A stretch of DNA of 64,000 nucleotides from Struthio camelus (Eukaryota; Chordata; Aves; Struthioniformes; Struthionidae): contig NC_090968.1 in the NCBI RefSeq assembly GCF_040807025.1, positions 930,001 through 994,000 on the forward strand, written 5' to 3'. The number at the start of each line of letters is the position of its first letter. The stretch's first letter is position 1. The notes below the pieces were generated by a model. It did no database searches. It saw only the letters and a program-made list of their open reading frames with translations, and was not told where the DNA came from. Position numbers and translations under genes: made by a program. Shown in pieces: positions 1-64,000 of this stretch.

Positions 1-3000
1 AGGCGGAGGGGCGTTGGAGTGTCTTTTGGGGAGGGAGAGGAGCCTCGGAGTGTGTTTTGTGGAGGGCGAGGAGCCTCCGAGTGTGCTTTGGAGAGGCGTA
101 GGGGCCGACAAGTGTGTTTTGTGGAGGCGGAGGGGCCTTGGAGTGTGTTTTGGGAGGGCTGAGGAGCTTCTGAGTGTGTTTTGGGGAGGCCATGGGGCGT
201 CGGAGTGGGTTTTGTGGAGCCTGGGGAGCTTTGGTGTGTGTTATGTTTTGGCCGAGGGGTCTCGGAGTGTGTTTTGTGGAGGCCGAGGGGTCTCGGAGTG
301 TGTTTTGTGGAGGGAGAGGCCCCTTGAAGTGGCTTTTGTGGAGTGTGAGGTGCCTCGGAGTGTGTTTTGGGGAGGCCGAGGGTCCTCAAAGTGTGTTTTG
401 TGGAGTGTGAGGTGCCTGGGAGTGGCTATTGGGGAGGCTGAGGGTCCTCGGAGTGGCTTTTGGGGAGGCCGGGGATCCTCCGAGTGTGTTTTGGGGAGGG
501 CGAGGGGCCTTGGAGTGGCTATTGGGGAGGGGTGGGGTCCTCGGAGCGGCTTTGGAGGATGCCGAGTAGCCTCCGAGTGTGTTTTGGAGAGGCGGAGGGT
601 CCACCGAGTGGCTTTTGGGGATGTTGCGGTGCCTCAGAGTGGCTTTTGTGGAGGCCTTGAGGCCTCGGAGTGTGTTTTGTGGAGGGCGAGGAGCCTCGGA
701 GTGCGTTTTGGGGAGGCCGGGGATCCTCAGAGTGTGTTTTGGGGAGGCCGGGGAGCGTCACCGAGTGTCTTTTGTGGAGTGTGAGGTGCCTCGGAGTGTG
801 TTTTGTGGAGGGCGAGGTGCCTCGGAGTGGCTTTTGTGGAGAGAGAGGAGCCTCGGAGTGTGTTTTTGGGGGGCCAAGGATCCTCAGAGAGTGTTTTGGG
901 GAGGCGGAGGGGCGTCGGAGTGGCTTTTGGGGATGCCGAGTAGCCTCCGAGTGTGTTTTGGAGAGACGGAGGGTCCACCGAGTGGCTTTTGTGGAGTCGG
1001 AGGTGGCTCGGAGTGTGTTTTGTGGAGGGCGAGGATCCTCGGAGTGTGTTTTGGGGAGGCCGAGGGGTGTTGGAGTGTCTTTTGGGGAGGGAGAGGAGCC
1101 TCGGAGTGTGTTTTGTGGAGGGCGAGGAGCCTCCGAGTGTGCTTTGGAGAGGCGTAGGGGCCGACAAGTGTGTTTTGCGGAGGCGGAGGGGCCTTGGAGT
1201 GTGTTTTGGGAGGGCTGAGGAGCTTCTGAGTGTGTTTTGGGGAGGCCATGGGGCGTCGGAGTGGGTTTTGTGGAGCCTGGGGAGCCTTGGTGTGTGTTTT
1301 GGGGAGGCCTCGGGGTCCCGGCGTGCGTTTTGGTGATGGTGAGCTTCCTAGAAGTGTATTGGAGGGAGGCCGAGGAGCCTCGGAGTGGCTTTGTTTTGGC
1401 CGAGGGGTCTCGGAGTGTGTTTTGTGGAGTGTGAAGAGCCTGGGAGTGTGTTTTGTGGAGTGTGAGGAGCCTGGGAGTGTGCTTTGGGTAGGCCAAGGGG
1501 CGTTGGAGTGGCTTTGTGGAGGCCGAGGGGTCTCGGAGTGTGTTTTGAGGATGCTGAGGATCCTCCGAGTGTGTTCTGGGGAGGTCGAGGGGTGTCGGCG
1601 TGGCTTTGGGGAGGCCGAGGGGCGTCGGAGTGGCTTTGGGGGAGGCCGAGCAGACTGGGAGTGTGTTTTGGGTAGGCGTTGGGGCCTTGGAGTGGCTTTT
1701 GTTGAGGAAGAGGAGCCTCGGAGTGTGTTTTGGGGAGGCCTCAGGGCCTCGGAGTGTGTTTTGGGGAGGCCTCAGGGCCTTGGAGTGGCTTTTGGGGATT
1801 TTGTGTGGCCTCAGAGAGTTTTTTGGGGAGGCCGAGGGTTTTGGGGTGTTTTTTGTGGAGGGCGAGGGGCCACGGAGTGTTTTGTGGAGGCGGAGGGGCC
1901 TTGGAGTGTGTTTTGGGAGGGCTGAGGAGCTTCTGAGTGTGTTTTGGGGAGGCCATGGGGCGTCGGAGTGGGTTTTGTGGAGCCTGGGGAGCCTCGGAGT
2001 GTGTTTTGGGGAGGGCGAGGGGTCTTGGAGTGTGTTTTGTGGAGGGAGAGGCCGCTTGAAGTGGCTTTTGTGGAGTGTGAGGTGCCTCGGAGTGTGTTCT
2101 GGGGATGCCGAGGGTCCTCAAAGTGTGTTTTGTGGAGTGTGATGTGCCTCGAAGTGTGTTTTGTGGAGGCCTCGTGGCCTTGGAGTGGCTTTTGGGGATG
2201 TTGCGTGGCCTCAGAGAGTTTTTTGGGGAGGCCGAGGGTGTTGGGGTGTGTTTTGTGGAGGGCGAGGGGCCACGGAGTGTGTTTTGGGGAGGCGGAGGGG
2301 CGTTGGAGTGTCTTTTGGGGAGGGCGAGGAGCCTCGGAGTGTGTTTTGTGGAGGGCGAGGAGCCTCCGAGTGTGCTTTGGAGAGGCGTAGGGGCCGACAA
2401 GTGTGTTTTGTGGAGGCGGAGGGGCCTTGGAGTGTGTTTTGGGAGGGCTGAGGAGCTTCTGAGTGTGTTTTGGGGAGGCCATGGGGCGTCGGAGTGGGTT
2501 TTGTGGAGCCTGGGGAGCCTTGGTGTGTGTTTTGGGGAGGCCTCGGGGTCCCGGCGTGCGTTTTGGTGATGGTGAGGTTCCTAGAAGTGTATTGGAGGGA
2601 GGCCGAGGAGCCTCGGAGTGGCTTTGTTTTGGCCGAGGGGTCTCGGAGTGTGTTTTGTGGAGTGTGAAGAGCCTGGGAGTGTGTTTTGTGGAGTGTGAGG
2701 AGCCTGGGAGTGTGCTTTGGGTAGGCCAAGGGGCGTTGGAGTGGTTTTGTGGAGGCCGAGGGGTCTCGGAGTGTGTTTTGGGGAGGCCGAGGATCCTCCG
2801 AGTGTGTTTTGGGGAGGCCGAGTGGCGTCGGAATGGCTTTTTGGGAGGCCTGAGGGCCTTGGAGTGTGTTTTGAGGATGCTGAGGATCCTCTGAGTGTGT
2901 TCTGGGGAGGTCGAGGGGTGTCGGCGTGGCTTTGGGGAGGCCGAGGGGCGTCGGAGTGGCTTTGGGGGAGGCCGAGCAGACTGGGAGTGTGTTTTGGGGA

Positions 3001-6000
3001 GGCCTCGGGGCCTTGGAGTGGCTTTTGTTGAGGAAGAGGAGCCTCGGAGTGTGTTTTGGGGAGGCCTCAGGGCCTTGGCGTGGCTATTGGGGAGGGGTCG
3101 GGGCCTTGGCGTGGCTTTTGGGGAGGCGTGGGGTCCTCGGAGCAGCTTTGGAGGATGCCGAGTAGCCTCCGAGTGTGTTTTGGAGAGGCGGAGGGTCCAC
3201 CGAGTGGCTTTTGGGGATGTTGCGGTGCCTCAGAGTGGCTTTTGTGGAGGCCTTGAGGCCTCGGAGTGTGTTTTGTGGAGGGCGAGGAGCCTCGGAGTGG
3301 CTTTTGTGGAGGCCTTGAGGCCTCGGAGTGTGTTTTGGGGAGGCCGAGGGGACTCCGAGTGTGTTTTGGGGAGGCCGAGGGTCCACCAAGTGTCTTTTGT
3401 GGAGCCTGGGGAGCGTCGGAGTGTGTTTTGTGGAGGCCTCGGGGCCTTGGAGTGGCTTTTGGGGATGTTGCGTGGCCTCAGATAGTTTTTGGGGAGGCCG
3501 AGGGTGTTGGGGTGTGTTTTGTGGAGGCCGAGGGGCGTTGGAGTGGCTTTTGGGGAGGGAGAGGAGCCTCGGAGTGTCTTTTGGGGAGGGCGAGGAGCCT
3601 CGGAGTGTGTTTTGTGGAGGGCGAGGAGCCTCCGAGTGTGCTTTGGAGAGGCGTAGGGGCCGACAAGTGTGTTTTGTGGAGGCGTAGGGGCCTTGGAGTG
3701 TGTTTTGGGAGGGCTGAGGAGCTTCTGAGTGTGTTTTGGGGAGGCCATGGGGCGTCGGAGTGGGTTTTGTGGAGCCTGGGGAGCCTTGGTTTGTGTTTTG
3801 GGGAGGCCTCGGGGTCCCGGCGTGCGTTTTGGTGATGGTGAGGTTCCTAGAAGTGTATTGGAGGGAGGCCGAGGAGCCTCGGAGTGGCTTTGTTTTGGCC
3901 GAGGGGTCTCGGAGTGTGTTTTGTGGAGTGTGAAGAGCCTGGGAGTGTGTTTTGTGGAGTGTGAGGAGCCTGGGAGTGTGCTTTGGGTAGGCCAAGGGGC
4001 GTTGGAGTGGCTTTGTGGAGGCCGAGGGGTCTCGGAGTGTGTTTTGGGGAGGCCGAGGATCCTCCGAGTGTGTTTTGGGGAGGCCGAGTGGCGTCGGAAT
4101 GGCTTTTTGGGAGGCCTGAGGGCCTTGGAGTGTGTTTTGAGGATGCTGAGGATCCTCCGAGTGTGTTCTGGGGAGGTCGAGGGGTGTCGGCGTGGCTTTG
4201 GGGAGGCCGAGGGGCGTCGGAGTGGCTTTGGGGGAGGCCGAGCAGACTGGGAGTGTGTTTTGGGGAGGCCTCGGGGCCTTGGAGTGGCTTTTGTTGAGGA
4301 AGAGGAGCCTCGGAGTGTGTTTTGGGGAGGCCTCAGGGCCTTGGCGTGGCTATTGGGGAGGGGTCGGGGCCTTGGCGTGGCTTTTGGGGAGGCGTGGGGT
4401 CCTCGGAGCAGCTTTGGAGGATGCCGAGTAGCCTCCGAGTGTGTTTTGGAGAGGCGGAGGGTCCACCGAGTGGCTTTTGGGGATGTTGCGGTGCCTCAGA
4501 GTGGCTTTTGTGGAGGCCTTGAGGCCTCGGAGTGTGTTTTGTGGAGGGCGAGGAGCCTCGGAGTGGCTTTTGTGGAGGCCTTGAGGCCTCGGAGTGTGTT
4601 TTGGGGAGGCCGAGGGGACTCCGAGTGTGTTTTGGGGAGGCCGAGGGTCCACCAAGTGTCTTTTGTGGAGCCTGGGGAGCGTCGGAGTGTGTTTTGTGGA
4701 GGCCTCGGGGCCTTGGAGTGGCTTTTGGGGATGTTGCGTGGCCTCAGATAGTTTTTGGGGAGGCCGAGGGTGTTGGGGTGTGTTTTGTGGAGGCCGAGGG
4801 GCGTTGGAGTGGCTTTTGGGGAGGGAGAGGAGCCTCGGAGTGTCTTTTGGGGAGGGCGAGGAGCCTCGGAGTGTGTTTTGTGGAGGGCGAGGAGCCTCCG
4901 AGTGTGCTTTGGAGAGGCGTAGGGGCCGACAAGTGTGTTTTGTGGAGGCGTAGGGGCCTTGGAGTGTGTTTTGGGAGGGCTGAGGAGCTTCTGAGTGTGT
5001 TTTGGGGAGGCCATGGGGCGTCGGAGTGGGTTTTGTGGAGCCTGGGGAGCCTTGGTTTGTGTTTTGGGGAGGCCTCGGGGTCCCGGCGTGCGTTTTGGTG
5101 ATGGTGAGGTTCCTAGAAGTGTATTGGAGGGAGGCCGAGGAGCCTCGGAGTGGCTTTGTTTTGGCCGAGGGGTCTCGGAGTGTGTTTTGTGGAGTGTGAA
5201 GAGCCTGGGAGTGTGTTTTGTGGAGTGTGAGGAGCCTGGGAGTGTGCTTTGGGTAGGCCAAGGGGCGTTGGAGTGGCTTTGTGGAGGCCGAGGGGTCTCG
5301 GAGTGTGTTTTGGGGAGGCCGAGGATCCTCCGAGTGTGTTTTGGGGAGGCCGAGTGGCGTCGGAATGGCTTTTTGGGAGGCCTGAGGGCCTTGGAGTGTG
5401 TTTTGAGGATGCTGAGGATCCTCCGAGTGTGTTCTGGGGAGGTCGAGGGGTGTCGGCGTGGCTTTGGGGAGGCCGAGGGGCGTCGGAGTGGCTTTGGGGG
5501 AGGCCGAGCAGACTGGGAGTGTGTTTTGGGGAGGCCTCGGGGCCTTGGAGTGGCTTTTGTTGAGGAAGAGGAGCCTCGGAGTGTGTTTTGGGGAGGCCTC
5601 AGGGCCTCGGAGTGTGTTTTGGGGAGGCCTCAGGGCCTTGGCGTGGCTATTGGGGAGGGGTCGGGGCCTTGGAGTGGCTTTTGGGGAGGCGTGGGGTCCT
5701 CGGAGCAGCTTTGGAGGATGCCGAGTAGCCTCCGAGTGTGTTTTGGAGAGGCGGAGGGTCCACCGAGTGGCTTTTGGGGATGTTGCGGTGCCTCAGAGTG
5801 GCTTTTGTGGAGGCCTTGAGGCCTCGGAGTGTGTTTTGTGGAGGGCGAGGAGCCTCGGAGTGGCTTTTGTGGAGGCCGAGGGGCCACCGAGTGTCTTTTG
5901 TGGAGTGTGAGGTGCCTCGGAGTGTGTTTTGGGGCGGCGGAGGGGCCTTGGAGTGGCTTTTGGGGATGTTGTGTGGCCTCAGAGAGTTTTTTGGGGAGGC

Positions 6001-6847
6001 CGAGGGTGTTGGGATGTGTTTTGTGGAGGGCGACGGGCCTCCGAGTGTGCTTTGGAGAGGCGTAGGGGCCGACAAGTGTGTTTTGTGGAGGCGGAGGGGC
6101 CTTGGAGTGTGTTTTGGGAGGGCTGAGGAGCTTCTGAGTGTGTTTTGGGGAGGCCATGGGGCGTCGGAGTGGGTTTTGTGGAGCCTGGGGAGCCTTGGTG
6201 TGTGTTTTGGGGAGGCCTCGGGGTCCCGGCGTGCGTTTTGGTGATGGTGAGGTTCCTAGAAGTGTATTGGAGGGAGGCCGAGGAGCCTCGGAGTGGCTTT
6301 GTTTTGGCCGAGGGGTCTCGGAGTGTGTTTTGTGGAGTGTGAAGAGCCTGGGAGTGTGTTTTGTGGAGTGTGAGGAGCCTGGGAGTGTGCTTTGGGTAGG
6401 CCAAGGGGCGTTGGAGTGGCTTTGTGGAGGCCGAGGGGTCTCGGAGTGTGTTTTGGGGAGGCCGAGGATCCTCCGAGTGTGTTTTGGGGAGGCCGAGGGG
6501 CCACCGAGTGTCTTTTGTGGAGTGTGAGGTGCCTCGGAGTGTGTTTTGTGGAGGCCTCGGGGCCTTGGAGTGGCTTTTGGGGATGTTGCGTGGCCTCGGA
6601 GAGTTTTTTGGGGAGGCCGAGGGTGTTGGGGTGTGTTTTGTGGAGGGCGAGGGGCCACGGAGTGTGTTTTGGGGAGGCGGAGGGGCGTTGGAGTGTCTTT
6701 TGGGGAGGGCGAGGAGCCTCGGAGTGTGTTTTGTGGAGGGCGAGGAGCCTCCGAGTGTGCTTTGGAGAGGCGTAGGGGCCGACAAGTGTGTTTTGTGGAG
6801 GCGGAGGGGCCTTGGAGTGTGTTTTGGGAGGGCTGAGGAGCTTCTGA
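1..6847 (+). repeat. Left part of the array: irregular higher-order blocks
   Basis: The marker unit that opens each block (it contains GGAGGCCATGGGGCG) starts at 174, 1230, 1937, 2463, 3729, 4995 and 6138. The spacings are 1056, 707, 526, 1266, 1266, 1143 and then 710. The two 1266-bp blocks at 2463 and 3729 are nearly identical. The stretch 1230-2462 closely resembles 29101-30426: both contain an extra marker unit 526 bp before the next full block, and both share the unusual units with GGGGATTTTGTGTGG. The beginning (1-1229) contains unit types otherwise typical of the 1765-bp block class, such as the GAGAGAGAGGAG-containing unit near 840. It therefore seems to be a rearranged or cut-off copy whose left part is outside the window. 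Confidence 0.85.
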
Positions 6848-9800
6848 GTGTGTTTTGGGGAGGCCATGGGGCGTCGGAGTGGGTTTTGTGGAGCCTGGGG
6901 AGCCTTGGTGTGTGTTTTGGGGAGGCCTCGGGGTCCCGGCGTGCGTTTTGGTGATGGTGAGGTTCCTAGAAGTGTATTGGAGGGAGGCCGAGGAGCCTCG
7001 GAGTGGCTTTGTTTTGGCCGAGGGGTCTCGGAGTGTGTTTTGTGGAGTGTGAAGAGCCTGGGAGTGTGTTTTGTGGAGTGTGAGGAGCCTGGGAGTGTGC
7101 TTTGGGTAGGCCAAGGGGCGTTGGAGTGGCTTTGTGGAGGCCGAGGGGTCTCGGAGTGTGTTTTGGGGAGGCCGAGGATCCTCCGAGTGTGTTTTGGGGA
7201 GGCCGAGTGGCGTCGGAATGGCTTTTTGGGAGGCCTGAGGGCCTTGGAGTGTGTTTTGAGGATGCTGAGGATCCTCCGAGTGTGTTCTGGGGAGGTCGAG
7301 GGGTGTCGGTGTGGCTTTGGGGAGGCCGAGGGGCGTCGGAGTGGCTTTGGGGGAGGCCGAGCAGACTGGGAGTGTGTTTTGGGGAGGCCTCGGGGCCTTG
7401 GAGTGGCTTTTGTTGAGGAAGAGGAGCCTCGGAGTGTGTTTTGGGGAGGCCTCAGGGCCTCGGAGTGTGTTTTGGGGAGGCCTCAGGGCCTTGGCGTGGC
7501 TATTGGGGAGGGGTCGGGGCCTTGGAGTGGCTTTTGGGGAGGCGTGGGGTCCTCGGAGCAGCTTTGGAGGATGCCGAGTAGCCTCCGAGTGTGTTTTGGA
7601 GAGGCGGAGGGTCCACCGAGTGGCTTTTGGGGATGTTGCGGTGCCTCAGAGTGGCTTTTGTGGAGGCCTTGAGGCCTCGGAGTGTGTTTTGTGGAGGGCG
7701 AGGAGCCTCGGAGTGGCTTTTGTGGAGGCCTTGAGGCCTCGGAGTGTGTTTTGGGGAGGCCGAGGGGACTCCGAGTGTGTTTTGTGGAGGCCTCGGGGCC
7801 TTGGAGTGGCTTTTGGGGATGTTGCGTGGCCTCAGAGAGTTTTTTGGGGAGGCCGAGGGTGTTGGGGTGTGTTTTGTGGAGGGCGAGGGGCCACGGAGTG
7901 TGTTTTGGGGAGGCGGAGGGGCGTTGGAGTGTGTTTTGGGGAGGGCGAGGAGCCTCGGAGTGTGTTTTGTGGAGGGCGAGGAGCCTTGGAGTGTGTTTTG
8001 GGAGGGCTGAGGAGCTTCTGAGTGTGTTTTGGGGAGGCCATGGGGCGTCGGAGTGGGTTTTGTGGAGCCTGGGGAGCCTTGGTGTGTGTTTTGGGGAGGG
8101 CGAGGGGTCTCGGAGTGTGTTTTGTTTTGGCCGAGGGGTCTCGGAGTGTGTTTTGTGGAGGGAGAGGCCCCTTGAAGTGGCTTTTGTGGAGTGTGAGGTG
8201 CCTCGGAGTGTGTTTTGGGGATGCCGAGGGTCCTCAAAGTGTGTTTTGTGGAGTGTGAGGTGCCTGGGAGTGGCTATTGGGGAGGCTGAGGGTCCTCGGA
8301 GTGGCTTTTGGGGAGGCCGGGGATCCTCCGAGTGTGTTTTGGGGAGGCCGGGGAGCGTCAGAGTGGCTTTTGTGGAGTGTGAGGTGCCTCGGAGTGGCTT
8401 TTGGGGAGGTGTCAGGGCCACCAAGTGTGTTCTGGGGAGGGCGAGGGGCCTCGGAGTGGCTATTGGGGAGGCGTTGGGGCCTTGGAGTGGCTTTTGTTGA
8501 GGAAGAGGAGCCTCGGAGTGTGTTTTGGGGAGGCCTCAGGGCCTCGGAGTGTGTTTTGGGGAGGCCTCAGGGCCTTGGCGTGGCTATTGGGGAGGGGTCG
8601 GGGCCTTGGCGTGGCTTTTGGGGAGGCGTGGGGTCCTCGGAGCGGCTTTGGAGGATGCCGAGTAGCCTCCGAGTGTGTTTTGGAGAGGCGGAGGGTCCAC
8701 CGAGTGGCTTTTGGGGATGTTGCGGTGCCTCAGAGTGGCTTTTGTGGAGGCCTTGAGGCCTCGGAGTGTGTTTTGTGGAGGGCGAGGAGCCTCGGAGTGC
8801 GTTTTGGGGAGGCCGGGGATCCTCAGAGTGTGTTTTGGGGAGGCCGGGGAGCGTCACCGAGTGTCTTTTGTGGAGTGTGAGGTGCCTCGGAGTGTGTTTT
8901 GTGGAGGGCGAGGTGCCTCGGAGTGGCTTTTGTGGAGAGAGAGGAGCCTCGGAGTGTGTTTTTGGGGGGCCAAGGATCCTCAGAGAGTGTTTTGGGGAGG
9001 CGGAGGGGCGTCGGAGTGGCTTTTGGGGATGCCGAGTAGCCTCCGAGTGTGTTTTGGAGAGGCGGAGGGTCCACCGAGTGGCTTTTGTGGAGTCGGAGGT
9101 GGCTCGGAGTGTCTTTTGTGAAGGGCGAGGATCCTCGGAGTGTGTTTTGGGGAGGCCGAGGGGACTCCGAGTGTGTTTTGGGGAGGCCGAGGGGCCACCG
9201 AGTGTCTTTTGCGGAGTGTGAGGTGCCTCGGAGTGTGTTTTGTGGAGGCCTCGGGGCCTTGGAGTGGCTTTTGGGGATGTTGCGTGGCCTCAGAGTTTTT
9301 TGGGGAGGCCGAGGGTGTTGGGGTGTGTTTTGTGGAGGGCGAGGGGCCACGGAGTGTGTTTTGGGGAGGCGGAGGGGCATTGGAGTGTCTTTTGGGGAGG
9401 GAGAGGAGCCTCGGAGTGGCTTTTGTGGAGGCCTTGAGGCCTCGGAATGTGTTTTGGGGAGGCCGAGGATCCTCCGAGTGTGTTTTGGGGAGGCCGAGTG
9501 GCGTCGGAATGGCTTTTTGGGAGGCCTGAGGGCCTTGGAGTGTGTTTTGAGGATGCTGAGGATCCTCCGAGTGTGTTCTGGGGAGGTCGAGGGGTGTCGG
9601 CGTGGCTTTGGGGAGGCCGAGGGGCGTCGGAGTGGCTTTGGGGGAGGCCGAGCAGACTGGGAGTGTGTTTTGGGGAGGCCTCGGGGCCTTGGAGTGGCTT
9701 TTGTTGAGGAAGAGGAGCCTCGGAGTGTGTTTTGGGGAGGCCTCAGGGCCTTGGAGTGTGTTTTGGGAGGGCTGAGGAGCTTCTGAGTGTGTTTTGGGGA

Positions 9801-12725
9801 GGCCATGGGGCGTCGGAGTGGGTTTTGTGGAGCCTGGGGAGCCTTGGTGTGTGTTTTGGGGAGGCCTCGGGGTCCCGGCGTGCGTTTTGGTGATGGTGAG
9901 GTTCCTAGAAGTGTATTGGAGGGAGGCCGAGGAGCCTCGGAGTGGCTTTGTTTTGGCCGAGGGGTCTCGGAGTGTGTTTTGTGGAGTGTGAAGAGCCTGG
10001 GAGTGTGTTTTGTGGAGTGTGAGGAGCCTGGGAGTGTGCTTTGGGTAGGCCAAGGGGCGTTGGAGTGGCTTTGTGGAGGCCGAGGGGTCTCGGAGTGTGT
10101 TTTGGGGAGGCCGAGGATCCTCCGAGTGTGTTTTGGGGAGGCCGAGTGGCGTCGGAATGGCTTTTTGGGAGGCCTGAGGGCCTTGGAGTGTGTTTTGAGG
10201 ATGCTGAGGATCCTCCGAGTGTGTTCTGGGGAGGTCGAGGGGTGTCGGTGTGGCTTTGGGGAGGCCGAGGGGCGTCGGAGTGGCTTTGGGGGAGGCCGAG
10301 CAGACTGGGAGTGTGTTTTGGGGAGGCCTCGGGGCCTTGGAGTGGCTTTTGTTGAGGAAGAGGAGCCTCGGAGTGTGTTTTGGGGAGGCCTCAGGGCCTC
10401 GGAGTGTGTTTTGGGGAGGCCTCAGGGCCTTGGCGTGGCTATTGGGGAGGGGTCGGGGCCTTGGAGTGGCTTTTGGGGAGGCGTGGGGTCCTCGGAGCAG
10501 CTTTGGAGGATGCCGAGTAGCCTCCGAGTGTGTTTTGGAGAGGCGGAGGGTCCACCGAGTGGCTTTTGGGGATGTTGCGGTGCCTCAGAGTGGCTTTTGT
10601 GGAGGCCTTGAGGCCTCGGAGTGTGTTTTGTGGAGGGCGAGGAGCCTCGGAGTGGCTTTTGTGGAGGCCTTGAGGCCTCGGAGTGTGTTTTGGGGAGGCC
10701 GAGGGGACTCCGAGTGTGTTTTGTGGAGGCCTCGGGGCCTTGGAGTGGCTTTTGGGGATGTTGCGTGGCCTCAGAGAGTTTTTTGGGGAGGCCGAGGGTG
10801 TTGGGGTGTGTTTTGTGGAGGGCGAGGGGCCACGGAGTGTGTTTTGGGGAGGCGGAGGGGCGTTGGAGTGTCTTTTGGGGAGGGCGAGGAGCCTCGGAGT
10901 GTGTTTTGTGGAGGGCGAGGAGCCTTGGAGTGTGTTTTGGGAGGGCTGAGGAGCTTCTGAGTGTGTTTTGGGGAGGCCATGGGGCGTCGGAGTGGGTTTT
11001 GTGGAGCCTGGGGAGCCTTGGTGTGTGTTTTGGGGAGGGCGAGGGGTCTCGGAGTGTGTTTTGTTTTGGCCGAGGGGTCTCGGAGTGTGTTTTGTGGAGG
11101 GAGAGGCCCCTTGAAGTGGCTTTTGTGGAGTGTGAGGTGCCTCGGAGTGTGTTTTGGGGATGCCGAGGGTCCTCAAAGTGTGTTTTGTGGAGTGTGAGGT
11201 GCCTGGGAGTGGCTATTGGGGAGGCTGAGGGTCCTCGGAGTGGCTTTTGGGGAGGCCGGGGATCCTCCGAGTGTGTTTTGGGGAGGCCGGGGAGCGTCAG
11301 AGTGGCTTTTGTGGAGTGTGAGGTGCCTCGGAGTGGCTTTTGGGGAGGTGTCAGGGCCACCAAGTGTGTTCTGGGGAGGGCGAGGGGCCTCGGAGTGGCT
11401 ATTGGGGAGGCGTTGGGGCCTTGGAGTGGCTTTTGTTGAGGAAGAGGAGCCTCGGAGTGTGTTTTGGGGAGGCCTCAGGGCCTCGGAGTGTGTTTTGGGG
11501 AGGCCTCAGGGCCTTGGCGTGGCTATTGGGGAGGGGTCGGGGCCTTGGCGTGGCTTTTGGGGAGGCGTGGGGTCCTCGGAGCGGCTTTGGAGGATGCCGA
11601 GTAGCCTCCGAGTGTGTTTTGGAGAGGCGGAGGGTCCACCGAGTGGCTTTTGGGGATGTTGCGGTGCCTCAGAGTGGCTTTTGTGGAGGCCTTGAGGCCT
11701 CGGAGTGTGTTTTGTGGAGGGCGAGGAGCCTCGGAGTGCGTTTTGGGGAGGCCGGGGATCCTCAGAGTGTGTTTTGGGGAGGCCGGGGAGCGTCACCGAG
11801 TGTCTTTTGTGGAGTGTGAGGTGCCTCGGAGTGTGTTTTGTGGAGGGCGAGGTGCCTCGGAGTGGCTTTTGTGGAGAGAGAGGAGCCTCGGAGTGTGTTT
11901 TTGGGGGGCCAAGGATCCTCAGAGAGTGTTTTGGGGAGGCGGAGGGGCGTCGGAGTGGCTTTTGGGGATGCCGAGTAGCCTCCGAGTGTGTTTTGGAGAG
12001 GCGGAGGGTCCACCGAGTGGCTTTTGTGGAGTCGGAGGTGGCTCGGAGTGTCTTTTGTGAAGGGCGAGGATCCTCGGAGTGTGTTTTGGGGAGGCCGAGG
12101 GGACTCCGAGTGTGTTTTGGGGAGGCCGAGGGGCCACCGAGTGTCTTTTGCGGAGTGTGAGGTGCCTCGGAGTGTGTTTTGTGGAGGCCTCGGGGCCTTG
12201 GAGTGGCTTTTGGGGATGTTGCGTGGCCTCAGAGTTTTTTGGGGAGGCCGAGGGTGTTGGGGTGTGTTTTGTGGAGGGCGAGGGGCCACGGAGTGTGTTT
12301 TGGGGAGGCGGAGGGGCATTGGAGTGTCTTTTGGGGAGGGAGAGGAGCCTCGGAGTGGCTTTTGTGGAGGCCTTGAGGCCTCGGAATGTGTTTTGGGGAG
12401 GCCGAGGATCCTCCGAGTGTGTTTTGGGGAGGCCGAGTGGCGTCGGAATGGCTTTTTGGGAGGCCTGAGGGCCTTGGAGTGTGTTTTGAGGATGCTGAGG
12501 ATCCTCCGAGTGTGTTCTGGGGAGGTCGAGGGGTGTCGGCGTGGCTTTGGGGAGGCCGAGGGGCGTCGGAGTGGCTTTGGGGGAGGCCGAGCAGACTGGG
12601 AGTGTGTTTTGGGGAGGCCTCGGGGCCTTGGAGTGGCTTTTGTTGAGGAAGAGGAGCCTCGGAGTGTGTTTTGGGGAGGCCTCAGGGCCTTGGAGTGTGT
12701 TTTGGGAGGGCTGAGGAGCTTCTGA
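6848..12725 (+). repeat. Tandem duplication of a 2939-bp double block (6848-9786 and 9787-12725)
   Basis: Marker units start at 6848, 8022, 9787, 10961 and 12726, giving spacings of 1174, 1765, 1174 and 1765. The pair (1174 + 1765 = 2939 bp) is thus present twice in direct succession. The two copies are almost identical through their whole length, with only scattered single-base differences. One difference is at the junction: the block starting at 9787 reads GGGGCGTCGG, whereas the one at 12726 reads GGGGCGCCGG. This is the clearest recent local duplication in the array. Confidence 0.88.
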
Positions 12726-15700
12726 GTGTGTTTTGGGGAGGCCATGGGGCGCCGGAGTGGGTTTTGTGGAGCCTGGGGAGCCTTGGTGTGTGTTTTGGGG
12801 AGGCCTCGGGGTCCCGGCGTGCGTTTTGGTGATGGTGAGGTTCCTAGAAGTGTATTGGAGGGAGGCCGAGGAGCCTCGGAGTGGCTTTGTTTTGGCCGAG
12901 GGGTCTCGGAGTGTGTTTTGTGGAGTGTGAAGAGCCTGGGAGTGTGTTTTGTGGAGTGTGAGGAGCCTGGGAGTGTGCTTTGGGTAGGCCAAGGGGCGTT
13001 GGAGTGGCTTTGTGGAGGCCGAGGGGTCTCGGAGTGTGTTTTGGGGAGGCCGAGGATCCTCCGAGTGTGTTTTGGGGAGGCCGAGTGGCGTCGGAATGGC
13101 TTTTTGGGAGGCCTGAGGGCCTTGGAGTGTGTTTTGAGGATGCTGAGGATCCTCCGAGTGTGTTCTGGGGAGGTCGAGGGGTGTCGGCGTGGCTTTGGGG
13201 AGGCCGAGGGGCGTCGGAGTGGCTTTGGGGGAGGCCGAGCAGACTGGGAGTGTGTTTTGGGGAGGCCTCGGGGCCTTGGAGTGGCTTTTGTTGAGGAAGA
13301 GGAGCCTCGGAGTGTGTTTTGGGGAGGCCTCAGGGCCTTGGCGTGGCTATTGGGGAGGGGTCGGGGCCTTGGCGTGGCTTTTGGGGAGGCGTGGGGTCCT
13401 CGGAGCAGCTTTGGAGGATGCCGAGTAGCCTCCGAGTGTGTTTTGGAGAGGCGGAGGGTCCACCGAGTGGCTTTTGGGGATGTTGCGGTGCCTCAGAGTG
13501 GCTTTTGTGGAGGCCTTGAGGCCTCGGAGTGTGTTTTGTGGAGGGCGAGGAGCCTCGGAGTGGCTTTTGTGGAGGCCTTGAGGCCTCGGAGTGTGTTTTG
13601 GGGAGGCCGAGGGGACTCCGAGTGTGTTTTGGGGAGGCCGAGGGTCCACCAAGTGTCTTTTGTGGAGCCTGGGGAGCGTCGGAGTGTGTTTTGTGGAGGC
13701 CTCGGGGCCTTGGAGTGGCTTTTGGGGATGTTGCGTGGCCTCAGATAGTTTTTGGGGAGGCCGAGGGTGTTGGGGTGTGTTTTGTGGAGGCCGAGGGGCG
13801 TTGGAGTGGCTTTTGGGGAGGGAGAGGAGCCTCGGAGTGTCTTTTGGGGAGGGCGAGGAGCCTCGGAGTGTGTTTTGTGGAGGGCGAGGAGCCTCCGAGT
13901 GTGCTTTGGAGAGGCGTAGGGGCCGACAAGTGTGTTTTGTGGAGGCGGAGGGGCCTTGGAGTGTGTTTTGGGAGGGCTGAGGAGCTTCTGAGTGTGTTTT
14001 GGGGAGGCCATGGGGCGTCGGAGTGGGTTTTGTGGAGCCTGGGGAGCCTTGGTTTGTGTTTTGGGGAGGCCTCGGGGTCCCGGCGTGCGTTTTGGTGATG
14101 GTGAGGTTCCTAGAAGTGTATTGGAGGGAGGCCGAGGAGCCTCGGAGTGGCTTTGTTTTGGCCGAGGGGTCTCGGAGTGTGTTTTGTGGAGTGTGAAGAG
14201 CCTGGGAGTGTGTTTTGTGGAGTGTGAGGAGCCTGGGAGTGTGCTTTGGGTAGGCCAAGGGGCGTTGGAGTGGCTTTGTGGAGGCCGAGGGGTCTCGGAG
14301 TGTGTTTTGGGGAGGCCGAGGATCCTCCGAGTGTGTTTTGGGGAGGCCGAGTGGCGTCGGAATGGCTTTTTGGGAGGCCTGAGGGCCTTGGAGTGTGTTT
14401 TGAGGATGCTGAGGATCCTCCGAGTGTGTTCTGGGGAGGTCGAGGGGTGTCGGCGTGGCTTTGGGGAGGCCGAGGGGCGTCGGAGTGGCTTTGGGGGAGG
14501 CCGAGCAGACTGGGAGTGTGTTTTGGGGAGGCCTCGGGGCCTTGGAGTGGCTTTTGTTGAGGAAGAGGAGCCTCGGAGTGTGTTTTGGGGAGGCCTCAGG
14601 GCCTCGGAGTGTGTTTTGGGGAGGCCTCAGGGCCTTGGTGTGGCTATTGGGGAGGGGTCGGGGCCTTGGAGTGGCTTTTGGGGAGGCGTGGGGTCCTCGG
14701 AGCAGCTTTGGAGGATGCCGAGTAGCCTCCGAGTGTGTTTTGGAGAGGCGGAGGGTCCACCGAGTGGCTTTTGGGGATGTTGCGGTGCCTCAGAGTGGCT
14801 TTTGTGGAGGCCTTGAGGCCTCGGAGTGTGTTTTGTGGAGGGCGAGGAGCCTCGGAGTGGCTTTTGTGGAGGCCGAGGGGCCACCGAGTGTCTTTTGTGG
14901 AGTGTGAGGTGCCTCGGAGTGTGTTTTGGGGCGGCGGAGGGGCCTTGGAGTGGCTTTTGGGGATGTTGTGTGGCCTCAGAGAGTTTTTTGGGGAGGCCGA
15001 GGGTGTTGGGATGTGTTTTGTGGAGGGCGACGGGCCTCCGAGTGTGCTTTGGAGAGGCGTAGGGGCCGACAAGTGTGTTTTGTGGAGGCGGAGGGGCCTT
15101 GGAGTGTGTTTTGGGAGGGCTGAGGAGCTTCTGAGTGTGTTTTGGGGAGGCCATGGGGCGTCGGAGTGGGTTTTGTGGAGCCTGGGGAGCCTTGGTGTGT
15201 GTTTTGGGGAGGCCTCGGGGTCCCGGAGTGCGTTTTGGTGATGGTGAGGTTCCTAGAAGTGTATTGGAGGGAGGCCGAGGAGCCTCGGAGTGGCTTTGTT
15301 TTGGCCGAGGGGTCTCGGAGTGTGTTTTGTGGAGTGTGAAGAGCCTGGGAGTGTGTTTTGTGGAGTGTGAGGAGCCTGGGAGTGTGCTTTGGGTAGGCCA
15401 AGGGGCGTTGGAGTGGCTTTGTGGAGGCCGAGGGGTCTCGGAGTGTGTTTTGGGGAGGCCGAGGATCCTCCGAGTGTGTTTTGGGGAGGCCGAGTGGCGT
15501 CGGAATGGCTTTTTGGGAGGCCTGAGGGCCTTGGAGTGTGTTTTGAGGATGCTGAGGATCCTCCAAGTGTGTTCTGGGGAGGCCGAGGGGTGTCGGCATG
15601 GCTTTGGGGAGGCCGAGGGGCGTCGGAGTGGCTTTAGTTGAGGAAGAGGAGCCTTGGAGTGTGTTTTGGGGAGGCCTCAGGGCCTTGGCGTGGCTATTGG

Positions 15701-18700
15701 GGAGGGGTCGGGGCCTTGGCGTGGCTTTTGGGGAGGCGTGGGGTCCTCGGAGCAGCTTTGGAGGATGCCGAGTAGCCTCCGAGTGTGTTTTGGAGAGGCG
15801 GAGGGTCCACCGAGTGGCTTTTGGGGATGTTGCGGTGCCTCAGAGTGGCTTTTGTGGAGGCCTTGAGGCCTCGGAGTGTGTTTTGTGGAGGGCGAGGAGC
15901 CTCGGAGTGCGTTTTGGGGAGGCCGGGGATCCTCAGAGTGTGTTTTGGGGAGGCCGGGGAGCGTCACCGAGTGTCTTTTGTGGAGTGTGAGGTGCCTCGG
16001 AGTGTGTTTTGTGGAGGCCTCGTGGCCTTGGAGTGGCTTTTGGGGATGTTGCGTGGCCTCAGAGAGTTTTTTGGGGAGGCCGAGGGTGTTGGGGTGTGTT
16101 TTGTGGAGGGCGAGGGGCCACGGAGTGTGTTTTGGGGAGGCGGAGGGGCGTTGGAGTGTCTTTTGGGGAGGGCGAGGAGCCTCGGAGTGTGTTTTGTGGA
16201 GGGCGAGGAGCCTCCGAGTGTGCTTTGGAGAGGCGTAGGGGCCGACAAGTGTGTTTTGTGGAGGCGGAGGGGCCTTGGAGTGTGTTTTGGGAGGGCTGAG
16301 GAGCTTCTGAGTGTGTTTTGGGGAGGCCATGGGGCGTCGGAGTGGGTTTTGTGGAGCCTGGGGAGCCTTGGTGTGTGTTTTGGGGAGGCCTCGGGGTCCC
16401 GGCGTGCGTTTTGGTGATGGTGAGGTTCCTAGAAGTGTATTGGAGGGAGGCCGAGGAGCCTCGGAGTGGCTTTGTTTTGGCCGAGGGGTCTCGGAGTGTG
16501 TTTTGTGGAGTGTGAAGAGCCTGGGAGTGTGTTTTGTGGAGTGTGAGGAGCCTGGGAGTGTGCTTTGGGTAGGCCAAGGGGCGTTGGAGTGGCTTTGTGG
16601 AGGCCGAGGGGTCTCGGAGTGTGTTTTGGGGAGGCCGAGGATCCTCCGAGTGTGTTTTGGGGAGGCCGAGTGGCGTCGGAATGGCTTTTTGGGAGGCCTG
16701 AGGGCCTTGGAGTGTGTTTTGAGGATGCTGAGGATCCTCTGAGTGTGTTCTGGGGAGGTCGAGGGGTGTCGGCGTGGCTTTGGGGAGGCCGAGGGGCGTC
16801 GGAGTGGCTTTGGGGGAGGCCGAGCAGACTGGGAGTGTGTTTTGGGGAGGCCTCGGGGCCTTGGAGTGGCTTTTGTTGAGGAAGAGGAGCCTCGGAGTGT
16901 GTTTTGGGGAGGCCTCAGGGCCTTGGCGTGGCTATTGGGGAGGGGTCGGGGCCTTGGCGTGGCTTTTGGGGAGGCGTGGGGTCCTCGGAGCAGCTTTGGA
17001 GGATGCCGAGTAGCCTCCGAGTGTGTTTTGGAGAGGCGGAGGGTCCACCGAGTGGCTTTTGGGGATGTTGCGGTGCCTCAGAGTGGCTTTTGTGGAGGCC
17101 TTGAGGCCTCGGAGTGTGTTTTGTGGAGGGCGAGGAGCCTCGGAGTGGCTTTTGTGGAGGCCTTGAGGCCTCGGAGTGTGTTTTGGGGAGGCCGAGGGGA
17201 CTCCGAGTGTGTTTTGGGGAGGCCGAGGGTCCACCAAGTGTCTTTTGTGGAGCCTGGGGAGCGTCGGAGTGTGTTTTGTGGAGGCCTCGGGGCCTTGGAG
17301 TGGCTTTTGGGGATGTTGCGTGGCCTCAGATAGTTTTTGGGGAGGCCGAGGGTGTTGGGGTGTGTTTTGTGGAGGCCGAGGGGCGTTGGAGTGGCTTTTG
17401 GGGAGGGAGAGGAGCCTCGGAGTGTCTTTTGGGGAGGGCGAGGAGCCTCGGAGTGTGTTTTGTGGAGGGCGAGGAGCCTCCGAGTGTGCTTTGGAGAGGC
17501 GTAGGGGCCGACAAGTGTGTTTTGTGGAGGCGTAGGGGCCTTGGAGTGTGTTTTGGGAGGGCTGAGGAGCTTCTGAGTGTGTTTTGGGGAGGCCATGGGG
17601 CGTCGGAGTGGGTTTTGTGGAGCCTGGGGAGCCTTGGTTTGTGTTTTGGGGAGGCCTCGGGGTCCCGGCGTGCGTTTTGGTGATGGTGAGGTTCCTAGAA
17701 GTGTATTGGAGGGAGGCCGAGGAGCCTCGGAGTGGCTTTGTTTTGGCCGAGGGGTCTCGGAGTGTGTTTTGTGGAGTGTGAAGAGCCTGGGAGTGTGTTT
17801 TGTGGAGTGTGAGGAGCCTGGGAGTGTGCTTTGGGTAGGCCAAGGGGCGTTGGAGTGGCTTTGTGGAGGCCGAGGGGTCTCGGAGTGTGTTTTGGGGAGG
17901 CCGAGGATCCTCCGAGTGTGTTTTGGGGAGGCCGAGTGGCGTCGGAATGGCTTTTTGGGAGGCCTGAGGGCCTTGGAGTGTGTTTTGAGGATGCTGAGGA
18001 TCCTCCGAGTGTGTTCTGGGGAGGTCGAGGGGTGTCGGCGTGGCTTTGGGGAGGCCGAGGGGCGTCGGAGTGGCTTTGGGGGAGGCCGAGCAGACTGGGA
18101 GTGTGTTTTGGGGAGGCCTCGGGGCCTTGGAGTGGCTTTTGTTGAGGAAGAGGAGCCTCGGAGTGTGTTTTGGGGAGGCCTCAGGGCCTTGGCGTGGCTA
18201 TTGGGGAGGGGTCGGGGCCTTGGCGTGGCTTTTGGGGAGGCGTGGGGTCCTCGGAGCAGCTTTGGAGGATGCCGAGTAGCCTCCGAGTGTGTTTTGGAGA
18301 GGCGGAGGGTCCACCGAGTGGCTTTTGGGGATGTTGCGGTGCCTCAGAGTGGCTTTTGTGGAGGCCTTGAGGCCTCGGAGTGTGTTTTGTGGAGGGCGAG
18401 GAGCCTCGGAGTGGCTTTTGTGGAGGCCTTGAGGCCTCGGAGTGTGTTTTGGGGAGGCCGAGGGGACTCCGAGTGTGTTTTGGGGAGGCCGAGGGTCCAC
18501 CAAGTGTCTTTTGTGGAGCCTGGGGAGCGTCGGAGTGTGTTTTGTGGAGGCCTCGGGGCCTTGGAGTGGCTTTTGGGGATGTTGCGTGGCCTCAGATAGT
18601 TTTTGGGGAGGCCGAGGGTGTTGGGGTGTGTTTTGTGGAGGCCGAGGGGCGTTGGAGTGGCTTTTGGGGAGGGAGAGGAGCCTCGGAGTGTCTTTTGGGG

Positions 18701-21700
18701 AGGGCGAGGAGCCTCGGAGTGTGTTTTGTGGAGGGCGAGGAGCCTCCGAGTGTGCTTTGGAGAGGCGTAGGGGCCGACAAGTGTGTTTTGTGGAGGCGTA
18801 GGGGCCTTGGAGTGTGTTTTGGGAGGGCTGAGGAGCTTCTGAGTGTGTTTTGGGGAGGCCATGGGGCGTCGGAGTGGGTTTTGTGGAGCCTGGGGAGCCT
18901 TGGTTTGTGTTTTGGGGAGGCCTCGGGGTCCCGGCGTGCGTTTTGGTGATGGTGAGGTTCCTAGAAGTGTATTGGAGGGAGGCCGAGGAGCCTCGGAGTG
19001 GCTTTGTTTTGGCCGAGGGGTCTCGGAGTGTGTTTTGTGGAGTGTGAAGAGCCTGGGAGTGTGTTTTGTGGAGTGTGAGGAGCCTGGGAGTGTGCTTTGG
19101 GTAGGCCAAGGGGCGTTGGAGTGGCTTTGTGGAGGCCGAGGGGTCTCGGAGTGTGTTTTGGGGAGGCCGAGGATCCTCCGAGTGTGTTTTGGGGAGGCCG
19201 AGTGGCGTCGGAATGGCTTTTTGGGAGGCCTGAGGGCCTTGGAGTGTGTTTTGAGGATGCTGAGGATCCTCCGAGTGTGTTCTGGGGAGGTCGAGGGGTG
19301 TCGGCGTGGCTTTGGGGAGGCCGAGGGGCGTCGGAGTGGCTTTGGGGGAGGCGGAGCAGACTGGGAGTGTGTTTTGGGTAGGCGTTGGGGCCTTGGAGTG
19401 GCTTTTGTTGAGGAAGAGGAGCCTCGGAGTGTGTTTTGGGGAGGCCTCAGGGCCTCGGAGTGTGTTTTGGGGAGGCCTCAGGGCCTTGGCGTGGCTATTG
19501 GGGAGGGGTCGGGGCCTTGGAGTGGCTTTTGGGGAGGCGTGGGGTCCTCGGAGCAGCTTTGGAGGATGCCGAGTAGCCTCCGAGTGTGTTTTGGAGAGGC
19601 GGAGGGTCCACCGAGTGGCTTTTGGGGATGTTGCGGTGCCTCAGAGTGGCTTTTGTGGAGGCCTTGAGGCCTCGGAGTGTGTTTTGTGGAGGGCGAGGAG
19701 CCTCGGAGTGGCTTTTGTGGAGGCCGAGGGGCCACCGAGTGTCTTTTGTGGAGTGTGAGGTGCCTCGGAGTGTGTTTTGGGGCGGCGGAGGGGCCTTGGA
19801 GTGGCTTTTGGGGATGTTGTGTGGCCTCAGAGAGTTTTTTGGGGAGGCCGAGGGTGTTGGGATGTGTTTTGTGGAGGGCGACGGGCCTCCGAGTGTGCTT
19901 TGGAGAGGCGTAGGGGCCGACAAGTGTGTTTTGTGGAGGCGGAGGGGCCTTGGAGTGTGTTTTGGGAGGGCTGAGGAGCTTCTGAGTGTGTTTTGGGGAG
20001 GCCATGGGGCGTCGGAGTGGGTTTTGTGGAGCCTGGGGAGCCTTGGTGTGTGTTTTGGGGAGGCCTCGGGGTCCCGGCGTGCGTTTTGGTGATGGTGAGG
20101 TTCCTAGAAGTGTATTGGAGGGAGGCCGAGGAGCCTCGGAGTGGCTTTGTTTTGGCCGAGGGGTCTCGGAGTGTGTTTTGTGGAGTGTGAAGAGCCTGGG
20201 AGTGTGTTTTGTGGAGTGTGAGGAGCCTGGGAGTGTGCTTTGGGTAGGCCAAGGGGCGTTGGAGTGGCTTTGTGGAGGCCGAGGGGTCTCGGAGTGTGTT
20301 TTGGGGAGGCCGAGGATCCTCCGAGTGTGTTTTGGGGAGGCCGAGTGGCGTCGGAATGGCTTTTTGGGAGGCCTGAGGGCCTTGGAGTGTGTTTTGAGGA
20401 TGCTGAGGATCCTCCAAGTGTGTTCTGGGGAGGCCGAGGGGTGTCGGCATGGCTTTGGGGAGGCCGAGGGGCGTCGGAGTGGCTTTAGTTGAGGAAGAGG
20501 AGCCTTGGAGTGTGTTTTGGGGAGGCCTCAGGGCCTTGGCGTGGCTATTGGGGAGGGGTCGGGGCCTTGGCGTGGCTTTTGGGGAGGCGTGGGGTCCTCG
20601 GAGCAGCTTTGGAGGATGCCGAGTAGCCTCCGAGTGTGTTTTGGAGAGGCGGAGGGTCCACCGAGTGGCTTTTGGGGATGTTGCGGTGCCTCAGAGTGGC
20701 TTTTGTGGAGGCCTTGAGGCCTCGGAGTGTGTTTTGTGGAGGGCGAGGAGCCTCGGAGTGGCTTTTGTGGAGGCCTTGAGGCCTCGGAGTGTGTTTTGGG
20801 GAGGCCGAGGGGACTCCGAGTGTGTTTTGGGGAGGCCGAGGGTCCACCAAGTGTCTTTTGTGGAGCCTGGGGAGCGTCGGAGTGTGTTTTGTGGAGGCCT
20901 CGGGGCCTTGGAGTGGCTTTTGGGGATGTTGCGTGGCCTCAGATAGTTTTTGGGGAGGCCGAGGGTGTTGGGGTGTGTTTTGGGGAGGCGGAGAGGCGTT
21001 GGAGTGTCTTTTGGGGAGGGAGAGGAGCCTCGGAGTGTGTTTTGTGGAGGGCGAGGAGCCTCGGAGTGTGCTTTGGAGAGGCGTAGGGGCCGACAAGTGT
21101 GTTTTGTGGAGGCGGAGGGGCCTTGGAGTGTGTTTTGGGAGGGCTGAGGAGCTTCTGAGTGTGTTTTGGGGAGGCCATGGGGCGTCGGAGTGGGTTTTGT
21201 GGAGCCTGGGGAGCCTTGGTGTGTGTTTTGGGGAGGCCTCGGGGTCCCGGCATGCGTTTTGGTGATGGTGAGGTTCCTAGAAGTGTATTGGAGGGAGGCC
21301 GAGGAGCCTCGGAGTGGCTTTGTTTTGGCCGAGGGGTCTCGGAGTGTGTTTTGTGGAGTGTGAAGAGCCTGGGAGTGTGTTTTGTGGAGTGTGAGGAGCC
21401 TGGGAGTGTGCTTTGGGTAGGCCAAGGGGCGTTGGAGTGGCTTTGTGGAGGCCGAGGGGTCTCGGAGTGTGTTTTGGGGAGGCCGAGGATCCTCCGAGTG
21501 TGTTTTGGGGAGGCCGAGGGGCCACCGAGTGTCTTTTGTGGAGTGTGAGGTGCCTCGGAGTGTGTTTTGTGGAGGCCTCGGGGCCTTGGAGTGGCTTTTG
21601 GGGATGTTGCGTGGCCTCGGAGAGTTTTTTGGGGAGGCCGAGGGTGTTGGGGTGTGTTTTGTGGAGGGCGAGGGGCCACGGAGTGTGTTTTGGGGAGGCG

Positions 21701-24700
21701 GAGGGGCGTTGGAGTGTCTTTTGGGGAGGGCGAGGAGCCACGGAGTGTGTTTTGTGGAGGGCGAGGAGCCTCCGAGTGTGCTTTGGAGAGGCGTAGGGGC
21801 CGACAAGTGTGTTTTGTGGAGGCGTAGGGGCCTTGGAGTGTGTTTTGGGAGGGCTGAGGAGCTTCTGAGTGTGTTTTGGGGAGGCCATGGGGCGTCGGAG
21901 TGGGTTTTGTGGAGCCTGGGGAGCCTTGGTGTGTGTTTTGGGGAGGCCTCGGGGTCCCGGCGTGCGTTTTGGTGATGGTGAGGTTCCTAGAAGTGTATTG
22001 GAGGGAGGCCGAGGAGCCTCGGAGTGGCTTTGTTTTGGCCGAGGGGTCTCGGAGTGTGTTTTGTGGAGTGTGAAGAGCCTGGGAGTGTGTTTTGTGGAGT
22101 GTGAGGAGCCTGGGAGTGTGCTTTGGGTAGGCCAAGGGGCGTTGGAGTGGCTTTGTGGAGGCCGAGGGGTCTCGGAGTGTGTTTTGGGGAGGCCGAGGAT
22201 CCTCCGAGTGTGTTTTGGGGAGGCCGAGTGGCGTCGGAATGGCTTTTTGGGAGGCCTGAGGGCCTTGGAGTGTGTTTTGAGGATGCTGAGGATCCTCCGA
22301 GTGTGTTCTGGGGAGGTCGAGGGGTGTCGGTGTGGCTTTGGGGAGGCCGAGGGGCGTCGGAGTGGCTTTGGGGGAGGCCGAGCAGACTGGGAGTGTGTTT
22401 TGGGGAGGCCTCGGGGCCTTGGAGTGGCTTTTGTTGAGGAAGAGGAGCCTCGGAGTGTGTTTTGGGGAGGCCTCAGGGCCTCGGAGTGTGTTTTGGGGAG
22501 GCCTCAGGGCCTTGGCGTGGCTATTGGGGAGGGGTCGGGGCCTTGGAGTGGCTTTTGGGGAGGCGTGGGGTCCTCGGAGCAGCTTTGGAGGATGCCGAGT
22601 AGCCTCCGAGTGTGTTTTGGAGAGGCGGAGGGTCCACCGAGTGGCTTTTGGGGATGTTGCGGTGCCTCAGAGTGGCTTTTGTGGAGGCCTTGAGGCCTCG
22701 GAGTGTGTTTTGTGGAGGGCGAGGAGCCTCGGAGTGGCTTTTGTGGAGGCCTTGAGGCCTCGGAGTGTGTTTTGGGGAGGCCGAGGGGACTCCGAGTGTG
22801 TTTTGTGGAGGCCTCGGGGCCTTGGAGTGGCTTTTGGGGATGTTGCGTGGCCTCAGAGAGTTTTTTGGGGAGGCCGAGGGTGTTGGGGTGTGTTTTGTGG
22901 AGGGCGAGGGGCCACGGAGTGTGTTTTGGGGAGGCGGAGGGGCGTTGGAGTGTCTTTTGGGGAGGGCGAGGAGCCTCGGAGTGTGTTTTGTGGAGGGCGA
23001 GGAGCCTTGGAGTGTGTTTTGGGAGGGCTGAGGAGCTTCTGAGTGTGTTTTGGGGAGGCCATGGGGCGTCGGAGTGGGTTTTGTGGAGCCTGGGGAGCCT
23101 TGGTGTGTGTTTTGGGGAGGGCGAGGGGTCTCGGAGTGTGTTTTGTTTTGGCCGAGGGGTCTCGGAGTGTGTTTTGTGGAGGGAGAGGCCCCTTGAAGTG
23201 GCTTTTGTGGAGTGTGAGGTGCCTCGGAGTGTGTTTTGGGGATGCCGAGGGTCCTCAAAGTGTGTTTTGTGGAGTGTGAGGTGCCTGGGAGTGGCTATTG
23301 GGGAGGCTGAGGGTCCTCGGAGTGGCTTTTGGGGAGGCCGGGGATCCTCCGAGTGTGTTTTGGGGAGGCCGGGGAGCGTCAGAGTGGCTTTTGTGGAGTG
23401 TGAGGTGCCTCGGAGTGGCTTTTGGGGAGGTGTCAGGGCCACCAAGTGTGTTCTGGGGAGGGCGAGGGGCCTCGGAGTGGCTATTGGGGAGGCGTTGGGG
23501 CCTTGGAGTGGCTTTTGTTGAGGAAGAGGAGCCTCGGAGTGTGTTTTGGGGAGGCCTCAGGGCCTCGGAGTGTGTTTTGGGGAGGCCTCAGGGCCTTGGC
23601 GTGGCTATTGGGGAGGGGTCGGGGCCTTGGCGTGGCTTTTGGGGAGGCGTGGGGTCCTCGGAGCGGCTTTGGAGGATGCCGAGTAGCCTCCGAGTGTGTT
23701 TTGGAGAGGCGGAGGGTCCACCGAGTGGCTTTTGGGGATGTTGCGGTGCCTCAGAGTGGCTTTTGTGGAGGCCTTGAGGCCTCGGAGTGTGTTTTGTGGA
23801 GGGCGAGGAGCCTCGGAGTGCGTTTTGGGGAGGCCGGGGATCCTCAGAGTGTGTTTTGGGGAGGCCGGGGAGCGTCACCGAGTGTCTTTTGTGGAGTGTG
23901 AGGTGCCTCGGAGTGTGTTTTGTGGAGGGCGAGGTGCCTCGGAGTGGCTTTTGTGGAGAGAGAGGAGCCTCGGAGTGTGTTTTTGGGGGGCCAAGGATCC
24001 TCAGAGAGTGTTTTGGGGAGGCGGAGGGGCGTCGGAATGGCTTTTGGGGATGCCGAGTAGCCTCCGAGTGTGTTTTGGAGAGGCGGAGGGTCCACCGAGT
24101 GGCTTTTGTGGAGTCGGAGGTGGCTCGGAGTGTCTTTTGTGAAGGGCGAGGATCCTCGGAGTGTGTTTTGGGGAGGCCGAGGGGACTCCGAGTGTGTTTT
24201 GGGGAGGCCGAGGGGCCACCGAGTGTCTTTTGCGGAGTGTGAGGTGCCTCGGAGTGTGTTTTGTGGAGGCCTCGGGGCCTTGGAGTGGCTTTTGGGGATG
24301 TTGCGTGGCCTCAGAGTTTTTTGGGGAGGCCGAGGGTGTTGGGGTGTGTTTTGTGGAGGGCGAGGGGCCACGGAGTGTGTTTTGGGGAGGCGGAGGGGCA
24401 TTGGAGTGTCTTTTGGGGAGGGAGAGGAGCCTCGGAGTGGCTTTTGTGGAGGCCTTGAGGCCTCGGAATGTGTTTTGGGGAGGCCGAGGATCCTCCGAGT
24501 GTGTTTTGGGGAGGCCGAGTGGCGTCGGAATGGCTTTTTGGGAGGCCTGAGGGCCTTGGAGTGTGTTTTGAGGATGCTGAGGATCCTCCGAGTGTGTTCT
24601 GGGGAGGTCGAGGGGTGTCGGCGTGGCTTTGGGGAGGCCGAGGGGCGTCGGAGTGGCTTTGGGGGAGGCCGAGCAGACTGGGAGTGTGTTTTGGGGAGGC

Positions 24701-24807
24701 CTCGGGGCCTTGGAGTGGCTTTTGTTGAGGAAGAGGAGCCTCGGAGTGTGTTTTGGGGAGGCCTCAGGGCCTTGGAGTGTGTTTTGGGAGGGCTGAGGAG
24801 CTTCTGA
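12726..24807 (+). repeat. Super-block 1 of the satellite (12,082 bp)
   Basis: Begins with the variant marker unit carrying GGGGCGCCGG and ends with a 1765-bp block. Block starts are 12726, 13992, 15135, 16311, 17577, 18843, 19986, 21159, 21869 and 23043, with lengths 1266, 1143, 1176, 1266, 1266, 1143, 1173, 710, 1174 and 1765. The 1266-bp blocks at 13992, 17577 and 18843 share the variant GCCTTGGTTTGTG in place of GCCTTGGTGTGTG. The 1143-bp block at 13992 to 1176-bp block at 15135 transition carries CCCGGAGTGCG instead of CCCGGCGTGCG. Confidence 0.85.
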
Positions 24808-27800
24808 GTGTGTTTTGGGGAGGCCATGGGGCGCCGGAGTGGGTTTTGTGGAGCCTGGGGAGCCTTGGTGTGTGTTTTGGGGAGGCCTCGGGGTCCCGGC
24901 GTGCGTTTTGGTGATGGTGAGGTTCCTAGAAGTGTATTGGAGGGAGGCCGAGGAGCCTCGGAGTGGCTTTGTTTTGGCCGAGGGGTCTCGGAGTGTGTTT
25001 TGTGGAGTGTGAAGAGCCTGGGAGTGTGTTTTGTGGAGTGTGAGGAGCCTGGGAGTGTGCTTTGGGTAGGCCAAGGGGCGTTGGAGTGGCTTTGTGGAGG
25101 CCGAGGGGTCTCGGAGTGTGTTTTGGGGAGGCCGAGGATCCTCCGAGTGTGTTTTGGGGAGGCCGAGTGGCGTCGGAATGGCTTTTTGGGAGGCCTGAGG
25201 GCCTTGGAGTGTGTTTTGAGGATGCTGAGGATCCTCCGAGTGTGTTCTGGGGAGGTCGAGGGGTGTCGGCGTGGCTTTGGGGAGGCCGAGGGGCGTCGGA
25301 GTGGCTTTGGGGGAGGCCGAGCAGACTGGGAGTGTGTTTTGGGGAGGCCTCGGGGCCTTGGAGTGGCTTTTGTTGAGGAAGAGGAGCCTCGGAGTGTGTT
25401 TTGGGGAGGCCTCAGGGCCTTGGCGTGGCTATTGGGGAGGGGTCGGGGCCTTGGCGTGGCTTTTGGGGAGGCGTGGGGTCCTCGGAGCAGCTTTGGAGGA
25501 TGCCGAGTAGCCTCCGAGTGTGTTTTGGAGAGGCGGAGGGTCCACCGAGTGGCTTTTGGGGATGTTGCGGTGCCTCAGAGTGGCTTTTGTGGAGGCCTTG
25601 AGGCCTCGGAGTGTGTTTTGTGGAGGGCGAGGAGCCTCGGAGTGGCTTTTGTGGAGGCCTTGAGGCCTCGGAGTGTGTTTTGGGGAGGCCGAGGGGACTC
25701 CGAGTGTGTTTTGGGGAGGCCGAGGGTCCACCAAGTGTCTTTTGTGGAGCCTGGGGAGCGTCGGAGTGTGTTTTGTGGAGGCCTCGGGGCCTTGGAGTGG
25801 CTTTTGGGGATGTTGCGTGGCCTCAGATAGTTTTTGGGGAGGCCGAGGGTGTTGGGGTGTGTTTTGTGGAGGCCGAGGGGCGTTGGAGTGGCTTTTGGGG
25901 AGGGAGAGGAGCCTCGGAGTGTCTTTTGGGGAGGGCGAGGAGCCTCGGAGTGTGTTTTGTGGAGGGCGAGGAGCCTCCGAGTGTGCTTTGGAGAGGCGTA
26001 GGGGCCGACAAGTGTGTTTTGTGGAGGCGGAGGGGCCTTGGAGTGTGTTTTGGGAGGGCTGAGGAGCTTCTGAGTGTGTTTTGGGGAGGCCATGGGGCGT
26101 CGGAGTGGGTTTTGTGGAGCCTGGGGAGCCTTGGTGTGTGTTTTGGGGAGGCCTCGGGGTCCCGGCGTGCGTTTTGGTGATGGTGAGGTTCCTAGAAGTG
26201 TATTGGAGGGAGGCCGAGGAGCCTCGGAGTGGCTTTGTTTTGGCCGAGGGGTCTCGGAGTGTGTTTTGTGGAGTGTGAAGAGCCTGGGAGTGTGTTTTGT
26301 GGAGTGTGAGGAGCCTGGGAGTGTGCTTTGGGTAGGCCAAGGGGCGTTGGAGTGGCTTTGTGGAGGCCGAGGGGTCTCGGAGTGTGTTTTGGGGAGGCCG
26401 AGGATCCTCCGAGTGTGTTTTGGGGAGGCCGAGTGGCGTCGGAATGGCTTTTTGGGAGGCCTGAGGGCCTTGGAGTGTGTTTTGAGGATGCTGAGGATCC
26501 TCCGAGTGTGTTCTGGGGAGGTCGAGGGGTGTCGGCGTGGCTTTGGGGAGGCCGAGGGGCGTCGGAGTGGCTTTGGGGGAGGCCGAGCAGACTGGGAGTG
26601 TGTTTTGGGGAGGCCTCGGGGCCTTGGAGTGGCTTTTGTTGAGGAAGAGGAGCCTCGGAGTGTGTTTTGGGGAGGCCTCAGGGCCTCGGAGTGTGTTTTG
26701 GGGAGGCCTCAGGGCCTTGGTGTGGCTATTGGGGAGGGGTCGGGGCCTTGGAGTGGCTTTTGGGGAGGCGTGGGGTCCTCGGAGCAGCTTTGGAGGATGC
26801 CGAGTAGCCTCCGAGTGTGTTTTGGAGAGGCGGAGGGTCCACCGAGTGGCTTTTGGGGATGTTGCGGTGCCTCAGAGTGGCTTTTGTGGAGGCCTTGAGG
26901 CCTCGGAGTGTGTTTTGTGGAGGGCGAGGAGCCTCGGAGTGGCTTTTGTGGAGGCCGAGGGGCCACCGAGTGTCTTTTGTGGAGTGTGAGGTGCCTCGGA
27001 GTGTGTTTTGGGGCGGCGGAGGGGCCTTGGAGTGGCTTTTGGGGATGTTGTGTGGCCTCAGAGAGTTTTTTGGGGAGGCCGAGGGTGTTGGGATGTGTTT
27101 TGTGGAGGGCGACGGGCCTCCGAGTGTGCTTTGGAGAGGCGTAGGGGCCGACAAGTGTGTTTTGTGGAGGCGGAGGGGCCTTGGAGTGTGTTTTGGGAGG
27201 GCTGAGGAGCTTCTGAGTGTGTTTTGGGGAGGCCATGGGGCGTCGGAGTGGGTTTTGTGGAGCCTGGGGAGCCTTGGTGTGTGTTTTGGGGAGGCCTCGG
27301 GGTCCCGGAGTGCGTTTTGGTGATGGTGAGGTTCCTAGAAGTGTATTGGAGGGAGGCCGAGGAGCCTCGGAGTGGCTTTGTTTTGGCCGAGGGGTCTCGG
27401 AGTGTGTTTTGTGGAGTGTGAAGAGCCTGGGAGTGTGTTTTGTGGAGTGTGAGGAGCCTGGGAGTGTGCTTTGGGTAGGCCAAGGGGCGTTGGAGTGGCT
27501 TTGTGGAGGCCGAGGGGTCTCGGAGTGTGTTTTGGGGAGGCCGAGGATCCTCCGAGTGTGTTTTGGGGAGGCCGAGTGGCGTCGGAATGGCTTTTTGGGA
27601 GGCCTGAGGGCCTTGGAGTGTGTTTTGAGGATGCTGAGGATCCTCCAAGTGTGTTCTGGGGAGGCCGAGGGGTGTCGGCATGGCTTTGGGGAGGCCGAGG
27701 GGCGTCGGAGTGGCTTTAGTTGAGGAAGAGGAGCCTTGGAGTGTGTTTTGGGGAGGCCTCAGTGCCTTGGCGTGGCTATTGGGGAGGGGTCGGGGCCTTG

Positions 27801-30800
27801 GCGTGGCTTTTGGGGAGGCGTGGGGTCCTCGGAGCAGCTTTGGAGGATGCCGAGTAGCCTCCGAGTGTGTTTTGGAGAGGCGGAGGGTCCACCGAGTGGC
27901 TTTTGGGGATGTTGCGGTGCCTCAGAGTGGCTTTTGTGGAGGCCTTGAGGCCTCGGAGTGTGTTTTGTGGAGGGCGAGGAGCCTCGGAGTGGCTTTTGTG
28001 GAGGCCTTGAGGCCTCGGAGTGTGTTTTGGGGAGGCCGAGGGGACTCCGAGTGTGTTTTGGGGAGGCTGAGGGGCCACCGAGTGTCTTTTGTGGAGTGTG
28101 AGGTGCCTCGGAGTGTGTTTTGGGGCGGCGGAGGGGCCTTGGAGTGGCTTTTGGGGATGTTGCGTGGCCTCAGAGAGTTTTTTGGGGAGGCCGAGGGTGT
28201 TGGGGTGTGTTTTGGGGAGGCGGAGAGGCGTTGGAGTGTCTTTTGGGGAGGGAGAGGAGCCTCGGAGTGTGTTTTGTGGAGGGCGAGGAGCCTCGGAGTG
28301 TGCTTTGGAGAGGCGTAGGGGCCGACAAGTGTGTTTTGTGGAGGCGGAGGGGCCTTGGAGTGTGTTTTGGGAGGGCTGAGGAGCTTCTGAGTGTGTTTTG
28401 GGGAGGCCATGGGGCGTCGGAGTGGGTTTTGTGGAGCCTGGGGAGCCTTGGTGTGTGTTTTGGGGAGGCCTCGGGGTCCCGGCATGCGTTTTGGTGATGG
28501 TGAGGTTCCTAGAAGTGTATTGGAGGGAGGCCGAGGAGCCTCGGAGTGGCTTTGTTTTGGCCGAGGGGTCTCGGAGTGTGTTTTGTGGAGTGTGAAGAGC
28601 CTGGGAGTGTGTTTTGTGGAGTGTGAGGAGCCTGGGAGTGTGCTTTGGGTAGGCCAAGGGGCGTTGGAGTGGCTTTGTGGAGGCCGAGGGGTCTCGGAGT
28701 GTGTTTTGGGGAGGCCGAGGATCCTCCGAGTGTGTTTTGGGGAGGCCGAGGGGCCACCGAGTGTCTTTTGTGGAGTGTGAGGTGCCTCGGAGTGTGTTTT
28801 GTGGAGGCCTCGGGGCCTTGGAGTGGCTTTTGGGGATGTTGCGTGGCCTCGGAGAGTTTTTTGGGGAGGCCGAGGGTGTTGGGGTGTGTTTTGTGGAGGG
28901 CGAGGGGCCACGGAGTGTGTTTTGGGGAGGCGGAGGGGCGTTGGAGTGTCTTTTGGGGAGGGCGAGGAGCCTCGGAGTGTGTTTTGTGGAGGGCGAGGAG
29001 CCTCCGAGTGTGCTTTGGAGAGGCGTAGGGGCCGACAAGTGTGTTTTGTGGAGGCGGAGGGGCCTTGGAGTGTGTTTTGGGAGGGCTGAGGAGCTTCTGA
29101 GTGTGTTTTGGGGAGGCCATGGGGCGTCGGAGTGGGTTTTGTGGAGCCTGGGGAGCCTTGGTGTGTGTTTTGGGGAGGCCTCGGGGTCCCGGCGTGCGTT
29201 TTGGTGATGGTGAGGTTCCTAGAAGTGTATTGGAGGGAGGCCGAGGAGCCTCGGAGTGGCTTTGTTTTGGCCGAGGGGTCTCGGAGTGTGTTTTGTGGAG
29301 TGTGAAGAGCCTGGGAGTGTGTTTTGTGGAGTGTGAGGAGCCTGGGAGTGTGCTTTGGGTAGGCCAAGGGGCGTTGGAGTGGCTTTGTGGAGGCCGAGGG
29401 GTCTCGGAGTGTGTTTTGGGGAGGCCGAGGATCCTCCGAGTGTGTTTTGGGGAGGCCGAGTGGCGTCGGAATGGCTTTTTGGGAGGCCTGAGGGCCTTGG
29501 AGTGTGTTTTGAGGATGCTGAGGATCCTCCGAGTGTGTTCTGGGGAGGTCGAGGGGTGTCGGTGTGGCTTTGGGGAGGCCGAGGGGCGTCGGAGTGGCTT
29601 TGGGGGAGGCCGAGCAGACTGGGAGTGTGTTTTGGGGAGGCCTCGGGGCCTTGGAGTGGCTTTTGTTGAGGAAGAGGAGCCTCGGAGTGTGTTTTGGGGA
29701 GGCCTCAGGGCCTCGGAGTGTGTTTTGGGGAGGCCTCAGGGCCTTGGAGTGGCTTTTGGGGATTTTGTGTGGCCTCAGAGAGTTTTTTGGGGAGGCCGAG
29801 GGTTTTGGGGTGTTTTTTGTGGAGGGCGAGGGGCCACGGAGTGTTTTGGGGAGGCGGAGGGGCCTTGGAGTGTGTTTTGGGAGGGCTGAGGAGCTTCTGA
29901 GTGTGTTTTGGGGAGGCCATGGGGCGTCGGAGTGGGTTTTGTGGAGCCTGGGGAGCCTCGGAGTGTGTTTTGGGGAGGGCGAGGGGTCTTGGAGTGTGTT
30001 TTGTGGAGGGAGAGGCCGCTTGAAGTGGCTTTTGTGGAGTGTGAGGTGCCTCGGAGTGTGTTCTGGGGATGCCGAGGGTCCTCAAAGTGTGTTTTGTGGA
30101 GTGTGATGTGCCTCGAAGTGTGTTTTGTGGAGGCCTCGTGGCCTTGGAGTGGCTTTTGGGGATGTTGCGTGGCCTCAGAGAGTTTTTTGGGGAGGCCGAG
30201 GGTGTTGGGGTGTGTTTTGTGGAGGGCGAGGGGCCACGGAGTGTGTTTTGGGGAGGCGGAGGGGCGTTGGAGTGTCTTTTGGGGAGGGCGAGGAGCCTCG
30301 GAGTGTGTTTTGTGGAGGGCGAGGAGCCTCCGAGTGTGCTTTGGAGAGGCGTAGGGGCCGACAAGTGTGTTTTGTGGAGGCGGAGGGGCCTTGGAGTGTG
30401 TTTTGGGAGGGCTGAGGAGCTTCTGAGTGTGTTTTGGGGAGGCCATGGGGCGTCGGAGTGGGTTTTGTGGAGCCTGGGGAGCCTTGGTGTGTGTTTTGGG
30501 GAGGCCTCGGGGTCCCGGCGTGCGTTTTGGTGATGGTGAGGTTCCTAGAAGTGTATTGGAGGGAGGCCGAGGAGCCTCGGAGTGGCTTTGTTTTGGCCGA
30601 GGGGTCTCGGAGTGTGTTTTGTGGAGTGTGAAGAGCCTGGGAGTGTGTTTTGTGGAGTGTGAGGAGCCTGGGAGTGTGCTTTGGGTAGGCCAAGGGGCGT
30701 TGGAGTGGCTTTGTGGAGGCCGAGGGGTCTCGGAGTGTGTTTTGGGGAGGCCGAGGATCCTCCGAGTGTGTTTTGGGGAGGCCGAGTGGCGTCGGAATGG

Positions 30801-33800
30801 CTTTTTGGGAGGCCTGAGGGCCTTGGAGTGTGTTTTGAGGATGCTGAGGATCCTCCGAGTGTGTTCTGGGGAGGTCGAGGGGTGTCGGCGTGGCTTTGGG
30901 GAGGCCGAGGGGCGTCGGAGTGGCTTTGGGGGAGGCCGAGCAGACTGGGAGTGTGTTTTGGGGAGGCCTCGGGGCCTTGGAGTGGCTTTTGTTGAGGAAG
31001 AGGAGCCTCGGAGTGTGTTTTGGGGAGGCCTCAGGGCCTTGGCGTGGCTATTGGGGAGGGGTCGGGGCCTTGGCGTGGCTTTTGGGGAGGCGTGGGGTCC
31101 TCGGAGCAGCTTTGGAGGATGCCGAGTAGCCTCCGAGTGTGTTTTGGAGAGGCGGAGGGTCCACCGAGTGGCTTTTGGGGATGTTGCGGTGCCTCAGAGT
31201 GGCTTTTGTGGAGGCCTTGAGGCCTCGGAGTGTGTTTTGTGGAGGGCGAGGAGCCTCGGAGTGGCTTTTGTGGAGGCCTTGAGGCCTCGGAGTGTGTTTT
31301 GGGGAGGCCGAGGGGACTCCGAGTGTGTTTTGGGGAGGCCGAGGGTCCACCAAGTGTCTTTTGTGGAGCCTGGGGAGCGTCGGAGTGTGTTTTGTGGAGG
31401 CCTCGGGGCCTTGGAGTGGCTTTTGGGGATGTTGCGTGGCCTCAGATAGTTTTTGGGGAGGCCGAGGGTGTTGGGGTGTGTTTTGTGGAGGCCGAGGGGC
31501 GTTGGAGTGGCTTTTGGGGAGGGAGAGGAGCCTCGGAGTGTCTTTTGGGGAGGGCGAGGAGCCTCGGAGTGTGTTTTGTGGAGGGCGAGGAGCCTCCGAG
31601 TGTGCTTTGGAGAGGCGTAGGGGCCGACAAGTGTGTTTTGTGGAGGCGTAGGGGCCTTGGAGTGTGTTTTGGGAGGGCTGAGGAGCTTCTGAGTGTGTTT
31701 TGGGGAGGCCATGGGGCGTCGGAGTGGGTTTTGTGGAGCCTGGGGAGCCTTGGTTTGTGTTTTGGGGAGGCCTCGGGGTCCCGGCGTGCGTTTTGGTGAT
31801 GGTGAGGTTCCTAGAAGTGTATTGGAGGGAGGCCGAGGAGCCTCGGAGTGGCTTTGTTTTGGCCGAGGGGTCTCGGAGTGTGTTTTGTGGAGTGTGAAGA
31901 GCCTGGGAGTGTGTTTTGTGGAGTGTGAGGAGCCTGGGAGTGTGCTTTGGGTAGGCCAAGGGGCGTTGGAGTGGCTTTGTGGAGGCCGAGGGGTCTCGGA
32001 GTGTGTTTTGGGGAGGCCGAGGATCCTCCGAGTGTGTTTTGGGGAGGCCGAGTGGCGTCGGAATGGCTTTTTGGGAGGCCTGAGGGCCTTGGAGTGTGTT
32101 TTGAGGATGCTGAGGATCCTCCGAGTGTGTTCTGGGGAGGTCGAGGGGTGTCGGCGTGGCTTTGGGGAGGCCGAGGGGCGTCGGAGTGGCTTTGGGGGAG
32201 GCCGAGCAGACTGGGAGTGTGTTTTGGGGAGGCCTCGGGGCCTTGGAGTGGCTTTTGTTGAGGAAGAGGAGCCTCGGAGTGTGTTTTGGGGAGGCCTCAG
32301 GGCCTCGGAGTGTGTTTTGGGGAGGCCTCAGGGCCTTGGTGTGGCTATTGGGGAGGGGTCGGGGCCTTGGAGTGGCTTTTGGGGAGGCGTGGGGTCCTCG
32401 GAGCAGCTTTGGAGGATGCCGAGTAGCCTCCGAGTGTGTTTTGGAGAGGCGGAGGGTCCACCGAGTGGCTTTTGGGGATGTTGCGGTGCCTCAGAGTGGC
32501 TTTTGTGGAGGCCTTGAGGCCTCGGAGTGTGTTTTGTGGAGGGCGAGGAGCCTCGGAGTGGCTTTTGTGGAGGCCGAGGGGCCACCGAGTGTCTTTTGTG
32601 GAGTGTGAGGTGCCTCGGAGTGTGTTTTGGGGCGGCGGAGGGGCCTTGGAGTGGCTTTTGGGGATGTTGTGTGGCCTCAGAGAGTTTTTTGGGGAGGCCG
32701 AGGGTGTTGGGATGTGTTTTGTGGAGGGCGACGGGCCTCCGAGTGTGCTTTGGAGAGGCGTAGGGGCCGACAAGTGTGTTTTGTGGAGGCGGAGGGGCCT
32801 TGGAGTGTGTTTTGGGAGGGCTGAGGAGCTTCTGAGTGTGTTTTGGGTAGGCCATGGGGCGTCGGAGTGGGTTTTGTGGAGCCTGGGGAGCCTTGGTGTG
32901 TGTTTTGGGGAGGCCTCGGGGTCCCGGAGTGCGTTTTGGTGATGGTGAGGTTCCTAGAAGTGTATTGGAGGGAGGCCGAGGAGCCTCGGAGTGGCTTTGT
33001 TTTGGCCGAGGGGTCTCGGAGTGTGTTTTGTGGAGTGTGAAGAGCCTGGGAGTGTGTTTTGTGGAGTGTGAGGAGCCTGGGAGTGTGCTTTGGGTAGGCC
33101 AAGGGGCGTTGGAGTGGCTTTGTGGAGGCCGAGGGGTCTCGGAGTGTGTTTTGGGGAGGCCGAGGATCCTCCGAGTGTGTTTTGGGGAGGCCGAGTGGCG
33201 TCGGAATGGCTTTTTGGGAGGCCTGAGGGCCTTGGAGTGTGTTTTGAGGATGCTGAGGATCCTCCAAGTGTGTTCTGGGGAGGCCGAGGGGTGTCGGCAT
33301 GGCTTTGGGGAGGCCGAGGGGCGTCGGAGTGGCTTTAGTTGAGGAAGAGGAGCCTTGGAGTGTGTTTTGGGGAGGCCTCAGGGCCTTGGCGTGGCTATTG
33401 GGGAGGGGTCGGGGCCTTGGCGTGGCTTTTGGGGAGGCGTGGGGTCCTCGGAGCAGCTTTGGAGGATGCCGAGTAGCCTCCGAGTGTGTTTTGGAGAGGC
33501 GGAGGGTCCACCGAGTGGCTTTTGGGGATGTTGCGGTGCCTCAGAGTGGCTTTTGTGGAGGCCTTGAGGCCTCGGAGTGTGTTTTGTGGAGGGCGAGGAG
33601 CCTCGGAGTGGCTTTTGTGGAGGCCTTGAGGCCTCGGAGTGTGTTTTGGGGAGGCCGAGGGGACTCCGAGTGTGTTTTGGGGAGGCTGAGGGGCCACCGA
33701 GTGTCTTTTGTGGAGTGTGAGGTGCCTCGGAGTGTGTTTTGGGGCGGCGGAGGGGCCTTGGAGTGGCTTTTGGGGATGTTGCGTGGCCTCAGAGAGTTTT

Positions 33801-36800
33801 TTGGGGAGGCCGAGGGTGTTGGGGTGTGTTTTGGGGAGGCGGAGAGGCGTTGGAGTGTCTTTTGGGGAGGGAGAGGAGCCTCGGAGTGTGTTTTGTGGAG
33901 GGCGAGGAGCCTCGGAGTGTGCTTTGGAGAGGCGTAGGGGCCGACAAGTGTGTTTTGTGGAGGCGGAGGGGCCTTGGAGTGTGTTTTGGGAGGGCTGAGG
34001 AGCTTCTGAGTGTGTTTTGGGGAGGCCATGGGGCGTCGGAGTGGGTTTTGTGGAGCCTGGGGAGCCTTGGTGTGTGTTTTGGGGAGGCCTCGGGGTCCCG
34101 GCATGCGTTTTGGTGATGGTGAGGTTCCTAGAAGTGTATTGGAGGGAGGCCGAGGAGCCTCGGAGTGGCTTTGTTTTGGCCGAGGGGTCTCGGAGTGTGT
34201 TTTGTGGAGTGTGAAGAGCCTGGGAGTGTGTTTTGTGGAGTGTGAGGAGCCTGGGAGTGTGCTTTGGGTAGGCCAAGGGGCGTTGGAGTGGCTTTGTGGA
34301 GGCCGAGGGGTCTCGGAGTGTGTTTTGGGGAGGCCGAGGATCCTCCGAGTGTGTTTTGGGGAGGCCGAGGGGCCACCGAGTGTCTTTTGTGGAGTGTGAG
34401 GTGCCTCGGAGTGTGTTTTGTGGAGGCCTCGGGGCCTTGGAGTGGCTTTTGGGGATGTTGCGTGGCCTCGGAGAGTTTTTTGGGGAGGCCGAGGGTGTTG
34501 GGGTGTGTTTTGTGGAGGGCGAGGGGCCACGGAGTGTGTTTTGGGGAGGCGGAGGGGCGTTGGAGTGTCTTTTGGGGAGGGCGAGGAGCCTCGGAGTGTG
34601 TTTTGTGGAGGGCGAGGAGCCTCCGAGTGTGCTTTGGAGAGGCGTAGGGGCCGACAAGTGTGTTTTGTGGAGGCGGAGGGGCCTTGGAGTGTGTTTTGGG
34701 AGGGCTGAGGAGCTTCTGAGTGTGTTTTGGGGAGGCCATGGGGCGTCGGAGTGGGTTTTGTGGAGCCTGGGGAGCCTTGGTGTGTGTTTTGGGGAGGCCT
34801 CGGGGTCCCGGCGTGCGTTTTGGTGATGGTGAGGTTCCTAGAAGTGTATTGGAGGGAGGCCGAGGAGCCTCGGAGTGGCTTTGTTTTGGCCGAGGGGTCT
34901 CGGAGTGTGTTTTGTGGAGTGTGAAGAGCCTGGGAGTGTGTTTTGTGGAGTGTGAGGAGCCTGGGAGTGTGCTTTGGGTAGGCCAAGGGGCGTTGGAGTG
35001 GCTTTGTGGAGGCCGAGGGGTCTCGGAGTGTGTTTTGGGGAGGCCGAGGATCCTCCGAGTGTGTTTTGGGGAGGCCGAGTGGCGTCGGAATGGCTTTTTG
35101 GGAGGCCTGAGGGCCTTGGAGTGTGTTTTGAGGATGCTGAGGATCCTCCGAGTGTGTTCTGGGGAGGTCGAGGGGTGTCGGTGTGGCTTTGGGGAGGCCG
35201 AGGGGCGTCGGAGTGGCTTTGGGGGAGGCCGAGCAGACTGGGAGTGTGTTTTGGGGAGGCCTCGGGGCCTTGGAGTGGCTTTTGTTGAGGAAGAGGAGCC
35301 TCGGAGTGTGTTTTGGGGAGGCCTCAGGGCCTCGGAGTGTGTTTTGGGGAGGCCTCAGGGCCTTGGCGTGGCTATTGGGGAGGGGTCGGGGCCTTGGAGT
35401 GGCTTTTGGGGAGGCGTGGGGTCCTCGGAGCAGCTTTGGAGGATGCCGAGTAGCCTCCGAGTGTGTTTTGGAGAGGCGGAGGGTCCACCGAGTGGCTTTT
35501 GGGGATGTTGCGGTGCCTCAGAGTGGCTTTTGTGGAGGCCTTGAGGCCTCGGAGTGTGTTTTGTGGAGGGCGAGGAGCCTCGGAGTGGCTTTTGTGGAGG
35601 CCTTGAGGCCTCGGAGTGTGTTTTGGGGAGGCCGAGGGGACTCCGAGTGTGTTTTGTGGAGGCCTCGGGGCCTTGGAGTGGCTTTTGGGGATGTTGCGTG
35701 GCCTCAGAGAGTTTTTTGGGGAGGCCGAGGGTGTTGGGGTGTGTTTTGTGGAGGGCGAGGGGCCACGGAGTGTGTTTTGGGGAGGCGGAGGGGCGTTGGA
35801 GTGTCTTTTGGGGAGGGCGAGGAGCCTCGGAGTGTGTTTTGTGGAGGGCGAGGAGCCTTGGAGTGTGTTTTGGGAGGGCTGAGGAGCTTCTGAGTGTGTT
35901 TTGGGGAGGCCATGGGGCGTCGGAGTGGGTTTTGTGGAGCCTGGGGAACCTTGGTGTGTGTTTTGGGGAGGGCGAGGGGTCTCGGAGTGTGTTTTGTTTT
36001 GGCCGAGGGGTCTCGGAGTGTGTTTTGTGGAGGGAGAGGCCCCTTGAAGTGGCTTTTGTGGAGTGTGAGGTGCCTCGGAGTGTGTTTTGGGGATGCCGAG
36101 GGTCCTCAAAGTGTGTTTTGTGGAGTGTGAGGTGCCTGGGAGTGGCTATTGGGGAGGCTGAGGGTCCTCGGAGTGGCTTTTGGGGAGGCCGGGGATCCTC
36201 CGAGTGTGTTTTGGGGAGGCCAGGGAGCGTCAGAGTGGCTTTTGTGGAGTGTGAGGTGCCTCGGAGTGGCTTTTGGGGAGGTGTCAGGGCCACCAAGTGT
36301 GTTCTGGGGAGGGCGAGGGGCCTCGGAGTGGCTATTGGGGAGGCGTTGGGGCCTTGGAGTGGCTTTTGTTGAGGAAGAGGAGCCTCGGAGTGTGTTTTGG
36401 GGAGGCCTCAGGGCCTCGGAGTGTGTTTTGGGGAGGCCTCAGGGCCTTGGCGTGGCTATTGGGGAGGGGTCGGGGCCTTGGCGTGGCTTTTGGGGAGGCG
36501 TGGGGTCCTCGGAGCGGCTTTGGAGGATGCCGAGTAGCCTCCGAGTGTGTTTTGGAGAGGCGGAGGGTCCACCGAGTGGCTTTTGGGGATGTTGCGGTGC
36601 CTCAGAGTGGCTTTTGTGGAGGCCTTGAGGCCTCGGAGTGTGTTTTGTGGAGGGCGAGGAGCCTCGGAGTGCGTTTTGGGGAGGCCGGGGATCCTCAGAG
36701 TGTGTTTTGGGGAGGCCGGGGAGCGTCACCGAGTGTCTTTTGTGGAGTGTGAGGTGCCTCGGAGTGTGTTTTGTGGAGGGCGAGGTGCCTCGGAGTGGCT

Positions 36801-37658
36801 TTTGTGGAGAGAGAGGAGCCTCGGAGTGTGTTTTTGGGGGGCCAAGGATCCTCAGAGAGTGTTTTGGGGAGGCGGAGGGGCGTCGGAGTGGCTTTTGGGG
36901 ATGCCGAGTAGCCTCCGAGTGTGTTTTGGAGAGGCGGAGGGTCCACCGAGTGGCTTTTGTGGAGTCGGAGGTGGCTCGGAGTGTCTTTTGTGAAGGGCGA
37001 GGATCCTCGGAGTGTGTTTTGGGGAGGCCGAGGGGACTCCGAGTGTGTTTTGGGGAGGCCGAGGGGCCACCGAGTGTCTTTTGCGGAGTGTGAGGTGCCT
37101 CGGAGTGTGTTTTGTGGAGGCCTCGGGGCCTTGGAGTGGCTTTTGGGGATGTTGCGTGGCCTCAGAGTTTTTTGGGGAGGCCGAGGGTGTTGGGGTGTGT
37201 TTTGTGGAGGGCGAGGGGCCACGGAGTGTGTTTTGGGGAGGCGGAGGGGCATTGGAGTGTCTTTTGGGGAGGGAGAGGAGCCTCGGAGTGGCTTTTGTGG
37301 AGGCCTTGAGGCCTCGGAATGTGTTTTGGGGAGGCCGAGGATCCTCCGAGTGTGTTTTGGGGAGGCCGAGTGGCGTCGGAATGGCTTTTTGGGAGGCCTG
37401 AGGGCCTTGGAGTGTGTTTTGAGGATGCTGAGGATCCTCCGAGTGTGTTCTGGGGAGGTCGAGGGGTGTCGGCGTGGCTTTGGGGAGGCCGAGGGGCGTC
37501 GGAGTGGCTTTGGGGGAGGCCGAGCAGACTGGGAGTGTGTTTTGGGGAGGCCTCGGGGCCTTGGAGTGGCTTTTGTTGAGGAAGAGGAGCCTCGGAGTGT
37601 GTTTTGGGGAGGCCTCAGGGCCTTGGAGTGTGTTTTGGGAGGGCTGAGGAGCTTCTGA
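24808..37658 (+). repeat. Super-block 2 of the satellite (12,851 bp)
   Basis: Also begins with the GGGGCGCCGG marker and ends with a 1765-bp block. Block starts are 24808, 26074, 27217, 28391, 29101, (29901), 30427, 31693, 32836, 34010, 34720 and 35894. Lengths are 1266, 1143, 1174, 710, 1326 (split 800 + 526 by an extra marker), 1266, 1143, 1174, 710, 1174 and 1765. The marker at 32836 has GGGTAGGCCATGG instead of GGGGAGGCCATGG, a change shared with the block at 40068 in the next super-block. Confidence 0.85.
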
Positions 37659-40600
37659 GTGTGTTTTGGGGAGGCCATGGGGCGCCGGAGTGGGTTTTGT
37701 GGAGCCTGGGGAGCCTTGGTGTGTGTTTTGGGGAGGCCTCGGGGTCCCGGCGTGCGTTTTGGTGATGGTGAGGTTCCTAGAAGTGTATTGGAGGGAGGCC
37801 GAGGAGCCTCGGAGTGGCTTTGTTTTGGCCGAGGGGTCTCGGAGTGTGTTTTGTGGAGTGTGAAGAGCCTGGGAGTGTGTTTTGTGGAGTGTGAGGAGCC
37901 TGGGAGTGTGCTTTGGGTAGGCCAAGGGGCGTTGGAGTGGCTTTGTGGAGGCCGAGGGGTCTCGGAGTGTGTTTTGGGGAGGCCGAGGATCCTCCGAGTG
38001 TGTTTTGGGGAGGCCGAGTGGCGTCGGAATGGCTTTTTGGGAGGCCTGAGGGCCTTGGAGTGTGTTTTGAGGATGCTGAGGATCCTCCGAGTGTGTTCTG
38101 GGGAGGTCGAGGGGTGTCGGCGTGGCTTTGGGGAGGCCGAGGGGCGTCGGAGTGGCTTTGGGGGAGGCCGAGCAGACTGGGAGTGTGTTTTGGGGAGGCC
38201 TCGGGGCCTTGGAGTGGCTTTTGTTGAGGAAGAGGAGCCTCGGAGTGTGTTTTGGGGAGGCCTCAGGGCCTTGGCGTGGCTATTGGGGAGGGGTCGGGGC
38301 CTTGGCGTGGCTTTTGGGGAGGCGTGGGGTCCTCGGAGCAGCTTTGGAGGATGCCGAGTAGCCTCCGAGTGTGTTTTGGAGAGGCGGAGGGTCCACCGAG
38401 TGGCTTTTGGGGATGTTGCGGTGCCTCAGAGTGGCTTTTGTGGAGGCCTTGAGGCCTCGGAGTGTGTTTTGTGGAGGGCGAGGAGCCTCGGAGTGGCTTT
38501 TGTGGAGGCCTTGAGGCCTCGGAGTGTGTTTTGGGGAGGCCGAGGGGACTCCGAGTGTGTTTTGGGGAGGCCGAGGGTCCACAAAGTGTCTTTTGTGGAG
38601 CCTGGGGAGCGTCGGAGTGTGTTTTGTGGAGGCCTCGGGGCCTTGGAGTGGCTTTTGGGGATGTTGCGTGGCCTCAGATAGTTTTTGGGGAGGCCGAGGG
38701 TGTTGGGGTGTGTTTTGTGGAGGCCGAGGGGCGTTGGAGTGGCTTTTGGGGAGGGAGAGGAGCCTCGGAGTGTCTTTTGGGGAGGGCGAGGAGCCTCGGA
38801 GTGTGTTTTGTGGAGGGCGAGGAGCCTCCGAGTGTGCTTTGGAGAGGCGTAGGGGCCGACAAGTGTGTTTTGTGGAGGCGTAGGGGCCTTGGAGTGTGTT
38901 TTGGGAGGGCTGAGGAGCTTCTGAGTGTGTTTTGGGGAGGCCATGGGGCGTCGGAGTGGGTTTTGTGGAGCCTGGGGAGCCTTGGTTTGTGTTTTGGGGA
39001 GGCCTCGGGGTCCCGGCGTGCGTTTTGGTGATGGTGAGGTTCCTAGAAGTGTATTGGAGGGAGGCCGAGGAGCCTCGGAGTGGCTTTGTTTTGGCCGAGG
39101 GGTCTCGGAGTGTGTTTTGTGGAGTGTGAAGAGCCTGGGAGTGTGTTTTGTGGAGTGTGAGGAGCCTGGGAGTGTGCTTTGGGTAGGCCAAGGGGCGTTG
39201 GAGTGGCTTTGTGGAGGCCGAGGGGTCTCGGAGTGTGTTTTGGGGAGGCCGAGGATCCTCCGAGTGTGTTTTGGGGAGGCCGAGTGGCGTCGGAATGGCT
39301 TTTTGGGAGGCCTGAGGGCCTTGGAGTGTGTTTTGAGGATGCTGAGGATCCTCCGAGTGTGTTCTGGGGAGGTCGAGGGGTGTCGGCGTGGCTTTGGGGA
39401 GGCCGAGGGGCGTCGGAGTGGCTTTGGGGGAGGCCGAGCAGACTGGGAGTGTGTTTTGGGGAGGCCTCGGGGCCTTGGAGTGGCTTTTGTTGAGGAAGAG
39501 GAGCCTCGGAGTGTGTTTTGGGGAGGCCTCAGGGCCTCGGAGTGTGTTTTGGGGAGGCCTCAGGGCCTTGGTGTGGCTATTGGGGAGGGGTCGGGGCCTT
39601 GGAGTGGCTTTTGGGGAGGCGTGGGGTCCTCGGAGCAGCTTTGGAGGATGCCGAGTAGCCTCCGAGTGTGTTTTGGAGAGGCGGAGGGTCCACCGAGTGG
39701 CTTTTGGGGATGTTGCGGTGCCTCAGAGTGGCTTTTGTGGAGGCCTTGAGGCCTCGGAGTGTGTTTTGTGGAGGGCGAGGAGCCTCGGAGTGGCTTTTGT
39801 GGAGGCCGAGGGGCCACCGAGTGTCTTTTGTGGAGTGTGAGGTGCCTCGGAGTGTGTTTTGGGGCGGCGGAGGGGCCTTGGAGTGGCTTTTGGGGATGTT
39901 GTGTGGCCTCAGAGAGTTTTTTGGGGAGGCCGAGGGTGTTGGGATGTGTTTTGTGGAGGGCGACGGGCCTCCGAGTGTGCTTTGGAGAGGCGTAGGGGCC
40001 GACAAGTGTGTTTTGTGGAGGCGGAGGGGCCTTGGAGTGTGTTTTGGGAGGGCTGAGGAGCTTCTGAGTGTGTTTTGGGTAGGCCATGGGGCGTCGGAGT
40101 GGGTTTTGTGGAGCCTGGGGAGCCTTGGTGTGTGTTTTGGGGAGGCCTCGGGGTCCCGGAGTGCGTTTTGGTGATGGTGAGGTTCCTAGAAGTGTATTGG
40201 AGGGAGGCCGAGGAGCCTCGGAGTGGCTTTGTTTTGGCCGAGGGGTCTCGGAGTGTGTTTTGTGGAGTGTGAAGAGCCTGGGAGTGTGTTTTGTGGAGTG
40301 TGAGGAGCCTGGGAGTGTGCTTTGGGTAGGCCAAGGGGCGTTGGAGTGGCTTTGTGGAGGCCGAGGGGTCTCGGAGTGTGTTTTGGGGAGGCCGAGGATC
40401 CTCCGAGTGTGTTTTGGGGAGGCCGAGTGGCGTCGGAATGGCTTTTTGGGAGGCCTGAGGGCCTTGGAGTGTGTTTTGAGGATGCTGAGGATCCTCCAAG
40501 TGTGTTCTGGGGAGGCCGAGGGGTGTCGGCATGGCTTTGGGGAGGCCGAGGGGCGTCGGAGTGGCTTTAGTTGAGGAAGAGGAGCCTTGGAGTGTGTTTT

Positions 40601-43600
40601 GGGGAGGCCTCAGGGCCTTGGCGTGGCTATTGGGGAGGGGTCGGGGCCTTGGCGTGGCTTTTGGGGAGGCGTGGGGTCCTCGGAGCAGCTTTGGAGGATG
40701 CCGAGTAGCCTCCGAGTGTGTTTTGGAGAGGCGGAGGGTCCACCGAGTGGCTTTTGGGGATGTTGCGGTGCCTCAGAGTGGCTTTTGTGGAGGCCTTGAG
40801 GCCTCGGAGTGTGTTTTGTGGAGGGCGAGGAGCCTCGGAGTGGCTTTTGTGGAGGCCTTGAGGCCTCGGAGTGTGTTTTGGGGAGGCCGAGGGGACTCCG
40901 AGTGTGTTTTGGGGAGGCTGAGGGGCCACCGAGTGTCTTTTGTGGAGTGTGAGGTGCCTCGGAGTGTGTTTTGGGGCGGCGGAGGGGCCTTGGAGTGGCT
41001 TTTGGGGATGTTGCGTGGCCTCAGAGAGTTTTTTGGGGAGGCCGAGGGTGTTGGGGTGTGTTTTGGGGAGGCGGAGAGGCGTTGGAGTGTCTTTTGGGGA
41101 GGGAGAGGAGCCTCGGAGTGTGTTTTGTGGAGGGCGAGGAGCCTCGGAGTGTGCTTTGGAGAGGCGTAGGGGCCGACAAGTGTGTTTTGTGGAGGCGGAG
41201 GGGCCTTGGAGTGTGTTTTGGGAGGGCTGAGGAGCTTCTGAGTGTGTTTTGGGGAGGCCATGGGGCGTCGGAGTGGGTTTTGTGGAGCCTGGGGAGCCTT
41301 GGTGTGTGTTTTGGGGAGGCCTCGGGGTCCCGGAGTGCGTTTTGGTGATGGTGAGGTTCCTAGAAGTGTATTGGAGGGAGGCCGAGGAGCCTCGGAGTGG
41401 CTTTGTTTTGGCCGAGGGGTCTCGGAGTGTGTTTTGTGGAGTGTGAAGAGCCTGGGAGTGTGTTTTGTGGAGTGTGAGGAGCCTGGGAGTGTGCTTTGGG
41501 TAGGCCAAGGGGCGTTGGAGTGGCTTTGTGGAGGCCGAGGGGTCTCGGAGTGTGTTTTGGGGAGGCCGAGGATCCTCCGAGTGTGTTTTGGGGAGGCCGA
41601 GGGGCCACCGAGTGTCTTTTGTGGAGTGTGAGGTGCCTCGGAGTGTGTTTTGTGGAGGCCTCGGGGCCTTGGAGTGGCTTTTGGGGATGTTGCGTGGCCT
41701 CGGAGAGTTTTTTGGGGAGGCCGAGGGTGTTGGGGTGTGTTTTGTGGAGGGCGAGGGGCCACGGAGTGTGTTTTGGGGAGGCGGAGGGGCGTTGGAGTGT
41801 CTTTTGGGGAGGGCGAGGAGCCTCGGAGTGTGTTTTGTGGAGGGCGAGGAGCCTCCGAGTGTGCTTTGGAGAGGCGTAGGGGCCGACAAGTGTGTTTTGT
41901 GGAGGCGGAGGGGCCTTGGAGTGTGTTTTGGGAGGGCTGAGGAGCTTCTGAGTGTGTTTTGGGGAGGCCATGGGGCGTCGGAGTGGGTTTTGTGGAGCCT
42001 GGGGAGCCTTGGTGTGTGTTTTGGGGAGGGCGAGGGGTCTCGGAGTGTGTTTTGTTTTGGCCGAGGGGTCTCGGAGTGTGTTTTGTGGAGGGAGAGGCCC
42101 CTTGAAGTGGCTTTTGTGGAGTGTGAGGTGCCTCGGAGTGTGTTTTGGGGATGCCGAGGGTCCTCAAAGTGTGTTTTGTGGAGTGTGAGGTGCCTGGGAG
42201 TGGCTATTGGGGAGGCTGAGGGTCCTCGGAGTGGCTTTTGGGGAGGCCGGGGATCCTCCGAGTGTGTTTTGGGGAGGCCGGGGAGCGTCAGAGTGGCTTT
42301 TGTGGAGTGTGAGGTGCCTCGGAGTGGCTTTTGGGGAGGTGTCAGGGCCACCAAGTGTGTTCTGGGGAGGGCGAGGGGCCTTGGAGTGGCTATTGGGGAG
42401 GCGTTGGGGCCTTGGAGTGGCTTTTGTTGAGGAAGAGGAGCCTTGGAGTGTGTTTTGGGGAGGCCTCAGGGCCTCGGAGTGTGTTTTGGGGAGGCCTCAG
42501 GGCCTTGGCGTGGCTATTGGGGAGGGGTCGGGGCCTTGGAGTGGCTTTTGGGGAGGCGTGGGGTCCTCGGAGCGGCTTTGGAGGATGCCGAGTAGCCTCC
42601 GAGTGTGTTTTGGAGAGGCGGAGGGTCCACCGAGTGGCTTTTGGGGATGTTGCGGTGCCTCAGAGTGGCTTTTGTGGAGGCCTTGAGGCCTCGGAGTGTG
42701 TTTTGTGGAGGGCGAGGAGCCTCGGAGTGCGTTTTGGGGAGGCCGGGGATCCTCAGAGTGTGTTTTGGGGAGGCCGGGGAGCGTCACCGAGTGTCTTTTG
42801 TGGAGTGTGAGGTGCCTCGGAGTGTGTTTTGTGGAGGGCGAGGTGCCTCGGAGTGGCTTTTGTGGAGAGAGAGGAGCCTCGGAGTGTGTTTTTGGGGGGC
42901 CAAGGATCCTCAGAGAGTGTTTTGGGGAGGCGGAGGGGCGTCGGAGTGGCTTTTGGGGATGCCGAGTAGCCTCCGAGTGTGTTTTGGAGAGGCGGAGGGT
43001 CCACCGAGTGGCTTTTGTGGAGTCGGAGGTGGCTCGGAGTGTCTTTTGTGAAGGGCGAGGATCCTCGGAGTGTGTTTTGGGGAGGCCGAGGGGACTCCGA
43101 GTGTGTTTTGGGGAGGCCGAGGGGCCACCGAGTGTCTTTTGCGGAGTGTGAGGTGCCTCGGAGTGTGTTTTGTGGAGGCCTCGGGGCCTTGGAGTGGCTT
43201 TTGGGGATGTTGCGTGGCCTCAGAGTTTTTTGGGGAGGCCGAGGGTGTTGGGGTGTGTTTTGTGGAGGGCGAGGGGCCACGGAGTGTGTTTTGGGGAGGC
43301 GGAGGGGCATTGGAGTGTCTTTTGGGGAGGGAGAGGAGCCTCGGAGTGGCTTTTGTGGAGGCCTTGAGGCCTCGGAATGTGTTTTGGGGAGGCCGAGGAT
43401 CCTCCGAGTGTGTTTTGGGGAGGCCGAGTGGCGTCGGAATGGCTTTTTGGGAGGCCTGAGGGCCTTGGAGTGTGTTTTGAGGATGCTGAGGATCCTCCGA
43501 GTGTGTTCTGGGGAGGTCGAGGGGTGTCGGCGTGGCTTTGGGGAGGCCGAGGGGCGTCGGAGTGGCTTTGGGGGAGGCCGAGCAGACTGGGAGTGTGTTT

Positions 43601-45728
43601 TGGGGAGGCCTCGGGGCCTTGGAGTGGCTTTTGTTGAGGAAGAGGAGCCTCGGAGTGTGTTTTGGGGAGGCCGAGGGGACTCCGAGTGTGTTTTGGGGAG
43701 GCTGAGGGGCCACCGAGTGTCTTTTGTGGAGTGTGAGGTGCCTCGGAGTGTGTTTTGGGGCGGCGGAGGGGCCTTGGAGTGGCTTTTGGGGATGTTGCGT
43801 GGCCTCAGAGAGTTTTTTGGGGAGGCCGAGGGTGTTGGGGTGTGTTTTGGGGAGGCGGAGAGGCGTTGGAGTGTCTTTTGGGGAGGGAGAGGAGCCTCGG
43901 AGTGTGTTTTGTGGAGGGCGAGGAGCCTTGGAGTGTGTTTTGGGAGGGCTGAGGAGCTTCTGAGTGTGTTTTGGGGAGGCCATGGGGCGTCGGAGTGGGT
44001 TTTGTGGAGCCTGGGGAGCCTTGGTGTGTGTTTTGGGGAGGGCGAGGGGTCTCGGAGTGTGTTTTGTTTTGGCCGAGGGGTCTCGGAGTGTGTTTTGTGG
44101 AGGGAGAGGCCCCTTGAAGTGGCTTTTGTGGAGTGTGAGGTGCCTCGGAGTGTGTTTTGGGGATGCCGAGGGTCCTCAAAGTGTGTTTTGTGGAGTGTGA
44201 GGTGCCTGGGAGTGGCTATTGGGGAGGCTGAGGGTCCTCGGAGTGGCTTTTGGGGAGGCCGGGGATCCTCCGAGTGTGTTTTGGGGAGGCCAGGGAGCGT
44301 CAGAGTGGCTTTTGTGGAGTGTGAGGTGCCTCGGAGTGGCTTTTGGGGAGGTGTCAGGGCCACCAAGTGTGTTCTGGGGAGGGCGAGGGGCCTCGGAGTG
44401 GCTATTGGGGAGGCGTTTGGGCCTTGGAGTGGCTTTTGTTGAGGAAGAGGAGCCTCGGAGTGTGTTTTGGGGAGGCCTCAGGGCCTCGGAGTGTGTTTTG
44501 GGGAGGCCTCAGGGCCTTGGCGTGGCTATTGGGGAGGGGTCGGGGCCTTGGCGTGGCTTTTGGGGAGGCGTGGGGTCCTCGGAGCGGCTTTGGAGGATGC
44601 CGAGTAGCCTCCGAGTGTGTTTTGGAGAGGCGGAGGGTCCACCGAGTGGCTTTTGGGGATGTTGCGGTGCCTCAGAGTGGCTTTTGTGGAGGCCTTGAGG
44701 CCTCGGAGTGTGTTTTGTGGAGGGCGAGGAGCCTCGGAGTGCGTTTTGGGGAGGCCGGGGATCCTCAGAGTGTGTTTTGGGGAGGCCGGGGAGCGTCACC
44801 GAGTGTCTTTTGTGGAGTGTGAGGTGCCTCGGAGTGTGTTTTGTGGAGGGCGAGGTGCCTCGGAGTGGCTTTTGTGGAGAGAGAGGAGCCTCGGAGTGTG
44901 TTTTTGGGGGGCCAAGGATCCTCAGAGAGTGTTTTGGGGAGGCGGAGGGGCGTCGGAGTGGCTTTTGGGGATGCCGAGTAGCCTCCGAGTGTGTTTTGGA
45001 GAGGCGGAGGGTCCACCGAGTGGCTTTTGTGGAGTCGGAGGTGGCTCGGAGTGTCTTTTGTGAAGGGCGAGGATCCTCGGAGTGTGTTTTGGGGAGGCCG
45101 AGGGGACTCCGAGTGTGTTTTGGGGAGGCCGAGGGGCCACCGAGTGTCTTTTGCGGAGTGTGAGGTGCCTCGGAGTGTGTTTTGTGGAGGCCTCGGGGCC
45201 TTGGAGTGGCTTTTGGGGATGTTGCGTGGCCTCAGAGTTTTTTGGGGAGGCCGAGGGTGTTGGGGTGTGTTTTGTGGAGGGCGAGGGGCCACGGAGTGTG
45301 TTTTGGGGAGGCGGAGGGGCATTGGAGTGTCTTTTGGGGAGGGAGAGGAGCCTCGGAGTGGCTTTTGTGGAGGCCTTGAGGCCTCGGAATGTGTTTTGGG
45401 GAGGCCGAGGATCCTCCGAGTGTGTTTTGGGGAGGCCGAGTGGCGTCGGAATGGCTTTTTGGGAGGCCTGAGGGCCTTGGAGTGTGTTTTGAGGATGCTG
45501 AGGATCCTCCGAGTGTGTTCTGGGGAGGTCGAGGGGTGTCGGCGTGGCTTTGGGGAGGCCGAGGGGCGTCGGAGTGGCTTTGGGGGAGGCCGAGCAGACT
45601 GGGAGTGTGTTTTGGGGAGGCCTCGGGGCCTTGGAGTGGCTTTTGTTGAGGAAGAGGAGCCTCGGAGTGTGTTTTGGGGAGGCCTCAGGGCCTTGGAGTG
45701 TGTTTTGGGAGGGCTGAGGAGCTTCTGA
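37659..45728 (+). repeat. Super-block 3 of the satellite (8,070 bp)
   Basis: Begins with the GGGGCGCCGG marker at 37659. Block starts are 37659, 38925, 40068, 41242, 41952 and 43964, with lengths 1266, 1143, 1174, 710, 2012 and 1765. The 2012-bp block starts like a 1765-bp class block. Near 43660 it changes to the series of units otherwise found around 28030 and 33640 (GGGGAGGCTGAGGGGCC, then GGGGCGGCGGAGGGGCC), so it appears to be a recombinant of two block classes. Confidence 0.85.
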
Positions 45729-48700
45729 GTGTGTTTTGGGGAGGCCATGGGGCGCCGGAGTGGGTTTTGTGGAGCCTGGGGAGCCTTGGTGTGTGTTTTG
45801 GGGAGGCCTCGGGGTCCCGGCGTGCGTTTTGGTGATGGTGAGGTTCCTAGAAGTGTATTGGAGGGAGGCCGAGGAGCCTCGGAGTGGCTTTGTTTTGGCC
45901 GAGGGGTCTCGGAGTGTGTTTTGTGGAGTGTGAAGAGCCTGGGAGTGTGTTTTGTGGAGTGTGAGGAGCCTGGGAGTGTGCTTTGGGTAGGCCAAGGGGC
46001 GTTGGAGTGGCTTTGTGGAGGCCGAGGGGTCTCGGAGTGTGTTTTGGGGAGGCCGAGGATCCTCCGAGTGTGTTTTGGGGAGGCCGAGTGGCGTCGGAAT
46101 GGCTTTTTGGGAGGCCTGAGGGCCTTGGAGTGTGTTTTGAGGATGCTGAGGATCCTCCGAGTGTGTTCTGGGGAGGTCGAGGGGTGTCGGCGTGGCTTTG
46201 GGGAGGCCGAGGGGCGTCGGAGTGGCTTTGGGGGAGGCCGAGCAGACTGGGAGTGTGTTTTGGGGAGGCCTCGGGGCCTTGGAGTGGCTTTTGTTGAGGA
46301 AGAGGAGCCTCGGAGTGTGTTTTGGGGAGGCCTCAGGGCCTTGGCGTGGCTATTGGGGAGGGGTCGGGGCCTTGGCGTGGCTTTTGGGGAGGCGTGGGGT
46401 CCTCGGAGCAGCTTTGGAGGATGCCGAGTAGCCTCCGAGTGTGTTTTGGAGAGGCGGAGGGTCCACCGAGTGGCTTTTGGGGATGTTGCGGTGCCTCAGA
46501 GTGGCTTTTGTGGAGGCCTTGAGGCCTCGGAGTGTGTTTTGTGGAGGGCGAGGAGCCTCGGAGTGGCTTTTGTGGAGGCCTTGAGGCCTCGGAGTGTGTT
46601 TTGGGGAGGCCGAGGGGACTCCGAGTGTGTTTTGGGGAGGCCGAGGGTCCACCAAGTGTCTTTTGTGGAGCCTGGGGAGCGTCGGAGTGTGTTTTGTGGA
46701 GGCCTCGGGGCCTTGGAGTGGCTTTTGGGGATGTTGCGTGGCCTCAGATAGTTTTTGGGGAGGCCGAGGGTGTTGGGGTGTGTTTTGTGGAGGCCGAGGG
46801 GCGTTGGAGTGGCTTTTGGGGAGGGAGAGGAGCCTCGGAGTGTCTTTTGGGGAGGGCGAGGAGCCTCGGAGTGTGTTTTGTGGAGGGCGAGGAGCCTCCG
46901 AGTGTGCTTTGGAGAGGCGTAGGGGCCGACAAGTGTGTTTTGTGGAGGCGTAGGGGCCTTGGAGTGTGTTTTGGGAGGGCTGAGGAGCTTCTGAGTGTGT
47001 TTTGGGGAGGCCATGGGGCGTCGGAGTGGGTTTTGTGGAGCCTGGGGAGCCTTGGTTTGTGTTTTGGGGAGGCCTCGGGGTCCCGGCGTGCGTTTTGGTG
47101 ATGGTGAGGTTCCTAGAAGTGTATTGGAGGGAGGCCGAGGAGCCTCGGAGTGGCTTTGTTTTGGCCGAGGGGTCTCGGAGTGTGTTTTGTGGAGTGTGAA
47201 GAGCCTGGGAGTGTGTTTTGTGGAGTGTGAGGAGCCTGGGAGTGTGCTTTGGGTAGGCCAAGGGGCGTTGGAGTGGCTTTGTGGAGGCCGAGGGGTCTCG
47301 GAGTGTGTTTTGGGGAGGCCGAGGATCCTCCGAGTGTGTTTTGGGGAGGCCGAGTGGCGTCGGAATGGCTTTTTGGGAGGCCTGAGGGCCTTGGAGTGTG
47401 TTTTGAGGATGCTGAGGATCCTCCGAGTGTGTTCTGGGGAGGTCGAGGGGTGTCGGCGTGGCTTTGGGGAGGCCGAGGGGCGTCGGAGTGGCTTTGGGGG
47501 AGGCCGAGCAGACTGGGAGTGTGTTTTGGGGAGGCCTCGGGGCCTTGGAGTGGCTTTTGTTGAGGAAGAGGAGCCTCGGAGTGTGTTTTGGGGAGGCCTC
47601 AGGGCCTCGGAGTGTGTTTTGGGGAGGCCTCAGGGCCTTGGTGTGGCTATTGGGGAGGGGTCGGGGCCTTGGAGTGGCTTTTGGGGAGGCGTGGGGTCCT
47701 CGGAGCAGCTTTGGAGGATGCCGAGTAGCCTCCGAGTGTGTTTTGGAGAGGCGGAGGGTCCACCGAGTGGCTTTTGGGGATGTTGCGGTGCCTCAGAGTG
47801 GCTTTTGTGGAGGCCTTGAGGCCTCGGAGTGTGTTTTGTGGAGGGCGAGGAGCCTCGGAGTGGCTTTTGTGGAGGCCGAGGGGCCACCGAGTGTCTTTTG
47901 TGGAGTGTGAGGTGCCTCGGAGTGTGTTTTGGGGCGGCGGAGGGGCCTTGGAGTGGCTTTTGGGGATGTTGTGTGGCCTCAGAGAGTTTTTTGGGGAGGC
48001 CGAGGGTGTTGGGATGTGTTTTGTGGAGGGCGACGGGCCTCCGAGTGTGCTTTGGAGAGGCGTAGGGGCCGACAAGTGTGTTTTGTGGAGGCGGAGGGGC
48101 CTTGGAGTGTGTTTTGGGAGGGCTGAGGAGCTTCTGAGTGTGTTTTGGGGAGGCCATGGGGCGTCGGAGTGGGTTTTGTGGAGCCTGGGGAGCCTTGGTG
48201 TGTGTTTTGGGGAGGCCTCGGGGTCCCGGAGTGCGTTTTGGTGATGGTGAGGTTCCTAGAAGTGTATTGGAGGGAGGCCGAGGAGCCTCGGAGTGGCTTT
48301 GTTTTGGCCGAGGGGTCTCGGAGTGTGTTTTGTGGAGTGTGAAGAGCCTGGGAGTGTGTTTTGTGGAGTGTGAGGAGCCTGGGAGTGTGCTTTGGGTAGG
48401 CCAAGGGGCGTTGGAGTGGCTTTGTGGAGGCCGAGGGGTCTCGGAGTGTGTTTTGGGGAGGCCGAGGATCCTCCGAGTGTGTTTTGGGGAGGCCGAGTGG
48501 CGTCGGAATGGCTTTTTGGGAGGCCTGAGGGCCTTGGAGTGTGTTTTGAGGATGCTGAGGATCCTCCAAGTGTGTTCTGGGGAGGCCGAGGGGTGTCGGC
48601 ATGGCTTTGGGGAGGCCGAGGGGCGTCGGAGTGGCTTTAGTTGAGGAAGAGGAGCCTTGGAGTGTGTTTTGGGGAGGCCTCAGGGCCTTGGCGTGGCTAT

Positions 48701-51700
48701 TGGGGAGGGGTCGGGGCCTTGGCGTGGCTTTTGGGGAGGCGTGGGGTCCTCGGAGCAGCTTTGGAGGATGCCGAGTAGCCTCCGAGTGTGTTTTGGAGAG
48801 GCGGAGGGTCCACCGAGTGGCTTTTGGGGATGTTGCGGTGCCTCAGAGTGGCTTTTGTGGAGGCCTTGAGGCCTCGGAGTGTGTTTTGTGGAGGGCGAGG
48901 AGCCTCGGAGTGGCTTTTGTGGAGGCCTTGAGGCCTCGGAGTGTGTTTTGGGGAGGCCGAGGGGACTCCGAGTGTGTTTTGGGGAGGCTGAGGGGCCACC
49001 GAGTGTCTTTTGTGGAGTGTGAGGTGCCTCGGAGTGTGTTTTGGGGCGGCGGAGGGGCCTTGGAGTGGCTTTTGGGGATGTTGCGTGGCCTCAGAGAGTT
49101 TTTTGGGGAGGCCGAGGGTGTTGGGGTGTGTTTTGGGGAGGCGGAGAGGCGTTGGAGTGTCTTTTGGGGAGGGAGAGGAGCCTCGGAGTGTGTTTTGTGG
49201 AGGGCGAGGAGCCTCGGAGTGTGCTTTGGAGAGGCGTAGGGGCCGACAAGTGTGTTTTGTGGAGGCGGAGGGGCCTTGGAGTGTGTTTTGGGAGGGCTGA
49301 GGAGCTTCTGAGTGTGTTTTGGGGAGGCCATGGGGCGTCGGAGTGGGTTTTGTGGAGCCTGGGGAGCCTTGGTGTGTGTTTTGGGGAGGCCTCGGGGTCC
49401 CGGCGTGCGTTTTGGTGATGGTGAGGTTCCTAGAAGTGTATTGGAGGGAGGCCGAGGAGCCTCGGAGTGGCTTTGTTTTGGCCGAGGGGTCTCGGAGTGT
49501 GTTTTGTGGAGTGTGAAGAGCCTGGGAGTGTGTTTTGTGGAGTGTGAGGAGCCTGGGAGTGTGCTTTGGGTAGGCCAAGGGGCGTTGGAGTGGCTTTGTG
49601 GAGGCCGAGGGGTCTCGGAGTGTGTTTTGGGGAGGCCGAGGATCCTCCGAGTGTGTTTTGGGGAGGCCGAGGGGCCACCGAGTGTCTTTTGTGGAGTGTG
49701 AGGTGCCTCGGAGTGTGTTTTGTGGAGGCCTCGGGGCCTTGGAGTGGCTTTTGGGGATGTTGCGTGGCCTCGGAGAGTTTTTTGGGGAGGCCGAGGGTGT
49801 TGGGGTGTGTTTTGTGGAGGCCGAGGGGCCACGGAGTGTGTTTTGGGGAGGCGGAGGGGCGTTGGAGTGTCTTTTGGGGAGGGCGAGGAGCCTCGGAGTG
49901 TGTTTTGTGGAGGGCGAGGAGCCTCCGAGTGTGCTTTGGAGAGGCGTAGGGGCCGACAAGTGTGTTTTGTGGAGGCGGAGGGGCCTTGGAGTGTGTTTTG
50001 GGAGGGCTGAGGAGCTTCTGAGTGTGTTTTGGGGAGGCCATGGGGCGTCGGAGTGGGTTTTGTGGAGCCTGGGGAGCCTTGGTGTGTGTTTTGGGGAGGG
50101 CGAGGGGTCTCGGAGTGTGTTTTGTTTTGGCCGAGGGGTCTCGGAGTGTGTTTTGTGGAGGGAGAGGCCCCTTGAAGTGGCTTTTGTGGAGTGTGAGGTG
50201 CCTCGGAGTGTGTTTTGGGGATGCCGAGGGTCCTCAAAGTGTGTTTTGTGGAGTGTGAGGTGCCTGGGAGTGGCTATTGGGGAGGCTGAGGGTCCTCGGA
50301 GTGGCTTTTGGGGAGGCCGGGGATCCTCCGAGTGTGTTTTGGGGAGGCCGGGGAGCGTCAGAGTGGCTTTTGTGGAGTGTGAGGTGCCTCGGAGTGGCTT
50401 TTGGGGAGGTGTCAGGGCCACCAAGTGTGTTCTGGGGAGGGCGAGGGGCCTTGGAGTGGCTATTGGGGAGGCGTTGGGGCCTTGGAGTGGCTTTTGTTGA
50501 GGAAGAGGAGCCTCGGAGTGTGTTTTGGGGAGGCCTCAGGGCCTCGGAGTGTGTTTTGGGGAGGCCTCAGGGCCTTGGCGTGGCTATTGGGGAGGGGTCG
50601 GGGCCTTGGAGTGGCTTTTGGGGAGGCGTGGGGTCCTCGGAGCGGCTTTGGAGGATGCCGAGTAGCCTCCGAGTGTGTTTTGGAGAGGCGGAGGGTCCAC
50701 CGAGTGGCTTTTGGGGATGTTGCGGTGCCTCAGAGTGGCTTTTGTGGAGGCCTTGAGGCCTCGGAGTGTGTTTTGTGGAGGGCGAGGAGCCTCGGAGTGC
50801 GTTTTGGGGAGGCCGGGGATCCTCAGAGTGTGTTTTGGGGAGGCCGGGGAGCGTCACCGAGTGTCTTTTGTGGAGTGTGAGGTGCCTCGGAGTGTGTTTT
50901 GTGGAGGGCGAGGTGCCTCGGAGTGGCTTTTGTGGAGAGAGAGGAGCCTCGGAGTGTGTTTTTGGGGGGCCAAGGATCCTCAGAGAGTGTTTTGGGGAGG
51001 CGGAGGGGCGTCGGAGTGGCTTTTGGGGATGCCGAGTAGCCTCCGAGTGTGTTTTGGAGAGGCGGAGGGTCCACCGAGTGGCTTTTGTGGAGTCGGAGGT
51101 GGCTCGGAGTGTCTTTTGTGAAGGGCGAGGATCCTCGGAGTGTGTTTTGGGGAGGCCGAGGGGACTCCGAGTGTGTTTTGGGGAGGCCGAGGGGCCACCG
51201 AGTGTCTTTTGCGGAGTGTGAGGTGCCTCGGAGTGTGTTTTGTGGAGGCCTCGGGGCCTTGGAGTGGCTTTTGGGGATGTTGCGTGGCCTCAGAGTTTTT
51301 TGGGGAGGCCGAGGGTGTTGGGGTGTGTTTTGTGGAGGGCGAGGGGCCACGGAGTGTGTTTTGGGGAGGCGGAGGGGCATTGGAGTGTCTTTTGGGGAGG
51401 GAGAGGAGCCTCGGAGTGGCTTTTGTGGAGGCCTTGAGGCCTCGGAATGTGTTTTGGGGAGGCCGAGGATCCTCCGAGTGTGTTTTGGGGAGGCCGAGTG
51501 GCGTCGGAATGGCTTTTTGGGAGGCCTGAGGGCCTTGGAGTGTGTTTTGAGGATGCTGAGGATCCTCCGAGTGTGTTCTGGGGAGGTCGAGGGGTGTCGG
51601 CGTGGCTTTGGGGAGGCCGAGGGGCATCGGAGTGGCTTTGGGGGAGGCCGAGCAGACTGGGAGTGTGTTTTGGGGAGGCCTCGGGGCCTTGGAGTGGCTT

Positions 51701-53729
51701 TTGTTGAGGAAGAGGAGCCTCGGAGTGTGTTTTGGGGAGGCCGAGGGGACTCCGAGTGTGTTTTGGGGAGGCTGAGGGGCCACCGAGTGTCTTTTGTGGA
51801 GTGTGAGGTGCCTCGGAGTGTGTTTTGGGGCGGCGGAGGGGCCTTGGAGTGGCTTTTGGGGATGTTGCGTGGCCTCAGAGAGTTTTTTGGGGAGGCCGAG
51901 GGTGTTGGGGTGTGTTTTGGGGAGGCGGAGAGGCGTTGGAGTGTCTTTTGGGGAGGGAGAGGAGCCTCGGAGTGTGTTTTGTGGAGGGCGAGGAGCCTCG
52001 GAGTGTGCTTTGGAGAGGCGTAGGGGCCGACAAGTGTGTTTTGTGGAGGCGGAGGGGCCTTGGAGTGTGTTTTGGGAGGGCTGAGGAGCTTCTGAGTGTG
52101 TTTTGGGGAGGCCATGGGGCGTCGGAGTGGGTTTTGTGGAGCCTGGGGAGCCTTGGTGTGTGTTTTGTTTTGGCCGAGGGGTCTCGGAGTGTGTTTTGTT
52201 TTGGCCGAGGGGTCTCGGAGTGTGTTTTGTGGAGGGAGAGGCCCCTTGAAGTGGCTTTTGTGGAGTGTGAGGTGCCTCGGAGTGTGTTTTGGGGATGCCG
52301 AGGGTCCTCAAAGTGTGTTTTGTGGAGTGTGAGGTGCCTGGGAGTGGCTATTGGGGAGGCTGAGGGTCCTCGGAGTGGCTTTTGGGGAGGCCGGGGATCC
52401 TCCGAGTGTGTTTTGGGGAGGCCAGGGAGCGTCAGAGTGGCTTTTGTGGAGTGTGAGGTGCCTTGGAGTGGCTTTTGGGGAGGCGTCAGGGCCTTGGAGT
52501 GGCCTTTGGGGAGGCGTGGGGTCCTCGGAGCGGCTTTGGAGGATGCCGAGTAGCCTCCGAGTGTGTTTTGGAGAGGCGGAGGGTCCACCGAGTGGCTTTT
52601 GGGGATGTTGCGGTGCCTCAGAGTGGCTTTTGTGGAGGCCTTGAGGCCTCGGAGTGTGTTTTGTGGAGGGCGAGGAGCCTCGGAGTGCGTTTTGGGGAGG
52701 CCGGGGATCCTCAGAGTGTGTTTTGGGGAGGCCGGGGAGCGTCACCGAGTGTCTTTTGTGGAGTGTGAGGTGCCTCGGAGTGTCTTTTGTGGAGGGCGAG
52801 GTGCCTCGGAGTGGCTTTTGTGGAGAGAGAGGAGCCTCGGAGTGTGTTTTTGGGGGGCCAAGGATCCTCAGAGAGTGTTTTGGGGAGGCGGAGGGGCGTC
52901 GGAGTGGCTTTTGGGGATGCCGAGTAGCCTCCGAGTGTGTTTTGGAGAGGCGGAGGGTCCACCGAGTGGCTTTTGTGGAGTCGGAGGTGGCTCGGAGTGT
53001 CTTTTGTGAAGGGCGAGGATCCTCGGAGTGTGTTTTGGGGAGGCCGAGGGGACTCCGAGTGTGTTTTGGGGAGGCCGAGGGGCCACCGAGTGTCTTTTGC
53101 GGAGTGTGAGGTGCCTCGGAGTGTGTTTTGTGGAGGCCTCGGGGCCTTGGAGTGGCTTTTGGGGATGTTGCGTGGCCTCAGAGTTTTTTGGGGAGGCTGA
53201 GGGTGTTGGGGTGTGTTTTGTGGAGGGCGAGGGGCCACGGAGTGTGTTTTGTGGAGGCGGAGGGGCGTTGGAGTGTCTTTTGGGGAGGGAGAGGAGCCTC
53301 GGAGTGTGTTTTGTGGAGGGCGAGGAGCCTCCGAGTGTGCTTTGGAGAGGCGTAGGGGCCGACAAGTGTTTTTTGGGGAGGCGGAGCGGCCTTGGAGTGG
53401 GTTTTGTGGAGTGTGAGGTGCCTCGGAGTGTGTTTTGGGGAGGGCGAGGGGTCTCGGAGTGTGTTTTGTGGAGGGAGAGGCCCCTTGAAGTGGCATTTGT
53501 GGAGGCCTCTGTGCCTCGGAGTGTGTTATGGGGAGGCCTCGGGGCCTCTGAGTATTTTTTGGGGAGATTGAGGTGACTGGTAGCAGCTTTTGTGGAGGTC
53601 TCGAAGCCTCTGAATGTCTTTTGGGAAGGCTGAAGTGCCTCCGAGTGTTTTTCGGAGGAGGCTGAGGGGCCTCCGAGTATAGCTTTTGTTGAGGCCGAGG
53701 GGTATTGTAGTGGCTTTTGGGGAGGCCGT
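45729..53729 (+). repeat. Super-block 4, cut off by the right end of the array
   Basis: Begins with the GGGGCGCCGG marker at 45729. Block starts are 45729, 46995, 48138, 49312, 50022 and 52096, with lengths 1266, 1143, 1174, 710 and 2074. The 2074-bp block has the same recombinant structure as the 2012-bp block of super-block 3, with the switch near 51735. The last block, from 52096, begins with a doubled TTTTGTTTTGGCC unit, is shortened around 52460-52520, and passes into the degraded array edge. Confidence 0.85.
53400..53729 (+). repeat. Diverged right edge of the satellite array
   Basis: The last ten or so units depart steadily from the consensus. Examples are GTGTTATGGGGAGG near 53521, ATTTTTTGGGGAG near 53553, TTTTGTGGAGGTCTCG near 53588, a 32-bp unit with TTTTTCGGAGGAGG near 53648 and a 33-bp unit with TATAGCTTTTGTTG near 53678. 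The final recognisable unit ends with TTTTGGGGAGGCCG at about 53729, after which the sequence is unrelated. Accumulated point changes and unit-length changes at an array end are expected where homogenising exchange no longer reaches. Confidence 0.85.
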
Positions 53730-56380
53730 AATAGAGGTAACGCCTCTTTGAGATTCCACCTGGAACCCCAACAGCAGTTACCGTCTACTTTTCTTTTTCT
53801 ATTATTGTTAACGTTAATAATGATAAAAACACCTGTCATGCCCAGCACATCCATTTAAGAGAGGCGCATGCCAGCCGGGCTGTTTCTTCAGTGTTTTACA
53901 CCCTGCTTTATATGTCTCGGGATAATATTTCCCGGTAGATGAGGGAGGATATGTGAAAATATATAGCGGGTGAATGTTTCTTTAGGTCTAGGAAATGCAT
54001 CTCTACACCCCAGTGCGCGCTCTAGAAACTCTGCACTTGCGTTTCTCTCTAGTTAAGCAAATGCCCCAGGAAAGGCAAGTCTCAGGGGCACGGACCCGCT
54101 GGCACTGGCAGCATCCCCCATGAAATTTCTCCTGTGCAATGCAAGCGATGACTCTTTTTTTAAGCTGCTCAGTGCCCATTTCTAGAAGAATTAGAGGCTT
54201 TTCAGGTTCCTTTCAAGCAGTGCATAGAAACCTGCCCGTGGTTCTATTTAATAAATGGCACAGGAGGAAAGTGGAGCTTACAGACAGCATTTCTCCTTCA
54301 CTCTCGATATCCTATAGTTAAAAACAAATCAAAAGCATACAACTTCTGAACTTTTCGAGCAGAACCGAAAACAGGCCACAAGACTGCTTGCACAACTAGC
54401 CTGAACAGCACACTGACGTTTCCAGTATATGGTTACTCTTTCCTATATGTCATTAGTCAGGTATGCAAGTATCGATCACGGGGAGGAGCAGTCCCACGGA
54501 CAACGCCTCTAATCCAGGAGACACGTGAGGGGAAGGAATGGTGGAATAACCCACCAAGGAACGCCCCAGGAGAGGAAAAAAAAATCAGGCAAAAAAACTT
54601 TCCAAGAAATGCCTTGAGCTGGTCCCAGGAGGTTTTCAACAGCTAGAGCTCTGTGGCAAAGCCAAGGGCTCAAATGGGGAGAAAAATAAAAGAAAAGGCA
54701 GTTTGTGACTCTGCTAGGAAATGAGCCTTAATACGCCCATGACGCTGCTGGAGAGTAATATTTCCCTTGACATTGCATTAGGCTGACAAAATCTCTAGGA
54801 AATAAATATCTAGGCCAACTTACTACAGGTGAAGAGTAACCGGAAGAGGGAAAAAACTAACATTGAAAGGTATTTTGAGTCTTTGGGTAGAAGGCAGTAA
54901 ATAAGCCAAGTCATATTTTCTTGGCATTTCAAGGTCAAAGATGTATCCTAGAAGCAGCAGGTGACCCGAAGTTGCTGAACGTGAACCTCTGCAAGGAGAA
55001 GCCACTGAACCATGAAATTTTTGGAGGTTTCCTTGTACAGAATCGCTACAAAATAATAGAAGAGCTCTGAACCAGTATGAGTTTTGGGGCCAGCAACAGC
55101 TTGATTAATTTATTCAGAAAGAGCACTCAGCCGATACGAGTAAGTCGCGCTAGTCCAAGGAATAAGTTCGACGGTGGATTCGGTTTCAGCCCAGTGTTTT
55201 GGTTAAAAATAACGCGTCCTGGCGCCTTCGCCGTGTGATACACCAGGCTTGGGCTGCTGGGGTGAACAATTCCCCACTGTGTCTGGGAAAATGCAAGAGG
55301 GGAAGAGTCCTAATCCGTAGCAGAAAGGGAACATTGCGTCCTTTAGTATCAATAACTTGCTTCCCCTCCCCCCCAAAAACCACAAGGGCAGTGGTTCAGC
55401 TCTTTTAAGATGACGTGGTCTTTGCTAAAGCTGCGGGAATACATTGCCAAGGAATATTTTGCTAGTGCTCGCACGCTGCCGCCTGAGCCCTGCCAGCTGG
55501 AGCCCTTATAGGAAAGACTAAATATTTCTGTCCACAACAGGGCTGGTAATATATGACTCACCAAGAGGCTTTCCTTTACCCTCTCCCGTTTATTAACTTG
55601 CAGTCCCTCTGGAAGACTTTCAGATAGGAAAGCAAGAGGGCAAGCGAGAGCAGACGCCGTCTCAGCGCCTTGCTTCGGGAAGCGCGTCAGTTGTGCGCCG
55701 CAAGGTTTTAGCGGCATGCCCAAATTGCGCGGCCTGAGAAACACCGACCTTTTGTTGTTAGAAAATAAAAAGCGAGCCATAGACTGAAATGACACAAGTA
55801 TTACGTTGGAGATGGAACAATGTGGAGAAAAAAAAAAGAGAATAGCCAGGTTATCCTTATATAGATGCATCTTATTCCGGATCTTCACCTTGTTTACTTT
55901 CACGGAAACAAATCGAGCTTTTACGTGCCGTGACTTGGTTTCTAATTCCAGTGCCCGGCGAGGATGAGACAATTAAACCCGATTTGCTCACAAAACGGCT
56001 CTGCAAAGCCTCTTACGTGAACCGGCGAGCAGGTTTCCACCGAGTTTTTCCCTTCTCGCCATGTGGAAAAAGGTTCCCGGGGTCTGAGCTGGCTCGTTCT
56101 GTGCCGTTCCTAGGGTTTTGTACCTGGATATAAACGCGAATACGCACGGGGGAACGGGGCTTGGGAAGATGTGTACATCCTGGGGGAAAACAGACTGCTT
56201 TTTTCTAGCCATTAGGATTTGTTTAATATATTGAAGCTGCTTTCCCTTTCTGCATGCTATGTGCCTTCCCGTGCATTCAGCATATCCTCCAAGCAGGAGG
56301 TTTATCCAGGACCACTCCGGAGTTATTGCAAAGCTTTCCAGCCACCCAAGCGACAAGTTAAAAGCGCTTTTTAAGGAAGC
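53730..56380. other. Single-copy intergenic DNA, no gene recognised
   Basis: Composition drops abruptly from the GC-rich array to moderate GC with many AT-rich stretches. Open frames here are at most about 200 codons (longest at 55349-55972, minus strand). None has a recognisable domain, a repeated pattern or a splice-compatible exon series, and they overlap each other in opposing frames as chance frames do. No tRNA-like cloverleaf, simple-repeat tract or identifiable transposon end was noticed. Short A runs occur near 54579 and 55830. It could contain regulatory DNA or a decayed element that cannot be recognised by eye. Confidence 0.6.
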
Positions 56381-56448
56381 TGCCGGGGCTGGGAAGCGCC
56401 GGCCTTTCGCGCCGGCGTATCCTCGTTCCCAGAGGATGCTCACGCCCC

Positions 56449-56491
56449 GTTGTCATGGGCACGGTGTTATCCATGGTGTCTCCATGGATAC
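56449..56491. promoter_or_regulatory. Cluster of three X-box-like (RFX-type) palindromic motifs
   Basis: Three consecutive or overlapping sequences resemble the vertebrate X-box palindrome GTTGCCATGGCAAC. They are GTTGTCATGGGCAC (56449-56462, 11 of 14 positions), GTTATCCATGGTGTC (56466-56480) and GTCTCCATGGATAC (56478-56491, 10 of 14). The last two form a perfect 9-bp inverted repeat, TATCCATGG (56468-56476) and CCATGGATA (56482-56490), with a 5-base spacer. The surroundings (56385-56530) are locally GC- and CpG-richer than the flanks. X-boxes bind RFX transcription factors, often near ciliary genes. Binding here is an inference: the half-sites are imperfect and no transcript start is visible. 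Confidence 0.35.
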
Positions 56492-56540
56492 GTCGGCGCA
56501 GGGGAGGGGGACCAGCGACGCAAGGAGGGGGATGCTCTCT

Positions 56541-58680
56541 CTCACCTGCTTTAAATAAGCAATATTTAGGCTTATAGAAAGGTTTCGCCCCAGGGGCGAT
56601 GGCTGTTTGGGAGCTTGAAAGAGGTGGAGGTTGCAATTATTTTATTTGTAAGGAATTGGGGTCTTACCACTTCGTCATGAACCACTGCCCACCTCCCACG
56701 CGAATCTATGGAGAAGTAGCATTTTGGGGATGAGCAGGAATTTTTTTTAGCAGCCCTTAAGAGCAAACACTGCGGCCTGAGATCCTGCAGTTCTCTGTCA
56801 AAGCCTTCAGAGCTATTTTGGGGAGAAGATGAGAAAAGCAGAGGGAAAAGGTCAGCACTGTTTTCTGGAGAGAGCTGGAGGTTGGTGTGCCGGGGAAAAT
56901 GGGAAATAAGAACAGAAATGAAACGACAACGGAAAAGCCTGCTGCTCTTTTAATTCCAGCAATTGACTGATTCGGACTGAACTGGCTCGAAACACTTTTC
57001 CTGTATTTTCCTTTAGTTGCAAGAATGCAGAATAGTGATTTATTTCCAAAAATAGCCACTAGTGGGGATCCGCACAGGGGCAGAGAGCCTCCAGGCAGAC
57101 GCAGGCTGGCTGTGTGGGGCCGCGTCCCGAATGTCAGCGGCGGATGCGACCGGCGAGGAGAGCTGGCAGCGATATCGGCACCGCTACCCTCTAGCGCTTG
57201 CATTATTAATCTTATATATACTAATTTTTGAAATTTTGGGGAGTTAGATAGGCCCAGCACAGGAAAGGTGCCCCAGGTGAGGTCCCACGGCAGTTGAGTT
57301 TCAATAGCCGATGAGAAGGGAAACGTTTTACTCAACACTAGTAGGCGGCAGTTTAATTAAATCCTTACAAATGTGCAGAACACGGATCCCAGATAAACCA
57401 AATCAGAGAAAATCTCCAGCATGCGGGAACCTCATTTTTCATGAAAAGCACCACATCCAGGGGCCGGAAACCAGCAAATCTCAGTCTTGGTTTTAGCAAT
57501 AAACCTAATTAACCAGGGGAAACATGTGCCGGTGTAGGTGAGGGACTCCTTATTATTATTATTTTTAGTCAGAGCTGGGTTTTTTTTTCAGATACCTCCC
57601 AGCCCAGCCCCACCTGGAGCGACATGGGACATGGGATGCTGCGACCGACTGTCGTGGCCCCCCGAGCCCTGGGGTGGGGGGACTGGTGCTTTTTGGAAGG
57701 AACTGGATGTTAATCATAAAACATTGACCTTGCTTGGGAGGATGAATCATCATCCAACTTGTCCTTTATTGTATTGCATTGTATTTTTTTTTTTATTGTT
57801 TACAAGTGTCAGCCAGTTGGTTTAAGTCAACTTTCTGGATTGTTCCTTGGTGAGTGACTGTTCACCCGGAGAGGCAACCGCTCACGTTTTCGATATTTCC
57901 ACCTCCCAGGCAGGGAACAGAGATGATACAGTAACAGTAATAAAAATCTGAAATTTCAGGCATCTGCAGACATTCTGGGGTGCCTTCCTCTGATACTCAC
58001 TGCTTATCTGTGTAGTACTTCACTTATTGTGACCCAGCTATGAGGAATAACGGTAGGAATAACAACTAATTTAAGTCAGCTAGTTTGTTGGCAAACCTGT
58101 ATCTCTTTTTTTTTTTTAATCAGTGGATCAGCATCATCGCAGTGGTATTAAGTGCCCTTTCAAGTAGATAATCCCCTCACTCTTTTACATCCCATACAGA
58201 GTATTATTTCATTTAAAAATGCAGTTCTGCACAAAAGCGCCTCGTGCTCCCAGGAGAAGTGGGGGGAAACGCCCTTTTGCTACCAGTAAAAGCATTTCTG
58301 AACTCCCGCGGGCAAGTCGGTCACCGTGTGAGCTTGTGCCCGTGATGCAAACTACTTCGTTTTTAAAGTCTGGTTGGGGCCAAGCGAGAGGCGCAGAGGC
58401 CAACGGCGGCTTGCCCAGCGCCTGCGGGGAGCTGGGTTTCGGGCCCCGGGGGCTGTGGAGACCCTCAGCGGACCTGCGCCGGCCAGAGCCCTGGCAAAGG
58501 CCTTCGCAATGCCGACCTCTGCAGGCACGCAGCAGATAAAAACCACTTGGCTTTAGCAATACCTCTTTGGGAGTGCCTAAAATGTGCTTTTTTTAAAATT
58601 TTAATTGTTATTATTTTTATTTCTTTCCTGTTGGCTAGCAAATACAAAGCAGAGTATTGCAGTGAGGGAAATCCTGGGAA
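56541..58680. other. Single-copy intergenic DNA, no gene recognised
   Basis: Moderate-GC sequence. It contains short simple tracts: TTATTATTATTATT near 57550, a T run at 57784-57794 and another near 58108. Open frames are short or lack any familiar domain. The longest (56757-57338, minus strand, 193 codons) has no recognised motif and overlaps opposing frames. Nothing here resembles an RNA gene or a complete mobile element. The right end becomes T-rich (58588-58628) just before the CpG-rich segment. Confidence 0.55.
58616..58621 (-). terminator. Candidate polyadenylation signal AATAAA (possible PROM2 3' end)
   Basis: On the minus strand this reads AATAAA inside an A-rich stretch, with ATTAAA at 58600-58605 just downstream. 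It is the first canonical signal I found downstream of the PROM2 stop codon at 60763, because the intervening 2.1 kb is almost pure G-rich tract on that strand. If used, PROM2 would have a 3' UTR of about 2.1 kb consisting largely of G-rich repeat. A non-canonical signal nearer the stop codon is equally possible. Confidence 0.25.
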
Positions 58681-58940
58681 ATCCCGGCTGATGTGGAAGC
58701 GGGGAGGGCGGGACGTGGCAACGCCTGCCCTTCCCCCCCCCCCCCCCCCGGCCCCGGAGCGGCTCCGCCAGGCGGGCGGGCGAGCTGCCTTGCGGGCTCT
58801 GCCGCCCCCGAGACCGGGTCGGACGGAGGGGCCCGCGGCGACGCAGCCGGACGCCCGGGTCGCGAGAGACCTGCCGGCGGCGGCAAAGCGCTCGGAAATC
58901 CCGGGGCGCGAGCGGAGGCAGAAAGGTCCCTCGTGTCCCC
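58680..58940. promoter_or_regulatory. Short CpG-rich segment (CpG-island-like)
   Basis: Dense CpG dinucleotides in non-repetitive GC-rich DNA, for example GCGGGCGAGCTGCC near 58774, GACCGGGTCGGACGG near 58811 and GCGGCGACGCAGCCGGACG near 58834. A run of about 19 C sits at 58731-58749. It lies between ordinary AT-richer DNA and the C-rich minisatellite. It could be a promoter-type island of an unseen transcript, or simply the unmethylated, least decayed end of the minisatellite region. No start codon or exon with recognisable product was found on either strand. Confidence 0.4.
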
Positions 58941-60620
58941 CCCCCCCCCGCCGCCGCCGCCCCGACCCCGGAGCTGCCCCCGCTTCCGGACCCCCCTTCC
59001 CGGCCCCGGAGCTCCCCCCCGGCCCCGCAGCCCCGGGAGCCCCTCCCGGTCCCAGACCTCCCCCCCCCTCCGGACCCGGAGATCCCCCCGGCCCCAAAGC
59101 CCCAGGAGCCCCCCCGGTCCCAGACCCTTCCCCCGGCCCCGCAGCCCCCCAGCCCCCGGAGCCCCCCCCCCCCCCCGCTCCCGCAGCTGCCCCCGGCGCT
59201 GGAGCTCCTCCCGGCCCCGCAGCCCCCGCAGCCCCGCCGGCCCCAGACCCACCCCCCCGGCTGCTGAGCACACCCCCGGCCCCGCAGCCCTCCCCGCCCC
59301 GCAGCCCCCCAGCCCCCCAGCCCCAGAGCTCCCTGGCCCCGGAGCTCCCCCCGACCCCGCAGCCCCCGGAGCTCTGCTGGTCCCGCCCCCCCTCCCCGGC
59401 CCTGCAGGCGCCCCCGGCCCCGGAGCTCACCCCGCCCCGCAGCCCCCCCGGTCCCAGACCCCCTCTGGCTTCTGAGCCCCCCTCCCCAGCCCCGAACCTC
59501 CCCCCGGCCCTGCAGCCCCTCCAACCCCGCAGCCCCCCCCAGCTCCCCCGAGCCCCCCAGCACCCCATGGTCCCTGACCCTCCCACCCCCACAACACACC
59601 CAGCCCCATAACACCCCTCTTCCCAAGCCCCCCCCCCCCAGCCACAAGCCCCTCTCCCTGGCCTCGAACCTTCCCCTGGCCCCACAGCCCCCCCGACCCC
59701 TGAGCCCCTCCCAGCCCCCCAGCACCCCATGGCCCTGACCCTCCCACCCACCCCCACAATACACCCAGCCCCACAGCCTCCCCCAGCCCCTGAGCCCCCC
59801 CAGCCCCACAACACCCCTGGTCCCAAGCACCCCCCCAGCCCTGCAGCCCCTCCCAGCCACTGAGCCCCCCGGCCCCCCAGCCCCCTCCCCAGCCCCAGAC
59901 CACCCCCAGCCCCACAGGCCCCCCCTGCCCAGCAGTCCCCCTTTGCCCCTCAGCCCCCTTCCCAGCCCCAACCCCCCCCCAGCCCTGCAGGCCCCCCTGG
60001 CCCCACAACACCCCCAGCCCTGGGAGCCCCCTGGCCCTTGAGCTCCCCCCAGCCCCACAACACTCCTGGCCCCACAGCCCCCCCCCAGCACTGCGGCCCC
60101 CTCCCCAACCTGAACCCCCCCTGACCCCACAACACCCTCAGCCTGAGCCCCCTCCCCAACCCCCCCACCTCCACAGCCCCCCCCAGCCTGGCAGCCCCCC
60201 CCCAGCCTGGCAGCCCCCCAGCCCCACCCCCCCCAGCCCCTGACCAACCCCAGCCCCACAACACCCCTAGCCCCTGAGCTCCCTCCCCAGCCCCAAACCC
60301 CCTGGCCCCTGACCCCCCCACCAGCCTGGCAGCCCTCCCCCAGTTCTCCAGCCCCCTCCAGCCCCAGAGCTCCCCCCAGCCCCCCCAGTCCCAGACCCCC
60401 CCAGCTGCTGAGCCCCCCCCGGCCCCGGACCCCCCCCCGAGCCCCTGAGCCCCTCTCAGCCCCAAACCCCCTCCTGGCCCCAAACCCCCTCCCCAGCCCT
60501 TGAGCCCCCCTGGCCTCAGAGCCCCCCTGCCTCCCACCCCAGACCTGGCCTCCCGGCTGCTGAGCACCCCCCACCCCCAGCCCCTGAGCCCCCCTCGGCC
60601 CCAAACGCCGCCGGGGAGGG
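58939..60620. repeat. C-rich (minus strand G-rich) degenerate minisatellite
   Basis: About 1.7 kb built from variable-length copies of short words such as CCCCGGCCCCGCAGCCCC and CCCCAGCCCCACAACACCCC. C accounts for most of the plus strand and A and T are scarce. The left part (to about 59450) is rich in CpG (CGGCCCCG, CCCCGCAG). The right part mostly shows the CA or TG equivalents (CCAGCCCCACAG), with CpG returning near 60410-60440. The tract keeps long frames open (354 codons plus, 675 codons minus) that consist only of Pro/Ala/Ser or Gly/Ala/Arg low-complexity residues; these are by-products. The minus-strand G runs can form G-quadruplexes. Confidence 0.85.
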
Positions 60621-60762
60621 TCCCGCATAGTTCCGAGCGCCGCCAGCAGGGAGGGGAGCTCCTGGGCTGCGGGGCGTGCGGCGAGCGGCTCGGGTCTCAG
60701 CTGGCCGGCCCCGGGGGGAGGGGGGGGGGCCTCCCTCGCCTCTCACCCAGGGGCAGCCGGGC

Positions 60763-60826
60763 TCAGAGCTTGAGGGCCGTGACGCGGGGGATGTGGAAGG
60801 GGCAGGTCTCGTCCGAGCCCGTGGAG
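60763..60826 (-). CDS. PROM2: PROM2 terminal exon and stop codon
   Basis: Reads [20 protein letters not shown] and stops at TGA (60763-60765). The FHIPRV-LKL ending is shared with mammalian prominin-2 and supports the paralogue assignment. The acceptor TTCGGCAG precedes it. The 3' UTR runs leftwards into the G-rich tract on this strand. Confidence 0.92.
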
Positions 60827-63800
60827 CTGCCGAAGGCGGGCGGCCCGTCAGCGGCACCGCTCGGCCCCCCGCCCCAGGTGGCCGAGCCGAGGGTGCCGGG
60901 TGCCGGGTGCCGAGCCGCTTACATGAGCCGGCGGCGGCCGGGTCGGAAGTGCTCGGCGAGCTGGACGGCCAAGACGATGGCGGGCACGAGGCAGAAGGTG
61001 CAGCAGGCCAGGCTGAACCAGAAGGCGTTCTGCGGGGAGGGAGCGACGCCGCGTCGGTTCGGCCGCCAACGACCCCCCCCCCACCCAAATCTCGCCCCCC
61101 CCCTCCACCCCCCGGACCCGACCTACCCAGGGCTCGGCGATGCGGTCGCACAGGATCACCCGGCCGTTGTCCAGCGCCGTGGCGAGCGGCTGGCACGAGG
61201 CCACCTCCTCCCGCAGCTGCGCCAGAAGCCGCGGCGTGAAGGCACGATGCTCGGGGGCTTTTTTTGGGGGGGGGGGAACGTCACGGTGTCCCCCCACCCC
61301 CCACCCCAGGCCAGCACCTACCGTCTGCCCGACCCAGTGCAGGTACTGCGAGAAATAGCGCAGCTCCTTGCGGGCGAAGCAGCCGAGCTCCTGCGGCCGG
61401 AGGGAGAGGAGGCGGCAGGGTGGGTGGGCGCCAGGTGCCCCCCCCCCCCCCACCTGGGGTCACCTTCCCGAAACCGGTCGCGCTCACCTGCCGGAGCAGC
61501 CGCTGGGCTCGCGCCGGCAGAGCCGCCTCCAGCGAGGCCGTGGCCGCCAGCGTCTCGTTCAGCCGGGCCTGGGTGGAGGAGAGCGGGGGGCGATGGCGCT
61601 CGGGGCGGTGCGGGGGGGGGGGGGGCGCAGGACCAGCCGGGGTTTTGGGTGGTGTTTGGGCGGTGGAGTTGGGGTGGGGGGGGCTCGGAGAGACCCGCTT
61701 CTCCGCGGCGGGTACCTGGAGGTGAGGCGCCAGCGCGGAGAGGAAGCGGACGCTTTCGTTCAGCTTCGCCTGCGAGACGGGGACAGTCGGAGCCGCAGCC
61801 GCTGTGAATTAAACCTCCCCCCCCCCCCACTCCCCAAAACCGGCCGGGGCGCGGACTCACCACCGAGGCCTCCTGCTCGCGCACCGTGGAGTTGTGCACC
61901 CGCCACAGGGCCAGGGCTTCGGCCGCCAGGCGCGCCGCCACCGTGCCGTTCCTCTGCGGGTGGAGGTGGCGTCAGCGGCGTCCCCGCTGCCGTCCCCGCC
62001 GTCCCTGTTGCCACCCCCACCGCCGTCCCCACCACCGTCCCCACCACTCTCCCCACCGTCCCCGTCACCATCCCCACTGTCGTCCCCCCCACTGTCCCCA
62101 CCGCTGTCCCCGCCGCCGTCCCCACCACTGTTCCCGCTGTCCCCGTCGCCGTCCCCGCTGCCGTCCCCACCACCATCCCCACCACTGTCCCCGCTGTCCC
62201 CACCACCATCCCCACCACCATCCCCACCACTCTCCCCACCGTCCCCGCCGCCATCCCCACTGTCCCCGTCGCCATCCCCACCGCCGTCCCCACCACTGTC
62301 CCCACTATCGCTGTCCCAACCGCTGTGCCCACCACTGTCCCTGCTGTCCCCACCACCGTCCCCACCATCCCTGTTGCCATCCCCATCGCTGTCCCCGCCA
62401 TCCCCACCGCTGTCCCCATCACTGTCCCCACTGTTGCTGTCCCCGTCGCCATCCCCGCCACTGTCCCCGTCGCCATCCCCACCGTCCCCGTCGCCATCCC
62501 CACCGCCCCCGTCGCCGTCCCCACCGCCCCGCTCCTCACCTGCATTTTCTGCAGCCCCTCCAGGCTGCTGGCGAGGCCGGCGAGGCTGGTCTTCACCACG
62601 GGGTTTCGCATCTGGGGGGAGACGGGCGTCACGGGCCGCGTCGCCTGCGGACGAGCCTCCCGCGGGGGGAGGACGGCGGCGGCGGCGACCGACCGACCTC
62701 GGCGCGGAAGCGCCCGTAGTCCAGCCGGTCGACGCCGCTGCGGGCGAAGGTCCGCAGGTCGCGGCGGCCGTCGGCGCCCAGCAGCCGCACGTCGCCCAGG
62801 CGGGCGCTGAAGTCGGCCAGGCGTTTCTGGAAGGCGGCGGCGTACTGCGGAGAGGAGAGGCCGGCTCGCGTCGCCGGCGAAGGACCCCCCCCCCCCGCCC
62901 CAGGCGGTGATGGGGGGGGAACCCACTTTTGGGAGCAGGGAGGGGGGGGACAGCCCTCACCTTGGAGGCTTCGAGGTGCTCGCCGAGGTCGTAGGGCTCG
63001 TCGAGCTGCAGCACTTCCCAGAGCCCCGCGCCGCTCTTGCACTCGCTGCCGAGGCGGACGGCGTGGGCGGCCATCCCCCCCCCAGCCAAGCACCCCCCCC
63101 GGGACCCTCCCACCTCGGGGGGGGGGTGGGTTTTGAGGGGAAAGTGAGAAAAAAAGGGAAGCGGGGCCCGAGAGCTCACTGGTACGCGGCGCTGAGGTTA
63201 TAGCCCCGGCGGAGGTTGAGTTGCCGGCTGAGGTTCATGGAGGGCGGCAGGTTCCCGGGGGTGTCGATGAACTGCACGGGGGGAGCGCAGGCGAGGATGA
63301 GGCCGCCGAAGAGCCTTCATCCCGCCGCGCCGAGCGTCGCCGCCGCCCACCTCGTAGATCTCCCGGTTGCCCCAATTCCTGCAGACCAGTGTCTGGACGT
63401 TGCCGCCCACCAGGAAAGAGGCCAAAACCAGGAGGCTCAGGAAGGCGGAGAAGAGGAAACTGAGGCCGACGCCACTGCAACGGGCAGAGCGGGCGCCGTG
63501 GGCGACCGGCCGGCCGGGCCGGGCCCGCGCGGAGGCCAGCGCTCGCCCCCTCCACCCCGGGGACCTACACCATGAGAAAGCGGGCGCCGGCTTCGCTTCG
63601 GCACTCGGGCTCGCCGGGGTGCTGACGCCGGCGGAGCCCGTAGGCGCCCAGCGCCATCCCCGCCGCGTTGCAGCCCAGGACGAGGAGGACGGCGGCGCAG
63701 AGGGCCATGCCGGCCGTCCACCTGCGGAGGGAGGAGGAAGGCGTCCTGGAGAGGCGCCAGCCTCGGGGCGGGCGGAAAGGGGCGCTCAGCACCCGTCTCC

Positions 63801-64000
63801 TCCGGCATGCCCCCCCCCACCATCTTCCCCGGCTCCGGCATCACCTGTACCGCTCCAAGCGCCTGGCCTCCTGCAGGTAGGGGCGGCTGCCGTCCTCGGC
63901 CGCCCGCAGCGCCTGGCTGGCGAGCCGCGCGTAGTCGGGCGGCGGGAAGCCGGCGGCGATGGCCCGCACCTTCTCTGTCGCTTTGGCCAGCTCGAGCCGC
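60763..64000 (-). CDS. PROM2: Prominin-2, C-terminal 461 residues (14 exons, 5' part outside window)
   Basis: A pentaspan membrane glycoprotein of plasma-membrane protrusions that binds cholesterol-rich membrane. Coding exons in transcript order: 63845-64000 (partial), 63569-63721, 63351-63474, 63180-63271, 62961-63045, 62698-62844, 62540-62611, 61861-61953, 61716-61769, 61488-61568, 61322-61390, 61127-61216, 60923-61029, 60763-60826. They sum to 1387 bases, one leading base plus 461 codons and TGA. All boundaries have GT and AG; phases agree throughout. Order of parts: end of extracellular loop 1, TM3, short cytoplasmic stretch, TM4, extracellular loop 2, TM5, cytoplasmic tail. Family hallmarks: [12 protein letters not shown] after TM4, [22 protein letters not shown] before TM5 and the C-terminus [11 protein letters not shown]. 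These fit PROM2 better than PROM1, whose corresponding post-TM4 motif is FLVGANVEKLIC. The 461 residues are about 55% of the usual 830 or so. Introns are mostly 79-147 bp. Weak donors: GTCGGT at 62697 and GTACCC at 61715. Confidence 0.93.
60923..61029 (-). CDS. PROM2: PROM2 exon: transmembrane segment 5
   Basis: Begins [20 protein letters not shown] and continues [15 protein letters not shown]. This is the fifth membrane span followed by the basic stop-transfer sequence at the start of the cytoplasmic tail. The donor GTAAGC at 60922 is strong. It ends two bases into an Ile codon completed by the last exon. Confidence 0.93.
61127..63271 (-). CDS. PROM2: PROM2 extracellular loop 2 (nine exons)
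   Basis: Exons 63180-63271, 62961-63045, 62698-62844, 62540-62611, 61861-61953, 61716-61769, 61488-61568, 61322-61390 and 61127-61216. N-glycosylation sequons visible: NLS twice in the first exon, then NGT and NST (61861-61953), NES (61716-61769) and NET (61488-61568). Cysteines expected in prominin loops occur in ECKSG, LGCFARK, VASCQPL and VILCDR. The exon at 62698 carries [10 protein letters not shown] and [11 protein letters not shown], matching the helix-turn pattern shared with PROM1. The start of the 62961 exon was set by the acceptor CTCGGCAG at 63046 because it restores the split His codon and the AYHECK junction. Confidence 0.9.
61954..62539. repeat. GTCCCC-type minisatellite filling a PROM2 intron
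   Basis: The longest PROM2 intron in the window (586 bp) is mostly composed, on the plus strand, of short words such as CCGTCCCCACCACTGTCCCC and CCATCCCCACCGTCCCCGTC. The spacings are mainly multiples of 3. The frame therefore stays open on both strands (Val-Pro-Thr repeats plus, Gly-Thr-Val-Met-Ala or Gly-Asp repeats minus) and links neighbouring exons into artificial frames. It is treated as intron because canonical GT and AG borders flank it, its length is not a multiple of 3 and prominins lack such repeats. Confidence 0.88.
63351..63474 (-). CDS. PROM2: PROM2 exon: transmembrane segment 4 and start of loop 2
   Basis: Encodes [20 protein letters not shown], the fourth membrane span, continuing directly into [10 protein letters not shown]. 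That motif is the most diagnostic prominin-2 signature in the window and contains a loop-2 cysteine. It ends with NWGNREIYE at a phase-0 donor GTGGGC. Confidence 0.92.
63569..63721 (-). CDS. PROM2: PROM2 exon: transmembrane segment 3
   Basis: Contains the hydrophobic stretch [20 protein letters not shown], the third membrane span. It is followed by a basic and polar turn ([11 protein letters not shown]) and the conserved AGARFLM leading to the fourth span. The acceptor CCTCCGCAG and donor GTAGGT are both good matches. A codon is split at each end. Confidence 0.9.
63845..64000 (-). CDS. PROM2: PROM2 exon: end of extracellular loop 1 (partial at window edge)
   Basis: After one leading base it reads 51 codons and two bases, beginning [12 protein letters not shown] and ending RRLERY plus a split Arg codon. 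It is predicted to be largely helical (Leu/Ala/Arg/Glu-rich), as expected for the membrane-proximal part of the first large extracellular loop. The donor is GTGATG at 63844. Its upstream boundary lies beyond the window. Confidence 0.85.

What the first reader, a model, noticed from the sequence alone, without database searches (positions are those of the whole stretch)
174..52100. Multi-level higher-order repeat structure
Forty-five copies of one marker unit (GGAGGCCATGGGGCG) divide the array into blocks. Recurrent lengths are 710, 1143, 1174, 1266 and 1765 bp. These repeat in a set order (1266, 1143, 1174, 710, then a 1174 + 1765 pair or a fused 2012- or 2074-bp block). Super-blocks start at 12726, 24808, 37659 and 45729, each marked by GGGGCGCCGG. 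This resembles the higher-order organisation of centromeric alpha satellite, but with a much shorter base unit.
Basis: seen in the sequence. Interest (0 to 1): 0.78.

Follow-up and report, generated by a model that had tools for sequence, protein, structure and literature searches.

The report
Bird 31-bp satellite with nested repeats
The window holds at least 53.7 kb of a 31-base repeat, copied in nearly identical multi-unit blocks and super-blocks beside the PROM2 gene of a ratite-like bird; it is a well-resolved new example of a kind of DNA already known from chicken centromeres.

Summary
Bases 1-53735 are one tandem array: 1739 units of about 31 bp, 155 distinct. The marker occurs 43 times exactly plus twice with one mismatch, so 45. 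It cuts the array into 44 blocks; copies of a block type differ by 0.16% on average, while units inside two sampled blocks differ by about 8 of 31 bases. Block order is far from random. This is a genuine higher-order repeat (HOR).

Corrections: "1174" is two different blocks of equal length. The "fused" 2012 and 2074 blocks are variants of the 1765 block, not 1174+1765 fusions.

The neighbour is PROM2 of a palaeognath bird, a chromosome-22 gene in another bird study. So this is probably a microchromosome satellite. Chicken 41-bp CNM repeats form HORs of 26-98 units and emu satellites include a 31-bp unit: the kind is known. Alpha-satellite unit length, CENP-B boxes and telomeric repeats are missing. 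Centromere function is untested. All 1738 complete units are 28-33 bp, which suggests in-register unequal exchange.

The parts
1..53735 (+). 31-bp satellite array, G-rich strand on +, open at the left window edge
   Evidence: TRF period 31, 1738.2 copies over 1-53728; 1739 units, 155 distinct; GC skew 0.50-0.56 in the 2-kb windows up to 52000
171..2459 (+). irregular left part: blocks of 1056, 707 and 526 bp
2460..12722 (+). blocks A A B D C1 E C1 E (A=1266, B=1143, D=710, C1=1174 first type, E=1765)
   Evidence: C1-E pair repeated with a shift of 2939 bp
12723..24804 (+). super-block A B 1176 A A B 1173 D C1 E, 12082 bp
24805..37655 (+). super-block A B C2 D 800 526 A B C2 D C1 E, 12851 bp (C2=1174 second type); inner repeat with a shift of 5619 bp
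37656..45725 (+). super-block A B C2 D 2012 E, 8070 bp
45726..53735 (+). last super-block A B C2 D 2074 followed by an E-like terminal block
53487..53735 (+). decayed right edge: 8 single-copy units, 2 to 8 edits from any other distinct unit
53736..58700 (.). flank of lower GC without the 31-bp repeat; 7 of its longer ORFs match no Pfam family
58725..60610 (.). C-rich low-complexity minisatellites (borders by eye)
60766..63999 (-). 3' exons of PROM2 (prominin-2)
   Evidence: Pfam PF05478 E=7.8e-36 for joined exon pieces; bird PROM2 homologues, 76% identity to kiwi; reading frames

Best explanation
This is a satellite DNA array on a palaeognath bird microchromosome (the homologue of chicken chromosome 22). 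About 31 bp is the base unit; 17 to 67 diverged units form each higher-order block; blocks are grouped into super-blocks of 8 to 13 kb. It arose and is kept uniform by repeated unequal homologous exchange (or another homology-dependent duplication) that pairs units in register, so it duplicates and deletes whole units, block pairs and super-blocks. It most likely serves as heterochromatin of the (peri)centromeric type, as CNM arrays do in chicken, and carries no coded product. Shown: the unit, the block hierarchy, the divergence contrast, unit lengths that stay in register, the gene neighbour. Inferred: the exchange mechanism, the microchromosome, heterochromatin, nearness to the centromere.
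For: 1739 units, 155 distinct; blocks 0.156% diverged over 95 same-type pairs against mean edit distances of 8.3 and 7.8 of 31 between units within two sampled blocks, neighbours no closer than random; long exact repeats at shifts 1266, 2939, 5619, 8070, 12082 and 12851; every complete unit, 1738 of 1738, is 28-33 bp long, so junctions keep the register; non-random block order; edge decay at the right end. Bird microchromosome: PROM2; tree support 100/100 for a group of the window with kiwi, emu and two tinamous; among the 120 rows listed of 199 hits, the 13 bird rows on contigs over 4 Mb lie on contigs of 4.3-9.1 Mb; PROM2 among chr22-derived genes in crested ibis. Kind known in birds: CNM HORs, emu satDNA with 31 bp as shortest unit.
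Against: No chromosome position, ChIP, methylation or FISH data. A PROM2 gene only 7 kb from the array is closer to a gene than I would expect for deep centromeric chromatin. No telomeric repeat or CENP-B box, and the CNM motif is nearly absent. In-register junctions do not separate unequal crossing-over from break-induced replication or gene conversion. The tree flags odd composition in the emu and Eudromia rows, so the place of the window inside the palaeognaths is weak.
Confidence: 0.66

Rival explanations
1. The array is the functional centromere core: CENP-A sits on the 31-bp HORs as on human alpha satellite.
For: Young, homogeneous, multi-level HORs are typical of active centromere arrays (recalled for human); CNM HORs mark chicken acrocentric centromeres.
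Against: In chicken CENP-A usually lies not on the CNM body but at or near its borders, in some chromosomes on TTAGGG or other simple repeats; TTAGGG is absent from this window; a gene lies 7 kb away.
Confidence: 0.18
2. A local interstitial macrosatellite beside PROM2, unrelated to the centromere, grown by chance unequal exchange.
For: GC-rich gene flank and other minisatellites at about 59.0-60.5 and 62.0-62.5 kb; border to DNA without the repeat at 53735.
Against: At least 53.7 kb long and still open at the left edge; satellites of other birds map largely to microchromosomes and centromeric heterochromatin.
Confidence: 0.25
3. The block order is partly an assembly artefact (collapse, wrong order or false duplication).
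For: Copies of a block type are 99.4-100% identical; no reads could be checked.
Against: Longest exact repeat is 2759 bp, short for accurate long reads (read length recalled); several copies carry their own differences, though some pairs are identical; long repeats occur at several unrelated shifts.
Confidence: 0.1
4. A selected protein-binding box in each unit (GAGTGnnTTTTG) holds the array together, as CENP-B boxes do. This can be true together with the best explanation.
For: Mismatch to consensus over 81 unit types of 31 bp is 6% in columns 1-5 and 8-12 against 24% elsewhere; heterogeneity chi-square 343 on 30 df.
Against: The columns were chosen after seeing the data, unit types are related, and much variation sits in a few columns; no dyad is kept.
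Confidence: 0.1

Closest known systems
Chicken CNM (41-bp) higher-order repeats, PMC9974502 (abstract and passages read)
   Same: Avian short-unit satellite; HORs of 26-98 units, here 17-67; microchromosomes among the carriers
   Different: 31 not 41 bp; the A3-5/T3-5 motif of the CNM family is nearly absent (12 places among 1739 units); here a further super-block level is resolved; centromere place unknown
Emu satDNA with 31-bp unit, DnoSat series, PMC11036779 (passages read)
   Same: Palaeognath, shortest unit 31 bp; 23 of 24 families are GC-rich and the exception has the 5881-bp unit, so the 31-bp one is GC-rich
   Different: Sequence not in the text held, so homology was not tested; no HOR described in the passages read
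Ruminant satellite I (cervid satellite I, bovine 1.715), PMC2760882 (passages read)
   Same: 31-bp subrepeats inside a larger unit of roughly 1 kb
   Different: Mammal; sequence homology not tested; same length may be convergence
Human alpha satellite HOR (recalled)
   Same: Diverged units inside nearly identical higher-order blocks
   Different: 171-bp unit and CENP-B box in alpha satellite; neither here
Chicken W sate-21, PMC9974502 (passages read)
   Same: Short unit forming HORs in a bird
   Different: 21 bp with TTTTC-N5-GAAAA dyad, 0 hits here

Membership tests
Higher-order repeat satellite (general) | Diverged units within a block, near-identical block copies in tandem | tested here: met
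   0.156% between blocks; mean 8.3 and 7.8 edits per 31 within two blocks
Higher-order repeat satellite (general) | Blocks recur in a set order | tested here: met
   Conditional entropy 0.76 bits against 1.72 +/- 0.10, 0 of 10,000 shuffles as low
Alpha satellite | About 171-bp unit (recalled) | tested here: not met
   1574 of 1739 units are 31 bp
Alpha satellite | CENP-B box in a subset of units (motif recalled) | tested here: not met
   0 matches on either strand of the window
[quoted passage not shown]
   12 places in 53.7 kb, only 12 AAA on the + strand
CNM repeat family (Galliformes) | 41-bp unit in chicken | tested here: not met
   31 bp
CNM repeat family (Galliformes) | Centromeric place on acrocentric chromosomes | not testable with these tools
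   Window position on the chromosome unknown; the genome search did not complete
CNM and sate-21 type satellites | Conserved dyad symmetry in the unit | tested here: not met
   The consensus can pair GAGGCC with GGCCTC, but pairing over 134 distinct 31-bp units (0.623) equals the shuffled value (0.627; 698 of 1000 shuffles as high)
Emu 31-bp satDNA | Sequence identity to the deposited unit | not testable with these tools
   Letters are under GenBank OR813804-OR813827, not in the text held
Functional centromere | CENP-A occupancy | not testable with these tools
   Sequence only

The most novel reading that the evidence does not exclude
A ratite microchromosome centromere (or its immediate flank) built from a GC-rich 31-bp satellite with a unit-block-super-block hierarchy, evolved independently of the CNM family: short-unit HORs would then be a recurrent outcome at bird microchromosome centromeres rather than a peculiarity of one repeat family.
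Probability: 0.25. Interest if true: 0.5.

Novelty: new member of a known kind. Interest (0 to 1): 0.33.

Why it matters
It gives a readable record of how a short-unit satellite grows by whole-unit duplication at several scales, and adds a palaeognath case (the oldest split among living birds, recalled) to the HORs described in chicken. If centromeric, it would allow a test of whether bird microchromosome centromeres repeatedly turn to short-unit HORs.

Tried and rejected
Dyad or hairpin unit: no more pairing than shuffled columns. CENP-B box, TTAGGG, CNM A/T motif, sate-21 motif: absent or negligible. G-quadruplex array: on the + strand 0 strict and 14 relaxed matches in 53.7 kb; on the - strand 0 relaxed, strict not run. 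Giant coding repeat: longest open frame 719 aa on the C-rich strand; the 31-bp period is not a multiple of three; taken as chance, without a shuffle control. Growth by local neighbour duplication: neighbours no closer than random units in the two blocks tested. Dimeric unit: no sign (that scan is ungapped, so identity fades with distance). Rfam on 52000-64000 only: nothing. Plasmid collection with one 1164-bp piece of the array: no match, as expected. Genes between array and PROM2: 7 ORFs given of 70 of 50 aa or more found in 53736-60700, no Pfam match. PDB search with a PROM2 piece: only two weak matches, E about 0.6.

Literature: 10 searches, of which I saw listings; none listed a paper that names this array., which asked for 31 bp in birds, returned 0 papers. 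Passages of six papers were read. Subscription papers, including the rhea satellite paper cited in PMC6435179, were not readable. This is not proof of absence.

Full report
WHAT IS THERE. Tandem Repeats Finder sees one array of period 31 over 1-53728. A wrap-around alignment to the consensus cuts 1-53735 into 1739 units: 1574 of 31 bp, 131 of 30, 33 others of 28, 29, 32 or 33, and one 15-bp piece at the left window edge. Only 155 unit sequences are distinct. The + strand is G-rich, skew 0.50-0.56 in every 2-kb window up to 52000, so no inverted segment shows at that scale. The array starts outside the window on the left. On the right it ends at 53735, after eight single-copy decayed units.

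HIERARCHY. The marker occurs 43 times exactly and 45 times with up to one mismatch. The 44 blocks fall into A=1266 (9 copies), B=1143 (7), two kinds of 1174 (C1 four, C2 four), D=710 (6), E=1765 (5), 526 (2) and seven lengths seen once: 1056, 707, 1176, 1173, 800, 2012, 2074. Copies of one kind differ by 0 to 6 bases; pooled over 95 pairs the divergence is 0.156%, 175 of 112,493 compared bases. Within one A block and one E block the units differ by 8.3 and 7.8 edits on average, and neighbours are no more alike than random pairs (804 and 1663 of 2000 shuffles as low). This contrast, about 25-27% against 0.16%, is the signature of a higher-order repeat.

SUPER-BLOCKS. Four A blocks that follow E carry GGGGCGCCGG. 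The canonical order, as I read it, is A-B-C2-D-X-E, where X is C1, 2012 or 2074. The run A-B-C2-D occurs 4 times. The exceptions: A-A doublings (2 places), a C1-E doubling (shift 2939), an inner A-B-C2-D repeat after an 800-526 pair (shift 5619), and A-B followed once each by D, 1176 and 1173. 8070, 12082 and 12851 are shifts of long exact matches.

WHERE IT IS. The minus strand of 60766-63999 holds PROM2 exons: Pfam prominin E=7.8e-36, best homologue kiwi PROM2 at 76%. In a tree of 24 rows the window groups with kiwi, emu and two tinamous with 100/100 support. Inside that group the window sits with emu and tinamous at 95/92, but the emu and one tinamou row have odd composition and the emu branch is long, so I put little weight on it. 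No tool names the species. Kiwi, emu and the two sampled tinamous (66-76% identity) are too distant to be the source; rhea or ostrich are my guess. Among the 120 rows listed of 199, the 13 bird rows on contigs over 4 Mb lie on contigs of 4.3-9.1 Mb, and the crested ibis paper places PROM2 among genes in a stratum derived from chromosome 22 (PMC10891136, passages). So the array probably sits on a microchromosome, about 7 kb from the 3' end of PROM2.

HOW IT WORKS. All 1738 complete units are 28-33 bp, so no duplication or deletion junction broke the unit register. Random end joining would break it; exchange between aligned units keeps it. Long repeats at shifts from one block to 12.8 kb, and more, fit repeated unequal exchange between sister chromatids or homologues. 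With 1-2e-9 changes per site per year (recalled), 0.156% gives roughly 0.4-0.8 million years since the copies were last made alike. That is inference. I found no dyad, CENP-B, telomeric or quadruplex signal and no reason to think the array coding. Columns 1-5 and 8-12 of the unit are more conserved than the rest (6% against 24% mismatch over 81 unit types), which may be a binding box or history; the columns were chosen after looking.

WHAT IT RESEMBLES. In chicken, 41-bp CNM repeats form HORs of 26-98 units, 5-162 HOR units per cluster, at acrocentric centromeres, while CENP-A usually sits at or near the borders of the CNM arrays (PMC9974502, abstract and passages). A later chicken and mallard study also reports CNM-41 in chicken microchromosome centromeres and another repeat, APL-HaeIII, in mallard (PMC11745021, passages). 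The emu has 24 satDNA families with units from 31 to 5881 bp, 23 of them GC-rich (PMC11036779, passages). Cervid satellite I has 31-bp subrepeats in a unit of roughly 1 kb (PMC2760882, passages). So an HOR on a short unit is not new. Not shared with CNM: unit length, the A3-5/T3-5 motif (motif as given in PMC6435179, passages; counts), conserved dyad. The array works like those systems at the level of organisation; it is not shown to be a member of any named family.

LIMITS. The genome search did not answer in five tries, so the genome, other loci of the family and the left end of the array were not seen. Read support could not be checked. The longest exact repeat is 2759 bp, which accurate long reads should span. 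The confidences given to the rivals overlap: the binding box and a partial assembly fault could each be true beside the best explanation.

Noticed in passing
58725-60610: Long C-rich low-complexity minisatellites between the array flank and PROM2; 58001-62000 is 69-75% GC.
   Followed up: no
61979-62531: A minisatellite with about 12- and 21-bp periods (CCCCACCGCCGT type) lies between PROM2 exon pieces, so probably within an intron.
   Followed up: no
units across 1-53735: Columns 1-5 and 8-12 of the 31-bp unit (GAGTGnnTTTTG) vary about four times less than the rest, and columns 6-7 are mostly TG or GC.
   Followed up: partly
60766-63999: PROM2 here is on a long branch (0.18) and 76% identical to kiwi, and the emu row is also long (0.2); PROM2 may be fast-evolving in palaeognaths or the gene models are imperfect.
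   Followed up: partly
27925-30081: A 719-aa stop-free frame on the C-rich strand of the array, with others of 576-671 aa; probably an effect of a stop-poor repeat.
   Followed up: partly
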